Source of the DNA: Haematococcus lacustris
Lineage: Eukaryota; Chlorophyta; Chlorophyceae; Chlamydomonadales; Haematococcaceae
DNA: 64,000 bases
NCBI GenBank assembly: GCA_030144725.1
Contig: JASKMD010000003.1
Coordinates: forward strand, 6,315,480 to 6,379,479
Reading direction: 5' to 3'
Shown here: piece by piece, positions 1 through 64,000 of the stretch
Position numbering within the stretch: the stretch's first letter is position 1
How the letters are laid out: each line of letters begins with the position of its first letter
Translations under genes and position numbers: made by a program
Notes under the pieces: model-generated
Told to the model about the DNA's origin: nothing
Databases searched by the model: none
Seen by the model: the letters and a program-made list of their open reading frames with translations, nothing else

Positions 1-49
1 TCTCCCGCCGTGAGTAGTAGTACACCTGAAGGTACTGGTGGTGGAGTGA

Positions 50-231
50 TAGAAAGAAAGACTACGCCCTTGCCGATGGGCGTGAGTCAAGGGAAGTTGG
101 TGCCTCGGGCCTTGCGGTCACCTTGCAAACCAACCCACTCATGTCGTCAGGTGGGGTCGAACCCGTGACCTTCCACTCGTTGCGGTATCACCCATCACCA
201 ATTGAGCCACCAACCGCACGACGGGGCGGGA
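50..231 (-). mobile_element. tRNA-derived SINE with CTTT tail
   Basis: Read on the minus strand, this 182-bp unit has a tRNA-like head. The A-box-like TGGCTCAATTGG (about 212-201) is followed some 40 nt later by the B-box-like GGTTCGACCCC (about 162-152), and the unit ends in a short CTTTCTTTCT tail. It is flanked by a perfect 13-bp direct repeat GGTGGTGGAGTGA at 37-49 and 232-244, as expected for a target-site duplication made by LINE-type reverse transcription. The T-arm does not pair well, so this is a SINE and not a functional tRNA gene. The TTTC-type tail is shared with other retroposons in this window, suggesting one mobilising LINE. Confidence 0.75.
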
Positions 232-698
232 GGTGGTGGAGTGACCTGACCCAGGCTGTGTGCCTTCCAGGTGGTGCAGGGAACCAGGAGAGTGTCACAG
301 CAGTGCTTTGTACGTTGGGGTGCCGGCTGCGTGGGGGCTGGGTGGGCGTGCAAGGTGGTGCGGCAAGGCTCTTGCAAGGTGGGATGCCTCACAATCCGTC
401 ATCCATGATGAGCCAGCTAGCAGCCTGGGTGCCCTGGCAACGGAAGGGACCCAATGGCTGCTGCGCCCAGCTTGGGGCCTGCGGCATGTCCAGCTGTTTC
501 AAGGCTACCCAGCACCCCCGCTCCCTCCCGCACCTACCCAGCCACCTTACACCAGCATATGCACCTTGCCAAGCTCGTCCCTGGGTCACCTCACTTCAAG
601 CTTCCTTGTAGGGCAGATGGCTGGACGGGGACACCAAACCATTCCTCAGATAGGGGAAGGAGTACCCAGCTGCCCTCAATCAAAGCTACCTTCCAACA

Positions 699-2095
699 AT
701 GATCCCTACCCTTACCACGAGGATGGAGGATACGCCGGAGCTAGATGTTAATAACCAAGCTGCAGCAGCTGATTTGGATAGTGTACCCGAGCGCCCCAAC
801 GCGTTACTGCCCGCTTTGGCCCACTTTATCCATGCAGGCTCCAGAGGTGGGGCGGACGCGCCAACCCACTCAATGCGCAGCTCTGCGGATAAGGAGGACA
901 GCAACGCACTCAAGGCGCACGCCATCTATGTGCCTGACTACTTAGGAAGTGGACATGGTGAACGGGGTGGGATGTGTGAGAACGCTGCGTTAAAGCGGGG
1001 GTTGAAGCATGAAATGTCGCAGTTCCGATAAAATGATGTACCATCGCACGCAGCTCATTGCACAGGTTACGCAGTTGCGAAAGGATCCCTCAGAGTCTGT
1101 CTCGGAATACATGCGACGAGCGCAGCACCTAGCGTCCGACATTGCCAAGACAGGCCCAGAGCTGCCCGAACAAGACATTGCATGCTTCGCGCTGTTGGGG
1201 CTGCCGAACGACTACGATGCACTGGTGGTCTCGCTCATGAACAAGCCCCAACGCATGTCTGACATCCTGCACAAGATGCAATGCCAAGAAGAGCTCATCG
1301 CAACAAGGCAGATGGCTAAAGACGAGAGCAGCAGGTGTGAACCTCCAGCAAAGACCTCAGTACAGCTGTCTCCTCCTCCTGCTTTCCTTGTGACCTCTAA
1401 CTCTGCTGCTACTACCTTGATGTTTGGCATTGCGGCCTTTGTCTTTTACCAATGCTTGCATTGCCTTGTGGCGCAGGGTGCTGATCAGGACAGAGGACCT
1501 GGAGCGCCAGGCAGCTCAGAAGCGCTGCGCCGACAGCTATGATCTTGGCCACCCAGCAGGTCCTCGCTGCAGGCGTCCCTCCTCTCCTCCTCCAGCCAAC
1601 CCTCATTGCCGTGACGAGCCTGCAAGGGAGGGCTGCTGGGTCCTGGCCCCTCCCAACACCTACCACCACCTCACCTGTGACGAGGACCTACTCGCTGACT
1701 ACCGGCCCTTTACTCGCTACTTCATGCTGAATGGCCGAGAGGTCAAGGCTGTGGGCATTGGGCGGGCCACCATCACCACCCCTTACGCCTCGTTGTGGCT
1801 GCACAACGTCCTCCACGTACCCTCCATGACCTGCAACCTGATGAGCCTGGACGACACGCCCACAGCCACCCGCATGCATGCCAGAGGCTTGTGGGTGAAG
1901 CTGACTACGTGCAAGGGCCGCATCTTGGCAGTGTCAAGGCCGGAGCTGCACCCTGTGAAGTGCTTTGGGACGGGGCCTCCTCCTGAGCTGTATGGTGAGG
2001 AGTATGAGGTCACGGGTGGCCTGAGCGACATCAGCTGCAGGGTCACATGGACCTGGAACAGGTCCATGCCCCAGCACCTTATGTACATCAAATAG
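699..2095 (+). pseudogene. Ty1/copia retrotransposon fragment (gag and protease region)
   Basis: Three successive plus-strand frames carry pieces of a copia-type polyprotein. Around 1010-1420 the translation resembles the UBN2/Retrotran_gag_2 domain, with motifs such as LRKDPSESVSEYMRRAQHL and FALLGLPNDYDALV. Around 1640-1880 another frame resembles the copia protease (RYFMLNGREVKAVGIG and WLHNVLHVPSMTCNLMSL). The expected DSGA active site before the HH(M/L)T motif has become APPNTYHHLT, so the catalytic Asp is gone. No integrase, RT or LTR follows. The 699-1008 part is only tentatively gag. This is a dead fragment. Confidence 0.7.
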
Positions 2096-3716
2096 GTATC
2101 CTTAGGCAACTGCAGAAACAGTGAAACCGCCCAGTGATGCTGAAACAGGGCCATGGCAGCTGCCCTGCACTCCAGCGCTTCATGCACATCTAGACACCCC
2201 TGCTGGGGCAGTCTGAGAAGCACTGCAGTGAGAGGATGGCAGTGTGGCAGTGCAGTAGAAGGTGCAGTGTAATGTGAAGATCACTTGACCCTTGAACAGG
2301 GCTGCCTTGCCCTTGTCTTTTAGCGACATATCCTTAGGCAACAGTAGAAACAGTGGCGTTGTCTAGTGGTGCCGGAAACAGGGCTGTGCCATGCCTCCAT
2401 GCCTCACATGCTGGCCTGCACTTGGGGCTCATATCTTGAGCCTGTCCATGGTCATTTGGCCGTATATGTGTATGTACACATTTGTCGCAGCACAGTGTGG
2501 CTGTGTGTTGATGCGCAGCTGGAATGCTGCCGGTGCTGCATGCATCAGCATGACTCACCTCCCCTGCCACTGCCTCACGTTCTCGTGATTGGCATATGCC
2601 TGGCATGCAGTTGTACATTTGCAGTTGTACTGCATGCTGCTATTGTGGGATTGATTGAACGAGTTGCTTTGCAGTCGTTACTGCAGTGTACATATATCTA
2701 TGTACCAGCAGCTTCTCCCCAGCTCCTCTGCCAGGATGTGTGGCCCAGTGAGAGGCCCCGCCTGTGCATGTGCTGGTCTGCATCATTGGAGCAGAGCCAT
2801 GAGGCGCTGTGATGCAGACATCAGCAGGAGGGCCAGGCCGCATACGGACTATTGCCCACTAGTGATCTCTAGTGTTCCCGCTAGTGGCCACTAGTGGTCC
2901 GGCTCAAATGGATGCTCTAGTGAGGGCCGAGGGGGCTGGCAGCTGTCACCAGGGTGGCGGTGCGTGCTGTGTCATGACAGGGGCCCTGCATCACCTTCCA
3001 CATGTATGCAGTGGGGTGGCAGAGGCAGTTGGCGGTGTTGCCTGGTGCAGAGAGTTGCTTGATGGTAGGAGTGAGAGGAGGTGTGGGTGGGGCAGCCATG
3101 CATGGGTGGGTGTGGGTGGTGCTGCTTTGTTACGGTGGAATGAGTGACATGACATAGTAACCGTGATAGTGAGATGGTCAACAATATACGGATGAAGGGA
3201 GCACCTGACTGACCTTGCTTTGATGCCCAGCTGGGCGCATGTTTATGCCATATGAAACTTGTGTAAAACTGGAGCCCGCATACAACTTGAGTAAAAGGGC
3301 CGCGCGTTGAACAGCTTTGACCGCCCTAGAGAAGCGGCCCACAAACAGTAAACTGGAATGGTGAACTGACGCCTAATTCTGCTTGGTGCCCAAACGGACA
3401 CTTTGATGTTGATAGTGTATTCAGCTGCAACGGACAATGTGCATCGGCCATCCTCCCCCTCTCCAGGGGTTGTGTGGGTCAGGGGCCCTGTTGACATTGC
3501 AGAGGCAGCGGATAGGGCGCACATCTCACGTCGCACCTGAGTCACACCCCGCACCTCACCTCGCATAAGACGACAATAAGATGATAAGACGACACACAAA
3601 CATCCTCGAAATTCCTTTGCTGCATGACCACTGGCAGTGCAGAAATGCTACAACCAACTTGCCAGAGCCACCGTCCATGCCGCCATCCACACCAGCCATG
3701 CGCATGGTGAAGCATG
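2096..3716. other. intergenic stretch with a short local duplication
   Basis: I see no convincing gene here; open frames are short and lack recognisable domains. A segment starting TCCTTAGGCAAC and containing AACAGTG and GGAAACAGGGC-like blocks occurs at about 2098-2155 and again at about 2331-2390, so it was locally duplicated. Around 2860-2900 there is a run of ACTAGTG motifs. Confidence 0.5.
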
Positions 3717-4781
3717 TCACCAAAAGTGGTGTTCGTGGCTTGGGCTCGACGCCCTCACCCCGCCCTGGCCTAGAGCCGAGACAGGGCACCCTTGAGGGTT
3801 GTACTGCCGGGGGATAAAGCTGTTGGCGTGGTGCATGGGTGAAGCATGGTAGGGGCTGAAATGTTGGGCAGCATGACCAGCAATGGGTGCTTGCGCAAAA
3901 GTCCCGACACCGCCGTGCATATGCTGGCCGAGCTGCGGACCTAGACCGGACGGAGGCAAAATGCTCTGGCTTGGCCCAGCCAGGTTGTCGGAATACGCAC
4001 GGTGCCAGGGAGAAGGGCCGGCTGCGGTCACACCCCCGTCATCTAAAGCAACTGCCGGGTGGTGTAAGCTGGCGCCCAGACCCGTCCCCCACATTGAGGC
4101 ACCCAGCAACTGCGACTGCGCGAGCGACTGGCCTGCCGCGGCCGCGAACCGGCAGCTGCTGCGAAGCTGCGCAGCCCCCGCCAGACGCCGGTGCTGCACG
4201 CTGGTGTCCGAGCTTTCGTACAGCCGGTGCAACAGCGCGTGCCCCGCCATGAGCCGGCGCGACAGGTCCGCGGTCTCATTTGTGGGGAGCAGCAGCTGCA
4301 GTGTGCCTGACGCGCCCAGGTCAGAGTTGCTGAGGTCCAGCCTCACGGACGACGCGGAGGTCCACGCGTGCGGGAGGACTGGTGCCGACGGAGGCACTGG
4401 CGGCATCTCCGCGCCGGGCCGGCCCACTTCTGTCGTCCCGCTGGGTGGCTGGGCAGGGACGCGGGGAGCGGGTCCTGGGCTTCCTGGCGGTCCAATTGTT
4501 GCGGCAGCCATTGAGTGAGGCTCGTCCATTGCAGTGTGAGCCTCCACCCCCGCCCTGGAACCCACTCCCATACCCGTCCCTACACCTAAGGGAGAGGGAG
4601 GTGCGGCTGGCATGTTCCAAGCTGCCATGGGTGGAGTGCTCCAAATAGAGGCAGCAGCAGGCATGAGCGGAGCGTCAAAAAGGGAAGCTTGGAGGAAGGA
4701 TGCCATGGGCGCCCAGCTACCAGACAGCTGCCCCAGCTCCTGGCCAGAAGGGTAAGGTAGGGGGCTTTGCCACACCTCTTC

Positions 4782-4815
<34 letters not shown>

Positions 4816-5420
4816 TGTGCTCTGTTTTGCGCTTGCACAACATGCGCATGCACCTCATCTTGATGCTGCTGCTGTTGGACTTGCCGTTGCCGCAGCGCTG
4901 CAGACCCAGCTGCCCCCCCTGCTTCCACCCCATCATCCTCACACCCCTGCTGGCAGTCTGCATGCTCTGGCTGGGGCTCGAGCCCATGACCTGCCAGGTC
5001 AGCCCCACCCAGCTGCCCACCTTCCTTGCAGCCCCCCTCCCGGCCCCCTCCCCCTTGCTGTCTCAACGTCTGACTGCTCAGCACGGTGCTGGTAGCGTTG
5101 GGGGAGAGGGCTCCTGGGCCGGCTTGCATGGCGCGAAAGTGTGAGGCAGAGGTGAAGCGGCGGCTGCCTGGCACTGGTGAGTCCCACGCCCCAGGTGCCC
5201 CCTGTTGTGGGGTGTGGAGGGCGTAGGGGTAGGCGTAGGGGTAGGGGAAGGAGGGCCTGGCGGGCTGGGGAGAGAAGGGGCTCACGCTGGCATGTGGGTT
5301 GTGGCCTAGGGCCAGCAGCATGGCCTTGCCTGCATGCAGCCACATGCAACAGCCAGGCCATGCAAGGCAGAGTGACGGCTCAAGATATAAAACTTCTCCC
5401 GGGGGCTCATGGCTGGGCAC
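3717..5420 (-). CDS. low-complexity regulatory-type protein, probable 3' exon(s)
   Basis: A 567-codon open frame on the minus strand, ending with a stop at 3717. The product is rich in Ala, Pro, Gly, Ser and Gln, includes a run of 12 Gln (about 4784-4818), and has a less biased C-terminal third rich in His, Gln and Pro that ends EHHFW. Such composition is common in algal nuclear regulatory proteins, but no domain is recognised and I assign no function. The first 60-70 codons probably lie in an intron or 5' UTR: acceptor-like sites such as CTCTCCCCAG sit inside them, so the frame is likely the last exon of a spliced gene whose upstream exons I could not place. It could also be a fortuitous GC-rich frame. 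Confidence 0.45.
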
Positions 5421-6480
5421 ATGTCAGGTGTGTGCACATTGACTTAAATTCGGCTGAGAGGGATAAGGCAGGGGATGGATGGCCATGTAGTGAGCCATGT
5501 GCCCATGCAGCCTTGCACTGACCGGCAGGGCCTGGCTCCCATGTGGGGTATGTGGCCACAAAGGTGAGCAGGCTTTTCTCCAGCTTGCCTTGCCTGCATC
5601 AGGTCCAGCCAACAGCGGTGTGGGCCGAGGGGCCAGCAGGCAGGGGGCTGAGCAGCAGGCAGGGGGCTGAGCAGCAGGCAGGGGGCTGAGCACCTTGCGA
5701 ATACAGAGGCACCAGGCGAATACAGTGTGCGTAACCGTTTTGAGCAGACCAACAGAACCAGTGCAAGGAGACCTCAGCTGAGCTCACAACAGTGCACCGG
5801 CAACCAGCACAGCAGTGAGAGGAGAGGAACACGTGGGGTCAGTGTGTGCGGTGTCAAGGTGTTGTCAGAGTGTGTCCATGTGAGCTGTACCAGGCACTTG
5901 TAGGGCTGAGCAGATGAGCATCCCCGGCCCCGGTTGGCTGCGGCTACTGCTGGCCAGTGCAGAAGAGGCCCTGGCAGCCAGGGGAAGGTGGAGTGAGGTG
6001 GGTCTGGGCCGCAGCTGGCTGTTCAGGGGCTGAGTGGCAAAACCGGGGCCTAGACACAGCAAACTTGGGCATCAGGGCAAACTTGGGCAGGCCTGCTTAA
6101 AGTTGTATCAACACCGGGCCTAGACACGGCAAACTTGGGCATAAGGTCAGTCAGGCCCTGCTCAGATTTAAAACAGAGCAGGGCGCACAGTCATTGTTGG
6201 AGTATGGAGGTTGAAGTCATTCAGACCATCCAAGTTCCTGTGATTATTTGACTGTGTGTGTGCTGCCTTTAGTCATGCCCGGAGCATTTCAGGGGAAGCC
6301 ATGTCATGTGAGGTGGGGTGTACAGTGAGGCCAGGCTGGGTTGGGCTGGGATGGTGTCTGGGTAAGGGCAGTGGAGGGAGGGAGTGGGGCCGGACCTTGT
6401 GCGAGCAGCCTTGGGCAGCGGGCCACCTAGAGTAGCCGGCGCTCCGTACTTGACATTGCCGTGAGCCTGCAGCAGAGGGG
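5421..6480. other. intergenic stretch with a short minisatellite
   Basis: No supported gene. A 21-bp unit containing GCAGGCAGGGGGCTGAGCA is repeated three times at about 5634-5692. A pair of near-identical segments (CCGGGCCTAGACAC, then GCAAACTTGGGCAT) occurs at about 6043-6075 and 6114-6145. Upstream exons of the 3717-5420 gene may be hidden here. Confidence 0.4.
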
Positions 6481-6486
6481 TTAGAA

Positions 6487-6542
6487 TTAGGGGGTTGGGG
6501 TTAAGCTAACCCTAACCCTAACCCTAACCCAACCCTAACCCT
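6487..6542. repeat. interstitial telomere-like tract, head-to-head
   Basis: A G-rich degenerate segment (TTAGGGGGTTGGGGTTA, 6487-6503) is followed within 3 nt by a C-rich array of five CCCTAA-type units ending at 6542. The unit is TTAGGG, the human-type telomere motif reported for some Chlamydomonadales, and not the TTTTAGGG of Chlamydomonas. G-rich followed by C-rich is the head-to-head arrangement expected from fused or inserted telomeric DNA. Confidence 0.75.
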
Positions 6543-6579
6543 GCAGCAGTGCCAGCAGTGCTCACTGCAATGATAGCGC

Positions 6580-7276
6580 AGCAGCAGCGGTGGCAGGGGC
6601 AGCAGCAGCAGTGGAGGCTGCGGCAGCAGCAGCAGCGGTGGCAGGGGCAGCAGCAGCAGTGGAGGCTGCGGCAGCAGGGATGGTATCAGGGGCTTTGGCA
6701 GCGGTGAAGGCTGCCACAGTGGCCGCAGGGGCAGCAGCACCGCACCGCACCGCAAGCAGAGGCACTGTACTGGTAACATCAAGGGGCATGCTGGCAGGAC
6801 ACTGAACCTATACTGGCAATGGCACAAGGGGCCGGCAGCAGCCAATAGGCAGTGGCAGCAGCCAGTAGCAGCATGATGCTCTCAACAGCCATAAGCAGCA
6901 GCATGCTGAGTAGGGGTGGTGGCAGCAGCAGCCAATAGGCAGTGGCAGCAGCCGGTAGCTATGTGGCCATGGAGCCAGTAGCCCTGAGCAGCATGATGCT
7001 CGCAGCAGCCATAAGCAGCAGCATGGTGGCAGCAGCAGAGCACACGCAAAACACTGGAATTTACATTCCTTGGTACTGGCAACAAGGCCATACTGGGCAG
7101 TGGCATGCGAGGACTGGCATTATCAGTCACATCAATAGTGGACTTCTTTTAGGGGACTGATTGATACTATAGAACTTCTCCTGCGGCTGCTGTTTCGAGA
7201 CCAGCATAAGCCTGAAGCAGCAGCAGTGGCAGATGGGCAGCAGGAGCCCGCAGGAGCATACTGGGGCAGGCTGGCT
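6580..7276. repeat. GCA-rich minisatellites downstream of the ATG9 exons
   Basis: At 6580-6740 a GCAGCAGCAGCGGTGGCAGG-type unit of about 57 nt is repeated about twice, then decays. At about 6837-6905 and 6929-7020 a block of about 90 nt (CCAATAGGCAGTGGCAGCAG to CATAAGCAGCAGCATG) is present as a tandem pair. The C-terminal exons of ATG9 are expected on the minus strand in or below this stretch, but none could be recognised. Confidence 0.6.
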
Positions 7277-7762
7277 GCAGTGTGATGCCAGTAGATCAGC
7301 AGTGTGATGCCAGCAGATCAGCAGTGTGATGCCAGTAGATCAGCAGTGTGATGCCAGCAGATCAGCAGTGTGATGCCAGCAGATCAGCAGTGTGATGCCA
7401 GCAGATCAGCAGTGTGATGCCAGCAGATCAGCAGTGTGATGCCAGCAGATCAGCAGTGTGATGCCAGCAGATCAGCAGTGTGATGCCAGCAGATCAGCAG
7501 TGTGATGCCAGCAGATCAGCAGTGTGATGCCAGCAGATCAGCAGTGTGATGCCAGCAGATCAGCAGTGTGATGCCAGCAGATCAGCAGTGTGATGCCAGC
7601 AGATCAGCAGTGTGATGCCAGCAGATCAGCAGTGTGATGCCAGCAGATCAGCAGTGTGATGCCAGCAGATCAGCAGTGTGATGCCAGCAGATCAGCAGTG
7701 TGATGCCAGCAGATCAGCAGTGTGATGCCAGCAGATCAGCAGTGTGATGCCAGCAGATCAGC
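7277..7762. repeat. 22-bp minisatellite, about 22 copies
   Basis: The unit AGATCAGCAGTGTGATGCC plus AGC (22 bp) is repeated almost perfectly over about 485 bp. It abuts the last recognised ATG9 exon and therefore lies in the following intron on the minus strand. There are no spacers of varying sequence, so it is a simple minisatellite and not a CRISPR array. Confidence 0.95.
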
Positions 7763-7776
7763 TGCAGGGCAGCCAC

Positions 7777-10700
7777 CTGCAGGTCAAAGGCAGCGAAGCT
7801 GCACACATCCCCCACACCCTCCACATGGACTGTGAAGTCCGCCACGAAGCAGGTGATGGCCTCTGCAGGCACCAACGGGCAGCACACCGTGGCACCAAGG
7901 GCATGTCACTCCACAGTGCGCGGGTCACATCAAACCCCCCAGGTCACACTACTGCCACTCTGGTCACTCTACAGTGGCCATGCTGGTCACTCTGCAGTGC
8001 AACCGTGTTTGGCTGCTGCAGGGTGGTGGGAGGGGAGAGGGGCGGGAGAGCTGCTGCTACATGGTGCTGCTGCTGCTGCTAGAGCTGATGCCATGTCCTG
8101 ATTAGGCACGACAGCATGTCCCACTGTGGCTATACAGGCCTCCTCTGAGTCCGCCTACACAGTCCTCCCCCTCCACCTCTCCACCCCCTTGCCCTGCCCC
8201 TGTCCCCTACCCTGAGCTCCCTACCTACCTATGAACTTCCTCGGACCCCCACCCACCGCCCCCGCCCCCGTCCCCACCCTCCTGCCCTACCCACCCTGCC
8301 CCTGCCTCCTCCCCTTACCCACCACCCCCGCCCTCACCCCCCTGGCCTAAGCCCACCCTGGGCCTGCCTGCACACTGGGGGAGGGTGAGGTACAGCATGA
8401 AGGGGGTCAGCACCACAGACGCCAGCTCCTCCAGGAACAGCAGGATCTGCAGCCAGAGGGGGTCAGGCGGAGGGGTCAGGGGGAAGAGGCTGCAGGGCTG
8501 AAGGCTGTAGGGCTATGAGGGGCTAAAGTGCTGGCAGGCTGGATGAAAGGGCGGTGGAGGCTGAATTGGCTCGAGGCTCAAGGGTGAGTCATGACAGGGA
8601 ATAGGGAGGTCAGGAGGCAGGCTTAGGGCTGAAGTGGAAATGATAGGGGTTAAGGTTCACGTTCCTTTTCTCTTTTTGGCTCAGGAGCGTACAAAGGTAG
8701 GGGGTTCGAGACTTCGCGGCTCAGGAGCTTAGGAGGCTGAGAGGTGTGGGGTACTTGGGGCTAGGGCTAGGACATGTTGGTTATTGAATTGTTGGCTGGT
8801 AGCATGGGCTGTGCCTCAATATGAAACCACACTGGTTGACATAGATGAGGTTCAGTAGCTGAAGGTATGCAATGGTGGAGGCAGTGGCTGCAGTGGCGGC
8901 AGTGGCAGTGGCAGTGGCAGGGGCAGTGGCAGGGTCAGGGTCAGGGTCAGGGTCAGGGTCAGGGTCAGGGTCAGGGTCAGGGTCAGGGCCAGGGTCAGGG
9001 TCAGGGTCAGGGTCAGGGTCAGGGTCAGGGTCAGGGTCAGGGTCAGGGTCAGGGTCAGGGTCAGGGTCAAGGTCAAGGTCAGGGTCAGGGTCAGGGGCAG
9101 GGGCTAAGGAGGCAGGGCAGCGCTGCAGTGGCCCACACCTTGTACTGGAACAGCTGGTTGAATGCGGCCTGCACCTCAGCGGTGTGGGCGCGGCCTCGCC
9201 AGTGGCGGGGCAGGTAATGTGTGTGGGCCACCACCTGCAGAGGGAGAGGGGAGGAGGAATGGCAGGCAACGGAGGGAGGGGAGGGGGAGGGAGGGGGCGA
9301 GGATGGGAGGGTGGGAAGGAGGGGAGGAGGGGAGGAGGGGAGAGTAGGAGGAGGGCAGGAGGGCAGGTGGGGAGGAGGGGAGGAGGGGAGGAGGGCAGAA
9401 GGGCAGGAGGGCAGGAGGGGAGGAGGGGAGGAGGGGAGCTGAAGAGGAGCAGGGGAAAGCTTAGTGTGTGTTGGCCACAACTTGTGCACGTGTTTGGCCA
9501 TGACCCTCCCATGCGTGGTTGCATGGGACCCCCACCTCTTGCATTGCTCGCTCTGGGTCATAGCCAACAGGCTCCTCGTCAATGAAAGCCCTGCACAGTG
9601 ACATGGCAGCACTTAGGACCTAGAGCAGGAGCCCCATATAGCCATAGCAGCAGGTGCACTAAGTTTGTGTCGCCCTTCAGCCATCCACCCAGTCTTGAAG
9701 CAGGTGTGACCAGGCGTGACTACAGCAGCCTGGTGCGATGCCAAGGTGTGGCCAGGTGTTACCTGCTGGCTGTGAGCACGACCCCCAGGGTTGCCAGCCA
9801 CCAGACGAGGTGACGACCCAGCAGCGGGCGCTCCAACAGCTTCTCATCCAGCAGCGTCAGCTACAGGGCAGAGGTACCAGGGGCAAGCAGCAACAGTCAG
9901 GGGTGGGGCGCAGCAGCAGCAGCAGGTTAGGAGGTACAAGGAGGTAGCAGAAGAGCGCCCAAGGGGTGCAAGGAGCCAGGAAGCAAGCCAGGTGGGAGAG
10001 ATAGGGAGGCTGGGTCGGGGGGGGGTCACCAGGGGGTCCATGGAGCAAGCACAGGCAGGAGCAGCAGGGGCAGGAGCAGGGCGGCATCAGCAGCTGGGGC
10101 GACACAAGGCATCGCTGTGAGCCACAGCAGGTGCAGGGGAACAGCAGGGGCAGGAGCAGCAAAGGCAGGGGAGTCCATGGAGCAAGCAGGGGCAGGAGCA
10201 GCAGGGGCAGGGGAACAGCAGGGGCAGGAGCAGCAAAGGCAGGGGAGTCCATGGAGCAAGCAGGGGCAGGAGCAGCAGGGGCAGGGGAACAGCAGGGGCA
10301 GGAGCAGCAAAGGCAGGGGAATCCTGACCTCACCAGCAGCAGCAGGGCTGTGAAGCTGCCGGTGATGAAGACGGTGAAGCGGGCCAGGCTGGCCAGGCTG
10401 AAGGAGGGGAACTGGCCAACATAGCGGCTGGCGGGGGCGTGGGCGCAGTCCAGCCTGACAGCACACACACCACCACCACACACAGCCTGACACAGCCTGA
10501 CACAGCCTGACACAGCCTGACACAGCACACACACCACCACCACCACACACCCAGTCTTGGCGCCACACACATACATGGCCTCAAGGCCCTGACTTTGCAG
10601 CCATTGTTTGCATTGACAGGTGGCATTGGCATTAGCATTGGCATTGGCATTGACAGTTTCATCTCGATCCTTCACCTCAGAGCAGCTTCTTGGCTTCAGG

Positions 10701-13182
10701 CTGGATTTGAACCTGTGAGCTTTGCGTCTGCTAATACGGACTCGGCCCAATCCGCTCTTTCGCCCTCTATGCTTGCGGGATGCAGCAGGATGATGTCCAG
10801 TGACTGCTCAACATTGCTACCACATGCCATGGCCCCTAGCTGCAGGCAACTGACTCCTAACCACCACCCTAACCCCTAATTGCTAGCTGATCACACTAAT
10901 ACAGACACTTGCATCCACACACACTCCCCTGCCCCTGGAATCAGCCCATCAGACTGTCTATGCCCCTTGTTTACCCTTCCTGCCCCACCCCTCCTGCCTC
11001 GCCCTTCTGCCTGACCCCTCCTGCCCCTCCCTCGCTGCCCCTCCCTTCACAAACCTATGGGCACAGTAGTGTGGCAGCTCATTGAACTCCCTCAGCCGCC
11101 AGCGGGCCAGAGCACTCCACCGCCTGCTCCCAGCACTGCCTGCACAGCACCCATGCCGCACCCATCATCATCGCTACAAGACGCCCGCCAAACATGGCGT
11201 TGCTGCAGACTCAACAGACTCAACAGACTCAACAGACTCAACAGACAGCAGAGTCAGCACGACCAGCAGCAGTGCCAGCATCATGACTCTCCCAGCCAAG
11301 CCAGCACCAGCCTGGCCTCAGAGCCAGACATGAAGGAGCCAGGGCCACAACCCCAGCTCTGCACCTCATCACCCACCCCCCTCTGACAGCAGCCACCCAC
11401 AGGAGCCACCCCTGCCCACCCCTGCCCACCCCTGGTGCCCTGTCCTGCCTGTGTCCCCCCCTGCCCCATAGACTTCCTGGGGAGCAAGTCCTGGAGTCCT
11501 GGAGAGCCTGAAGGAGATAAGACCAGGGCTGGCAACACCCTCCGCTGCACTCCTCACCAGCCCTCCCCTGACAGCAGCCGCCCACAGGAGCCACCCTGCC
11601 TGCCTGTGACCAGCCTGTGGACCCCCTGACCCCATGCCTGTGCCACCCTGCCCACCCCTGGGTGCCTTACTAGCCTGTCCCCCCCTGCCCCGTAGGACTG
11701 GCCACCCCCAAGTCCTTCTGCTGAGCCTCAGTCCGCATGCCTGGCTGGCTGGCAGTGTCGTTGAAGACGCTACTCCTGCCCTATCCTGCTGATGATCTGC
11801 CTGCCACCAGGATCAACCAGGATCATGAAGGGTGGGGGAGGGTGGGTGACCAGTGGCTTGCTGTGTGGTGGTTGCTTAGGAACCTGCGTGTGTTTAGCAG
11901 CGCTGCTACTGCCCTAGGCATCTGCCCGAGGGCATCTCGTGCCAGCCATCAGCACTGCGGCTTGAGAAGGCAGTGCTGATGGCTGCGGGTTGTGGCGGCT
12001 TAGAGACCTGCTCCATACTTGTTTTATTGAAGCCTCCTGCTTGCCTCTTGCTGGCCTCTTGCTTCTCCCCTGCCGACATCTTGCTGAGCAGGCACCCTGA
12101 CCCTGACCACACCCTGCTTCATGCCTACCCCTGACGGCCCATCTGCTGCCCACCAGCCCCTACTAGCTGGCCCCTTACTGACCCCTTGCTGACCCCCTGC
12201 CACTCCCCACTCCCTACAGCCCCTGCAGCCCAGTAGCGCCTTTGCTCCCTTGCACTGACCTGGGTGGTGGTAGAAGCGTTCAGCATTGCGTAGGAAGAAG
12301 TACAGGAGCAGGAAGAGCAGTAGGAAGGGGGACAGGGCAGCGTTGAGCAGGGCAGCGCGCTTGAAACCTGCAGCAGGGTGGGCGGGGAGGTGGAAGGAGC
12401 AGACCCAAGGTCAGTCACAACGCGCGCGCTTGCAGCCTGAGGCGGGGTGGGAGGAAGGCAAGAGTAAGGAGGCAGGGCAGTGATGTCAATACCCTCCGGC
12501 TTTCATCTGAGGACCCCTCACGCTTCACGGCAGCATGTAGGGTGGAGCAGGAGGGAGGAGGAGGCATGTAGGGTGGAGCAGGTCAGGGGTTGCAGAGCCT
12601 GGGCCTGGGTCTAAGGTGCTAGGCATGGGGGCAGGGGGATGGGGACCGTGAGGGTGGGCGCCCCCTTCCTTACTTGATAAGGGGAATTGGGGCTAGAAAG
12701 AGCGCGGTTTTTTGCATGGCAGCTCTATGCTAGTGGCCATGCATCACCCAGACCCAGCAACCAGTTACGTAGCAATTGCTGAACAAAGGGCCAACCGTCC
12801 CAAAAGCAGTTGAGGGTAGTTGAGGGTAGAGGGTGAGGGTAGTTGAGTATTGAGGGTGAGGGTAGTTGAGGGTTGAGGGTGAGGGTAGTTGAGGGTTGAG
12901 GGTGACCATCCGCCTGGGAGGAAGTGTGCAGGGGTGGCACTGGGTGGAAGTGTGCAGGGGTAGGCAGTAAGTTGCCTAATTTGGCCAGGCCTGACAATGC
13001 CGTTTCCCCTGTTGCACCCCTCCACACGCAGGGCTGGGCAGGGTAGGGTGGCGGTGCTGGTAGGGGTAGAGGGGCGAGGACAGGCCAGAGCACAGCACTT
13101 ACGCTGCTTCAGCTGCTCTGGCTGTTGCACAAACTCAGGGCGTATGCGGAACTGGTCATCAAACATGTGGTCCAGAAGAAAC
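7777..13182 (-). CDS. ATG9: autophagy-related protein 9 (lipid scramblase), N-terminus missing
   Basis: Nine exons on the minus strand join in consistent phase: 13103-13182, 12260-12367, 11055-11139, 10334-10454, 9763-9860, 9536-9590, 9139-9234, 8368-8446 and 7777-7862. The joined protein (about 265 residues) has hallmark ATG9 motifs in order: FDDQFRIRPEF; LSPFLLLFLLLYFFLRNAE; SRRWSALARWRLREFNELPH; YVGQFPSFSLASLARF; LLDEKLLERPLLGRHLVWW; HTHYLPRHWRGR; FNQLFQYK; FLEELASVVLTPFML; FTVHVEGVGDVCSFAAFD. ATG9 is the multispanning membrane protein of the autophagosome precursor; it scrambles phospholipids and partners with ATG2. Several hydrophobic helices are visible. The 8368 exon appears to end at a GC donor (GCAG then gcaggc). 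The N-terminal transmembrane part should lie above 13182 but falls in the AGGC array and gap. The C-terminal tail below 7777 is also not found. Confidence 0.93.
8929..9445. repeat. GGGTCA array and GGGA-rich tract around an ATG9 exon
   Basis: About 28 near-perfect GGGTCA hexamers run from 8929 to 9098, just on the 3' side of the 9139-9234 ATG9 exon. On the other side, 9240-9445 is a purine-only GGAGG/GGGAGGA tract. The overlapping long open frames that read as GSGSG, PDPDPD or TLTLTL are artefacts of these repeats. Confidence 0.9.
10125..10545. repeat. tandem repeats in ATG9 introns
   Basis: A unit of about 70 bp containing GGAGTCCATGGAGCAAGCAG and GGGGCAGGAGCAGCA is present about three times at 10135-10325, immediately beside the 10334-10454 exon. 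CACAGCCTGA decamers are repeated five times at about 10480-10525, between ACACACCACCACC tracts. Both lie within ATG9 introns. Confidence 0.85.
11205..11250. repeat. ACTCAACAG decamer repeat
   Basis: Four to five copies of GACTCAACA(G) in the ATG9 intron upstream of exon 11055-11139. Confidence 0.85.
12812..12906. repeat. GGGTAGTTGAGGGTTGA minisatellite
   Basis: About four copies of a 26-28 bp unit (GGGTGAGGGTAGTTGAGGGT-like) in the ATG9 intron between exons 12260-12367 and 13103-13182. Confidence 0.85.
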
Positions 13183-13237
13183 CTGGAGGGAGGCGCAGCA
13201 GGGCAGGCAGGGGTATGGGGCCAACAGCATGGGGTTT

Positions 13238-16743
<3,506 letters not shown>

Positions 16744-17243
16744 NNNNNNNNNNNNNNNNNNNNNNNNNNNNNNNNNNNNNNNNNNNNNNNNNNNNNNNNN
16801 NNNNNNNNNNNNNNNNNNNNNNNNNNNNNNNNNNNNNNNNNNNNNNNNNNNNNNNNNNNNNNNNNNNNNNNNNNNNNNNNNNNNNNNNNNNNNNNNNNNN
16901 NNNNNNNNNNNNNNNNNNNNNNNNNNNNNNNNNNNNNNNNNNNNNNNNNNNNNNNNNNNNNNNNNNNNNNNNNNNNNNNNNNNNNNNNNNNNNNNNNNNN
17001 NNNNNNNNNNNNNNNNNNNNNNNNNNNNNNNNNNNNNNNNNNNNNNNNNNNNNNNNNNNNNNNNNNNNNNNNNNNNNNNNNNNNNNNNNNNNNNNNNNNN
17101 NNNNNNNNNNNNNNNNNNNNNNNNNNNNNNNNNNNNNNNNNNNNNNNNNNNNNNNNNNNNNNNNNNNNNNNNNNNNNNNNNNNNNNNNNNNNNNNNNNNN
17201 NNNNNNNNNNNNNNNNNNNNNNNNNNNNNNNNNNNNNNNNNNN
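16744..17243. other. assembly gap (500 N)
   Basis: Exactly 500 Ns, a conventional placeholder for a gap of unknown size at the end of the AGGC array. The missing ATG9 5' exons may lie here. Confidence 0.99.
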
Positions 17244-17413
17244 TGGCTAGGCCTGTGAACTGTTACACCCTGCCACACTCTGCCACATAGGCACTTCTGT
17301 TCTGTGCGTTCTTTGTGTTGCAACATGTACCAGCTGCACATGGCAGTGCTGTTGGGGTCGCTTAGGCACAGTGTCCGCGCTCCCACATAGTGCCAGCGCC
17401 TCCCCCTCAATAT

Positions 17414-18345
17414 TAGGGCGTGCCGGGTATTAATACCTGCCTGATGTTTTGGGTATTACGGGTATTAATACCGGTACTAGAGGTATTAATACCTGGAAGT
17501 CGCACTTATGCGAGAGGTCCCAAGATCGAACCCTGTCAGGGTTGGGTATGCTCACCTTCGGAGCGATAGAATGAAGGAATAAGTATAGGATTGCTAGTCG
17601 ATTGGGCCAGTCTATATCGGGATTACAGTGACAGAGCCCGCAACGGCTGGTGCAACATGCAACACACAATTAACCCAAAAACACCAACTCAATATGCACA
17701 ACCGTTGCACAACCGTTTCCACCACGCCACACAGCCAGCCCCTGTAGTTGATGCTCAATTCATGATAGGGTGTCTTAGACGGCCGGCGTGTCATCATCAT
17801 CATGAATTATACTGTTTTTGGTTTGTGTGAGGGAGTGAGGGAGTGTGTGGCCTGACGCTGACACGCCCGTTCTTGCAGGGAAGGTATCAGCGCGTTGCCT
17901 TGAATAGGTTGGGCGGCACAGCTTAAATTGGAACCGAGTTTGCGGCCTGGTCACTCGCTTACTGTGAGAGCAACCTTAAAGCAAGGCTGTGACTGCGGCT
18001 ATGTTACATTGGCACTGTCAGCCTCATCACAACGTAAGACTCCTGTGCGCTCCGGTGTGGTCGCGATGTTCCCGAAGGGTTGCCCTGGTGCACAATGGCA
18101 CACCGACACTCATACACTTACATCCGGCATAGGCCACTACTCATAGGTACTCATCAGTACTTTTGTGTCCAGCCACGCTTCGGCTGCAGGATGAGTGTCG
18201 GGCGGTGTAGGACTGACAATCGCAGCCATAGCGCTAGTGGCGCTGATGTGTGCCGCCGGTGGGCCGGTGAGGTATTAATACCTCGTTCAAATTCCTCAGG
18301 GTATTAATACCTGGGTATTAATAATACCTGGCCGGGAACGCCCTA
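17414..18345. mobile_element. non-autonomous hAT transposon
   Basis: A 932-bp insertion with terminal inverted repeats beginning TAGGGCGTGCCGG (left) and TAGGGCGTTCCCGG (right, reverse complement). It is flanked by a perfect 8-bp target-site duplication CTCAATAT at 17406-17413 and 18346-18353. TIRs of the form YARNG with 8-bp TSDs define the hAT superfamily. Subterminal copies of the palindrome GGTATTAATACC occur at both ends (about 17425-17492 and 18271-18330). There is no transposase frame, so it must be mobilised in trans. Confidence 0.88.
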
Positions 18346-18392
18346 CTCAATATGTATCATCTGCACGTGGAAGTGCTTTTGGGGTCGCTTTG

Positions 18393-18397
18393 TTACA
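18393..18397 (-). terminator. TGTAA polyadenylation signal of the NLR-like gene
   Basis: TGTAA on the minus strand about 50 nt below the stop at 18445. UGUAA is the usual poly(A) signal in Chlamydomonadales. Position and motif fit, but it is only five bases. Confidence 0.5.
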
Positions 18398-18444
18398 GTG
18401 ACTAAGCTCCCCCACAACGTCAGCGCCTCCTCCAAGGAGTCCTT

Positions 18445-18675
18445 CTATACCGAAATGCTCAGCTGATACACCAGCAGTCTGCCATCAGCAGCGAACACCG
18501 CTAACCGGTCGTTGGTGATGCTCAGGGTGCTTAGTATCACCTTCTGAGTGAGCACCAGAGACCCCAGCACTTGCTGGTCATTGCTCCTCAGCACCTTAAC
18601 CAACTCCCCGTCCGTAGACTGAGCAACTGCAACTGGTGGTGTGGCATTGCAGGCCTGAGCCAAATCACCCACGTC
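18445..18675 (-). other. probable terminal exon of the NLR-like gene
   Basis: An open frame ending at 18445 contains [22 protein letters not shown], a degenerate WD-like strand set, after a good acceptor (CATGTTGCAG) at 18676. Phase does not match the simple donor of the preceding exon (18805-18957, phase 2). Either an alternative donor or acceptor is used, or the protein ends by reading through into [10 protein letters not shown] and the stop at 18783. Confidence 0.5.
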
Positions 18676-21600
18676 CTGCAACATGCAAGCTTGTTGCAAG
18701 TCAGCCACCGCATTGACTTCGGACACAACTCAGTGGCAGAGGTTTTGCACATGTATGCCATGATGTGGCGGCAGCCATGCGATCACGGTGACATGTAGAC
18801 ACACCTGATGTCATTGGCAGTCAATGATAAGAGAACCCGGCCATCCGAGCTTAAGGCCACCTTTCCTTCTGCTCCAGCTTCTTCTGTCCTCTTGCAAGTG
18901 CTCTTGTCCAGGGTTCCGTCTTTGATTCTGCTCTTAAAATTGTTCAAGTCCCACACCCTGCATTGGCCATTGCCATTCATGAGCATTGCGGGCTACAGGC
19001 AAGGGCCATCATGTGTTGAAGTGCAGTGCAAAAGACACAGGATCCTGGCAAGAACGATAGCATCCTCATGGGATTAGCCTCTGAGGAGCTTGCATAGCGC
19101 TCAGCGCAAGCGCCGGCGGTCGTACACGAAAAATGATGGTTGTATTGGGACCACACAGGGCGGCAACAGTAGCAGGCTTAGGTGTGTTTCAATTCTGAAT
19201 TGGCTGAACTGGATGCCTTGCCCGACGTGCTAATCTATGTCGACCTCACTTTCTCCCCACTTTCGACTCAGACGGCAGCACCCCGGATGGTTGGCGGCAC
19301 CCCGGATGGATAGCGAACTGATGCGCACCCCAGCACGTCCACCCCGCTTTGATAGGGTTCCTGAGTCCCTGAGATGGCCCCGTCTCATCCGCACATTGTG
19401 CATACGGCAAGCCCCAAAGCTTGGCAAAAACCTAGACCCCCAAGAGCTCACTGACGATGCGATGCAGTGTGCATCGCGCGACAATGAGACTTCGTACATC
19501 AAGTTGGTGTGTGTGTGCTGTGCTGTCTTGTGTCTTCAGGTGCCAGTGGTAGTGGGCCGGAAGCTCATGATGACGAGGGGCAGGGTGTCGAGGAGTTGCG
19601 GAGCTTCATGTGGTGCCATGAGGTTCCGCCCAACCCCCATCCCCCAGCCCCAGCCCCCTCTGCCCAGGTCCCCCCTGCCCAGGCCCAACCACCTGCTGCA
19701 CCTGGCCCAGTGCCACGACCCATGGCCCCCCCATGGGGCAGGTGGCTGGACCGGGACACCAACACATGCCTCAACTTCTAGCGCATTGGGGGGAGCATGC
19801 AGCGCCCCCTGGAGCTGTGCAGCTGGAAGGACATGGAGTCTCTGCCCCCCATTGGCAAGGAGTACCAGCAGCGCTGCAAGCTGGTCAATGACCGGCTGCC
19901 CATGGTCAGGCAGAGGTTGCACCGGGCTGCAGAGTACATGGATATGGCGTTGATGACCAGGCCCGTGACTATTGATAGAGCCTAGCTGTCAGCCTTATAA
20001 GGTCCATCTAGCTGTTGGTTTTGATGAGGTGGCTAGTGGTCTTTGGATGGACCGTGCCACCGGTGTGGGGTTTGTGGTCATCAAGTGTGCGACCGAGGAC
20101 GCTATAGTTGGATTGTAGCTGAGGGAGATTACCTACAAACAACACCTTGTTCCATGTTGAATAGGGTAGTTGAGCCTGCCAGGGCTGTTGTGGAGGGCTG
20201 TGAGAAGGGGCAGCCAGGTACTACCAGCGCTGTCACCCTGGACACGTTGAGCTGCAAGGTGTGGAGGTTAAGCTCCAAAGGCTATGGACGCAGTCAACTC
20301 TAGGCGTGCCTTAGTGACTGCACAGAAAGAAAGAAAGAAAGAAAACTACTCCGGTACAAACCGGCGTGCATTAAGGGAGGAGCTTCCGCCTGTGGCGCGG
20401 CCTGCTCCCACCTCCAAACGTTGGACACAGGCTGGACATGTCCCCACCAAGCTGCCCTAGCTGTAGCCACAGACCACAGCTAGCACCTAAGGCAAACAAA
20501 GAGGCATGAGAGGAGCAAAGACTAGTGCACTCGGCAGCTGGCCTTGTCTCTTCTCCTCGTTGACGAGAGCAATTCCAACCTTGTCCGCCAGATGTCGCAC
20601 TGAAAGCTGAAGTTCGGGCTCCAAAAGTCCAAACTTCAGCTGTCAGCCAACGTCCCGCGTTGAGGTAGCTCTGCTCCCTCCTTGACGACGCCAGCAACTC
20701 CACAACAGCTCGGTGACCCGCAGCGGTCGTGTGCGGCACCCGGACCTCATTTGTATTCCGCTGGACAAAGCGGTGCCCGTTCAAGCCTGGGAAGGCTTTC
20801 CCGTTGCATCCCAATTTATATACCGCTGGGTGCGGTGGTGAGGTAGCTTAGCCAATCCGTGCGACCGAAGTCAACGCGGATTGTTACCAGGGCCACCGCG
20901 TGGAGGTGCCTCACCGCCAGCCCCGTGACTGCACACCCACCTGATGGTCTTGTCATCTGAACCCGACACCAAAGTCCTGCCATCGGGGCTCAGAGCTAGG
21001 CTGCTCACAGACACCGTGCGTTCTTCTTGGATGGGCATGTAGTTGCCAGTGGTCAGGCTCAATGCCAGGCTAATCGCACTGCAAGCAAGCACAACATGAC
21101 CAACAAGAGCACTTACGTTCCGTTAACATAGCAGCACCAGCACCAGCACGTACCAGCACGTGGGAGTTTTGATGATGTCAGCACCATGTCGACATGTTTG
21201 CTCTAGCACAGGACAGACCAACGAGACACTGCGTAGTTGCGAGCTCGCCTAAGCTTCTATGTTGCAGACAATGTATAACTGTAAGAGCACAGGCCGTGAA
21301 GCATCTGTTGTTCACTTCTGAACTCCCACGGCAGGGCAGGCAGACAGGACGTTGCGCAGGCTGTTGGTGGTGTGCACCTAACGCTGATCAGTGCAGGCTG
21401 TAGGCCTAGAGGGCAACAAGTGATATGGTTTTACCAGAACTGTGCGTGCCCGCATCACACGAGCCTGAACTGGTGGAGTCTTTAGTCTTTAGTTCGAGTG
21501 CTGCAGCAATGCCAGCGGCATCCAATCGCACCACACACAGGCCCATGCCATGTAATGATGATTGGGCCTGATACCACATCATGCCGAGCATCAAGCCCAA

Positions 21601-24600
21601 GCCAAACCACCTGCTGCACCTGGCCCAGTGCCACGACATCTTGGTGACTTGCAATGGCAACAGCAACAACAACACAGTTACAATGGCAACAGCAACAACA
21701 ACACAACACAGCCAAACACACTGCCACAACTAACCCCACCGCCACCACCCCAGGGGTATGGCAACTCGTGAGGGGTATGGCAGCTTGTGTATTTTGGCAG
21801 CACCATCGCTGCTAGGCCCATGCCCCACTATGCATCTTGAAGACTCGCAGCTGCACCCACACCGTAATGTTGGTGTACAAGGTGGTGCCCACCCTGGTGG
21901 TGCCCACCCTGATGTATGCAGCTGCTGAGTTGTGAGCTCTGTCCCAGCAGCAGCTGCAGCAGGTGGATGTGTTGGACGCATGCCAGCCCATGGCTTTGTG
22001 AGGCAGCTCTAGTTCATGGCAGGACCCATGCTAGCTGGGCACGTGGTACAGGCTGGGAGGGTGCCATAACAGCCTGCCTGTGGTGTGCACCTGACATGGT
22101 GTGCACCAGTGGGTGTTGTGCACCTGACATCTTGTGCACCTCAGGTTGGTGCACGGCCCAGGAATCAGCGCAGGCTGCCGGCCTTAATGCTGAATGCCTA
22201 TTAATGTGCCAGAACTGTGAGGCATGTCGTGCCCACTTCATAGAAGCATGAACCATAGCATATTGTGTCTTTGAACTAAGATAATGATGACGACCTCAAG
22301 GCCAGGCAGCAGCCAAGCTGCAGCGCCTGGGGTGAGGCTTGGTGGAGTGGGCTCTAGAATGCACACCCACCTTTCCAGTACCCTGGCATCGTGGCCACTG
22401 AGCGTACTCTGCGTTTTGTCTGTAGGGTCCTCCAGGGAGCATAAAAAGCAAGCTGTGGTCATGTCCCACAACCTGCAAGCAAGTAGGGCCTGAATGCTTT
22501 GAACAAGCAAGGCAAAGAACAAGAAGACGACCTATCTTAAACATCAGCGTGTATGAAAAAGAAAACCCCAGCCGGGGCATGCCTGCTCTAGCGGCAAAAC
22601 AACCCCCTCATCCCCTTCCTCTTTCCCTACCACTTCTTGATTATAGTTGGGCGTTGGTTTGGGTTTCTCACTGTTTTAAAGCCGACTGTAGGTGACTGCA
22701 CACCCACATGATGGTATTGTTGCCAGATCCTGACACCAGGAGCTTGCCGTTTGGACTTAAGGTCACACAGGTTACACCATGTGTGTGCCGGTCCAGGGTG
22801 TGTGTGCTCTTGCCAGTGGCCAGGTCCCACACCCTGCAAGCAAACACAACATGGCCATGCCCGAGATATCAAGTATAGTCAGAAATGTACAGGTACATAA
22901 CGATTTGTAGTTTCCCGTATTGGAGGGATACTACTAATTACGCATGCATGCAGAAACAGTAATACCTTAAAATACTTAAGCACAACATCTCTACCTTGAA
23001 TGTCACCTCCATGGCGCAAGTGTAGCGCACTCACTTGATGGTCTTGTCCTCTGACCCCGACACCAGGAGTTTGGCGTCAGGGCTTAAGGCTACACAGTTC
23101 ACAGCTTTTGTGTGCTCATCCAGAGTCTTTTTGCACTTGCCAGTATCCATGTCCCAAACCCTGCAACAAAAGATCAACAAGGATGCACAAGCACAAGTTA
23201 TGTTGACAAGACATTGCTTAGCTGCGTCACAGATGTGCCGACATGTTATGAATGCGTTCAACATGGCGGGTCCCAACACCACCCTACAACGCAATTGCAC
23301 ACGCCTCCACTGTGCAAGCAACGAGCTATGGCCTAAGGAGCAATGATCAAGGTACCTGGGTCATGTTGCATGACATGTTTTGTTTAACTGTGTGGAAGCA
23401 GGTGCGTGCTATAAGACATCATGAGCAGACAATGGACGAGTTTGTGTGTCATGTGTGTCATGTGTGTCATGCCCTTGCTGCAACCCCACCCCTTGCAACC
23501 ATAGCTCAGGCACTGTCCAACAAGCTTAGAGACCCCTTCTGCAGCCTGAGGATCCAGGAGATGGCAGGGAAGCAAGCAGTGTTTCCTGCAGCCTGCTGCC
23601 GGTCTTTCCCATCCCTTGGCAGCCGCCTTAGCCAACTCACCATCACTCGTCCTCACTGCTACCCTTGCCGCAGCCCCACACCCTTCACCCCTAGCACACA
23701 TGGCTGCCCCTGCCGTCAGCGCAGCTGCCCTCTCTGAGGCTTCACCCCTAGCAACAGCCCCCCTCCCTGCCTTCCCAACGCTTGCCCCCCTCTTCCGCTC
23801 ATCAACATAACCAGCAGCACAGACTAAGAAAAAGACGCAGCTAAGGGCAGGCCTTACTCAGAAACTGGAGGGCAAGGCTGAGGCAGCAGCAACAACAACA
23901 ACAACATGGGGCCCAAGGGGGGCACCAAAGGTAACAGCAGCAGCGCCTAGGAAAGTGTAGAAAGCTTTCTAGTACAAGAAGGTGAGGAGGCAACATCAGT
24001 GTACTGGATCGGCAGCGTCAGCATCTGCACATGAATGGACTTGAAGGGATCAATGGAAGTTATGGCAGGAAGATGGCAGGAAGATGGCAGATGTCAGGAT
24101 GTCAATAGTCAACAATTTCACCTAGATGGGCGGAAGGCAGAGGGCAAACGAGACCACAAAGTCATTATGTCATTATCATTGATACTGCTCGTGATGTGAA
24201 GACCAAGTTTAACGTCGTATCTTTTGGGGTGCGTAACAGCATGAATTGCAGCATGTCATTATGGAGCATCCTCCAGCCCACCCACGACACCTCATGCCAA
24301 GCTCCAGCCCAGCCAGTCTCAGACACTTTTCGCAGTTGTGATGAGGACGTGCCTCACATAGCTGAAGTGCTACCTCCTTCAGGGCTGCGTCATGGGCTGT
24401 GATGGCTGATGTAGAGACAACGACTCACAGAAATCAACGTCAGCAAATCGAATGGTTTGACTAGAGACTTGGTACATCGCCGATTTTGGTGGTATCATAA
24501 ATAAGCTTGAGGAGGTAAATCAGCAGAATGCAAAGGTGCTGGACGGCATGCCTGGATAGTAGACTGTATCTGCCAATTATTGAGATATCTTGTCTGGTGT

Positions 24601-27600
24601 TCTCACTTCAATCATTCTTGTGTTAGACATCAAACCTGTGGGTATTATACCTAGTCTCAGCTTTGCAAAGCTGTACGGAGCTACTGTTGGGGCGTTGAAA
24701 CAATGATGACAAATGGAAACCATCCACCTAGAAATAATGTGTATTCTTTGATGATACTAAAAAGCACTCATTCCCAATAATGGTGTTGAGTATCAATGCT
24801 GAGGTCAACGGTCAAGGGTTAGATAGAGTGGGACACAGGGTGTGTGACGGTGGTTGCCCACCCACTTGATTGTCTTGTCCTCAGACCCTGACACAATGAT
24901 CTTCTTATCGTGACTCAAGGCCACACTCCTCACTCCAGAGCTGTGCCCCACCAGGGGGCGTGTGCAGTTGCCGGTGGCCAGGTCCCACACCCTGCAAGCA
25001 AGCAGGGCATGACCATCGTCTTCAGTCAAATGATACCTCTACGTCTAAAGCCAACATGGATACGCACAATTTGGATGAACAAGACAGCTGAGTCGTGGTG
25101 CATCATCATTAGCATCATAGCTGGACATGTGCCCTTCAACATTGCAACTAGTCACACAACCGCTTCTGATGCATGCCTGACTGCTTCTGGCTCAAGGGCA
25201 ACAGCCTGCACTGTTGCTTGGGCTGCAAGGTACCATATCACACCACCCACAGGTAAGCGTGGCGCCTTGCCAAGCTGTCCACCCTACAAAACCACCATGG
25301 TCCCTGTTGCCATTAACGACTGATCCCTTTCCATCACGAGAAAATCACAGTCCGTGATATCCCCATAATGGTCGGCACTTCAGCCGCTGAAATCGTTGAT
25401 TTGACGCGTGGATGGCCTCAGACATGACATACCATAAGGGTCGCGGCATTAGCGCTGACTCGCGGGAAAAGTGCACGCCTTGACACAGTTACTGGAAAAG
25501 TGCACGCCATTTTCTTGAACATTGTTACCCCCCTCTCCCTTGACCTCGAACTATGACACAACAAGGTGCCACCAGGCATTGCTCATCCCTCCACGACACC
25601 GTGCCAAGCTAAAGCCTAGCCTGTCTCAGGCAAAAGATGAGAACTCATGAGCATGCCCCTCACATAGCTCACGTGTCACTCTAATAGGTATGCTGATATT
25701 GCAATTTATGGCCACCGCCATATGAGGATGTTCCACACCCATGCAAGCAAAGCATGTGTGCATCATGCAACAGGGGGACAAGGCGTGAATGACGTTAGCA
25801 CACCATACAAGGTGGTGAGCACCGAAATACGAGGATTGTAAGATAAAGTCTATGTAGGTAAGGGATTGTAGAATGGGCTCTAGGTGTGCATTGGTGAGTC
25901 CCCACTCACCTGATGGTCTTGTCCTTGGACCCTGACACCAGGATCTTGCCGTCATTGCTGAGGGCAGTGCTCATCACCTCATCCTTGTGCCTTCTTACAG
26001 TGCCGGTGCGACTACCGATGGCCCACACCCTGCAAGCAGGCATGACATTAGCAAGCACAACATCTCCTTATTGTGCGGGCAAAAGAACTCACAAATTACA
26101 CAACACCATTCCCATTCGCATTCTTGAGCAACTACGACACCATGCTACAAAGACTACCAGCATCAAGTCAACATGAGCATACAAGTACCAGTCAATGTCA
26201 ACGAGACCACGTCTTGTGTATTTCATCCCAATTGCCTGAGGTGCAAAAACGCCATCCCCCTTAGGAATGTGCCAATGGTTGGGATGGAGTGGACTCTAGG
26301 AGTGCATTCGTACTGTACACCCACCTGATGGTCTTGTCCCTGGACCCCGACATCAAGCTTTGGCCGTCCAAGCTGAAAGCCACACTTGTCACTTCGCCAG
26401 TGTGCCCCTCCAGGGTGTGTGTGCAGCTGCCAGTAGTGATGTCCCACACCCTGCAAGCAAGCAAGACATATCCATCATGTGCATATGTATGGCCGCGGAG
26501 GCGAGGACAAGTCCATTAGTTTCGCATAATGAGCGAGTTATCTGGTATATCTGAGGTCCGCGGCCCGTCAATTATACAAATGCATGTGGCCCGGCAATTA
26601 TGAAATAGCGCGGCCAAGTATGCGTAAATGTAGACATCAAATCGGTTCTACACCTTGAACGCTGAGTTTGTCAAGTCCATCCCTAGGTAAGGCAGCCTGC
26701 TGGGAGCTCAAAGCGACATGTCATGGCCCACACGTCATGGTGGATGCTTGTTCACGCCACGGCCCACAAACCCAAAACCTTTGGTATGACTATTGATAGA
26801 TGGTGTCCTTACCTTGCAAGCTACCGACCCACAAAAATCAAGCAAAAGAGCGAAGCTTGGTCGAGAAGGCTATCTTCTGATTTCTTTGTTGTGTTGTGAG
26901 TAAGAATTGCCCTATACTACTAGTGGGATTATCATCAATGCCCAGGAATACAATGTGTGTGGTTAAGTGCCAAAGGGTGGGGCGAAGTGGACTCTCAATG
27001 TGCATCACTAAAAACACACCTACCTAATGAAAAGAAAGAAAGAAAGAAAGAACAGATCTACTGAGAAAGCAGGACAGGAAATTATGTTGTGTTCAACAGT
27101 CTTGTCGGCGCGGATTTCATCTTCCTCTCTGTTGTAGGAGTTACCCATTACAACCAAAGCCACGCATAGAACGACAGGCGGAACTCCTACCTGATGGTCT
27201 TGTCGGCAGACCCTGACACCACGACCTTGCCACAAGGACTGAAGACCACACTGGTCACACCGCTTGTGTGCTCCTTGCAGGAGTGTGTGCAGCTGCCACT
27301 GGCCACGTCCCACACCCTGCAAGCAAACAATACATAAGTTTAAACCATTAGTGTATTGCCACACTATCCATGTAACCTGCGACGCTGTAAAACAAGGTCT
27401 GAAGTGTTTCATTGGCATAGAATTTGTGCCCAAGTGTGCTACCCAGTAGAATGATGCAATGCAAGCAGTGGCAGCAGTATTAGCTTGGAAACATCCTCCA
27501 TGCCACCATGGGTTACCTTAAAATGTGTACCTTGACGCGCCCCCTCCCTATGGCCCTCCAAGCATTACAAAACATTGTGCCACCAGGCATCCCCCAGAAC

Positions 27601-30600
27601 ACCCATGACGCCTCATGCCGAGCTCAAATATAGCCAGTTCGAAAGATTCACACGGGTTGTGATGAACTTCATGAGGAAGTGCCCCCCTTGTAGGACCTCA
27701 CCAAGATTGAGTGTCCCCCCTACGAGATTACGCCATGAGTTGTGAAGCTAACATTCAGTAGCAGATTTGTCATCATCAGCAAGTGGACGTGCAACACGTC
27801 AAGGTCAATGCCCAAGGGCGAGATGGGGTGAGTTCTAGCTTTGCAGTGGTAAGTCTTCACTCACTTGATGGTAAAGTCGTTTGACCCTGACACCAGGATT
27901 GAGGCGTCGGGGTTAAACGCCACACTTTGCACATCGAAGTTGTGCCCCTCTTGAAACTCCTTACACTTGCGAGTGTCCATGTCCCACACCCTGCAACAAA
28001 AGGTCAACATGAATGCACAATCACGGGCCATGTTAACGAGACAGTCTTTAGCTACGTGAAAGATGTGTCCACATGTTATGCGTGCGTTCAACATAACAGG
28101 TCCCCACCACACTACAGCCCACAGTGCAAGCAACAAGCCGTGGTCTGAGTAAGGAGCAACGACCAAGGTGTTAGGGTCGAGTTTGGTGACATGTTTAATC
28201 TTGACAGAGAGAAAGCAGGTGTTCACCATAAGATATGGGCATGTTGGGTTTGACCTTTGCTGCCTCCCGTTGGTTGCAAATGGTGCATGGAAATGACCGC
28301 ATTGCTAAGGGTTGTGGACCCTGCGACGGATGTGCCTCACCCAGCCCAATTGACACTCTCCTAGGGCCTGTGTGGAGGGCAGTGCGGAGGGGCTGCCATG
28401 TACTACCATCGCTAAGCAGGCGTATGTACAGATGCGTAGGTACAGCGCCAAAGGTTGGGGATGGAGAGGATACCTGGTGTGCCTGATTGGTTTGGCACCC
28501 ACCTTATGATATGGTCCCCGACACTAGATCCTGACGCCAGGAGCTTGCCGTCAGAGCTCACAGTCAAGCAGGTCACCCAGCCTGTGTGCCCCTTTAAGGG
28601 GTCTAGTTCCGTGCCAGTTGCCAGGTCCCACACCCTGCAAGCAAGCAGGACATATTTGTCATGTGCATGTAGGAGTAGAGTAGAGTAGAGATGCTTTTAG
28701 AGCAAGAACATTGCTCTTTTAGAGCAAGCACATGCTCCCATGCCAGACGGATTAGGTAGGTGGTCTGCACCTGTTGGCTTTGGACTCGCATAACAAGCTT
28801 GCTGTGAATCTAATGCATTTGCTTCACCATTCACTGTATAGATGCGGGTAGCCAACAAGACATTTCGACAAGTAATAGCAATGGTTTGTGGATTGTGGTG
28901 AGGGTGCTAACATGAGATAACATCAAATACAAGTGCAACGGGCATACAATCAATCATATAGTCAGTCATACAAAAGAATGATATTGTACTGCCACGATGT
29001 GAATTTAATGATCTGCTACTCTGAAACACGCATTCTTGATGTAATCAGCTTCATGACCTGCCAATAAGTGCAAGTTATTTGGTAACATACACATTGGGAC
29101 ACTGAATGGTGCTGGACTACACGCATCCTGGGTCGCTGCTTGCTTAACCAGCTCACACGCGCAAATCAGTGCATAACTATCGATTTTGAGGGGGTGTTTT
29201 TTGTACACGATTCGCCTTGGAATGAGACTATTGTCCCATGCCCACCAACATCTTGAAAAAACTCGTAGTAATCAGCGAAACTTGTGAATGATATGATTAG
29301 TATATAGTTCCCCCTTTATAAGCTACTCCTTATAGTGCAGTACTGCACCATACCTAATGCCGCAACAAGTTGGCAATTCATTGGTATTTTAATGGTTTAC
29401 AGATTGTTGCTCCTTGAGATGCTATTTGCTTGTCATGGTGTAGTACTGCACCAGTCACTAGTGCACTACTGCATTACACCCCATCGTGCAATAGTGCACC
29501 ACACCGAGTGGTACAATACATCACCTTAGCGATATCTCACCAACCATGCATATTTATAAATTTTCGTTACTGATTTGCCTGAGTGCTATTGACAGCTTGG
29601 GCACATGTTCACCAACTGGCAAACCTCATTAAGTGTGCTTGCCTAATAGGCATCATTGCATTGTGGGACTAGCTTGAGCTTGGCGGTAGCCAGAATGTTT
29701 CAAATGTGTACAATTATGGATGTTCGCGACGTGGCACGACGTGGCACACAGATGGCGCGTCACAAGAAATTATGGAAGTGTCGTGCCAGTAGCGTAGTTG
29801 CCCTCTTATCGTGGCAGTAGCGCAGTTTAGATGGGACGTGATTCCTAGTATTATAGAGATAACAGCAACAAGACAGTTGATTGCCAATGAAGCCAGAAGC
29901 CGTCGGCATAGTGTTGCCATTATCAAAAGCACGTTGACATCCATAGTCAGCACCGCCAGGGTGCAAGTGCAATGTGCAATTCAACACCTGCCCCATCGGC
30001 CCGATAAAGCAAAACCTGGTCCCGGGGCTGGCGGTGAGGCACCTCCACGCGGTGGCCCTGGTAACAATCCGCGTTGACTTCGGTCGCACGGATTGGCTAA
30101 GCTACCTCACCACCGCACCCAGCGGTATATAAATTGGGATGCAACGGGACAGCCTTCCCAGGCTTGAACGGGCACCGCTTTGTCCAGCGGAATACAAATG
30201 AGGTCCGGGTGCCGCACACGACCGTTGCGGGTCATCGAGCAGTTGTGGAGTTGCTGGCGTCGTCAAGGAGGGAGCAGAGCTACGCGGGACGTTGGCTGAC
30301 AGCTGAAGTTTGGACTTTTGGAGCCTGAACTTCAGCTTTTCGTGCGACATTCGACGGACAAGGCGGGAACTGCTCTCGTCAACGAGGAGAAGAGATAGGT
30401 CCAGTTGCCGAGTGCACTGGTCTTTGCTCCTCTCATGCCTCTTTGTTTGCCTTGGCTGCTAGCTGTGGTCTGTGGCTATAGCTAGGGCAGCTTGGTGGGG
30501 ACATGTCCAGCCTGTGTCCAACATTTGGAGGTGGGAGCAGGCCGCGCCACGGGCGGAAGCTCCTCCCTTAATGCACGCCGGTTTGTACCAGAGTAGTTTT

Positions 30601-33600
30601 CTTTCTTTCTTTCTTTCTTAACCTGGTCCCCTCACTAGGGGTGATGTCTTGTCCGTGTGGAGTTATGATCCCATGCACATGGCATGGGCGGAGGTCCATC
30701 GCCCAAGGCTAGGGGTGAGGGGACTCAAGGCGGCATTGGTGACTGTACACCCACCTGAGGGTCTTGTCCCTTGACCCCGAGAACATGATCTTGCCATTTG
30801 GGCTTAAGGCGACACAATCGACATATCTTGAGTGCCCCACCAGGGTGTGTATGCACCTGCCCGTAGTCACGTCCCACACCCTGCAAGCAAGTTGGGCATG
30901 ATCATCAAGCTATAAGCATTGGTCAACTCGTATGCAGATGAATGATTTGAACTGACAAGACCGATCTCAAGGCGCGGCAGAAGCAGCCACCTACGAGACA
31001 AGTGATTGCCTTAGGACAAGTGGTATGTAGGCATGACATTTATGTAGCTTGCAACAAGATTGTGTGGGGTGTACAAGAAACTTCTAGGAAACATGGCAAG
31101 ATTGACATGACAAACCTTACTTCTGCGCAATGCTGAAACCAGGCTTCAAATGCTTCAAGATGCAGTGTTGTGCACACATAAGGACCAGCTCAAGTTGTGC
31201 ACCCTCGTGACAGACACATTAAGGCAAGGCTTTTCAAGCCCAAGTGTGCTGCCCCATGGGATGATGAGAGCTACGTGAGTCATGCAATGCAAGCAGTGGC
31301 CTCACAAGCTTTATGTACCAGGGGTTGCATTGCTCTACACCTAGTAGGACTAGCTTGGAAGCCTCCATGATGCCACCATGGGTCAACTCAACATGTGTAC
31401 CTTGCGGTACCCCCTCCCCCTTTGGCCCTCCAACCATTACAAACCAAGGTGCCACCGGGCATCCCCCAGCTTTCACATGACGCCTCCAGCCTACCAAGCC
31501 TTAGAGACTTGCCTTGGCAATTATGAGCAAGTCATGAGATGTGCCTCACCAAGATTGAGTGACACCCCCTTGCGGGCTACATGGAGCATTGCAGTCGCGA
31601 GGTACCATAGGAGTGTTCGTCTAAACTATCGACGACGTCATCAGCAATAGGCGACATGCAAGTTGCCAAGGAGAGCGAGTGAGATGGAGTGTACACTAGG
31701 TGGGATCTGGACCTACTACTCACCTAGTCACACACCCACCTGATGGTCTTATCATTAGACCCTGACACGATGATTCTGCCGTCGAGGCTCAGGGCCACAG
31801 CCTTCACAACATCTGTGTGCTCCTTAAGGGTGTGCATGCATTTGCCAGTGGCAACGTCCCACACCCTGCAAGCAAGCATGACATCAGTCACATTTTACAC
31901 CACGTTTGGCTCGCATGACAGGACCACAGGTCTATAGGTGCATGCTTTAGCCCACAATAGACGGACTGCTGAGCAGTGCTGGGCGATTGGGTAATAATGT
32001 AATAAGTCGGTAATAATCCAGCGCAAAAAACGGTAATAAGTCGAAAAAATCGTCCTCAAAATGAGTGAACTTTATTATATCGGTAAAAGCTCCACCGCCC
32101 GTTTGGTACTCCTCTTATTACTTATCCCCCAACAATGTATCCCATCTTCCGCAAACCCCAAAGCGGGCGGCTGCCCACCACAGCCGAACATCCATCGCAG
32201 AACAACCACATAGCGTCCCAACGCTCTGTAACAACAAGTGCCGATGACGAAGGCGTTGAGGTCAGTAACCGCAGCATGTCCGTCAACGCAGCATGTCAAC
32301 AACGCGATGCGATGGGTATATCTGGGTGCAGAGCGTAGCAAGCGATGATGATGCGGACTTGGAATGTGGGGCGGTTGAGCGGGGCTGGGGTGTGGGGCTA
32401 TGTGGGATATATTGCATCCAGGTCCTACAAGGGAGTATGCTGTAATTGTACAGACTCAAATGGAACTGATTTTTGCGATTTCTTTTAATTTTATTAAGAA
32501 ACTAATCAATAAATTATTTATTATATATTTTAAAGTAATAAAAACTCATGTTTTGATGTTTTTTATTACACTGAGTAATACGTCTTTGGCGAATCGCCCA
32601 GCACTGCTGCTGAGTCACAATGGTGCAGTTGTGCTCCAGCACCATGCACGCCACCGGCAGGACCTGCGCCCAATTCCCAAGGCATTCTTCGCAGACCCCG
32701 ACAACTCTGCCATCACAGCTAAGCTGGTGGAGCTGGACAAGACAGAACTGGCGGGTGACTCCAACACCATCGGCGCCCTTGCCAAGCAAATGGCTGTTAA
32801 CACGTAGGTAATGTTCGTTAACCCCGGTAAGAGGGGTGGCCATTGCAACTCACTGTGTCCTATGCAAAGCAAGGGTGATGTCCATGTATGCTCAGAGTGT
32901 TGCTAGTTATTCCTCATGTGTGGGCTCATGATGCATGTTGCATGATACATGATGCATGTTGTGCTTACGAGTTGCTTAGCAGAGCGTTATGTCAAGCTAT
33001 AGGCCAAGGCAGCCCGCTCCAAGTACGGCATCACCCTCGAGGTGGCCAAGCTCTTTGTGCGTGTCGTGTGCCAGTACGGCCTCAACTACAGCAGTTCCGA
33101 GCTGCGTGGCACCCCGCTGGAGGACCCCGAGTGGCAAGAGCGGATTGCCTTCCACCGGCATGTGCTGACCGGTGTACCAGCGGATGTGGAAGAGGCAGCA
33201 GCCCCAGGTGACCCAGCAGACCCTGATGCGCCGCCACCCATTACCAAGCTGCCGTTGCATCGGCGGAATCTGTACGCAATCTACGTCAGCCGGTGCCTTG
33301 AGGAGTGGCAGGACCCTAACCCCCTAGAACCCCCACCCAAAGGCGAAGGCAAGGGCAAGGGCAAGGGCAGGGGCAAGGGCAGGGGCAAGGGCAAGGGCAA
33401 GGGCAAGGGCAAGGGCAAGGGCAAGGGCAAGGGCAAGGGCAAGGGCAAGGGCAAGGGCAAGGGCAAGGGCAAGGGCAAGGGCAAGGGCAAGGGCAAGGGC
33501 AAGGGCAAGGGCAAGGGCAAGGGCAAGGGCAAGGGCAAGGGCAAGGGCAAGGGCAAGGGCAAGGGCAAGGGCAAGGGCAAGGGCAAGGGCAAGGGCAAGG

Positions 33601-36600
33601 GCAAGGGCAAGGGTCCTAGGGTGCCCTACTGCCCCCCACCCTTCATCCTCACCCCCATGGCAGGGTCAGGTACTCACTTCATCATGATAGATACCAGGGC
33701 CTTGCATGGGGTGTGCAGTCAGCTAGGCCTGACCACAGCCACAAAGGAAGCTTTTCAGCATGCTGCCTACAGTCACTGGGACAGTGTGTTTAAGGTAGGC
33801 AAGCTCGCCAACCGGGGGTTTGTGTTTAGTAGGTAAATCCTCACTGATGGGGACAGTGTGTGTGTGCAATACACACGCCCACTGGACTACACCAGGCAGC
33901 AGCCCAGCAGCTGGCCCCTCTGGCAGCAGCCCAGCAGCAGACCCCTATAGTAGCAGCCCAGCAGCTGGCCCCTGTGGCAGCAGCCCAGCAGCTGAAGACC
34001 CCTCTGACAGCAGCAGCAGCAACAAGCGCCAACCAGCTGACATGGGCAGCGGCCTGGCTGACGAGCGGGCGTTCTAGTTTGACCCAGCCACTCAGATGGG
34101 CTCGGGGCTGGACCCTGGGGCCATCTAGGCAGTCAGTGCAGCTTCAGGGGTGTGGGATGAGGATGGCTGCCTGGACAGCTTCATCAGAAGCAAGCTGACC
34201 AGGAGCCAGGTGCAGCATGACAGCGGCCTGATCCAGGCTCGCCACAACACTCAGCGGTGGAATGAGAACATCAAGCTCGAGCTGCAGCACCTGGCAGCAG
34301 CCACCCCAGCAGGCACCTCCCTGGTGGCCATCCAGTGGCATGTGGCCGTCACGCTGGCCACTTGGGATACAGTGTGGGAGGAGTACCTGCATCCCAAGTG
34401 GGCTGCTCACTTGATGAGGCTGCATGGCGCGCAGGAGAAGGTCCTGGAGCGCTACTTCAAGGAGGTGGGAGTGCCAAGGGAACGGGGGTAGGGGCAGGGC
34501 CAGATGATGATGACTGCGCCACATGTGACCTGCTAGGTGCCCATGTCCCCAATCCTTGCAAGGATGTCATGTGCGGTGTGTGCCTTGTGTGCCATGCAGT
34601 TGGAGGAGGAGGCAGCTATTGAGTCCCAGAAGCGATGGGGGACCCGCAAGCAGCTGGTGATGTTCTTTGGCAACGCAGGCATTGGCACGCGGGGTGGGTG
34701 GGGGGCCAAGGCTGTGTTGCAGGCCTGCCACAAGGTGGTGAAGAGGCCCAACAGCGGCAAGCCAACCGACAGGGTGAAAGGCAAGGTGGTGACAGTGGAT
34801 GAGTTCCGCACCAGCAGGGTGAGCTCGGCTATGAACAGCCCTCAGCCCTGTGAGGCGGAGCTTGACCGTAGCAAGCCCACCAGGCTTGAAGGCTGGAAGC
34901 CCCAGCCAGGTCAGGTGCAGAACCGCTTGTTGCGGTCAGCCTGGAGCAAGCGGTTTGAGGCGCCAGTGCGGGGGCTCATGTGGTGCCCACAGCTGCACCA
35001 GGCCACCCCTGGTGACCTTGGCAAATGGGTGGACAGGTATTGCAACGCAGCCCTCAACATGCAGCGGGCAGGGGAGAGCAAGTTGCGCCCACTGGAGCTG
35101 TGCAGGTGGGAACACCGAGCAAGGCTTCCTGCCCAGAGCAAGGAGTACCCAACATTGGGTTTCAAGAAGCTGCGAGACCGAGCCCCCAAAGCCCTAGCCC
35201 AGCAGCTTGTAGCACAGTAGCATGTGTGCACCGCGCAATGCTTAAGCTGTTGCTTACATCAGAGCATGTGTTTTATGCCAACATCGGTTGCCCTACTCTC
35301 GCAAGGGGGGAGGGGTAGGAAATTAGGTATTGGTACCGGATGCTTGCTGCATGCAAACACTCCGGATGACAGATAACACAGCCTCTACCGCAGATGAGTT
35401 GACAATGAGATGAGTTGACTGTGACATGCTACCGATGCATGGCATACTTGTAACATGGGCCTTTTGTCTTCGTTTGAAGCTGATGCAGTGGGCATATGCA
35501 TGGTTATGCATATGCATGCTTTAGCTCACAATAGACGGACTGCATAGACAACGGGTGTGTACGCGTTCGGCAGAAGGTTTGATAGGATTTAATTATGTTC
35601 CACCGCCTGATCTGTAAATCTAATGGCAGCTTAGCAGCCAGCCTGAAGGGGCAGTCTGCAAGGGTACCACCCGGGCCTATGGTTGTTGTGCATACAATGT
35701 AAAAGCAGGTGGCGCTTGCAGGAGGCATTGTTGCAGGGCTGTGTGACTGGCTGGCAGTCAGTGGCTGTCAAAGTGGCGAGGCATGGCATACTTGCAACAT
35801 GGGCCATCTAGTAAAATTGTCTTCGTTTGAGGAAGCTGGTGCAGTGGGCATAGGCATAGGCTTTGTATAGGCATGTCTATGCGTAGGCATGGGGAAGCAG
35901 CAGCAGCGAACCTGGTGGGAGTAGGGTAGTTGGGCATCCCACCAGACAGAGGCACCCTGGCAGTGCACTTGTTCACTGATGCCCTCAGTACCTCTGTCAC
36001 TGCAGGCTGCCACCCACCTGACTGTCTTGTCATCAGAGCCTGAAGCAATGACCCTGCCATCTGTGGCCACAGCATTGACGTCAAGTTCATGGCCATTCAG
36101 CACGGCCAGGCAGGCTGTCCAGTCGTCCTCCTTGGTTAAGAGGCTGGCTGCAGGCTGGTTGGGCAAGGAGGCAGCTCGCTTGGCCACAAAGCTGTTGTGC
36201 GGGGCATCTCTTGCCAGCTGCAATGCCGCCCTGCACATGATTGTTTGGTACATTTGCTCCAGGCCAGGCAGCAAGACATGTGACAGAGGGCGATAGGAAG
36301 AAACGTGAGGGACCTGACCTGGTGAGGCTCCACAGCAGCAGCACTGGGCAGGCCTGACCACCCACCATGGATATTTGACCAGGGTGTTGCTGCACATGCG
36401 CAGCCAGCGGGCCACATCCAGGACTATTGGCTGGCAAGCAGCCGGGGCTTGCTGGCTTAGGCCCATCAGGTCCCTCAGCACATCAGGCCCATGACCTGGG
36501 CAACACGATGCAGGCAGGCCTGAGTGCTAGCATGGCTGGACTGCTACACCAGTGATGGGACAGGCGAAGGCAGGCAGGCAGGCAGCCTGGCCTTACTTAC

Positions 36601-39600
36601 CTGCTGTGTAGGTAGCCTGCCAAAAGCCAAACTCCAGGATCAGGGTCTGGAGTACATCAGCATCGCCTGACAGGCAGGCATGCGCCACCGCATGCCGCAA
36701 GCTGTAGCCCAGGCCAGTGCCAGGTACATGGTCTGTGCAGCTCAACGTACTGTTGGGTTTGCACATAGCAACACAATGCTTGGCCTGCTGGAGGCAAGCG
36801 CTGGCCAGCAGGCGGTGGCCCTGCTGTGGGCTGACTTCGAACTGGCCAGCAGACATGCCCGCCGCTGAGGTCAGCCAGTCCAGCACTGATTTGTGATAGG
36901 GGGCCACACGCTCCTGCTGGTCTGAGCCGGCAGGACGGCAAGGGAACAGGTTGGCCAGCAGCCCCACCAGCTGCTGCACCTGCAGGGCCAGGGCCAGGGC
37001 CAGGGGCATGACGTTTTGTGATTGCTGGCTGGGCATCATCAAGGTCAACCCGTACAACAGCATGGCAATGATAGCAGCCGGCTGTGCTGCCCACCTTGCT
37101 GGTGTCTGCTCCACAGCCTGTAGCCCAAGCCAGCTCCGGCACCGTCAGAGGCTCCAGGCATGCCACCAGGACAGGCAGCAGGCAGGTGCGCAGCAGCTCC
37201 AGCAGGTCAGGCTGCTCAGCCTCAAGGGCCTCCTGCAGCGTGCTCAGCACCCGGTGGTACATGCCCTCCAGCCCGCTGGGCAACCGCGCCTTCAGCTCCT
37301 GCAGTGTCCATGTTTCCTGCTCTGCCAGGTTGTCAAAAGCTGCAAGCAGGCAATGCAACAGGCAGTGGGTCAAGATGGCAGCATTGTGCACTGGCACCAA
37401 CAATGAGTCAGTGCTACAAAGCACAGAGGTGGCACTACAAAAGCACTACAGGAGCCAGCTGGACCACGACACACAGCATCTGGGTAGAGCGTGCTAAGGA
37501 CCACGACATACAGTGGGGTAAGTGTGGGGCAGTGGGGACGCGGAAATGGACATACAGCGGGCGGAGCGATCTGAAGCTTGGCACACGCACCGTACTTGGT
37601 GTATATGAACTGCCCTGAGCTCTTTTCCAGCATCAGCTGGGCGGCGGCATCCAGGTCACAGTCTGCCACCAAACGGCCCTGACCCAGCCGCCATTTCAGC
37701 AGGGCCAGCATGTCAGCCTCGTTCTGCAGTGCCTCAGGCTTGATCCACTCCTTTGGCGTAAGCTTCCAGGCGTCGAAGGCTGGCTCCACTTGGGGCCGCG
37801 CAGTCAGCAGGACACGCACCCACACTGGCAGCCGCAGGAACCTGGACAGGGGTGGGCACCACAGCAGGCAGATCAAGTGAGACTGGCGTCAGCAAGGGAG
37901 GCTGGCCAGAAGGGTCACAGCAGAGATCTGCTCCAATACGTCAGTATGGCATAAGCGAAAGAGGTTTGCCAGAGGCGTCATTGTTGTAATATCTGACAGC
38001 GACTTAGCCATGTGCTGGACAGCAGCATCGGCATTACAAATGTGCCTGGGCAGGCAGGCCACTCACTCCTTGGCAATGAGGTCAGTGACTGGCTGCCACC
38101 CCCTGCCACCATCATCCGCCTCATCCAACGCGTCCAGCAGCAGCAGGACAAAGGGCCGGGGTGCTTCTGGATGCAGACCCTTGTCCAGCTTCAGCAGTGG
38201 CTCCAGCAGGAAGCTGCAGTCAGCAGCAGCAGCAGGTGCAGGGGGCTGCTAGCTACTGGGGGAGAGGGAGGGGGCAGGGCAGCAGCCAGGCTGAGCACCT
38301 GGTGAATGTGTCCTGCATGGACAGCTTGGTGGCGTTGCCGTGCTTCTCCACCACTGGCACCAGCAGGTCAGCCAGGCCCGGCAGCTTCTCAGCCAGCTGC
38401 AGTGCCAGGCAGAGCAGCATGGTCCGGCCTTGGGACCTGGTGTGGCCCACAGTGAAGAAGTGGTGAGCCTGCGGCAGCAGACGCGGAGGCAGTAGGCACT
38501 CTATAGCCATATGCTTCGGCTGGTAAGGAATACTGCTTTTGGTTGCAGCTTAACCTTGGTCCTTAGGGAGGTGCTGAACACGCTCTTTCTTGGTCCTTAA
38601 GCAGTACCTCACTCACCATGACCAAGTTCCTGTCCTTGTTGCCCCGCACCACCAGCTTGGTGTGCATGACCGCACTGAACACGCTCTTGCCCATGCCCGC
38701 ATCCGCCAGGAGCAGGAACAGGCGGGAGGCTGCACCCTCATCACCAGGGCTGCAGCTGCTGCTGGCGTTAAGCCAGTCATTGACTCGGTCGTACATCCAT
38801 TGCCGGCTGCCTGGGTGGTACTCATCCAACAGCTGAGCAATTCTGTAGCTGCGCATCACCTCAGCCATCTGATGAGGGACATGAGCAACAGTGAGTCTAT
38901 GACGGATGATGGCAAGTCTATGGATCATTGGGCTGTGCGTGGGTGGTACAGGAGCAGCAGCATGTATGGGACTTGCCTGCAGCTTGCTGCACATCAAGGC
39001 CAGCTCTCCAGCGCTCTTCAGCTTCTTGGTTGCCACTTTCCGGTCAAAGCCCTGCCTCAGTAAGACATACGATAGAGGGCAGGAGGGAGAAACTTGAGAC
39101 ATGGTAACATCTGACATGGTGAGCCCCACAGCAGCAGCACTGGCCAGGCCTGACCACCCACTATTGACATATGGCACATTGACATATGGCACACATGGCT
39201 ACATTACTAACCAGGTTTTCAGTTGCAATGAATGGCGGGTGGAGGGAGAGGGCGGCCAAGCAGCCTAACGGCTGACGGCTTAAGCGGTGTAAGCCACCTA
39301 TCTATCAATGAATGGCAGGTGATCGGGCTTGACAGCCTGGACCTACGCTCCCCAGAGTAAATTGAGGTGCCGCTGAAGAAGCACACCAGGAATAAGGCGT
39401 CCAGTAGATCAGGCAAGCCCTCAGGCAGGCCAAGAGCCACTGTCTTCGCGTACTCGATCCCCAGCTGATGCAAATAGTTTAATTCTGAACGGGTCTGCGC
39501 ATCCATGTCGTAAGTGCCAGAGCAGCAGGCAGCAGGGGCGTCAGGTGCAGCTGAGAAGGCACACACACTGCTTATACACCACGTACAGGCCAGCGTAGCA

Positions 39601-41285
39601 TCATGTGAAGAGGCCACCCACCACATAGCCGTCCTCGTCCTTGTCCATCAGAGGCATGACGACGCAATGCAGGTACGCATGTTCCTGGTCTGGGGGCAGT
39701 GGCAGCACTTTCTCCTCACGCAATGTTTCATCATACTCAGCCAAGGTCCTCTCCAGCCTGCATACACACACATACTCCCTCTTCATCACATGCACAATCA
39801 TGCATGCGCTTGTCTGAGACAGAACTAAGGCTGGGCGGTGACATGTGACGAACCCAACATGGACGTACCCTTCCTTTTTAAACCAGTTGACCAGGTGAGC
39901 AAGGAAGACGCTGTTCGCCACTCGCCCTATCAGCCTGCCCACTGTGTCCTTCCACCAGGTCTGCAGATAGTTGGGCAGCGCCACTGGGCCCCTGGCAGCC
40001 GCCTTGTCTTGGGAGTCTTGAAGCTGAGCAAGCTGGGACTTCACGTCCGCAATGTCCAACTTGATGCCCTTCAATTCTGCACTCAACGCCTCCAGCTCTG
40101 ACACAATGACCTGGTCTTTGAGCCCGCCGTGCTGCTTTAGCAACCTACGCAGCAGCTCGGGTTTGAACTGCTGCAGCTTCTTCACTGCCTGCTCTGCTTT
40201 GCTTTCAGGCAGCTCAGCAGCCTTGCACACTGCTTCACGGAAGGCTGCCATCTCATCCGTGTAAGTTCTTTGCGTGATAACCAGCTCCACCGCCATGGCA
40301 AAACACGTCTCCTGCAGCCACCACCCCAGCACCCAGAAGAGGTGCAGCACCAGGCAGCCAGCATCAGGGGCATCAGCAGCACCCACCTGCATGGCCGCCC
40401 TGATGTCCGCATCCAGTCTCTCAAACTCAGCCTTGTGACTGTTGCTCATGATGGCACGCATCAGGAAGCCATGCTGATTGTACGAGGCAATCACATTGCC
40501 CGCCTCCACCAGCAGCTTAGCCATGGTGAGCATGCCCTGTGTGGCGGCCTGCAGCACCTGCAGGCCGCCCTGCTGCTCATCAAGACACAGAAGCTTGGCC
40601 AGCTGCCTGTCACACTCCTTCACCAGGTTCAGCAGCTGCCTGGCGTTGATTGTGTTGACCGCAGCCTGCAGGGGCAGCACAAGCAGGACACTGTAGTTAT
40701 TGCCAGCAGGCTGCAGCCCCAGCATAGGACAGTTGTGCCATCCAGCTGGTTGGCAGGCCTGTTTTATGCTGGCAGTGTGACAAACATGCCGCTGCCAGGC
40801 TGTCGTGGCAGCAGCCCAGCACCTGTTCAGCCCGGTTATTAGCACGGCAGCCTGCAGTGATAGCACGAGCAAGACTCTTCCCAGCAGGACACCGCAGCCA
40901 TAAACTGGGACCTAGAGCCCAGACAGCAGCCCAGCACCTGTTCAGCCCGGTCGTAGATGCCGCCGATGACCGCTGCCATCAACGGCCCGAAGGGCAGCAC
41001 TTCCAGGCAGGGTTTAGTCCAGTACACCACCACCTTGCCCAGCTCTGACAACTGCGCCAGCTTGACCTCTGCCTCAGTGCGGGGCGGCACCTTCAGCGTC
41101 TGCACATTCACTGCGCCCTGCTGGCTGCCCCAAAGCTTACGTATTGCACTGAAAACAAGGTCCGCCTCATCACCACACACCACTGGCGCCGCCCACTTCC
41201 GCCTCTGCTCGTCAGCCTCTGACCCTTTCTGTGGCTGTGCTGAGGCCGCTGCGTTGCCTTGATCTGATGGCTTACTTACAGCCAT
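18445..41285 (-). CDS. NLR-like STAND protein: helical N-domain, NACHT, WD40 repeats
   Basis: A roughly 28-exon minus-strand gene of about 1,700 residues. Most exon joins keep phase: 40938-41285, 40387-40665, 39869-40311, 39618-39757, 39343-39550, 38977-39055, 38617-38868, 38299-38468, about 38067-38245, 37591-37841, 37095-37339, 36601-36979, 36366-36495, 36018-36230, then WD exons down to 18805 and a terminal exon at about 18445-18675. Walker A ADAGMGKS, Walker [14 protein letters not shown] and sensor-like [10 protein letters not shown] identify a NACHT ATPase. The WD40 array should form one or two ligand-sensing propellers. STAND proteins oligomerise on ligand binding and trigger immunity or cell death in plants, animals, fungi and bacteria; that role here is inference. 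The start ATG at 41285 is tentative (another lies at 41393). The joins 38299/38245 and 18805/18675 do not keep phase as drawn. Confidence 0.88.
19509..19984 (+). pseudogene. Fanzor/TnpB-like C-terminal remnant
   Basis: Plus-strand fragment inside the NLR-like gene intron. It reads [10 protein letters not shown], a Pro/Ala/Gln linker, then [12 protein letters not shown], a TAG stop (19779-19781), and [16 protein letters not shown] and IGKEYQQ. The WxDRDxNxxLN motif is the RuvC-III signature of TnpB/Fanzor RNA-guided nucleases, and the following ELCxW/GKEYP block is shared with the other copies in this window. The TAG replaces a Gln expected before RIG. No RuvC-I part remains. Confidence 0.6.
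20325..20924 (-). mobile_element. 600-bp retroposon, copy 1 (CTTT tail, 11-bp TSD)
   Basis: On the minus strand the element begins GGGGCTGGCGGTGAGG and ends in a (CTTT)4-5 tail. It is flanked by an 11-bp duplication (plus-strand GTGACTGCACA) at 20314-20324 and 20925-20935. It has a TATATAAA box about 110 bp in and a 147-codon open frame just after it (20371-20814), which is broken in copy 2 and therefore probably not conserved. It entered only 5-16 bp beyond the donor of WD exon 20941-21078. Tail and TSD indicate LINE-mediated retroposition; it is either a large SINE or a non-autonomous retroposon. Confidence 0.85.
21555..21770 (+). pseudogene. small duplicate of the Fanzor-like linker region
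   Basis: The stretch CCACCTGCTGCACCTGGCCC followed by AGTGCCACGAC at about 21608-21638 matches 19689-19719 in the Fanzor-like remnant, then departs into AACAGCAACAACAACAC repeats. A minor duplicated scrap in the NLR-like gene intron. Confidence 0.5.
23161..24865. other. large NLR-like intron with unidentified repeats
   Basis: Intron between WD exons 24866-24991 and 23035-23160. A plus-strand segment at 23820-24010 with AGCAGCAACAACAACAACAA and short open pieces looks like decayed element coding sequence but cannot be assigned. The segment 24262-24400 (CACCCACGACACCTCATGCC and CATAGCTGAAGTG) is homologous to parts of three other WD introns. Confidence 0.5.
27030..27185 (-). mobile_element. 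156-bp SINE inserted on a splice donor
   Basis: On the minus strand the unit starts AGTTCCGCCTGTCG and ends in (TTTC)4 TTTT. It contains TGGCTTTGGTTGTAATGGG and a weak B-box-like GATGAAATCC, suggesting a diverged tRNA-type head. Flanking 11-bp repeats CCTACCT(A/G)ATG lie at 27019-27029 and 27186-27196 (10 of 11 identical). The right-hand duplicate spans the last 6 nt of WD exon 27191-27316 and its gtagg donor, so the target was the exon/intron boundary itself. Confidence 0.8.
28635..30012. other. NLR-like intron, relatively AT-rich, unassigned
   Basis: Intron sequence between WD exons 30755-30880 and 28503-28634. It has no supported gene and is less GC-rich than its surroundings. The palindrome GTGCAGTACTGCAC at 29336-29349 and further TAGTGCACTACTGCA-like motifs at 29440-29510 hint at an unclassified repeat. 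Confidence 0.4.
30024..30619 (+). mobile_element. 600-bp retroposon, copy 2 (CTTT tail, 11-bp TSD)
   Basis: Plus-strand copy of the element at 20325-20924, beginning GGGGCTGGCGGTGAGG and ending (CTTT)n. It is flanked by a perfect 11-bp duplication AACCTGGTCCC at 30013-30023 and 30620-30630. It shares the TATATAAA box (30126-30133) with copy 1, but its short frame stops early. The two copies are inverted relative to each other, 9.1 kb apart, both inside introns of the NLR-like gene. Confidence 0.88.
31974..32606. mobile_element. non-autonomous hAT transposon, second family
   Basis: A 633-bp insertion with 15-bp perfect terminal inverted repeats CAGTGCTGGGCGATT and a perfect 8-bp target-site duplication CTGCTGAG at 31966-31973 and 32607-32614. 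The interior contains GTAATAA-type subterminal repeats near both ends and a very AT-rich core (about 32460-32580), unlike the GC-rich host. There is no transposase. TIRs and TSD differ from the 17414-18345 element, so a different hAT source is implied. Confidence 0.9.
32615..35217 (+). pseudogene. Fanzor/TnpB-like gene, copy A, with stops
   Basis: Plus-strand pieces in order: about 32615-32804; about 33003-33834, interrupted by a Lys-Gly array; about 33838-34464; then, after an intron (AAGGAG gtggga to gccatgcag), 34600-35217. Motifs include [27 protein letters not shown] (the TDG block before RuvC-I), GLDPGA (RuvC-I), [21 protein letters not shown] and [12 protein letters not shown] (RuvC-III). 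These fit eukaryotic Fanzor nucleases, relatives of TnpB, although the zinc-finger Cys residues are mostly absent. Stops at 33834, 34075 and 34126 break it; two of them replace Gln codons still present in copy C. Family assignment is by motif order only. Confidence 0.6.
33340..33613. repeat. AAGGGC hexamer array coding Lys-Gly
   Basis: About 45 copies of AAGGGC with two AGGGGC variants near the start, in frame inside the Fanzor-like copy A, encoding a (KG)n linker. A hexamer keeps the frame, so expansion is tolerated. Confidence 0.95.
35243..35850. repeat. 3' flank of the Fanzor-like unit and local duplication
   Basis: 35243-35395 matches 51838-51985 downstream of copy C (GTTTTATGCCAACATCGGTT, AGGGGGGAGGGGTAGGAAAT, GGATGCTTGCTGCATGCAA, CAGATAACACAGCC), so both Fanzor-like copies carry the same 3' flank. 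Separately, 35436-35505 (CATGGCATACTTG, AACATGGGCC, TTGTCTTCGTTTGA) is repeated at about 35779-35850. Confidence 0.75.
36366..39055 (-). other. NLR-like gene: NACHT NTPase and winged-helix region (exons 6-13)
   Basis: Exon 38617-38868 carries the P-loop [20 protein letters not shown]. Exon 38299-38468 gives [19 protein letters not shown], the region after the P-loop typical of NACHT-WD proteins. About 38067-38245 carries Walker [17 protein letters not shown]. Exon 37591-37841 has [14 protein letters not shown] and [10 protein letters not shown]; exon 37095-37339 has [13 protein letters not shown] and [14 protein letters not shown], typical of the winged-helix part. Exon 36601-36979 has [10 protein letters not shown], the HxSxxDFL-type element. 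The intron after exon 38977-39055 is GC-AG (GCTGCAG then gcaagt). Key catalytic residues are present, so ATPase activity is plausible. Confidence 0.9.
39343..41285 (-). other. NLR-like gene: N-terminal helical region (exons 1-5)
   Basis: Exons 40938-41285, 40387-40665, 39869-40311, 39618-39757 and 39343-39550 encode about 470 residues ahead of the NACHT. The second exon ([16 protein letters not shown], then [19 protein letters not shown] and [13 protein letters not shown]) has the heptad and Cys pattern of MLKL/HeLo/RPW8-like four-helix bundles, the cell-death-inducing N-domains of many NLRs; this likeness is by eye. Exon 39869-40311 is strongly amphipathic ([19 protein letters not shown], then [19 protein letters not shown]) and likely coiled coil. 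Exon 5 contains [18 protein letters not shown], a hydrophobic segment. Confidence 0.6.
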
Positions 41286-41712
41286 TGTCTGCTGAACACT
41301 GCTCCTTACTGTCTTGTCCTGCCCAGCTTGAAGCTGCGAGCAGGTATGGCGGTGGTTGTCTGTAGTGTGATAGGTCCCAGCGCCAGCAGCCATGGCAGTG
41401 GAAAGCAGGCAATGAACAGAGCCAGCCCTGAGCCTGGACATGGCAACAACCACATCCATGAGGCAGAGCCAGAAGTGCAATGGGAGGCAGGCAATGCCTA
41501 GACATGCTGCCTCTGGCTGGCTCTAGCCAGCCGCATGCATGCAATGTCATACACCTTGAAAGCTGGCCTAGTGCACCCATGTACCCACTCACTGGCAGCA
41601 GCACATGCTGAGACATGCACACTGACTTAGCCGTGCTCAGCTGGCACATGCTGCCATGGCCCCAACCCGCAGTAGGCGCACATGCCTGTCAGGCAATGCT
41701 GACCGGGCACAC

Positions 41713-42717
41713 AGCCCACCCAGCCCACCAAGAGCAAAGGCAAGGGCCAGGGCATGGCTGCTCAGCCCAGTCTACACAGGACGCTGGAGCTATTCTTCAA
41801 GAAGGTGAGGGTGGGTGGGTGGGTTATGTATTGGGAGGTGGTGGGTGGGCATGAAGTGAAAGAGTAGTGAACTGTACCATGCCTAACCTGGTGCAACTAT
41901 GTCAGCCGCCCTGTCTGCCTTGTGTTCTTGACTGAAGCTGGAGGAGGATATGGCGGAGGTATCTATGGGGCGCCACAAGCGTGTCAAGCAGCTGGTGACA
42001 TTCTTTTCACAGCTGGCATCAACACCCGGGGAGGCTGGCGTGCTGACGCGGTGCTGCGAGCCTGTTGCACGGTGGTGTGCAGGCCCAGGGGCACAGACCA
42101 GCAGCGGGGCAGGGTGGTGCTAGTGGATGAGTTCCAAATCAGCCGGGTCAGCAGTGACTGGCCAGCAGCCCTGTGAGAACAGGCTGAACAAATGCATGGC
42201 CACTAGGCTGGAAGGTTGGAAAACCCCAGCAGGGCAGGTGCACCACCGGCTGCTGCGTCCAGCATCGAGCCAGCAGCGTGACCAGCCAGTGTTGGGCCTG
42301 ATGTGGTGCAAGGTAGTGGCCCCCCGCATCCTGCCTCAGCTCCCAGGCAGCCAGGCCACCACACAGCTAGCAGCCTCTGAGCCTGGGCCCAGCACACCCC
42401 GCCAGCCAAGCGCAGCAAGCGCAGCCAGGCTGAGCAGGCAGCCAAGCCCATCCAGCCCACCAAGGGCAGAGGCAAAGGCAAGGGCAAGGCTGCCCAAAGG
42501 CTGCTCAGCTCAGCCCACCAGCACCACAGCCAGGCAGATGGGTAGACAGGGACTGCAACGCAGCATTGAAATTGCAGCTTATCGGGGAGAGCAGGTGGCA
42601 CCTGCTGGAGCTGTGCTGGTTGCCAAGGGCAAGGAGTACCCTGAGGTGGGGTACAAGCGGCTGCGAGACCAGCCACCCAAGGCCCAGCAGCAGCAACAGC
42701 CTGCTAAGGCACAGTAG
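41713..42717 (+). pseudogene. Fanzor/TnpB-like copy B (C-terminal half)
   Basis: Plus strand, diverging from the 5' end of the NLR-like gene. A short exon ends RTLELFFKK at 41804, then an intron (gtgaggg to ttgactgaag), then 41938 onward (LEEDMAEVSM, VLVDEFQISRVSS-like, LGLMWCKVV, a Pro/Ala/Ser linker, WVDRDCNAAL at 42539-42568, GKEYPEVGYKRLRD). The RuvC-III Asp pair is intact, but the motifs lie in different frames, so frameshifts have occurred, and the RuvC-I half is absent. Confidence 0.6.
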
Positions 42718-42892
42718 GATGTTCCCCCTTTGAGCTGTCATCAGCTGCCATCAATGCATGTTTGTCATACCAACTCTAGGCTATAGCCCTGCCACAGGGG
42801 TCAGGCAATAGTGTAGGAGGAAGGTGACCATAGCATGTGCATGGGAACATGACTCCAGGCTGATGGGACCTGGTTCTGCCTTTGCGGGCTGA

Positions 42893-42955
42893 TGAGGGAG
42901 GTGCTGAACACACTCTTTTATGGTCCATAGGCAGCACCTCACTCACCTCACTCAC
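42893..42955. repeat. scrap of NLR-like gene sequence
   Basis: GGGAGGTGCTGAACAC, CTCTTT, TGGTCC and ACCTCACTCACC here match 38566-38616, which is the donor side of the P-loop exon and its intron. A duplicated fragment, or a trace of a second NLR-like gene. Confidence 0.55.
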
Positions 42956-43079
42956 TGTGTTAGCTACGTGAGTACATTGATAGGTACATTGAGCGAGAGG
43001 AGCACTGGCACCCAATCACCTTGTCATGTAAACTGGATTTTTCTGGGGAAGGTGATGAATGGTCAGGACGGGAGAATCC

Positions 43080-43160
43080 ACACCTCATAGCGACCTAAGC
43101 GTCAACGCCACGACGATGTGGTGATTGGTGTCAACGCCACGACGATGTGGTGAAGAGTAG
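43080..43160. repeat. 24-bp direct repeat
   Basis: GTCAACGCCACGACGATGTG plus GTGA occurs twice in tandem with a short spacer. Confidence 0.8.
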
Positions 43161-43813
43161 GCATGTGGCCTCGCAACAAATGATCGACAGTAGCGCGCTG
43201 GCCGTCCACTACTGTTACCACTACTTGGCATATCCTACAGCTCAGCGATGTGGCTCAGTGTACCCCTTGGCTCATCAGCCCCACCGTCCCCCACATCAGG
43301 CTCACCGATACAGCATGAAGATATAGCTCTGCCGTACCTGTGCAGTGGACGCCAGTCAGTCGGTAAAGCTGGACGTTCCAGGTGTCGCAGGTTGTCCACG
43401 GGATGTGGCAAGGTGCCTAATCTAGACACAGCAATTTTGCATCTGCGTACACGACCTTTATGTGTGCGTAGTGTGCCAAGGGATGCGCCGATGCCGGCGA
43501 CGCAGCAAGCAGTGCGCGTACAGGTGCAGGTGTAGCTGTCGGTTAAGTTTCGCGGGAACTTTGAAGGCCCATGCGGAGATATGGCTTCGCGCACACGTGA
43601 GATGGGTATAGAAGCAGCGGAATAACGAGTAGCGGTGTGGTCCGGAGCTTGTTTCGTGCTGGTCGGATGGCTTGTAAAACCGGTGAGGTAAAACCTATCG
43701 TTGAGATCGAGTGTGATACAGGTAGTCCAGCTCGGGCACCTCCAGCTGAGAAACAGGTGGTCCAGCACCACCCTCATCGTCCAAAATTACCTCTCCTCCA
43801 CATCTACGGACTT

Positions 43814-43921
43814 TTTCTACACTCCTCTTTGCTAGATGACCACTATGCTGGTAGACCATCTAAACGTAGGTTTAGATGGTCTACCAGCATAGTGGTCATC
43901 TAGCAAAGAGGAGTGTAGAAA
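43814..43921. repeat. 108-bp perfect hairpin (52-bp arms, 4-nt loop)
   Basis: The left arm 43814-43865 and right arm 43870-43921 are perfect reverse complements around the loop GTAG. The centre reads CTAAAC-GTAG-GTTTAG and the ends read TTTCTACACTCC and GGAGTGTAGAAA. Transcribed, this would give an extended double-stranded stem of the size of algal small-RNA precursors. It could also be a fold-back element or an assembly artefact. Confidence 0.85.
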
Positions 43922-43984
43922 TAGTCTACTTCAACGCTGAATAGGTATTCGATGTCAGGGAAAGCGACAAGGCACTGCAATCTG

Positions 43985-44235
43985 CTAGGTCCGGTGCCAC
44001 ACACAGCCAGCCTGCTGCTCACATCCACACGTGGCACGCCTCACATAGTGATACCTTCTGCCAACAGCACACACCATATTCTCCGCAGTGGCCACGTTGA
44101 GCTGTGATCTTCCAGCGTTGTAGGTCTTGCCCCAAGATGACCAGTTCCGCTCAACTGCTGCAGTGGTGAAATGCATGGACAGCAAGCGTACCGCAGCCTG
44201 GCTGAAGTTAGGGACAAACCCCTAGAAAGCTGCCT
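43985..44235 (-). pseudogene. hAT transposase C-terminal fragment
   Basis: The minus-strand frame reads AVRLLSMHFTTAAVERNWSS, then WGKTYNAGRSQLNVATAENM. This is the ERNWSxWG motif of the hAT dimerisation (hATC) region, in which A-x-ERNWS is characteristic. The frame is cut on its 5' side by the GGGGC array at 44251 and stops at 43985. It is a remnant of an autonomous hAT; a full-length relative could supply transposase to the two non-autonomous hATs above. Confidence 0.7.
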
Positions 44236-44250
44236 GCAAACTTGTTCCTC

Positions 44251-46306
44251 GGGCGGGGCGGGGCGGGGCGGGGCGGGGCGGGGCGGGGCGGGGCGGGGCG
44301 GGGCGGGGCGGGGCGGGGCGGGGCGGGGCGGGGCGGGGCGGGGCGGGGCGGGGCGGGGCGGGGCGGGGCGGGGCGGGGCGGGGCGGGGCGGGGCGGGGCG
44401 GGGCGGGGCGGGGCGGGGCGGGGCGGGGCGGGGCGGGGCGGGGCGGGGCGGGGCGGGGCGGGGCGGGGCGGGGCGGGGCGGGGCGGGGCGGGGCGGGGCG
44501 GGGCGGGGCGGGGCGGGGCGGGGCGGGGCGGGGCGGGGCGGGGCGGGGCGGGGCGGGGCGGGGCGGGGCGGGGCGGGGCGGGGCGGGGCGGGGCGGGGCG
44601 GGGCGGGGCGGGGCGGGGCGGGGCGGGGCGGGGCGGGGCGGGGCGGGGCGGGGCGGGGCGGGGCGGGGCGGGGCGGGGCGGGGCGGGGCGGGGCGGGGCG
44701 GGGCGGGGCGGGGCGGGGCGGGGCGGGGCGGGGCGGGGCGGGGCGGGGCGGGGCGGGGCGGGGCGGGGCGGGGCGGGGCGGGGCGGGGCGGGGCGGGGCG
44801 GGGCGGGGCGGGGCGGGGCGGGGCGGGGCGGGGCGGGGCGGGGCGGGGCGGGGCGGGGCGGGGCGGGGCGGGGCGGGGCGGGGCGGGGCGGGGCGGGGCG
44901 GGGCGGGGCGGGGCGGGGCGGGGCGGGGCGGGGCGGGGCGGGGCGGGGCGGGGCGGGGCGGGGCGGGGCGGGGCGGGGCGGGGCGGGGCGGGGCGGGGCG
45001 GGGCGGGGCGGGGCGGGGCGGGGCGGGGCGGGGCGGGGCGGGGCGGGGCGGGGCGGGGCGGGGCGGGGCGGGGCGGGGCGGGGCGGGGCGGGGCGGGGCG
45101 GGGCGGGGCGGGGCGGGGCGGGGCGGGGCGGGGCGGGGCGGGGCGGGGCGGGGCGGGGCGGGGCGGGGCGGGGCGGGGCGGGGCGGGGCGGGGCGGGGCG
45201 GGGCGGGGCGGGGCGGGGCGGGGCGGGGCGGGGCGGGGCGGGGCGGGGCGGGGCGGGGCGGGGCGGGGCGGGGCGGGGCGGGGCGGGGCGGGGCGGGGCG
45301 GGGCGGGGCGGGGCGGGGCGGGGCGGGGCGGGGCGGGGCGGGGCGGGGCGGGGCGGGGCGGGGCGGGGCGGGGCGGGGCGGGGCGGGGCGGGGCGGGGCG
45401 GGGCGGGGCGGGGCGGGGCGGGGCGGGGCGGGGCGGGGCGGGGCGGGGCGGGGCGGGGCGGGGCGGGGCGGGGCGGGGCGGGGCGGGGCGGGGCGGGGCG
45501 GGGCGGGGCGGGGCGGGGCGGGGCGGGGCGGGGCGGGGCGGGGCGGGGCGGGGCGGGGCGGGGCGGGGCGGGGCGGGGCGGGGCGGGGCGGGGCGGGGCG
45601 GGGCGGGGCGGGGCGGGGCGGGGCGGGGCGGGGCGGGGCGGGGCGGGGCGGGGCGGGGCGGGGCGGGGCGGGGCGGGGCGGGGCGGGGCGGGGCGGGGCG
45701 GGGCGGGGCGGGGCGGGGCGGGGCGGGGCGGGGCGGGGCGGGGCGGGGCGGGGCGGGGCGGGGCGGGGCGGGGCGGGGCGGGGCGGGGCGGGGCGGGGCG
45801 GGGCGGGGCGGGGCGGGGCGGGGCGGGGCGGGGCGGGGCGGGGCGGGGCGGGGCGGGGCGGGGCGGGGCGGGGCGGGGCGGGGCGGGGCGGGGCGGGGCG
45901 GGGCGGGGCGGGGCGGGGCGGGGCGGGGCGGGGCGGGGCGGGGCGGGGCGGGGCGGGGCGGGGCGGGGCGGGGCGGGGCGGGGCGGGGCGGGGCGGGGCG
46001 GGGCGGGGCGGGGCGGGGCGGGGCGGGGCGGGGCGGGGCGGGGCGGGGCGGGGCGGGGCGGGGCGGGGCGGGGCGGGGCGGGGCGGGGCGGGGCGGGGCG
46101 GGGCGGGGCGGGGCGGGGCGGGGCGGGGCGGGGCGGGGCGGGGCGGGGCGGGGCGGGGCGGGGCGGGGCGGGGCGGGGCGGGGCGGGGCGGGGCGGGGCG
46201 GGGCGGGGCGGGGCGGGGCGGGGCGGGGCGGGGCGGGGCGGGGCGGGGCGGGGCGGGGCGGGGCGGGGCGGGGCGGGGCGGGGCGGGGCGGGGCGGGGCG
46301 GGGCGG
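44251..46306. repeat. GGGGC pentanucleotide array, 2.06 kb
   Basis: About 411 uninterrupted GGGGC (GGGCG) units. It sits exactly between the hAT transposase fragment and the methyltransferase-like coding sequence, having replaced the N-terminal part of the latter. The long frames reading GRGGA or PPRPA are repeat artefacts. The G-rich strand should form G-quadruplexes. Confidence 0.97.
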
Positions 46307-47168
46307 GCGGCCCATCATGTCACCCAGCAACGCCTGTCTGCCCTCTCCACTCAGCACCCCGCCCTGCTGCCTGCATCAGCGTACACTACAGCCTTCACCT
46401 CCCTGCCAGCTGATGTGCGCACCATCACTACTTCCCACCTTGTTGGCGCTGGGGCTATGGCTGACCAGCAGTGGCTGGTTGTTGCTGGCTGGGAGTGCCC
46501 GGACCTCTCATCTGCTGGCACACACGCCGGCATGCATGGCCCACACTTCTTCCACCCACCCTGATTGTTTGCGCATCATTGGCCCCATGCAGTAGCTGCA
46601 GCCCACCTGCCCCCCGGCTACATCCTTGAGGATGTTGCAGTCCAGCGCAATATTGGCAGCCGCGCCGTGGTAGCTCAGCTGCAGCCACTTCGCCAGTTGT
46701 TTTGCGAACCATAGTGCATTGATGCAGCCATTGTGGGGTCCTATGCTCACAGAATGCGCAGGTACTGGACCGACCTGTGTGACATCGCTGCGGTGGCAAC
46801 TGTGCTGGCATATGCTGACCGAGGGCATGCACAGGTGCAAGACGTCCTGGACCCTGGCCGCCGTGCCCCACTGGCCAATAGCTGGCCGCCACCACCAGCC
46901 CTCCAGTACGAAGTGGCCGGTCAGCACCTGTGCGTCCTCCCCACCCTCGTTGCCACCCCACAATCCTACGCTTTCCGCAGCGCCGGACCTGGGTTCATGA
47001 TCAACCCCGACGGCACCTGCAGCGAGCCCACCGTCCCTGAGCGTGATCGGGCCCTAGGCTATGGCACCGGCGCCACTGCGGCACCAGGGGTCAGCCTGCC
47101 ACAGCGCTTTGCAATCCTTGGCCGTTGCATGGCCGCCTCAGGATGCAGTCACTGTTGGCCGCCTCCCT
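46305..47168 (+). pseudogene. cytosine-C5 methyltransferase-like domain of a gypsy element
   Basis: One plus-strand frame with two stops (TGA 46562, TAG about 46712). It carries, in DNMT order: LLPASAYTTAFTSLP; VVAGWECPDLSSAGTHAG (motif IV region, PCQ changed to ECP with the Cys kept); YILEDVAVQ (motif VI ENV-like); GSYAHRMRRYWTDL (motif VIII-like); ALPTLV-like VLPTLVATPQSYAFRSAGPG; and PTVPERDRALGYGTGATAAP (E-R-x-x-x-GF-type target-recognition end). The motif I SAM-binding part would lie upstream, where the GGGGC array now is. It directly precedes a retroviral-type integrase, matching volvocine gypsy polyproteins that carry such a domain; that match is from recollection. Confidence 0.65.
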
Positions 47169-47299
47169 AGTCCTCTTTTGTTCACCTCCCAGCCCCAGCC
47201 TCACCTCCTGTGCCTGCGTGGCGGGGGGGAGTGTTGGGCCCCAGCCTCTCAGTCGCCACCCAGCCCCGGTCGGCAGCCTCGCTTCATCTACCTGCCCAG

Positions 47300-48306
47300 A
47301 AGTGGCTGCAGCCGAGGAGGGATCAGGCACCGATGCGTCTGCCCTACACTTCCTACGCAACATTGCTCACCTACCAGGGATGACAGCCACCAAGATGCGC
47401 CGTGTGGTGCGCCGGGCCAACCGGTATGAAGCAGACCATCTGCTACGGGTCATGACGTATGGCAGCGCTAAGGTTGTGCCAGCCCCAGCCACTCGTGATC
47501 AGCTTGTGCTCTGCATGCATGGCAGCAATGGGCACTTTGGGGTGTGACGCACTACTGCCATACTGTTGCACAACCACTCGTGGGCAGGTATCCATGCCGA
47601 TGTAGCACGCATCCTCAAATCCTGCCAAAACCTTCGTGCTGCCCAGCTGTCACCTCTGCCAGTGCAAGGACTTTTCTACCGTTGGGGCGTGGACCTGGCT
47701 GGCCCGCTCCCCCGCACTCACCGCGGCAATGAGTACCTGTTGGTGTGCATCGAGCACCTCACCAAGCATGTGGAGCTGGTGCCCAACCCTGACAGGCTGG
47801 CCAACACCACAACCTACCACTTTCATCACCAAGTCCTTAGCTGCTTTGGGGGCATCGCTGAGGTCCTCACCGACGGGGGACGTGAGTTCCAAGGGGAGTT
47901 TGCTGATCTCTTGCAGCGCCATTTGACAGACCACCGCGTTACCTTCCCCCACCACCCCCAGGCAGATGGGCTGGCTGAGAGGGCGGTGCAGCCCTTAAAG
48001 AATGCCCTCCGCAAGCACATTGCTGTCAGTGGTGACCCTGCTGCCTGGGATGAGCCATTGCCCGCCATCGCTCTGGGTTACTGTGCCTCACCACAGGAAG
48101 CCACTAAGTGCAACCCTTACTCCCTGTTGCATTGCTGCGCACCCTTGCTCCCCCCTGCAGTCGTTCAGCGCATGGCGCGCCCGGTCAACCTTGATGACCC
48201 AGTGGTGGCTGCTCACGACCTCCCGGAGCGCTCTGCCGTGTTGCACCGTGAAACAGTTGCCGCCATGGGCAACATCCGCATCGCCCAGCACTCATGGCGT
48301 CAGTGA
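47300..48306 (+). pseudogene. Ty3/gypsy integrase fragment
   Basis: The frame from about 47300 gives the zinc-binding N-domain (LLRVMTYGSAKVVPAPATRD, MHGSNGHFGV), an in-frame TGA at 47545, RTTAILLHNHSWAGIHADVA, then the catalytic core: YRWGVDLAGPLP (first Asp), IAEVLTDGGREFQGEF (second Asp) and QADGLAERAVQPLKNALRKH (Glu). The DDE triad is intact but the second Cys of HHCC is gone. The TGA sits where a basic residue is expected (GHFGV-x-RT), consistent with CGA to TGA. The frame is lost at 48306, where an inverted piece begins. Confidence 0.8.
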
Positions 48307-48632
48307 TGGTGCCGTCCACCCAGTCCACGGCAAAGAAGCGTGGGTGGAACTGCTGCCCCTTGCAGCCACACGCCCGTGCGGCCGTTGCGTGGCAGCGGCT
48401 CAACCCCGCCCCGGCTTGGTGGTGAAGGCGGTCCTGGGTCCGGGCTGGGTACCTTGAGGCCGGTGGTGCCGCGGCTGGTGCAGTCTGCGCACAGCCATAT
48501 ACCCTTAGGTACAGAGGTCAGTTTGAGAGTAAGGCAGAGCATGTGATATCCAGTGCCACAGCCATCGCACAGCAGCATGCGGTCAGCGGCACCGAGCTGC
48601 AAGGTGTTGGCCTGTGGGCGTTGTGTCCACAC
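48290..48632 (-). pseudogene. inverted PHD-finger tail of a gypsy polyprotein
   Basis: The minus-strand frame reads DRMLLCDGCGTGYHMLCL, then VPKGIWLCADC: a PHD finger with CxxC-H-x2-C and CxxC, though the first Cys pair upstream is not visible. Further 3', a second frame has FHPRFFAVDWVDGTITDAMS. In volvocine gypsy elements a PHD finger follows the integrase on the same strand. Here it is on the opposite strand, so two fragments meet tail to tail at about 48300. Confidence 0.65.
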
Positions 48633-49065
48633 AAAGGAGCCAGGGTGCAGCTGACGAGCAGCTGGCTTGTAGCTGCCGCTGTAAGTGATGGCGCAGCGCA
48701 GGGTGTCATGGCCCTACCGTACTGCGCAACCGCCAGTTGCTGCAACCTGAGGGCACGACACTACCCGCGGCACCCACACATGTACCCGCTGTCCGACCTA
48801 GCTGCCGTCGGTCTACGCGGCTGGGCCCGAGTGCTGATGAGCATGGCATCACTGTGGGCCTGAGGGCACCAAGGGGCGAGCCAATAGCGACTAGCGCTAC
48901 CCTTGACAGCATGCCCTCAGTGTCACGGAGGGCTCAGGCATGGATGGGATTAGGCCCACCATGTCCTGCCTGTAGAGAGATCCACAGTGCCATGACCATT
49001 GCTGCAACCCTGCTGTGACCTGTACCTCTTAGTGCACTGCCGTTTTGTGCCGCCAACTTGTGCAC

Positions 49066-49211
49066 TGAGGGGGAGTCTGTTACAGGTCACATCGCACGCA
49101 TGCAACGCGACAGCCATCATGGTGAGAAAAGCCAAAAGTGGCGAACGCTTCCTTACTTAGCGGCGTATGCCCCATCGGGAGAGTTGATTTCTTACTTATT
49201 TCTTTCTTTCT
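49066..49211 (+). other. possible polypurine tract and retroelement 3' end
   Basis: TGAGGGGGAG at 49067-49076 is followed by TGTTACAGGTCAC, which could be a polypurine tract and LTR start. At 49197-49211 there is a TTTCTTTCTTTCT run like the retroposon tails elsewhere in the window. Neither boundary is confirmed. GTGACCTGTA (about 49015) and TACAGGTCAC (about 49082) form an inverted pair. Confidence 0.25.
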
Positions 49212-50450
49212 GCCTACAATCCCATATCACCCACACTCGCCTTCTTGAGGAACTGCATCAATGCCAGCCTCCCTCTGCCAGGATTGGTGGTAGCTGTCAC
49301 TGCACTTGGTCAACGCCAGCCTCCCTCCAGCTGCCTGCCTGGAACACCCCACCCACCGGCACGACTGCCAGCTGAGCACGCAGCAGGTGGTGCCCCCTCC
49401 AGCCTCACCCGCGCCACTGAAAGTGTATGGAAGCCGCAGCCGGCTGGCTGGCTGGCGTGTGCAGCGGCCTGGCCTGGCATGTGCTGCCTCATTCAGTGCT
49501 CTGACATCTGCTGCGGCCCAACACGTACAATAGCTGCCTCCTCGTGTCGCGGGAGGTGGGTTGCAGGCAAAGCAGCCAAGCATAGACTCTGCCCCAACCC
49601 TCCCACTGGCCACCTCCTCATCCCCTGGCAGCCACCATGGCTGCACCTGCCCCTGCCCTTGGTCCCACCCTCAGCCTGATATCTGCCTTCACTCACCCAG
49701 TCGTCCTCCCACCGCTGGCAACACACAGGCTACAGGGTTTACTGAACCACTTGCCCACTGCCCACGCTCCACTCGAGCTACTGGGGCCATTGAGGTAGCC
49801 AGATAGAGCGGCCCGGCAGCAACTAGGCGGCTGCTCCACTGTGGCTTGTTGCCTGTCACTGCACCAGCTTGCACATGTTGCACATGGGCTAATATGCAGG
49901 CGTCTTTAGCCGCACGCCTGGCGCTTCTGGCCGCATTGCCAGCCAGGCATCCAGGCTACCATAATATGCGGGCAGCCAGGCAGACACAGCATGGCTCAGA
50001 ACACCCCACCCCACCCGCCGGGCCGTTAACACTGCACATGTCACAAGGCAGCCGCACCACATGGGAGGTATGGCAGCTGGGGGCAACTGGGACTAGATGG
50101 GACCAGAGCACTCTGCTGCCCGTTCCCACCACTGCGCGTATGGAGGCACACGCTGGACTGCCATGATGTGCTTCACCTGAGGCTGGGGATGGGGATGGGG
50201 ATGGGGATAGGGCCATAGTAGTGGGATAGGGGCAGGGGTTGGAGCATAGCGATATCGTTCACCTCGTTTGCTGTGAACCCCCTGGTAAGTGCTGGTGCTG
50301 CCTTGGGGCTGCTCGCCCTATAGCTCTGCCTGGTACGTGCTGTAAGCCCCCACCGGGCAAGCTGCCGAACATGGGTGAGTGGTTAACTTGGTCTGTTGTC
50401 AATGTAACCGTTGCCAATGAGAGTCGTGAGAGTGAGTGTACCATCTACTA
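49212..50450. other. unassigned accessory sequence
   Basis: GC-rich sequence with many overlapping short frames and no domain I recognise. A GGGGAT minisatellite of four units lies at about 50183-50208. Confidence 0.4.
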
Positions 50451-50459
50451 CAGAGCGCG

Positions 50460-51836
50460 ATGAAGGGCAAGAAGCGCAAGGGTGCGGATGAGCCCAAACA
50501 GCCCGAACCCAAAGCCCGAACCCGAAGCCCGAAGCCAAAGCCCAAGGGCAAGCCTAACAACCTGGGCTGGGTAGGCCCCGTCTCGCAACAAGGGAGGGCA
50601 CTTAGGGAGAGACTGGTGGAGCGGGTCAAGTCGAGGATCCATGAAGTGGACGGGCTTCATCAGGTGGGTTGCTTTACTCGTATCCGCATCCGAACTGGGT
50701 CCTCCTCCGCATCCCTAGGGACACCTGTACTGGATCGTACTCTGGCTGAGGGGCGCCATCCACCACAAGCAGCGCAAGCTAGCTTCCCTTGCGGTCCTGG
50801 TGCAGCTGGCCAAGTGCATGGTGGGGCCTCCCACCCGCGGCTTCCATCCTGTCCCCCCCCTCCCTCGGTGCAGCCTCCTCCAACCCAGGGTCCAGCCCAG
50901 GGGTCAGTGTGTGTGTGCAATACACACGCCCACTGGACTACACCCCCCCTGGCCCCTCTGGCATTAGCCCAGCAGCCGGCCCCTCTGGCAGCAGCCCAGC
51001 AGCAGACCCCTCTGGCAGCAGCAGCAGCAACAAGCGCCAACCAGATGACATAAGCAGTGGCTTGGCTGACGAGCGGACGTTCCAATTCGACCCAGCCACT
51101 CGGATGGGCATGGGGCTGGACCCTGGGGCCATCCAGGCAGTCAGTGCAGCTTCAGGGGTGTGGGATGGGGATGGCTGCCTGGACAGCTTCATCAGGAGCA
51201 AGCTGACCAGGAGCCAGGTGCAGCATGACAGCGGCCTGATCCAGGCTCGCCACAACACTCAGCGGTGGAATGAGAACATCAAGCTCGAGCTGCAGCACCT
51301 GGCAGCAGCCACCCCAACAGGCACCTCCCTGGTGGCCATCCAGCGGCATGTGGCCTTCACCTTGGCCACTTACAATGCAGTGTGGGAGGAGTACCTGCAT
51401 CCCAAGTGGGCTGCGCAATTGATGAGGCTGCATGGCGCGCAGGAGAAGGTCCTGGAGCGCTACTTCAAGAAGGTGGGAGTGCCAAGGGTAGGGGGGGAGG
51501 GGCAGGGCCAGATGATGATGACTGCCCCACATGCGTCCTGCTAGGTGCCCATGTCCCCAATCCTCTCAAGGATGTCATGCGCGGTGTGTGCCTTGTGTGC
51601 CTTGTGTGCCATGCAGTTGGAGGAGGTAGCAGCTGTTGAGTCCCAGAAGCGGGGGACACGCAAGCAGCTGGTGGTGTTCTTTGGCAACGCAGGCATTGGC
51701 ACCCGGGGTGGGTGGGGGGCCAAGGCTGTGCTGCAGGCCTGCCGCAAGGTGGTGGAGAGGCCCAATAGCGGCAAGCCAACCAAGAGGGTGCCAAGCAAGG
51801 TGGTGACAGTGGATGAGTTCCGTACCAGCAGGGTCA
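50460..51836 (+). pseudogene. Fanzor/TnpB-like gene, copy C, truncated
   Basis: The ATG at 50460 opens a Lys/Pro-rich N-terminus (MKGKKRKGADEPKQPEPK), then NNLGWVGPVSQQGRALRERL and RVKSRIHEVDGLHQ to a donor at 50663. After a deleted or intronic part, the frame from about 50905 gives [13 protein letters not shown] and a Ser/Gly/Pro linker, then [20 protein letters not shown] (RuvC-I with intact Asp), [12 protein letters not shown] and [13 protein letters not shown]. It continues to a donor at 51472 and a second exon from 51617 ([40 protein letters not shown]). It then jumps directly to the 3' flank, losing the zinc-finger and RuvC-III part. It is the best preserved RuvC-I copy and cannot be catalytic as it stands. 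Confidence 0.6.
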
Positions 51837-52260
51837 GCTGCTGCTTACACCAGAGCGTGTGTTTCATGCCAACATCGGTTGCCTGACTCTCTCAAGGGGG
51901 GAGGGGTAGGAAATCAGGTATTGGTGCCGGATGCTTGCTGCATGCAAGCAGTTCGGATAACAGATAACACAGCCCCTGCCCATTAGTAGGGGAATAATGT
52001 GTTGTAAGCCCCCACCCCGTCATCACATCTCCGTCTTCACTGTGATGCCCAACTGCTTGGGCTTGCATGTGGTGTTCACCGCAGATGAGTTGTCCTTTGT
52101 AGCCCTGTGTTTGGCAGGGTTGAGAGGATTGGCATTGCCTTGCCCTACATGCTAATTCATATCGGGTAGTCATGGAGGGTGTGATCGAGGACGCTACAAT
52201 TGAGTTGTAGTTGAGTGAGATTACCCACATTGCACATGGTTGCTGGAAGCTATTGTGGCA
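51837..52260. repeat. 3' flank shared by Fanzor-like copies
   Basis: 51838-51985 repeats 35243-35395. 52155-52215 (GGACGCTACAATTGAGTTGTAG-like, GAGATTACC) resembles 20075-20135, downstream of the Fanzor-like remnant at 19.5 kb. The shared 3' sequence supports one mobile unit carrying these genes. Confidence 0.6.
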
Positions 52261-52561
52261 TTGTTGTAATCCTTCGTGGCATGCTTTTGTGGCATGCTCC
52301 ACCAAGATGCCACGGATGGTTGGTGTTAAACAGGAGGGATAGGGACACTGCCGTGAGGCCGCATGTAGAGCACCAGAGTACCAACCTGGAAGGTGACCAA
52401 ACTGCGTTACACCCTGTCACACTCTGCCACATCACTCAGGCAAATTAGTCCACATATTCGTCGTCCTAGGGGGGTAGTTTTTTGATGCGGTTTCCCTCGG
52501 ATTGTCCTTGCGATTCCAACGCCACTTGGCGCTTGTTATAATTCTGAGTGTTTGAGCAGTT

Positions 52562-52665
52562 GGAGTAAGCTACAATACTGTAGGCGCCTACAGTACGGTA
52601 GGCACCTACAGTACTGTAGCCACCTACAGTACTGTAGCTACCTACAGTACTGTAGGTCAGATTTG
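52562..52665. repeat. CCTACAGTACTGTAGG palindrome cluster 1
   Basis: Five successive near-copies of the perfect 16-bp palindrome CCTACAGTACTGTAGG, spaced about 17-18 bp. Related clusters lie at 54655-54750 and 63240-63390. Confidence 0.85.
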
Positions 52666-53083
52666 ACAAGGTCTCTTGTACATATGGTACCATGCTGTTC
52701 TCCACATTCAAACCACCATTTGCTACCGCGATTGCACCGTCAGCTCCTGCGTGCTATAAATAGTGAGAGGTGTCGAAGCGTAGGCCCGCAAGTTCGATAT
52801 GGGTACTTGTGCCGAAAGTTGTGTCCACGCAATAAGGTCGCCATGGGAAGCTACATACATACGTGTAAGGTCTAAGGCCGGGGCCCGTCTCTATCGCAAG
52901 CTAGGTCCGTTCTGTCGGTTGTACTGGGTAGCTCTGATGATGCCCCGCAATCACAACAACCTCCTGCACCGCACCCTCCTATGTAATGTCGAGTGCGGCA
53001 GAGATTGCCCCAAAAGTTGTATTCGGTTGGGCCTCAACCATCCATCATTACATCTAACCTCACATCATTAGATCATGACTCTT

Positions 53084-54369
53084 AGTCAGGTCCCACAAGG
53101 TCTGTTTGGCAAAGTGTACCGTGAGCCATTTGATGCCGAGCTTACACAGCCGTGATCAGCGAGCCTTCCCGATATGCCTACTGCATCAAAGGGCCTGCAC
53201 GGCCTGGGCGCCCACCAGTGTCGACAAGTGTCCAGGTGGCAAGGTTACTGTAGATGGATGCGGCGTTCTTTTTCAAGCGGTGGCCAGTAGGTACGGTCTA
53301 CAACAGCACTAGCGCGAGGGCCGGCGGTTATGTCGGGTAACCGGGTGGCTCGCATCTCGCATCGGGCTGCCGCAGCTCGCTCGCAACATACCTAAGCGTT
53401 GCAATGGCCCTACTCCTCCACCACATCAAAGCATATACTATGAGCTGCAGGCAGCATGTCCGAAGTAACTGTTTTTTTCTGGTCTCTCCTTCGACGACAT
53501 TATTGAGAGGGCTGATGAACGACGAGAGCTTCCTATGCTTTCTTATGCTTTCCTATGCTATCCTCTGCTGTCCTATGCTTTCCAATCCTTCCTATTCTTA
53601 CTACGCTTAGTGCGGGGTGCCATCGCTATCAATGGCCGCCAGTCTGCATAATTTGCGCCGCTGATGAACGCTGGTGGTAGCTTGGAGGAACCAGAACAAT
53701 CTCATCTACTTTCGCAGCCTAGTGAGCGCGAGATGATGGGGTACTTTAGACATGAGCATGCTAGGTATGTCTGGGCGTATGTATGGGTGATAATCTTAAG
53801 GATACCGCAATCAAAGTAGATGAAGTTCTTGGGGCAGACCGCTTGCATCTCCACATGAGGTCAGCACAGCGTTTGATGTAGTGCCTGCCCAGAAATGAGG
53901 TTTCAACTAACTGTAATTGCATGAGCCTCCCAACCTGCGCAGGGCAGATGTAACACACTGCAGATCCTTCCCGTAGGAGCTATGAGCATACCCCAAAGCT
54001 AGGGCGCAGAAACCAGACGGATGCGTAGCAGCAACAAGCAGCAAATCGACCTCAAAAACAGCACTGCAGATTTGCATGCCGGCACCCCATCGCGGCACGC
54101 CGACCGACCGACTAGTGACCGCTCTACCACGTTCGTCGTTGCGGCGTTGTTGATTCATGTGCACTACCGTCAGGGTGCAAGGAGTCACTGGTGCCAGGAT
54201 ACCGCGGAGGGGGGCAATGTTGACTTTAGCCCGTCCCTTGCAGGCCAAGCTGCGGAGCACCACGCCGCAGCGGGGCGTCGCGGTTTGACCTCTTGGAGTT
54301 CAGTATACGCGACAAAAAGTGACGGTACATTTTATCGAGCCATTTTACCTGACCTTGTGGGACCTGACT
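53084..54369. mobile_element. candidate TIR element, 1.29 kb
   Basis: AGTCAGGTCCCACAAGGTC (19 bp) at 53084-53102 is repeated in perfect inverted orientation at 54351-54369, with partial further matching (TGTACCGT). The flanking trinucleotide CTT on both sides is a possible TSD. No transposase is recognised inside; the open frames at 53106-53312 and 54021-54374 have no known domain. Superfamily not assigned. Confidence 0.55.
53518..53605. repeat. TCCTATGCT-type nonamer repeat
   Basis: Degenerate CCTATGCTTT / CCTATGCTAT units repeated six to seven times. Confidence 0.7.
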
Positions 54370-54654
54370 CTTAGCCTACATCATTACACCAAACTGCCAC
54401 TTGTGTTCCTGCCAATCACTGAATGCATGGTATGGGCAAGGGCTCTGGCTCTTGCAAGGGCTGGTTTCAGGGTCGATACCGAATCCTAGAGGCTGAATAA
54501 GGCTGGGCAGGGCTGGGATGGGCTTGGCAACATAGGCACGCTGTGTTGTCAGCGCATTTGCACATCACTGTCGGGATAGCAAACGAGCTTGCGCTACATT
54601 GAGTTCTTCCTGCATGGGGGTGAAGGGTGCATGGGGTGGACAGATGCATGGGGG

Positions 54655-54750
54655 GAAGGCACCTACAGTACTGTAGCTACTTACAGTACTGTAAGCCCCT
54701 ACATTACTGTAGGCCACTGGAAACATTACTGTAGGTGCACTGGAAACCTA
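54655..54750. repeat. TACAGTACTGTA palindrome cluster 2
   Basis: Two intact and two or three decayed copies of the CCTACAGTACTGTAGG palindrome, immediately upstream of the PHD-type retroelement ORF. Confidence 0.8.
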
Positions 54751-55552
54751 CAGTCATAGAAAGGTGGGCATTACACCTATGTGCAAAAGAAGGCTATACA
54801 CCCACACACATAGAGACCATCAGTAGGGAAGAGGCTAAGGACGTATGCACATGTGAGCTATGCTGGCTGCCAAGAGGGTCAGCCCAATGTGCCACAACCG
54901 CAAGAGAGCCTACCACCCAGCCTGCCTTGAGAAAGCCCTCCTGTCAGGACATAAGGAAGCAGGCTACTGGCTGTGCCCTATATGCAAGTTTGGCGGCAAC
55001 GGCTTCAAGGCGACCATGCGTCAGTCAGCCCACTCGGACCTCATACGAGTATACTGGCGCCCCACCCTTGAACCGGCACCGCTCATCACGGCACACCCGG
55101 ACTACACGGCTAAGCGCAACATCTACGACGAGGAAAACAGAACGATACTAGAGGCCAAACATGCGAGGCCTGACGCGAACCTGCCGGACCACACCCGGCA
55201 AGGATTACCGGACCCGCACACCTGGCTACCCCGGTGCACCAACCTGCACTCGAAAGCCACCTTCCACACCTACCCCATCAACCCGCAGACGGACATCGTT
55301 GGAACGGGCAAATGCGAAACCTTCCTCCAACTGCACCCGCACATGACCACCCCCGCGATGAGCCTTCGCACGGGGGAGCCCATCATGCCAAAGCACAACC
55401 TAGTGCAACATGTAACGGTCCACGACGAGTCGGGCCGCACAACAGGCCTACTAACAAAACAACAACACCAACACCTACACGCTTGGTTACAACACACACC
55501 ACACGCACGCAACCTGGCCACAGAATTGGTGGCCCTCCCTAAGGAGACATGA
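54735..55552 (+). pseudogene. PHD-like zinc-finger ORF of a retroelement, frameshifted
   Basis: Two overlapping plus-strand frames together carry a Cys/His-rich cluster. VCTCELCWLP is in the first frame (about 54840-54875). SPMCHNRKRAYHPACLEKAL and YWLCPIC are in the second (54860-55552), fitting a PHD-type C4HC3 finger split by a frameshift. The rest (about 190 residues, with GTGKCETFLQLHPHM, IMPKHNLVQHVTVHDESGR) resembles, from memory, polyproteins of volvocine LINE-like elements. No RT follows before the satellite at 55.8 kb. Its base composition (ACC/CAC-rich) differs from its neighbours. Confidence 0.45.
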
Positions 55553-55734
55553 TACACAGAGCAACCACCACCCCATGAGAGCGGCACAAGAAAAAGCCCT
55601 CGCCACTCTACACACCACACGAAGCTTTCCAAGTACCGTCCAGAGGTCACTCCGGGTAATTAAGGCCGAGACGGCAGTTTCCGCTGAGGTATACCGCGGA
55701 TAGCCCATCGCAAGGGCGACCCATCGCCGTCAAT

Positions 55735-56250
55735 AACTCCGTCTAACTCGAAGTGGTTGAGCTGTAATCGCGGTTTTTAGTGTGACCCTCCGCAGGTTCT
55801 TGCTTTTTCACCGCAGGGTCAGTGTGACCCTCCGCAGGGTCAGGCCTGACCCTGCGGAGGGTCACCGCTAGGCTCGCTTCCTAGGCATTTCTGACCCTGC
55901 GGAGGGTCACAGGCCGGCTCACTTCCTAGGCATTTCTGACCCCTGCGGAGGGTCACCGCTGGCTCACTGTCCTAGTCATTTCTGACCCTGCGGAGGGTCA
56001 CAGGCCGGCTCATTTTCTAGGCATTTCTGACCCTGCGGAGGGTCACAACTTGCCCCCTTTCCTAGGCATTTCTGACCCTGCGGAGGGTCACCGCCGGCTC
56101 ATTTTTCTAGGCATTTCTGACCCTGCGGAGGGTCACAACTGGCCCCCTTTCCTAGGCATTTCTGACCCTGCGGAGGGTCACCGCTGGCTCACTTTCTAGG
56201 CATTTCTGACCCTGCGGAGGGTCACAGCCGGCTCACTTCCTAGGCATTAC
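55735..56250. repeat. 44-bp satellite built on TGACCCTGCGGAGGGTCA
   Basis: Nine units of 43-47 bp, each with CTGACCCTGCGGAGGGTCAC followed by a variable 6-10 nt, GGCTCACTTTCCTAGGCATTT-like. The core is itself an imperfect palindrome. At its left end lies a perfect 42-bp palindrome (55824-55865) where the orientation of the core flips. Confidence 0.92.
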
Positions 56251-56389
56251 TTGCACATGTCTCAACGTTAATACAACTCGCAACACCTCGCTCAGGCATT
56301 ACCAAAACATACGTCTCCACGCTCACATGTCTCGACACCCCGCAACACCTCACTACGCTGCTCCTTAGCACATGGCATGCCTTGCAACA

Positions 56390-56889
56390 NNNNNNNNNNN
56401 NNNNNNNNNNNNNNNNNNNNNNNNNNNNNNNNNNNNNNNNNNNNNNNNNNNNNNNNNNNNNNNNNNNNNNNNNNNNNNNNNNNNNNNNNNNNNNNNNNNN
56501 NNNNNNNNNNNNNNNNNNNNNNNNNNNNNNNNNNNNNNNNNNNNNNNNNNNNNNNNNNNNNNNNNNNNNNNNNNNNNNNNNNNNNNNNNNNNNNNNNNNN
56601 NNNNNNNNNNNNNNNNNNNNNNNNNNNNNNNNNNNNNNNNNNNNNNNNNNNNNNNNNNNNNNNNNNNNNNNNNNNNNNNNNNNNNNNNNNNNNNNNNNNN
56701 NNNNNNNNNNNNNNNNNNNNNNNNNNNNNNNNNNNNNNNNNNNNNNNNNNNNNNNNNNNNNNNNNNNNNNNNNNNNNNNNNNNNNNNNNNNNNNNNNNNN
56801 NNNNNNNNNNNNNNNNNNNNNNNNNNNNNNNNNNNNNNNNNNNNNNNNNNNNNNNNNNNNNNNNNNNNNNNNNNNNNNNNNNNNNNNNN
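56390..56889. other. assembly gap (500 N)
   Basis: Exactly 500 Ns. The gap removes the outer 7 bp of the downstream LTR and its flanking target site. Confidence 0.99.
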
Positions 56890-57112
56890 GCGCCAGCCGC
56901 TGCCTTTAATCTTACAGAGTGAGCAGCATGTCGTTGTAATAATTAGCGCCACTGCATTACTACCGCACTCTTCACACAGCAACTGGGCTTGGGTTTAGAA
57001 CGGGACCCCCGGGAGTTGAACCCGAATGGTGGGCAGTGTACAGCCCACCAGTGACCTCCCCAGTCACTCTGCTAAAGTGTGGAATACGGACACGCGGACG
57101 CGCGCCGTTACA
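56883..57112 (-). repeat. 3' LTR of the chromovirus
   Basis: On the minus strand it begins TGTAACGGCGCGCG and would end GGCGCCGTGACA, giving TG...CA ends with short inverted termini (TGTAACGGCGC / GCGCCGTGACA). 56890-57112 is identical to 62835-63057. It contains the tRNA-like segment described for the 5' LTR. Confidence 0.93.
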
Positions 57113-57127
57113 TTCCTCCCCCTCTTA
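57113..57127 (-). other. polypurine tract
   Basis: On the minus strand AAGAGGGGGAGGAA lies directly upstream of the TGTAACGG start of the 3' LTR, the standard position for priming plus-strand DNA synthesis. Confidence 0.85.
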
Positions 57128-57324
57128 AGAGATCCGTTCCGCCAAGGTACCAAGGGGTAACCCAAAGTATCAAGGCTCGCAATCTATAGAGACCACTAAC
57201 AAACAGACTGACCCATAAGGGTACCAATCACCCACAGACAAGTATGCAACACCAAAAGGTGTCACATGGAGACCATGGTCATAGGACCAGGCCAGGTGAC
57301 ATAAGTCACTTAGGACAACAAACA

Positions 57325-58920
57325 TCAAGGCAGATTATGCACAGCCTTATACCTAGACAAGATCTGGGGAGCACCAGCTAGGTTAGCTTCTGGCTCCCAA
57401 GTGTTGTAGGTGTCATCATAGCCGGTCCACTTGACCAGGTACTCCATTCGCTTCTTGAACCGTACCTGCCTGTGATTCAACAGGCTATGCACTTCATAGT
57501 GAGGAGCATCCTCCAGCCACTCCAACACAGGAGGGGGGTGGAACCCTTGGCTGCCAGTGTACTTCTTAAGAAGTGACACATGGAACACAGGGTGCAACCT
57601 GCTCATGGTGGGAGGTAGCTCCAACCTGTAGGCAGACTCACCTAGCCTACCTGTGACCTTGAAAGGCCCCACATACCTAGGCAAGAACTTACGTGCTTTG
57701 CCTGGTGCATTGCGCAGGTTCTTGGTGCTCAGCAAGACACTGTCACCCACGCTGAACGTGACATCACGCCTACGCTTATTCTCATACCTTTCTTGGCGAT
57801 CCTGAGCCACCCTCATGCACTCTTGGGCATGCTTCACCTCATGCTCCCACTTCTTGGCAAAGCTCTCAGCGGAGGGCGAGAGGCACGGCCTGGGCAGCTT
57901 ATGCAGCATAGGCGTAATGGGTGACTGTCCATAGTTCACCAGGAATGGTGTAGACTGAATGGACTCCTGCCAGGAATTATTAATGGCAAACTCGGCAAAA
58001 GCCAGGTGTCTAGGCCAATCAACCTGGGTAGGCAGGATATAATGTCTAAGCATTTCTTCCACAATTTGATTAGTACGCTCAGTTTGCCCATTAGACTCTG
58101 GATGATACGCAGTGCTGAAAGCAGGGTCTACGCCTATCAGCTTCCTGACCTCAATCCAGAACTGATTGTTAAAGGTCGCACCACGATCAGAGATGGTAAC
58201 TTTAGATAGACCATGGTATTTAAATACGTGGTCAATGTAAAGTTCAGCAAACTCCTTAGCATCCATGGCCTCAATGCATGGGATTAGGTGAACCATCTTT
58301 GATAGACGATCCACGACCACACAGATTGAGTCATAGCCATGCACACCGACTGGAAGCTTAACCACCAAATCCATGGTGACAGATTCCCAGCGGTACCCAG
58401 GTATAGACAAGGGATTTAGCAACCCACCAGGAACCTGGCGAGACGCTTTGTTACGTTGGCATGCATCACAATTAGCCACATAGTGTCTAACATCAGTGCG
58501 CATAGTTTTCCACCAGAACACCCTGCGCACACGCTCCAAGGTCTTGGTGATGCCAACATGGCCAGCATACTTAGCATCATGCATTTCGTGCAAAATATGC
58601 TCTCGCAGCTGAATATCATTAGGGACTATAATAGTGCCTTTATCAAGATGTCGCCACAGTCCCTCCTGGGTCATTTCCCACTCCTCATTAGGTTCAGCAA
58701 AGGCGGGATCAGTGCTATAGGCACTAATAAGCCAATCTATGACCTGAGAAGGGTGACCAGGACACTCAGGGACCTGTGACTCACAGTCTTTAGAGACCGG
58801 GTCAGCCCACCTCAACCGCTTACACTCTGATGGCTTTAGAGCATCATCAGAGTCAGCATCATGGTCAGGGTCTGATCCAGCAGTAGGCTGCTGTTCGCTG
58901 CCTCCGCTGCCGCTGCTCAA
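57325..58920 (-). CDS. chromovirus integrase with chromodomain
   Basis: 531 codons to the stop at 57325. HHCC zinc-binding domain (H114/H121, C151/C154); catalytic D184 (VTMDLVVKLP), D245 (TISDRGATF) and E281 (SNGQTERTNQ); GPY-type region (FLPRYVGPFKV); C-terminal chromodomain (MEYLVKWTGYDDTYNTWEP). Chromodomains direct integration toward modified histones. The frame is continuous with the RNase H frame except for one TAG at 58951-58953 and ten codons between, so it is part of pol and not a separate gene; the apparent start is a TTG. Confidence 0.93.
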   Translation of the reverse strand: MSSGSGGSEQQPTAGSDPDHDADSDDALKPSECKRLRWADPVSKDCESQVPECPGHPSQVIDWLISAYSTDPAFAEPNEEWEMTQEGLWRHLDKGTIIVPNDIQLREHILHEMHDAKYAGHVGITKTLERVRRVFWWKTMRTDVRHYVANCDACQRNKASRQVPGGLLNPLSIPGYRWESVTMDLVVKLPVGVHGYDSICVVVDRLSKMVHLIPCIEAMDAKEFAELYIDHVFKYHGLSKVTISDRGATFNNQFWIEVRKLIGVDPAFSTAYHPESNGQTERTNQIVEEMLRHYILPTQVDWPRHLAFAEFAINNSWQESIQSTPFLVNYGQSPITPMLHKLPRPCLSPSAESFAKKWEHEVKHAQECMRVAQDRQERYENKRRRDVTFSVGDSVLLSTKNLRNAPGKARKFLPRYVGPFKVTGRLGESAYRLELPPTMSRLHPVFHVSLLKKYTGSQGFHPPPVLEWLEDAPHYEVHSLLNHRQVRFKKRMEYLVKWTGYDDTYNTWEPEANLAGAPQILSRYKAVHNLP

Positions 58921-58950
58921 CGGTGTACCTGCACCGGCTTCCTCCCCCTC

Positions 58951-60024
58951 CTATAATCTCCGCTTCTGCTGCCTGGTCGTCACCAGGATTTTGTCAGTAT
59001 CAGTCTTAGCCGTCGCTGAAGTTACTGGAATACGTGACAGTGGGTCTGCAGGATTAGTGTTGCCAGGTAGGTATTTGATGGTGTAATCAAATCGGGACAG
59101 GAATTCCAACCAGCGGCTCTGCCTACGGGACAGTGTAGACTGCGTAGGTAGGGCCTCTAGAGGGCGGTGATCAGTATACAGTGTGAATTGCACACCTTCA
59201 AGGTAGCATCGCCACTGTGTACACGCAGCAATAATAGCCTGTGTTTCCTGCTCCCCAGTGGTATAATTCTTTTCAGCCTTTGTAAGCTTACGAGAATAAT
59301 AAGCAAGGGGATAACCATCCTGCATCAAGACTGCCCCGACACCCAGTAATGAAGCGTCACAGTAGACTTGGAAAGGTTTGGTTGTATCAGGAAGGCGGAG
59401 CATAGGCACACGCATGACTGCCTGCTTTACAGCGTTGAAGGCATCTAACTGAGGTTTAGGCCACTCCTCCCAGTTAAAAGATCTGCCTTCAGGTCCAGTC
59501 AGGTTAGTGAGTGGAGCTGCAATGGCACTGAAATTATGTACAAATTTGCGTACATAATTGGCCATGCCAAGGAATGGCTGCAAGGCTGTCAGGTTCGTAG
59601 GAACAGGCCAGTCTTTTATTGCAGCCACCTTGCTGGGGTCTACAGCTACACCATCTTTAGAGATGATGTGACCCAGGAAAGGTAAAGACTCTTTCATAAA
59701 ATCACACTTGGAAAGTTTAGCAAAGTATTTGTGTTTCCTCAACAAATCAAATACTTCACGAAGGTGGACGAGGTGTTCCTTGATAGACTTGGACATGATT
59801 AAAATGTCATCAAGGTATACAAGGGCACACTTATCAATCACCTCGGCAAATGCCTGGTTCATGGCACGTTGAAACGTGGCCGGTGCATTGGTTAGACCAA
59901 AGCACAGAACTTTGTATTGGTAATGACCTATGGGTGTCCTAAACGCAGTTTTAGGAATATCTTCATCAGGGATCCTGATCTGATGGTAACCAGCCTGGAG
60001 ATCCAGGGAAGAGAACACGGTCAT
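58951..60024 (-). CDS. chromovirus reverse transcriptase (C-terminal part) and RNase H
   Basis: Begins [19 protein letters not shown] (first catalytic Asp, D8) and includes [16 protein letters not shown] and [10 protein letters not shown] (catalytic YLDD, residues 70-73). LPFLGHIIS follows, then RNase H ([40 protein letters not shown]). It ends at an in-frame TAG at 58951. The N-terminal fingers of RT are in the preceding frame. The short segment normally linking YPLPN to the SxxDL motif has been replaced by TACCC-type repeats, causing a frame change. Confidence 0.93.
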
Positions 60025-61226
60025 ACCAGAAAGGGGTATAGGGTATTGGGTAGAGGGTATTGGTCACGAATGGTGAGCTTATTGAGTTGACGATAGTCTA
60101 CGCACATACGTAGTTCTCCAGTTTTCTTCTTTACAAAAAGAACGGGCGCTGCATAAGGGGATGTGCTAGGCTCAATCAACCCTTTGGATAGCATGTCAGT
60201 GACCTGTTTCTTAACCTCATCCTGTTCTGGCTTACTCATCCTATAACTGGGCCTAGCAGGAGGTTTAGCACCTTCCTGCAAGGGAATGGAATGCCCTACG
60301 TTACGCGCAGGAGGCAACCCAGTTATAGGCTGAAACACATCAGAGTACTCCATAAGGAGACTCTTCAGCTGTGCAGCCTGCTCTGGAGGTACGCCAGGTG
60401 GGTCTTGCAAGTTCTCATAAGAGACCAGTGCCACCACACCTGTACCACCTTGTTTGAGCCATCTTGCAGCCTCTTTGGCAGACAAGGGTGTAGAGACACC
60501 GCTTGGGCCAGGCTCAAGGAAACCAGGGGGTATAGCATAAGCTTCTTTTACAGGGTTTACAGTAGATTGAGACTCAACTGTACAGTTCACTGACCCACCT
60601 TTGCTAATAGCTGAAGGTAGGAGTACAGGCCTGCCCTTAGGGGTACGCAGGGTGAGGGACTTGTCGATGTAGTCGACCAGTGCCCCCTGCACAGTAAGCC
60701 AGTCAGCACCCAGCAGGATGTCATACTCATGCACCAGTTCAGGCATCACAGTCAAGTTACAAAAGCAGCTGAATTGCTGAATGGACAGGTGTGCCTTGAC
60801 ATAATGCGTGCAATACACCGGTTGATTATTGGCAACTTCATAACGAAGAGCCACCGGGTACTCATACAGCTTCAGCTTGTGTTTAGACACAAACATGTCA
60901 CTGATGAACGAGTCATCAGCACCACCGTCAGCAAGGCAAAAGCACTTGTGATCATGGTTCAGGGTGCCAGAAAACCTGAATCTCACCTTTCCATCACGTC
61001 CAACCATTCCCAGTACATGTGCCTGCTGGTACCGAGCCTTAGAAGGCACAGCAAGCTTACAGGGCACATCACTCAAAACAGAACATGGCAGTTCTGTTGA
61101 CAGGGCAGGCTGGGACACATCAGGGCAGGCAAACAAAGGAACTTGAGTTGAGTCGGCCTTTAGCTCACTCACACTCCCTGCTCCTACAACTGCAGCATCA
61201 TTCAGCAGTTGCTCAGGTTCAGACAC
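60021..61226 (-). CDS. chromovirus protease and RT N-terminus
   Basis: About 400 codons. The aspartic protease motif is [11 protein letters not shown] (D100, a DGGA variant of DSGA), with [10 protein letters not shown] downstream. RT fingers: [20 protein letters not shown], then [17 protein letters not shown]. The frame is continuous with gag after a TGA at 61260 (eleven codons, then a GTG taken as the apparent start), so protease is probably made by readthrough or frameshift from gag, or the TGA is a lesion. It ends prematurely at 60021. Confidence 0.9.
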
Positions 61227-61259
61227 AGCACAGATCTGGCTGTCTGGCTGCGCAACACT

Positions 61260-62796
61260 TCAGCGGCCTATGGCAATGCGGGCAGACTGAGAGCGCCGGC
61301 CCTTAGGCTGAGCAGGTGGAGGACGCTGCTCAGGCTCAGACTCAGACTCCTCTGGCTCAGAGGGAGGCTTAGAGTCAGACTTCTGCCCAGGCTTCTTGGC
61401 ACCGTTAGGTGGGTTCTGGTAGCCAGATCTGCGGCGGGCTTCAATAGCAGTGTACTGCTGGAACGGGCAGGGCCAGTTGGACAGGTGACCAGGGTGGTAG
61501 CACTTGTAACAGTACTGGCCAGGCTCAGGGCGAGGAGAGGCCCACAGGTTGACTTTCCTGGGGCGCTTGCTACCACCAGCAGGACCAGGAGGGGGACCAC
61601 AGCCCCTCCTGCCTGGGCGAGCACCTCCACCCATAGCCGTCACAGCCTGCACAGCATGGACACCATTAGACACAGCACCCTTAGATGGTGTTGTGGTGGC
61701 CAGCATGACAATGTTCCTCTGCGCCTGCCGAGCAGCATCAATGGCCTGAGACAGAGTGGGGTCCTTGAAAGGAGCCAGATCCTTCAAAACAGCAGTCTGC
61801 AAAGCAGGGCTGAGACCCTCTGGTAAACACCATGCACAGCAAAGGCTGGCACATGCTGTCAGAACCTGCAATCAGCAAGTTGTTTCTGAAGGCAATGATA
61901 TAGCTGCCCAAGAGCATGCCAGTGGTCATCTGAAGAGACCCGTCAATGAGCTTGGTACGAGCCACATTGCAGTCATCCCTAAGGTCATCGCCTGTGTATT
62001 CACAGAAGGCGGAACGAAGGTAAGCCCAGTCAGGTGCGTCGGCATACAAAGCAGCATATGCGTCTTTGACTGAGGGGTACCAGGTGTTGCGGGCGGTGCC
62101 AGTCAGAAAAGCAGGCATAGCAGACGCGACATCAAGCCTGTAGCGAGCACAGTGACGTTCTAAGTCGTCACAAAATGCAGAAGCTCTGCGATGAGTAGCA
62201 CTGCAAGCATCAGTCCATTTGTCGGGACCTGGTATAGACCTGGCACTCAGCGACAAAGGCATAGGCAGTTCCGAAACAGGAGGGCCCATAGGGACAGCTC
62301 GTTCCCTCTGCCCGTTGTTCCCCAGAGATCCATCAGGCAACGCAGACGCATCAGGCCTACCCGCTGGATCTGACCTAGGGCCTGTAGGAGCTCGAGGCCT
62401 TACTTGAGTGTTGATGGTGGAGAGCGTCTGCCGCATAGCCTCGTTCTCAGCCACCAGCTGGGCTTGGCGTTGCTCCAGCTCCTCAATGTATTCCAGGTCT
62501 CCTCCAGTGTAGGGTCCTGGCGGCACGTCCATCTCGCCTTCCTCGATGCCTTCACCACGAGCATCGCCAAGGCCGTCACCAGGACCATTCTCAGGGGCCA
62601 TAGAGCCGCCTGACGGGGTGTTAAACACCGCCTTGAACTTCTCACGCATGGCTGGATTAGCCTGTGCGGCTTCGATGAGCTTGTCCATCATATCGAACGC
62701 TGTTTCCAGTGGAGTTGTAACAGGAGGGGCTGTTGTAACACCAGACCCGGCGTTGGAGTTGCCTGGCGGCGTTGGAGTTGGCTCTTTGTCCGTCAT
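61260..62796 (-). CDS. chromovirus gag, one frameshift
   Basis: I take the ATG at 62796 (MTDKEPTPTPPGNS) and not 62826, which lies inside the PBS-like segment. Capsid-type region: GPDKWTDACSATHRRASAFC, LDVASAMPAFLTGTARNTWY, LLGSYIIAFRNNLL. At about 61822-61828 (minus-strand GGTGTTTACC) the frame must shift by -1 to continue as LPEGLSPALQTAVLKDLAPF. A Lys/Arg-rich tail has a zinc knuckle CYKCYHPGHLSNWPC (CX2CX4HX5C, one residue longer than usual). The product packages element RNA. Confidence 0.88.
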
Positions 62797-62804
62797 GTTG
62801 CTGT

Positions 62805-62826
62805 GTGTACGTCGGTCGGAAACCAT
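62805..62826 (-). other. primer-binding-site candidate
   Basis: Two bases (GA) after the 5' LTR end, the minus strand reads TGGTTTCCGACCGACG. TGG is the complement of the universal tRNA CCA end, and position and spacing are right. The priming tRNA is not identified; it is not the usual initiator-Met pattern. Confidence 0.6.
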
Positions 62827-62827
62827 C

Positions 62828-63057
62828 TGTCACGGCGCCAGCCGCTGCCTTTAATCTTACAGAGTGAGCAGCATGTCGTTGTAATAATTAGCGCCACTGC
62901 ATTACTACCGCACTCTTCACACAGCAACTGGGCTTGGGTTTAGAACGGGACCCCCGGGAGTTGAACCCGAATGGTGGGCAGTGTACAGCCCACCAGTGAC
63001 CTCCCCAGTCACTCTGCTAAAGTGTGGAATACGGACACGCGGACGCGCGCCGTTACA
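62828..63057 (-). repeat. 5' LTR of the chromovirus, with tRNA-like segment
   Basis: 230 bp, TG...CA. On the minus strand (63027-62945) it contains A-box-like TAGCAGAGTGACTGG and B-box-like GGGTTCAACTCCC. Three consecutive hairpins resemble the D, anticodon and T arms: AGTGAC-GTCACT, GGTGGGC-GCCCACC and CGGG-CCCG around TTCAACT. There is no matching acceptor stem. Confidence 0.9.
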
Positions 63058-63159
63058 CACGCGGTGGAGACAGCCCACTCCATTGCAAAGACAAGCTACA
63101 GACTTAGGGTTACTAAGAGGGAGGGAGGGTAGGGGGGTCGCCTCGTTCTTGACTTGATT

Positions 63160-63240
63160 GGTGGGAGCAGGCCGCGCCCCAGGCGGTAGCTCCTCCCTTA
63201 ATGCACGCCGGCGAATACCGGAGCTGTCTTCTTCTTCTTC
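63160..63240 (+). mobile_element. 3' fragment of the 600-bp retroposon
   Basis: GTGGGAGCAGGCCGCGCC, GGCGGTAGCTCCTCCCTTAA and TGCACGCCGG match the last 80 bp of the elements at 20325-20924 and 30024-30619. The tail here is (CTT)n and the 5' part is absent, as expected of a 5'-truncated retroposon. Confidence 0.8.
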
Positions 63241-63392
63241 AGTACTGTAGGTACTCACGAGGTACCCCGAGGTACCTACAGTACTGTAGGTGCCTACAGT
63301 ACTGTAGGTGCCTACAGTACTGTAGATACCTACAGTACTGTAATTGGTCTCTCGAGGTACCTCGAGGTACCTACAGTACTGTAGGCACCTAC
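63240..63392. repeat. TACAGTACTGTA palindrome cluster 3
   Basis: Six copies of CCTACAGTACTGTAGG-type palindromes mixed with GAGGTACCTCGAGGTACC, also palindromic. It begins at the tail of the retroposon fragment. Confidence 0.88.
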
Positions 63393-63427
63393 GTATAGTA
63401 TAATGTCGGAGGCCAAGCTGTTACGGG

Positions 63428-63523
63428 AAAATAACGACCGAGACCTCGTCGAAAGTTGCAGTAAACGACGAGGCGTAGCCGAGTCGTTTACGCAGCTTGA
63501 GACGAGGCCGAGGTTGTTATTTG
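63428..63523. repeat. 96-bp imperfect fold-back
   Basis: The segment from AATAACGACCGAGACCTCGT to GACGAGGCCGAGGTTGTTAT is an imperfect palindrome across its whole length, centred on GAGGCGTAGCCGAG with inner arms GTAAACGAC and GTCGTTTAC. Confidence 0.75.
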
Positions 63524-63652
63524 AACGTGAACAGCGCGGGCCGAGACATTATACAGTATCCCTTTACATTACGGGTTGGTTCCGGGCAAGAACGTCTACA
63601 AGATAAGCGCGCAGCATCAAAGCCTCTGCTATGCCCAGCTTTGTCGACGGCC

Positions 63653-63855
63653 CCTACACTTTTTCAGTAAAACAGCGGTTACGCAGCGGTTACAGTAAAA
63701 CTTCGGCGCTTTTTCAGTAAAAACAGCGGTTAGGCAGCGGTTACAGTAAAGATTCTGCACTTTTTCAGTAAAAATAGCGGTTACGCAGCGGTTACAGTAA
63801 ATGTCTTGCACTTTTCCAGTAAAAACAGCGGTTACGCAGCGGTTACAGTAAAACT
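63653..63855. repeat. 57-bp tandem repeat, about 3.5-4 copies
   Basis: Each unit contains ACTTTTTCAGTAAAAACAGC, then GGTTACGCAGCGGTTACAGT and AAA plus a variable 8-10 nt. An internal CAGCGGTTA is doubled within each unit. No coding role seen. Sequence from 63856 to the window end is unassigned. Confidence 0.88.
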
Positions 63856-64000
63856 CCGCGGAAGCCACGCTGTCTCCGGCATCCTACAGCCACGCACACA
63901 GCCTGCTCAAATATGGGGAGAGCAGCGCAACCCATTCGGAGCGCGAGGTCAAAGAGGTCTCGGAGCTGTTTTTTACGGGAAAAAAAAAATTCTTACTTTC

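Follow-up and report, generated by a model that had tools for sequence, protein, structure and literature searches.

The window, a 64,000-nucleotide stretch of Haematococcus lacustris DNA, carries on its minus strand a gene that encodes, in order, a short first exon, a putative MLKL_N-type helical domain, an EF-hand loop, an NPHP3_N/NACHT ATPase with a winged helix, and 14 WD40 units. A 27-exon model from 41285 to 18805 yields 1609 amino acids without a stop, and its introns are GT-AG in 25 of 26 cases and GC-AG in one. The gene is real as judged from the protein P0002, which other workers predicted in another assembly of Haematococcus lacustris and whose joins agree with the model from exon 1 through the WD exons (13 in each), with a few small indels within exons. 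This independent annotation backs the modelled splicing. The gene starts upstream of the limits originally predicted (18445..41285), at 43088. The first coding exon, MRCGFSRPDHSSPSPEKSSLHDK (43020..43088, 23 codons), was recognised from its match to the N-terminus of P0002, from its sequence and donor, and from its counterpart in the neighbouring paralog C, MGCIFSRPDHSS.

Exon 1 (40938..41333) contains the earlier start codon at 41285 and is assigned extra N-terminal helices and the first MLKL_N helix on the basis of the splicing model, P0002 and the Pfam MLKL_N match. Exon 2 (40387..40665) is assigned the other helices of this domain by the splicing model, Pfam and family profiles; the helical bundle had been placed in the second exon, which holds for most helices but not for helix 1. 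Exon 3 (39869..40311) is a helical or coiled brace-like region in the splicing and structure models. The intron-split EF-hand loop of exons 4-5 (39387..39757) is drawn from the splicing model, a weak, sub-cut-off Pfam match in the window protein and a similar loop in relatives; in P0002 the loop is degenerate. Exons 6-7 (38617..39051; splicing model, Pfam search) comprise a linker and the Walker A motif ADAGMGKS, exons 8-11 (37095..38468) the remainder of the ATPase, and exons 12-13 (36366..36979) a winged-helix/HD2 arm with a YHKSVLDWL element. The Walker A motif, the second Walker stretch and the HKSVLDWL element originally reported are all present on the minus strand.

The WD units follow in the splicing model. 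Exon 14 (36018..36230) holds unit 1, and one unit each is held by exons 15 (31740..31865), 16 (30755..30880), 17 (28503..28634), 18 (27865..27990), 19 (27191..27316), 20 (26325..26450), 21 (25910..26029), 22 (24866..24991), 23 (23035..23160), 24 (22708..22833), 25 (22371..22472; short and degenerate, also by repeat comparison), 26 (20941..21078; degenerate at its start) and 27 (18805..18957; degenerate). The predicted count of about 14 units is thereby borne out, as is intron phase consistency, since all 13 single-unit exons are entered in phase 2. The introns are long, one of 4152 bases enclosing another open reading frame; a Fanzor/TnpB identity considered for the intron reading frames was unsupported by Pfam. 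The last exon, encoding the closing strand, lies at about 18675-18445 and has, at its start, seven bases fewer than in the paralogs. The frame from exon 27 consequently stops at about 18588, and the original reading of this exon, which ran to 18445, does not continue the frame of exon 27.

The ATPase part matches Pfam NPHP3_N (PF24883) at 54.5 bits (cut-off 24.8), whereas Pfam NACHT itself reaches 18.9 bits (cut-off 26.7) and the winged helix HTH_TANC1 25.4 bits (cut-off 27). NB-ARC gave no match in this part at E up to 1, and an exon-by-exon search of the gene’s own genome gave none to Pfam NACHT. The AlphaFold run on P0001 resolved the ATPase part alone, and the top structural match of that model is Apaf-1 (E 1.7e-8; TM-score 0.27 by query, 0.46 by target). 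The predicted NACHT ATPase stands as an NPHP3_N-type, Apaf-1-like domain rather than as a Pfam NACHT match, and with the NPHP3_N score this model supplies the Walker A/B motifs, helical domain and winged helix of a STAND core. The WD40 repeats (440.3 bits in 12 stretches of the window protein by Pfam) supply the C-terminal repeats of a STAND/NLR protein, and MLKL_N, as detected across the family, supplies its putative N-terminal effector domain. Profile searches, the ATPase-part model and the evolution of the family support the NLR-like architecture that had been proposed for a green alga.

The N-terminal domain is best judged across the family. With Pfam, P0011, P0007 and P0014 exceed the curated MLKL_N cut-off of 27 (36.9, 29.8 and 28.6 bits), the window copy searched as a single protein scores 17.7 bits, P0009 and P0013 also fall below the cut-off, and P0012 and P0015 gave no match when their whole pre-ATPase stretches were searched. 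All eight N-domain pieces searched found MLKL_N at E up to 1. Profile A4 (eight members, shorter and more diverse than A2) reached human MLKL at E 1.4e-7; with the seven-member A2 the E value for mouse MLKL was no better than 1.3. In the A4 search a designed coiled coil obtained a score similar to that of MLKL, so helical composition contributes to the score. Single-sequence searches of the PDB with the N-terminal and ATPase parts returned chance matches only. AlphaFold made the N-domain of the window protein helical at block-mean pLDDT 29-52, too poor to confirm a bundle, and P0008 had a mean pLDDT of 36. The VIA list spans mainly residues 552-949 and the search with the N-region of P0007 returned only itself, missing known relatives, so that absences from either are uninformative; some other searches for relatives scored just those candidates with the most shared words. 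Taken as a family, membership of the MLKL_N/HeLo type is supported by these sequence profiles, the window copy itself lying below the cut-off. Of the MLKL/HeLo/RPW8-like pattern originally suggested, the profiles support the MLKL/HeLo part and did not show RPW8 likeness, and “death-domain-like” was the wrong name for a domain whose profile match is MLKL_N.

Nine further loci, partly clustered, were found in this Haematococcus genome, and at eight of the nine no stop interrupts exons 1-14 over the stretches that align. Dunaliella and Chlamydomonas sp. UWO 241 yielded relatives in the suggested search of related Chlamydomonadales. An MGC start of the acylation type occurs in paralogs C, D, E, F and G and in P0007, P0009, P0011 and P0014; it was not found in paralogs A, B, H and I (the stretches of A and B are perhaps too short) or in P0012, P0015 and P0016. 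The window copy has MRC in its first exon instead. PADLOC gave no result for P0001 and P0007. ATPase exons 7-10 compared with paralogs A, B and C gave dN/dS of 0.07-0.49 in 11 of 12 comparisons and 0.86 in the other.

In the WD arrays of paralogs D-G, the repeats share 0.81-0.85 amino acid identity and the introns separating the WD exons are about 88-92% alike where alignable. Codons 18, 19, 21, 37 and 39 of the repeat have a pooled dN/dS of 1.50 in these arrays compared with 0.31 elsewhere (D 1.13, E 2.04, F 1.22, G 2.11), and synonymous change is also raised at them. Their divergence is 0.37-0.49 differences per base, four to six times the intron level of 0.065-0.097, and the excess over random five-codon sets has P of 1e-5 to 1.3e-4 per array. 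Diversification is gauged here by divergence relative to introns and other codons, not by a likelihood test of dN/dS above 1. We take these positions, from the general structure of WD40 repeats, to lie at the surface on the predicted binding face. In the older array of the window (amino acid identity 0.55; introns between WD exons not alignable) variation also falls at the five positions (P 1.1e-4), which general surface variability of WD40 repeats may explain; such variability cannot account for change above the intron level in the young arrays. Between the window gene and P0002, 4 of 40 residues changed at these positions, compared with 2 of 288 at other sites (Fisher P 0.0024).

The reading we consider probable is that the gene belongs to an NLR-like receptor family of Chlamydomonadales, in which a nucleotide-switched non-self receptor drives MLKL-like membrane damage. 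The analysis shows the architecture, homology, gene family and pattern of variation; we infer oligomerisation, membrane attack, a ligand and a role in immunity or allorecognition. The WD40 repeats would form one or more sensor propellers. Residues that differ from repeat to repeat map to the predicted binding face, and as they outpace the surrounding introns in recently active paralogs, the family most likely detects changing non-self or altered-self molecules. On ligand binding, the NACHT ATPase with its winged helix would leave the resting state and become able to oligomerise, as in Apaf-1 and NLRs. Clustering could then gather the MLKL_N-type domains at a membrane, assisted in several relatives by the acylated MGC start, and the gathered domains would permeabilise it, so that the cell is killed or arrested; the EF-hand could render this membrane step calcium-sensitive. 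A more specific version, in which unicellular green algae have a fungus-like, rapidly diversifying repertoire against non-self (parasites, or mates and strains) with WD units copied and homogenised as exon plus intron, five diversifying surface codons in each repeat and an acyl-anchored, calcium-tuned MLKL-type executioner as part of the receptor protein, is plausible, though we lean slightly against it.

The same parts could make a STAND switch that serves house-keeping or the response to stress (death under stress, encystment or scaffold signalling) without non-self detection. NPHP3_N-type ATPases and WD40 repeats are also found in non-immune proteins, ordinary WD40 proteins vary at surface positions too, the repeats of the window copy are old, and relative to P0002 only one of its seven segments changes more slowly than the WD part (0.043 substitutions per residue in the WD part; EF region 0.292). 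The above-intron divergence at the same five positions in four arrays, the partial clustering of paralogs and the concentration of change between the window gene and P0002 make this rather unlikely. It is possible, if doubtful, that the window copy is a decaying, functionless paralog of a family working elsewhere, which would be compatible with the non-self receptor reading. By sequence it is a diverged member, with its MRC start, frame-shifted last exon and un-homogenised repeats, and the first two may impair it; its three degenerate WD exons and the reading frames inserted in introns also suggest decay. Against this, its 27 exons are open with intact splice sites, P0002 retains the structure in the other assembly, the ATPase exons are constrained, and the frame change is confined to a short tail where the missing bases could be an assembly error. 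A TEP1-like telomerase/vault protein would likewise pair a green-alga NACHT with WD40 repeats, but the N-terminal 465-residue stretch matched MLKL_N and not TROVE at E up to 1, which makes this identity very improbable. Long introns, including the one with an internal reading frame, might reflect chance reading frames or an unrelated WD40 gene adjoining an ATPase gene; this is hardly credible, since P0002, P0004, P0007, P0009, P0011 and P0012, from at least three genera, each carry these parts together within a single predicted protein.

The putative receptor family can be compared with several known systems. Apaf-1, the first structural match for the ATPase, winged helix and arm, shares the WD40 sensor but has CARD and NB-ARC where the algal protein has MLKL_N and an NPHP3_N-type NACHT. 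Animal MLKL has an N-terminal domain that is homologous by profile and carries a pseudokinase in place of the ATPase and WD40 repeats. The NB-ARC and LRR of canonical plant NLRs are replaced here by NPHP3_N and WD40 repeats. Among green algae, Chlamydomonas reinhardtii also has NACHT proteins with C-terminal WD40 repeats, and in the main text available “MLKL” and “EF-hand” occur 0 times (PMC4773052). Algal NB-WD40 genes and Ulva APAF1_C/WD40 genes likewise join a nucleotide-binding domain to WD40 repeats; they are of NB(-ARC) type, some with TIR, and the portions available note no MLKL-type N-domain (PMC7145615; PMC8891106).

Chlorophyte immunity has been little charted, and the family provides testable candidates for the response of Haematococcus to its blastocladialean parasite Paraphysoderma sedebokerense. 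Two parallels are fungal. Basidiomycete BaMLKL (MLKL-like) NLRs also have an MLKL_NTD-type N-terminus and an extra helix before helix 1, and NACHT WD architectures occur among basidiomycete NLRs (PMC9815663). The algal family differs in its green alga host, MGC start and single WD repeat per exon, and in having an EF-hand loop that follows the N-domain and precedes the ATPase; the term “EF-hand” occurs 0 times in the text of PMC9815663. The HNWD/NWD genes of Podospora (HET-E, HET-D, HET-R) have repeats about 85% alike that evolve in concert, and four positions on the surface of each repeat are under diversifying selection (PMC4986451). Both families have NACHT-WD40 architecture, homogenised repeats and few diversifying positions per repeat, whereas the Podospora genes have a HET N-domain in place of MLKL_N and the algal repeats spread, unlike theirs, as exon-plus-intron units (PMC4986451). 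Repeat likeness in paralogs D-G is at the Podospora level and that of the window copy is below it; diversification at a few positions per repeat is found by divergence from introns and other codons, with the surface mapping based on general WD40 structure. If the non-self receptor reading is true, a fungal mode of recognition also exists in single-celled algae, through descent, transfer or convergence. What appears to be new here is that five WD codons per repeat outpace introns in four paralogs, in a pattern resembling that of the fungal HNWD non-self receptors.

The receptor gene was modelled from the minus strand, both manually and with a script. Its 27 stop-free exons run from 41285 to 18805 and encode 1609 amino acids, with GT-AG borders at 25 of 26 introns and GC-AG at the remaining one. 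Exons 15-27 (n = 13) are all entered in phase 2, and eight of them are exactly 126 bases long, i.e. one 42-residue WD unit. The original prediction of a NACHT-WD40 architecture with splicing between the two parts is borne out, as every join agrees with those of P0002, a homologous protein annotated by others in another assembly; the encoded protein carries a NACHT-type switch followed by WD repeats. The listed protein of this locus, P0001 (QJQ45_010968), is a predicted protein of Haematococcus lacustris. Its first 60 residues match the window without a difference and the exons agree as well, which places the window in Haematococcus; it appears to be mis-annotated, because it retains some introns and ends ahead of the WD exons. 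A first exon further upstream, seen in P0002, is also present in the window (43088-43020, minus strand), with exon 1 beginning at 41333. The predicted gene end at 18445 (minus strand) did not hold: relative to the paralogs, the last exon has seven bases fewer just past its start and is out of frame, so that the protein is expected to end at about 18588.

The gene belongs to a family. Among the best 25 of 939 candidates, a search of the Haematococcus genome that contains the window (308 Mb, 597 contigs) gave at least 66 matches, grouped into at least nine loci beyond the window: at 0.56, 3.54, 13.51 and 13.55 Mb of contig C476, at 5.07, 5.10, 6.41-6.42 (adjoining the window) and 20.96 Mb of contig C175, and at 1.93 Mb of contig C542. 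Exons 1-14 are present, and stop-free in the aligned parts, at eight of the nine; in five of these exon 1 aligns partly and exon 6 (25 residues) was not detected, and in one exon 14 is partial. The ninth locus (C175, 20.96 Mb) shows only exons 11 and 12. Another Haematococcus protein, P0018 (QJQ45_026544), has repeats that look leucine-rich and contains a fragment resembling receptor exon 11; it is perhaps the product of a chimeric gene or of an annotation join. In the paralog A region (C175, 5.064-5.094 Mb; stretch L011 with L022 and L033) the penultimate WD exon and the closing exon occur in two copies, which suggests partial tandem duplication. The proposed search for algal relatives returned proteins from Dunaliella salina (P0007, P0010) and Chlamydomonas sp. 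UWO 241 (P0012, P0015, P0016); P0011, P0013 and P0014 are further relatives.

For the N-terminal domain, Pfam MLKL_N scores 17.7 bits against the window copy alone, under the cut-off of 27; P0011 (36.9), Dunaliella P0007 (29.8) and P0014 (28.6) exceed it, and P0009 (20.5) and P0013 (18.5) fall below. MLKL_N is matched by all seven members of one N-domain alignment, A2 (E up to 10), and by all eight of the shorter, more diverse A4 (E up to 1; best 6.5e-10), in which no other family was found in more than one member. The A4 profile retrieves human (E 1.4e-7) and mouse (8.5e-6) MLKL, aligning with MLKL over profile positions 12-111 of 115. It also matches a designed coiled coil (E 1.8e-7), so helical make-up adds to the score. 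Pfam gave no MLKL_N match in the whole pre-ATPase stretches of P0012 and P0015 (the scan covered relatives other than P0016), although P0012 is among A4's eight. AlphaFold predicts helices at low confidence. At the level of sequence, these comparisons establish MLKL_N homology for the receptor family.

An intron-interrupted EF-hand loop lies between this domain and the ATPase. Pattern search found similar loops in P0004, P0007, P0009, P0012, P0013 and P0014, a degenerate one in P0002, and none in P0011, P0015 or P0016; Pfam scores are under the cut-offs. Proteins P0007, P0009, P0011 and P0014 start with MGC, which we take to be an acylation signal, P0013 with MGN, the window copy and P0002 with MRC, and P0012, P0015 and P0016 otherwise. 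Genomic MGC exons are present for paralogs C-G; none was found for A, B, H and I, the A and B stretches being possibly too short.

Comparing exon 2 of the window copy with paralogs A, B and C gives dN/dS of 3.6, 0.32 and 0.90, respectively, the first of these on few synonymous changes. For ATPase exons 7-10, one of the 12 comparisons gives 0.86 and the other 11 lie between 0.07 and 0.49; exon 11 gives 0.75-2.9, again with few synonymous changes. Over the whole length, the window protein differs from P0002 most in the EF region and brace, not in the WD part.

Within the WD repeats, variation is focused on five positions, 18, 19, 21, 37 and 39 (V of VWD = 1, repeat of 42). They are the five that vary most in both P0015 and P0016, two proteins with repeats 87-89% alike outside these positions. 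When these positions were then examined in DNA from Haematococcus, their selection was only partly blind: repeats of the window, P0004 and P0009 had been inspected beforehand, which leaves B, C, F and G as unseen arrays. For arrays D-G (39 exons found by script, 37 distinct), pooled dN/dS is 1.50 at the five positions (D 1.13, E 2.04, F 1.22, G 2.11) versus 0.31 elsewhere. The window, B and C pooled give 1.53 versus 0.42, with synonymous change near saturation. Differences per base at the five codons are 0.41 (D), 0.37 (E), 0.49 (F) and 0.39 (G); in introns between repeats they are 0.097, 0.065, 0.084 and 0.080. Compared with random five-codon sets, the differences at the five codons have P of 1e-5 to 1.3e-4. 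Intron similarity, taken over pairs alignable across at least half, is 92.3% for E (28/28), 91.3% for G (42/45), 90.3% for F (7/10) and 87.5% for D (41/66); in the window and B, 0 of 28 pairs align to that extent. With introns so alike and the five codons so divergent, these patterns indicate recent copying of whole exon-intron units in the C476 genes, accompanied by diversification of the five codons. The same codons also show elevated synonymous change, so local hypermutation or exchange may contribute. The window copy changes at 4/40 residues at the five positions and 2/288 elsewhere against P0002 (Fisher P 0.0024), and at 4/40 and 6/288 against B (P 0.023). It is a diverged, possibly impaired family member, and the C476 paralogs are better test objects. 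The receptors may sense non-self ligands, oligomerise and attack membranes, possibly under calcium control.

Two related ORF groups with motifs such as RGGW and VDEF..SRVSS lie inside the gene's introns on the plus strand, opposite to the gene (33003-35220 and 41871-42717), and a fragment at about 51815 has a similar motif; a TnpB/Fanzor identity, suggested by eye, found no Pfam support. A (GGCAAG) array of 44 copies (33348-33613) inside an intron ORF reads as a GK repeat. Two introns share similar repeat-like sequence in opposite orientations (20677-20766, minus; 30182-30352, plus). The window also contains perfect arrays of (CAGG) (876 copies, 13240-16743, then an N stretch to about 17250) and (GGGCG) (411 copies, 44251-46307, possibly an assembly artefact), and 22 tandem copies of a 22-base unit (99% matches, 7277-7762).

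Searches on MLKL with green algae, Haematococcus with NACHT, and NACHT-WD40 with green alga or Chlamydomonas returned no title or abstract opening describing this family, subscription papers being mostly outside coverage. NACHT-WD40 is recorded for Chlamydomonas reinhardtii (PMC4773052) and NB-WD40 genes for red and other algae (PMC7145615). Fungal NLRs with MLKL-like N-domains are described (PMC9815663), and the repeats of fungal NWD proteins are about 85% identical to one another within a protein, evolve in concert and are under selection at four positions on the surface (PMC4986451). For streptophyte algae PMC10952240 names CC/RPW8-like bundles, and for Chromochloris TIR-NLRs; these types differ from that of the Haematococcus family.
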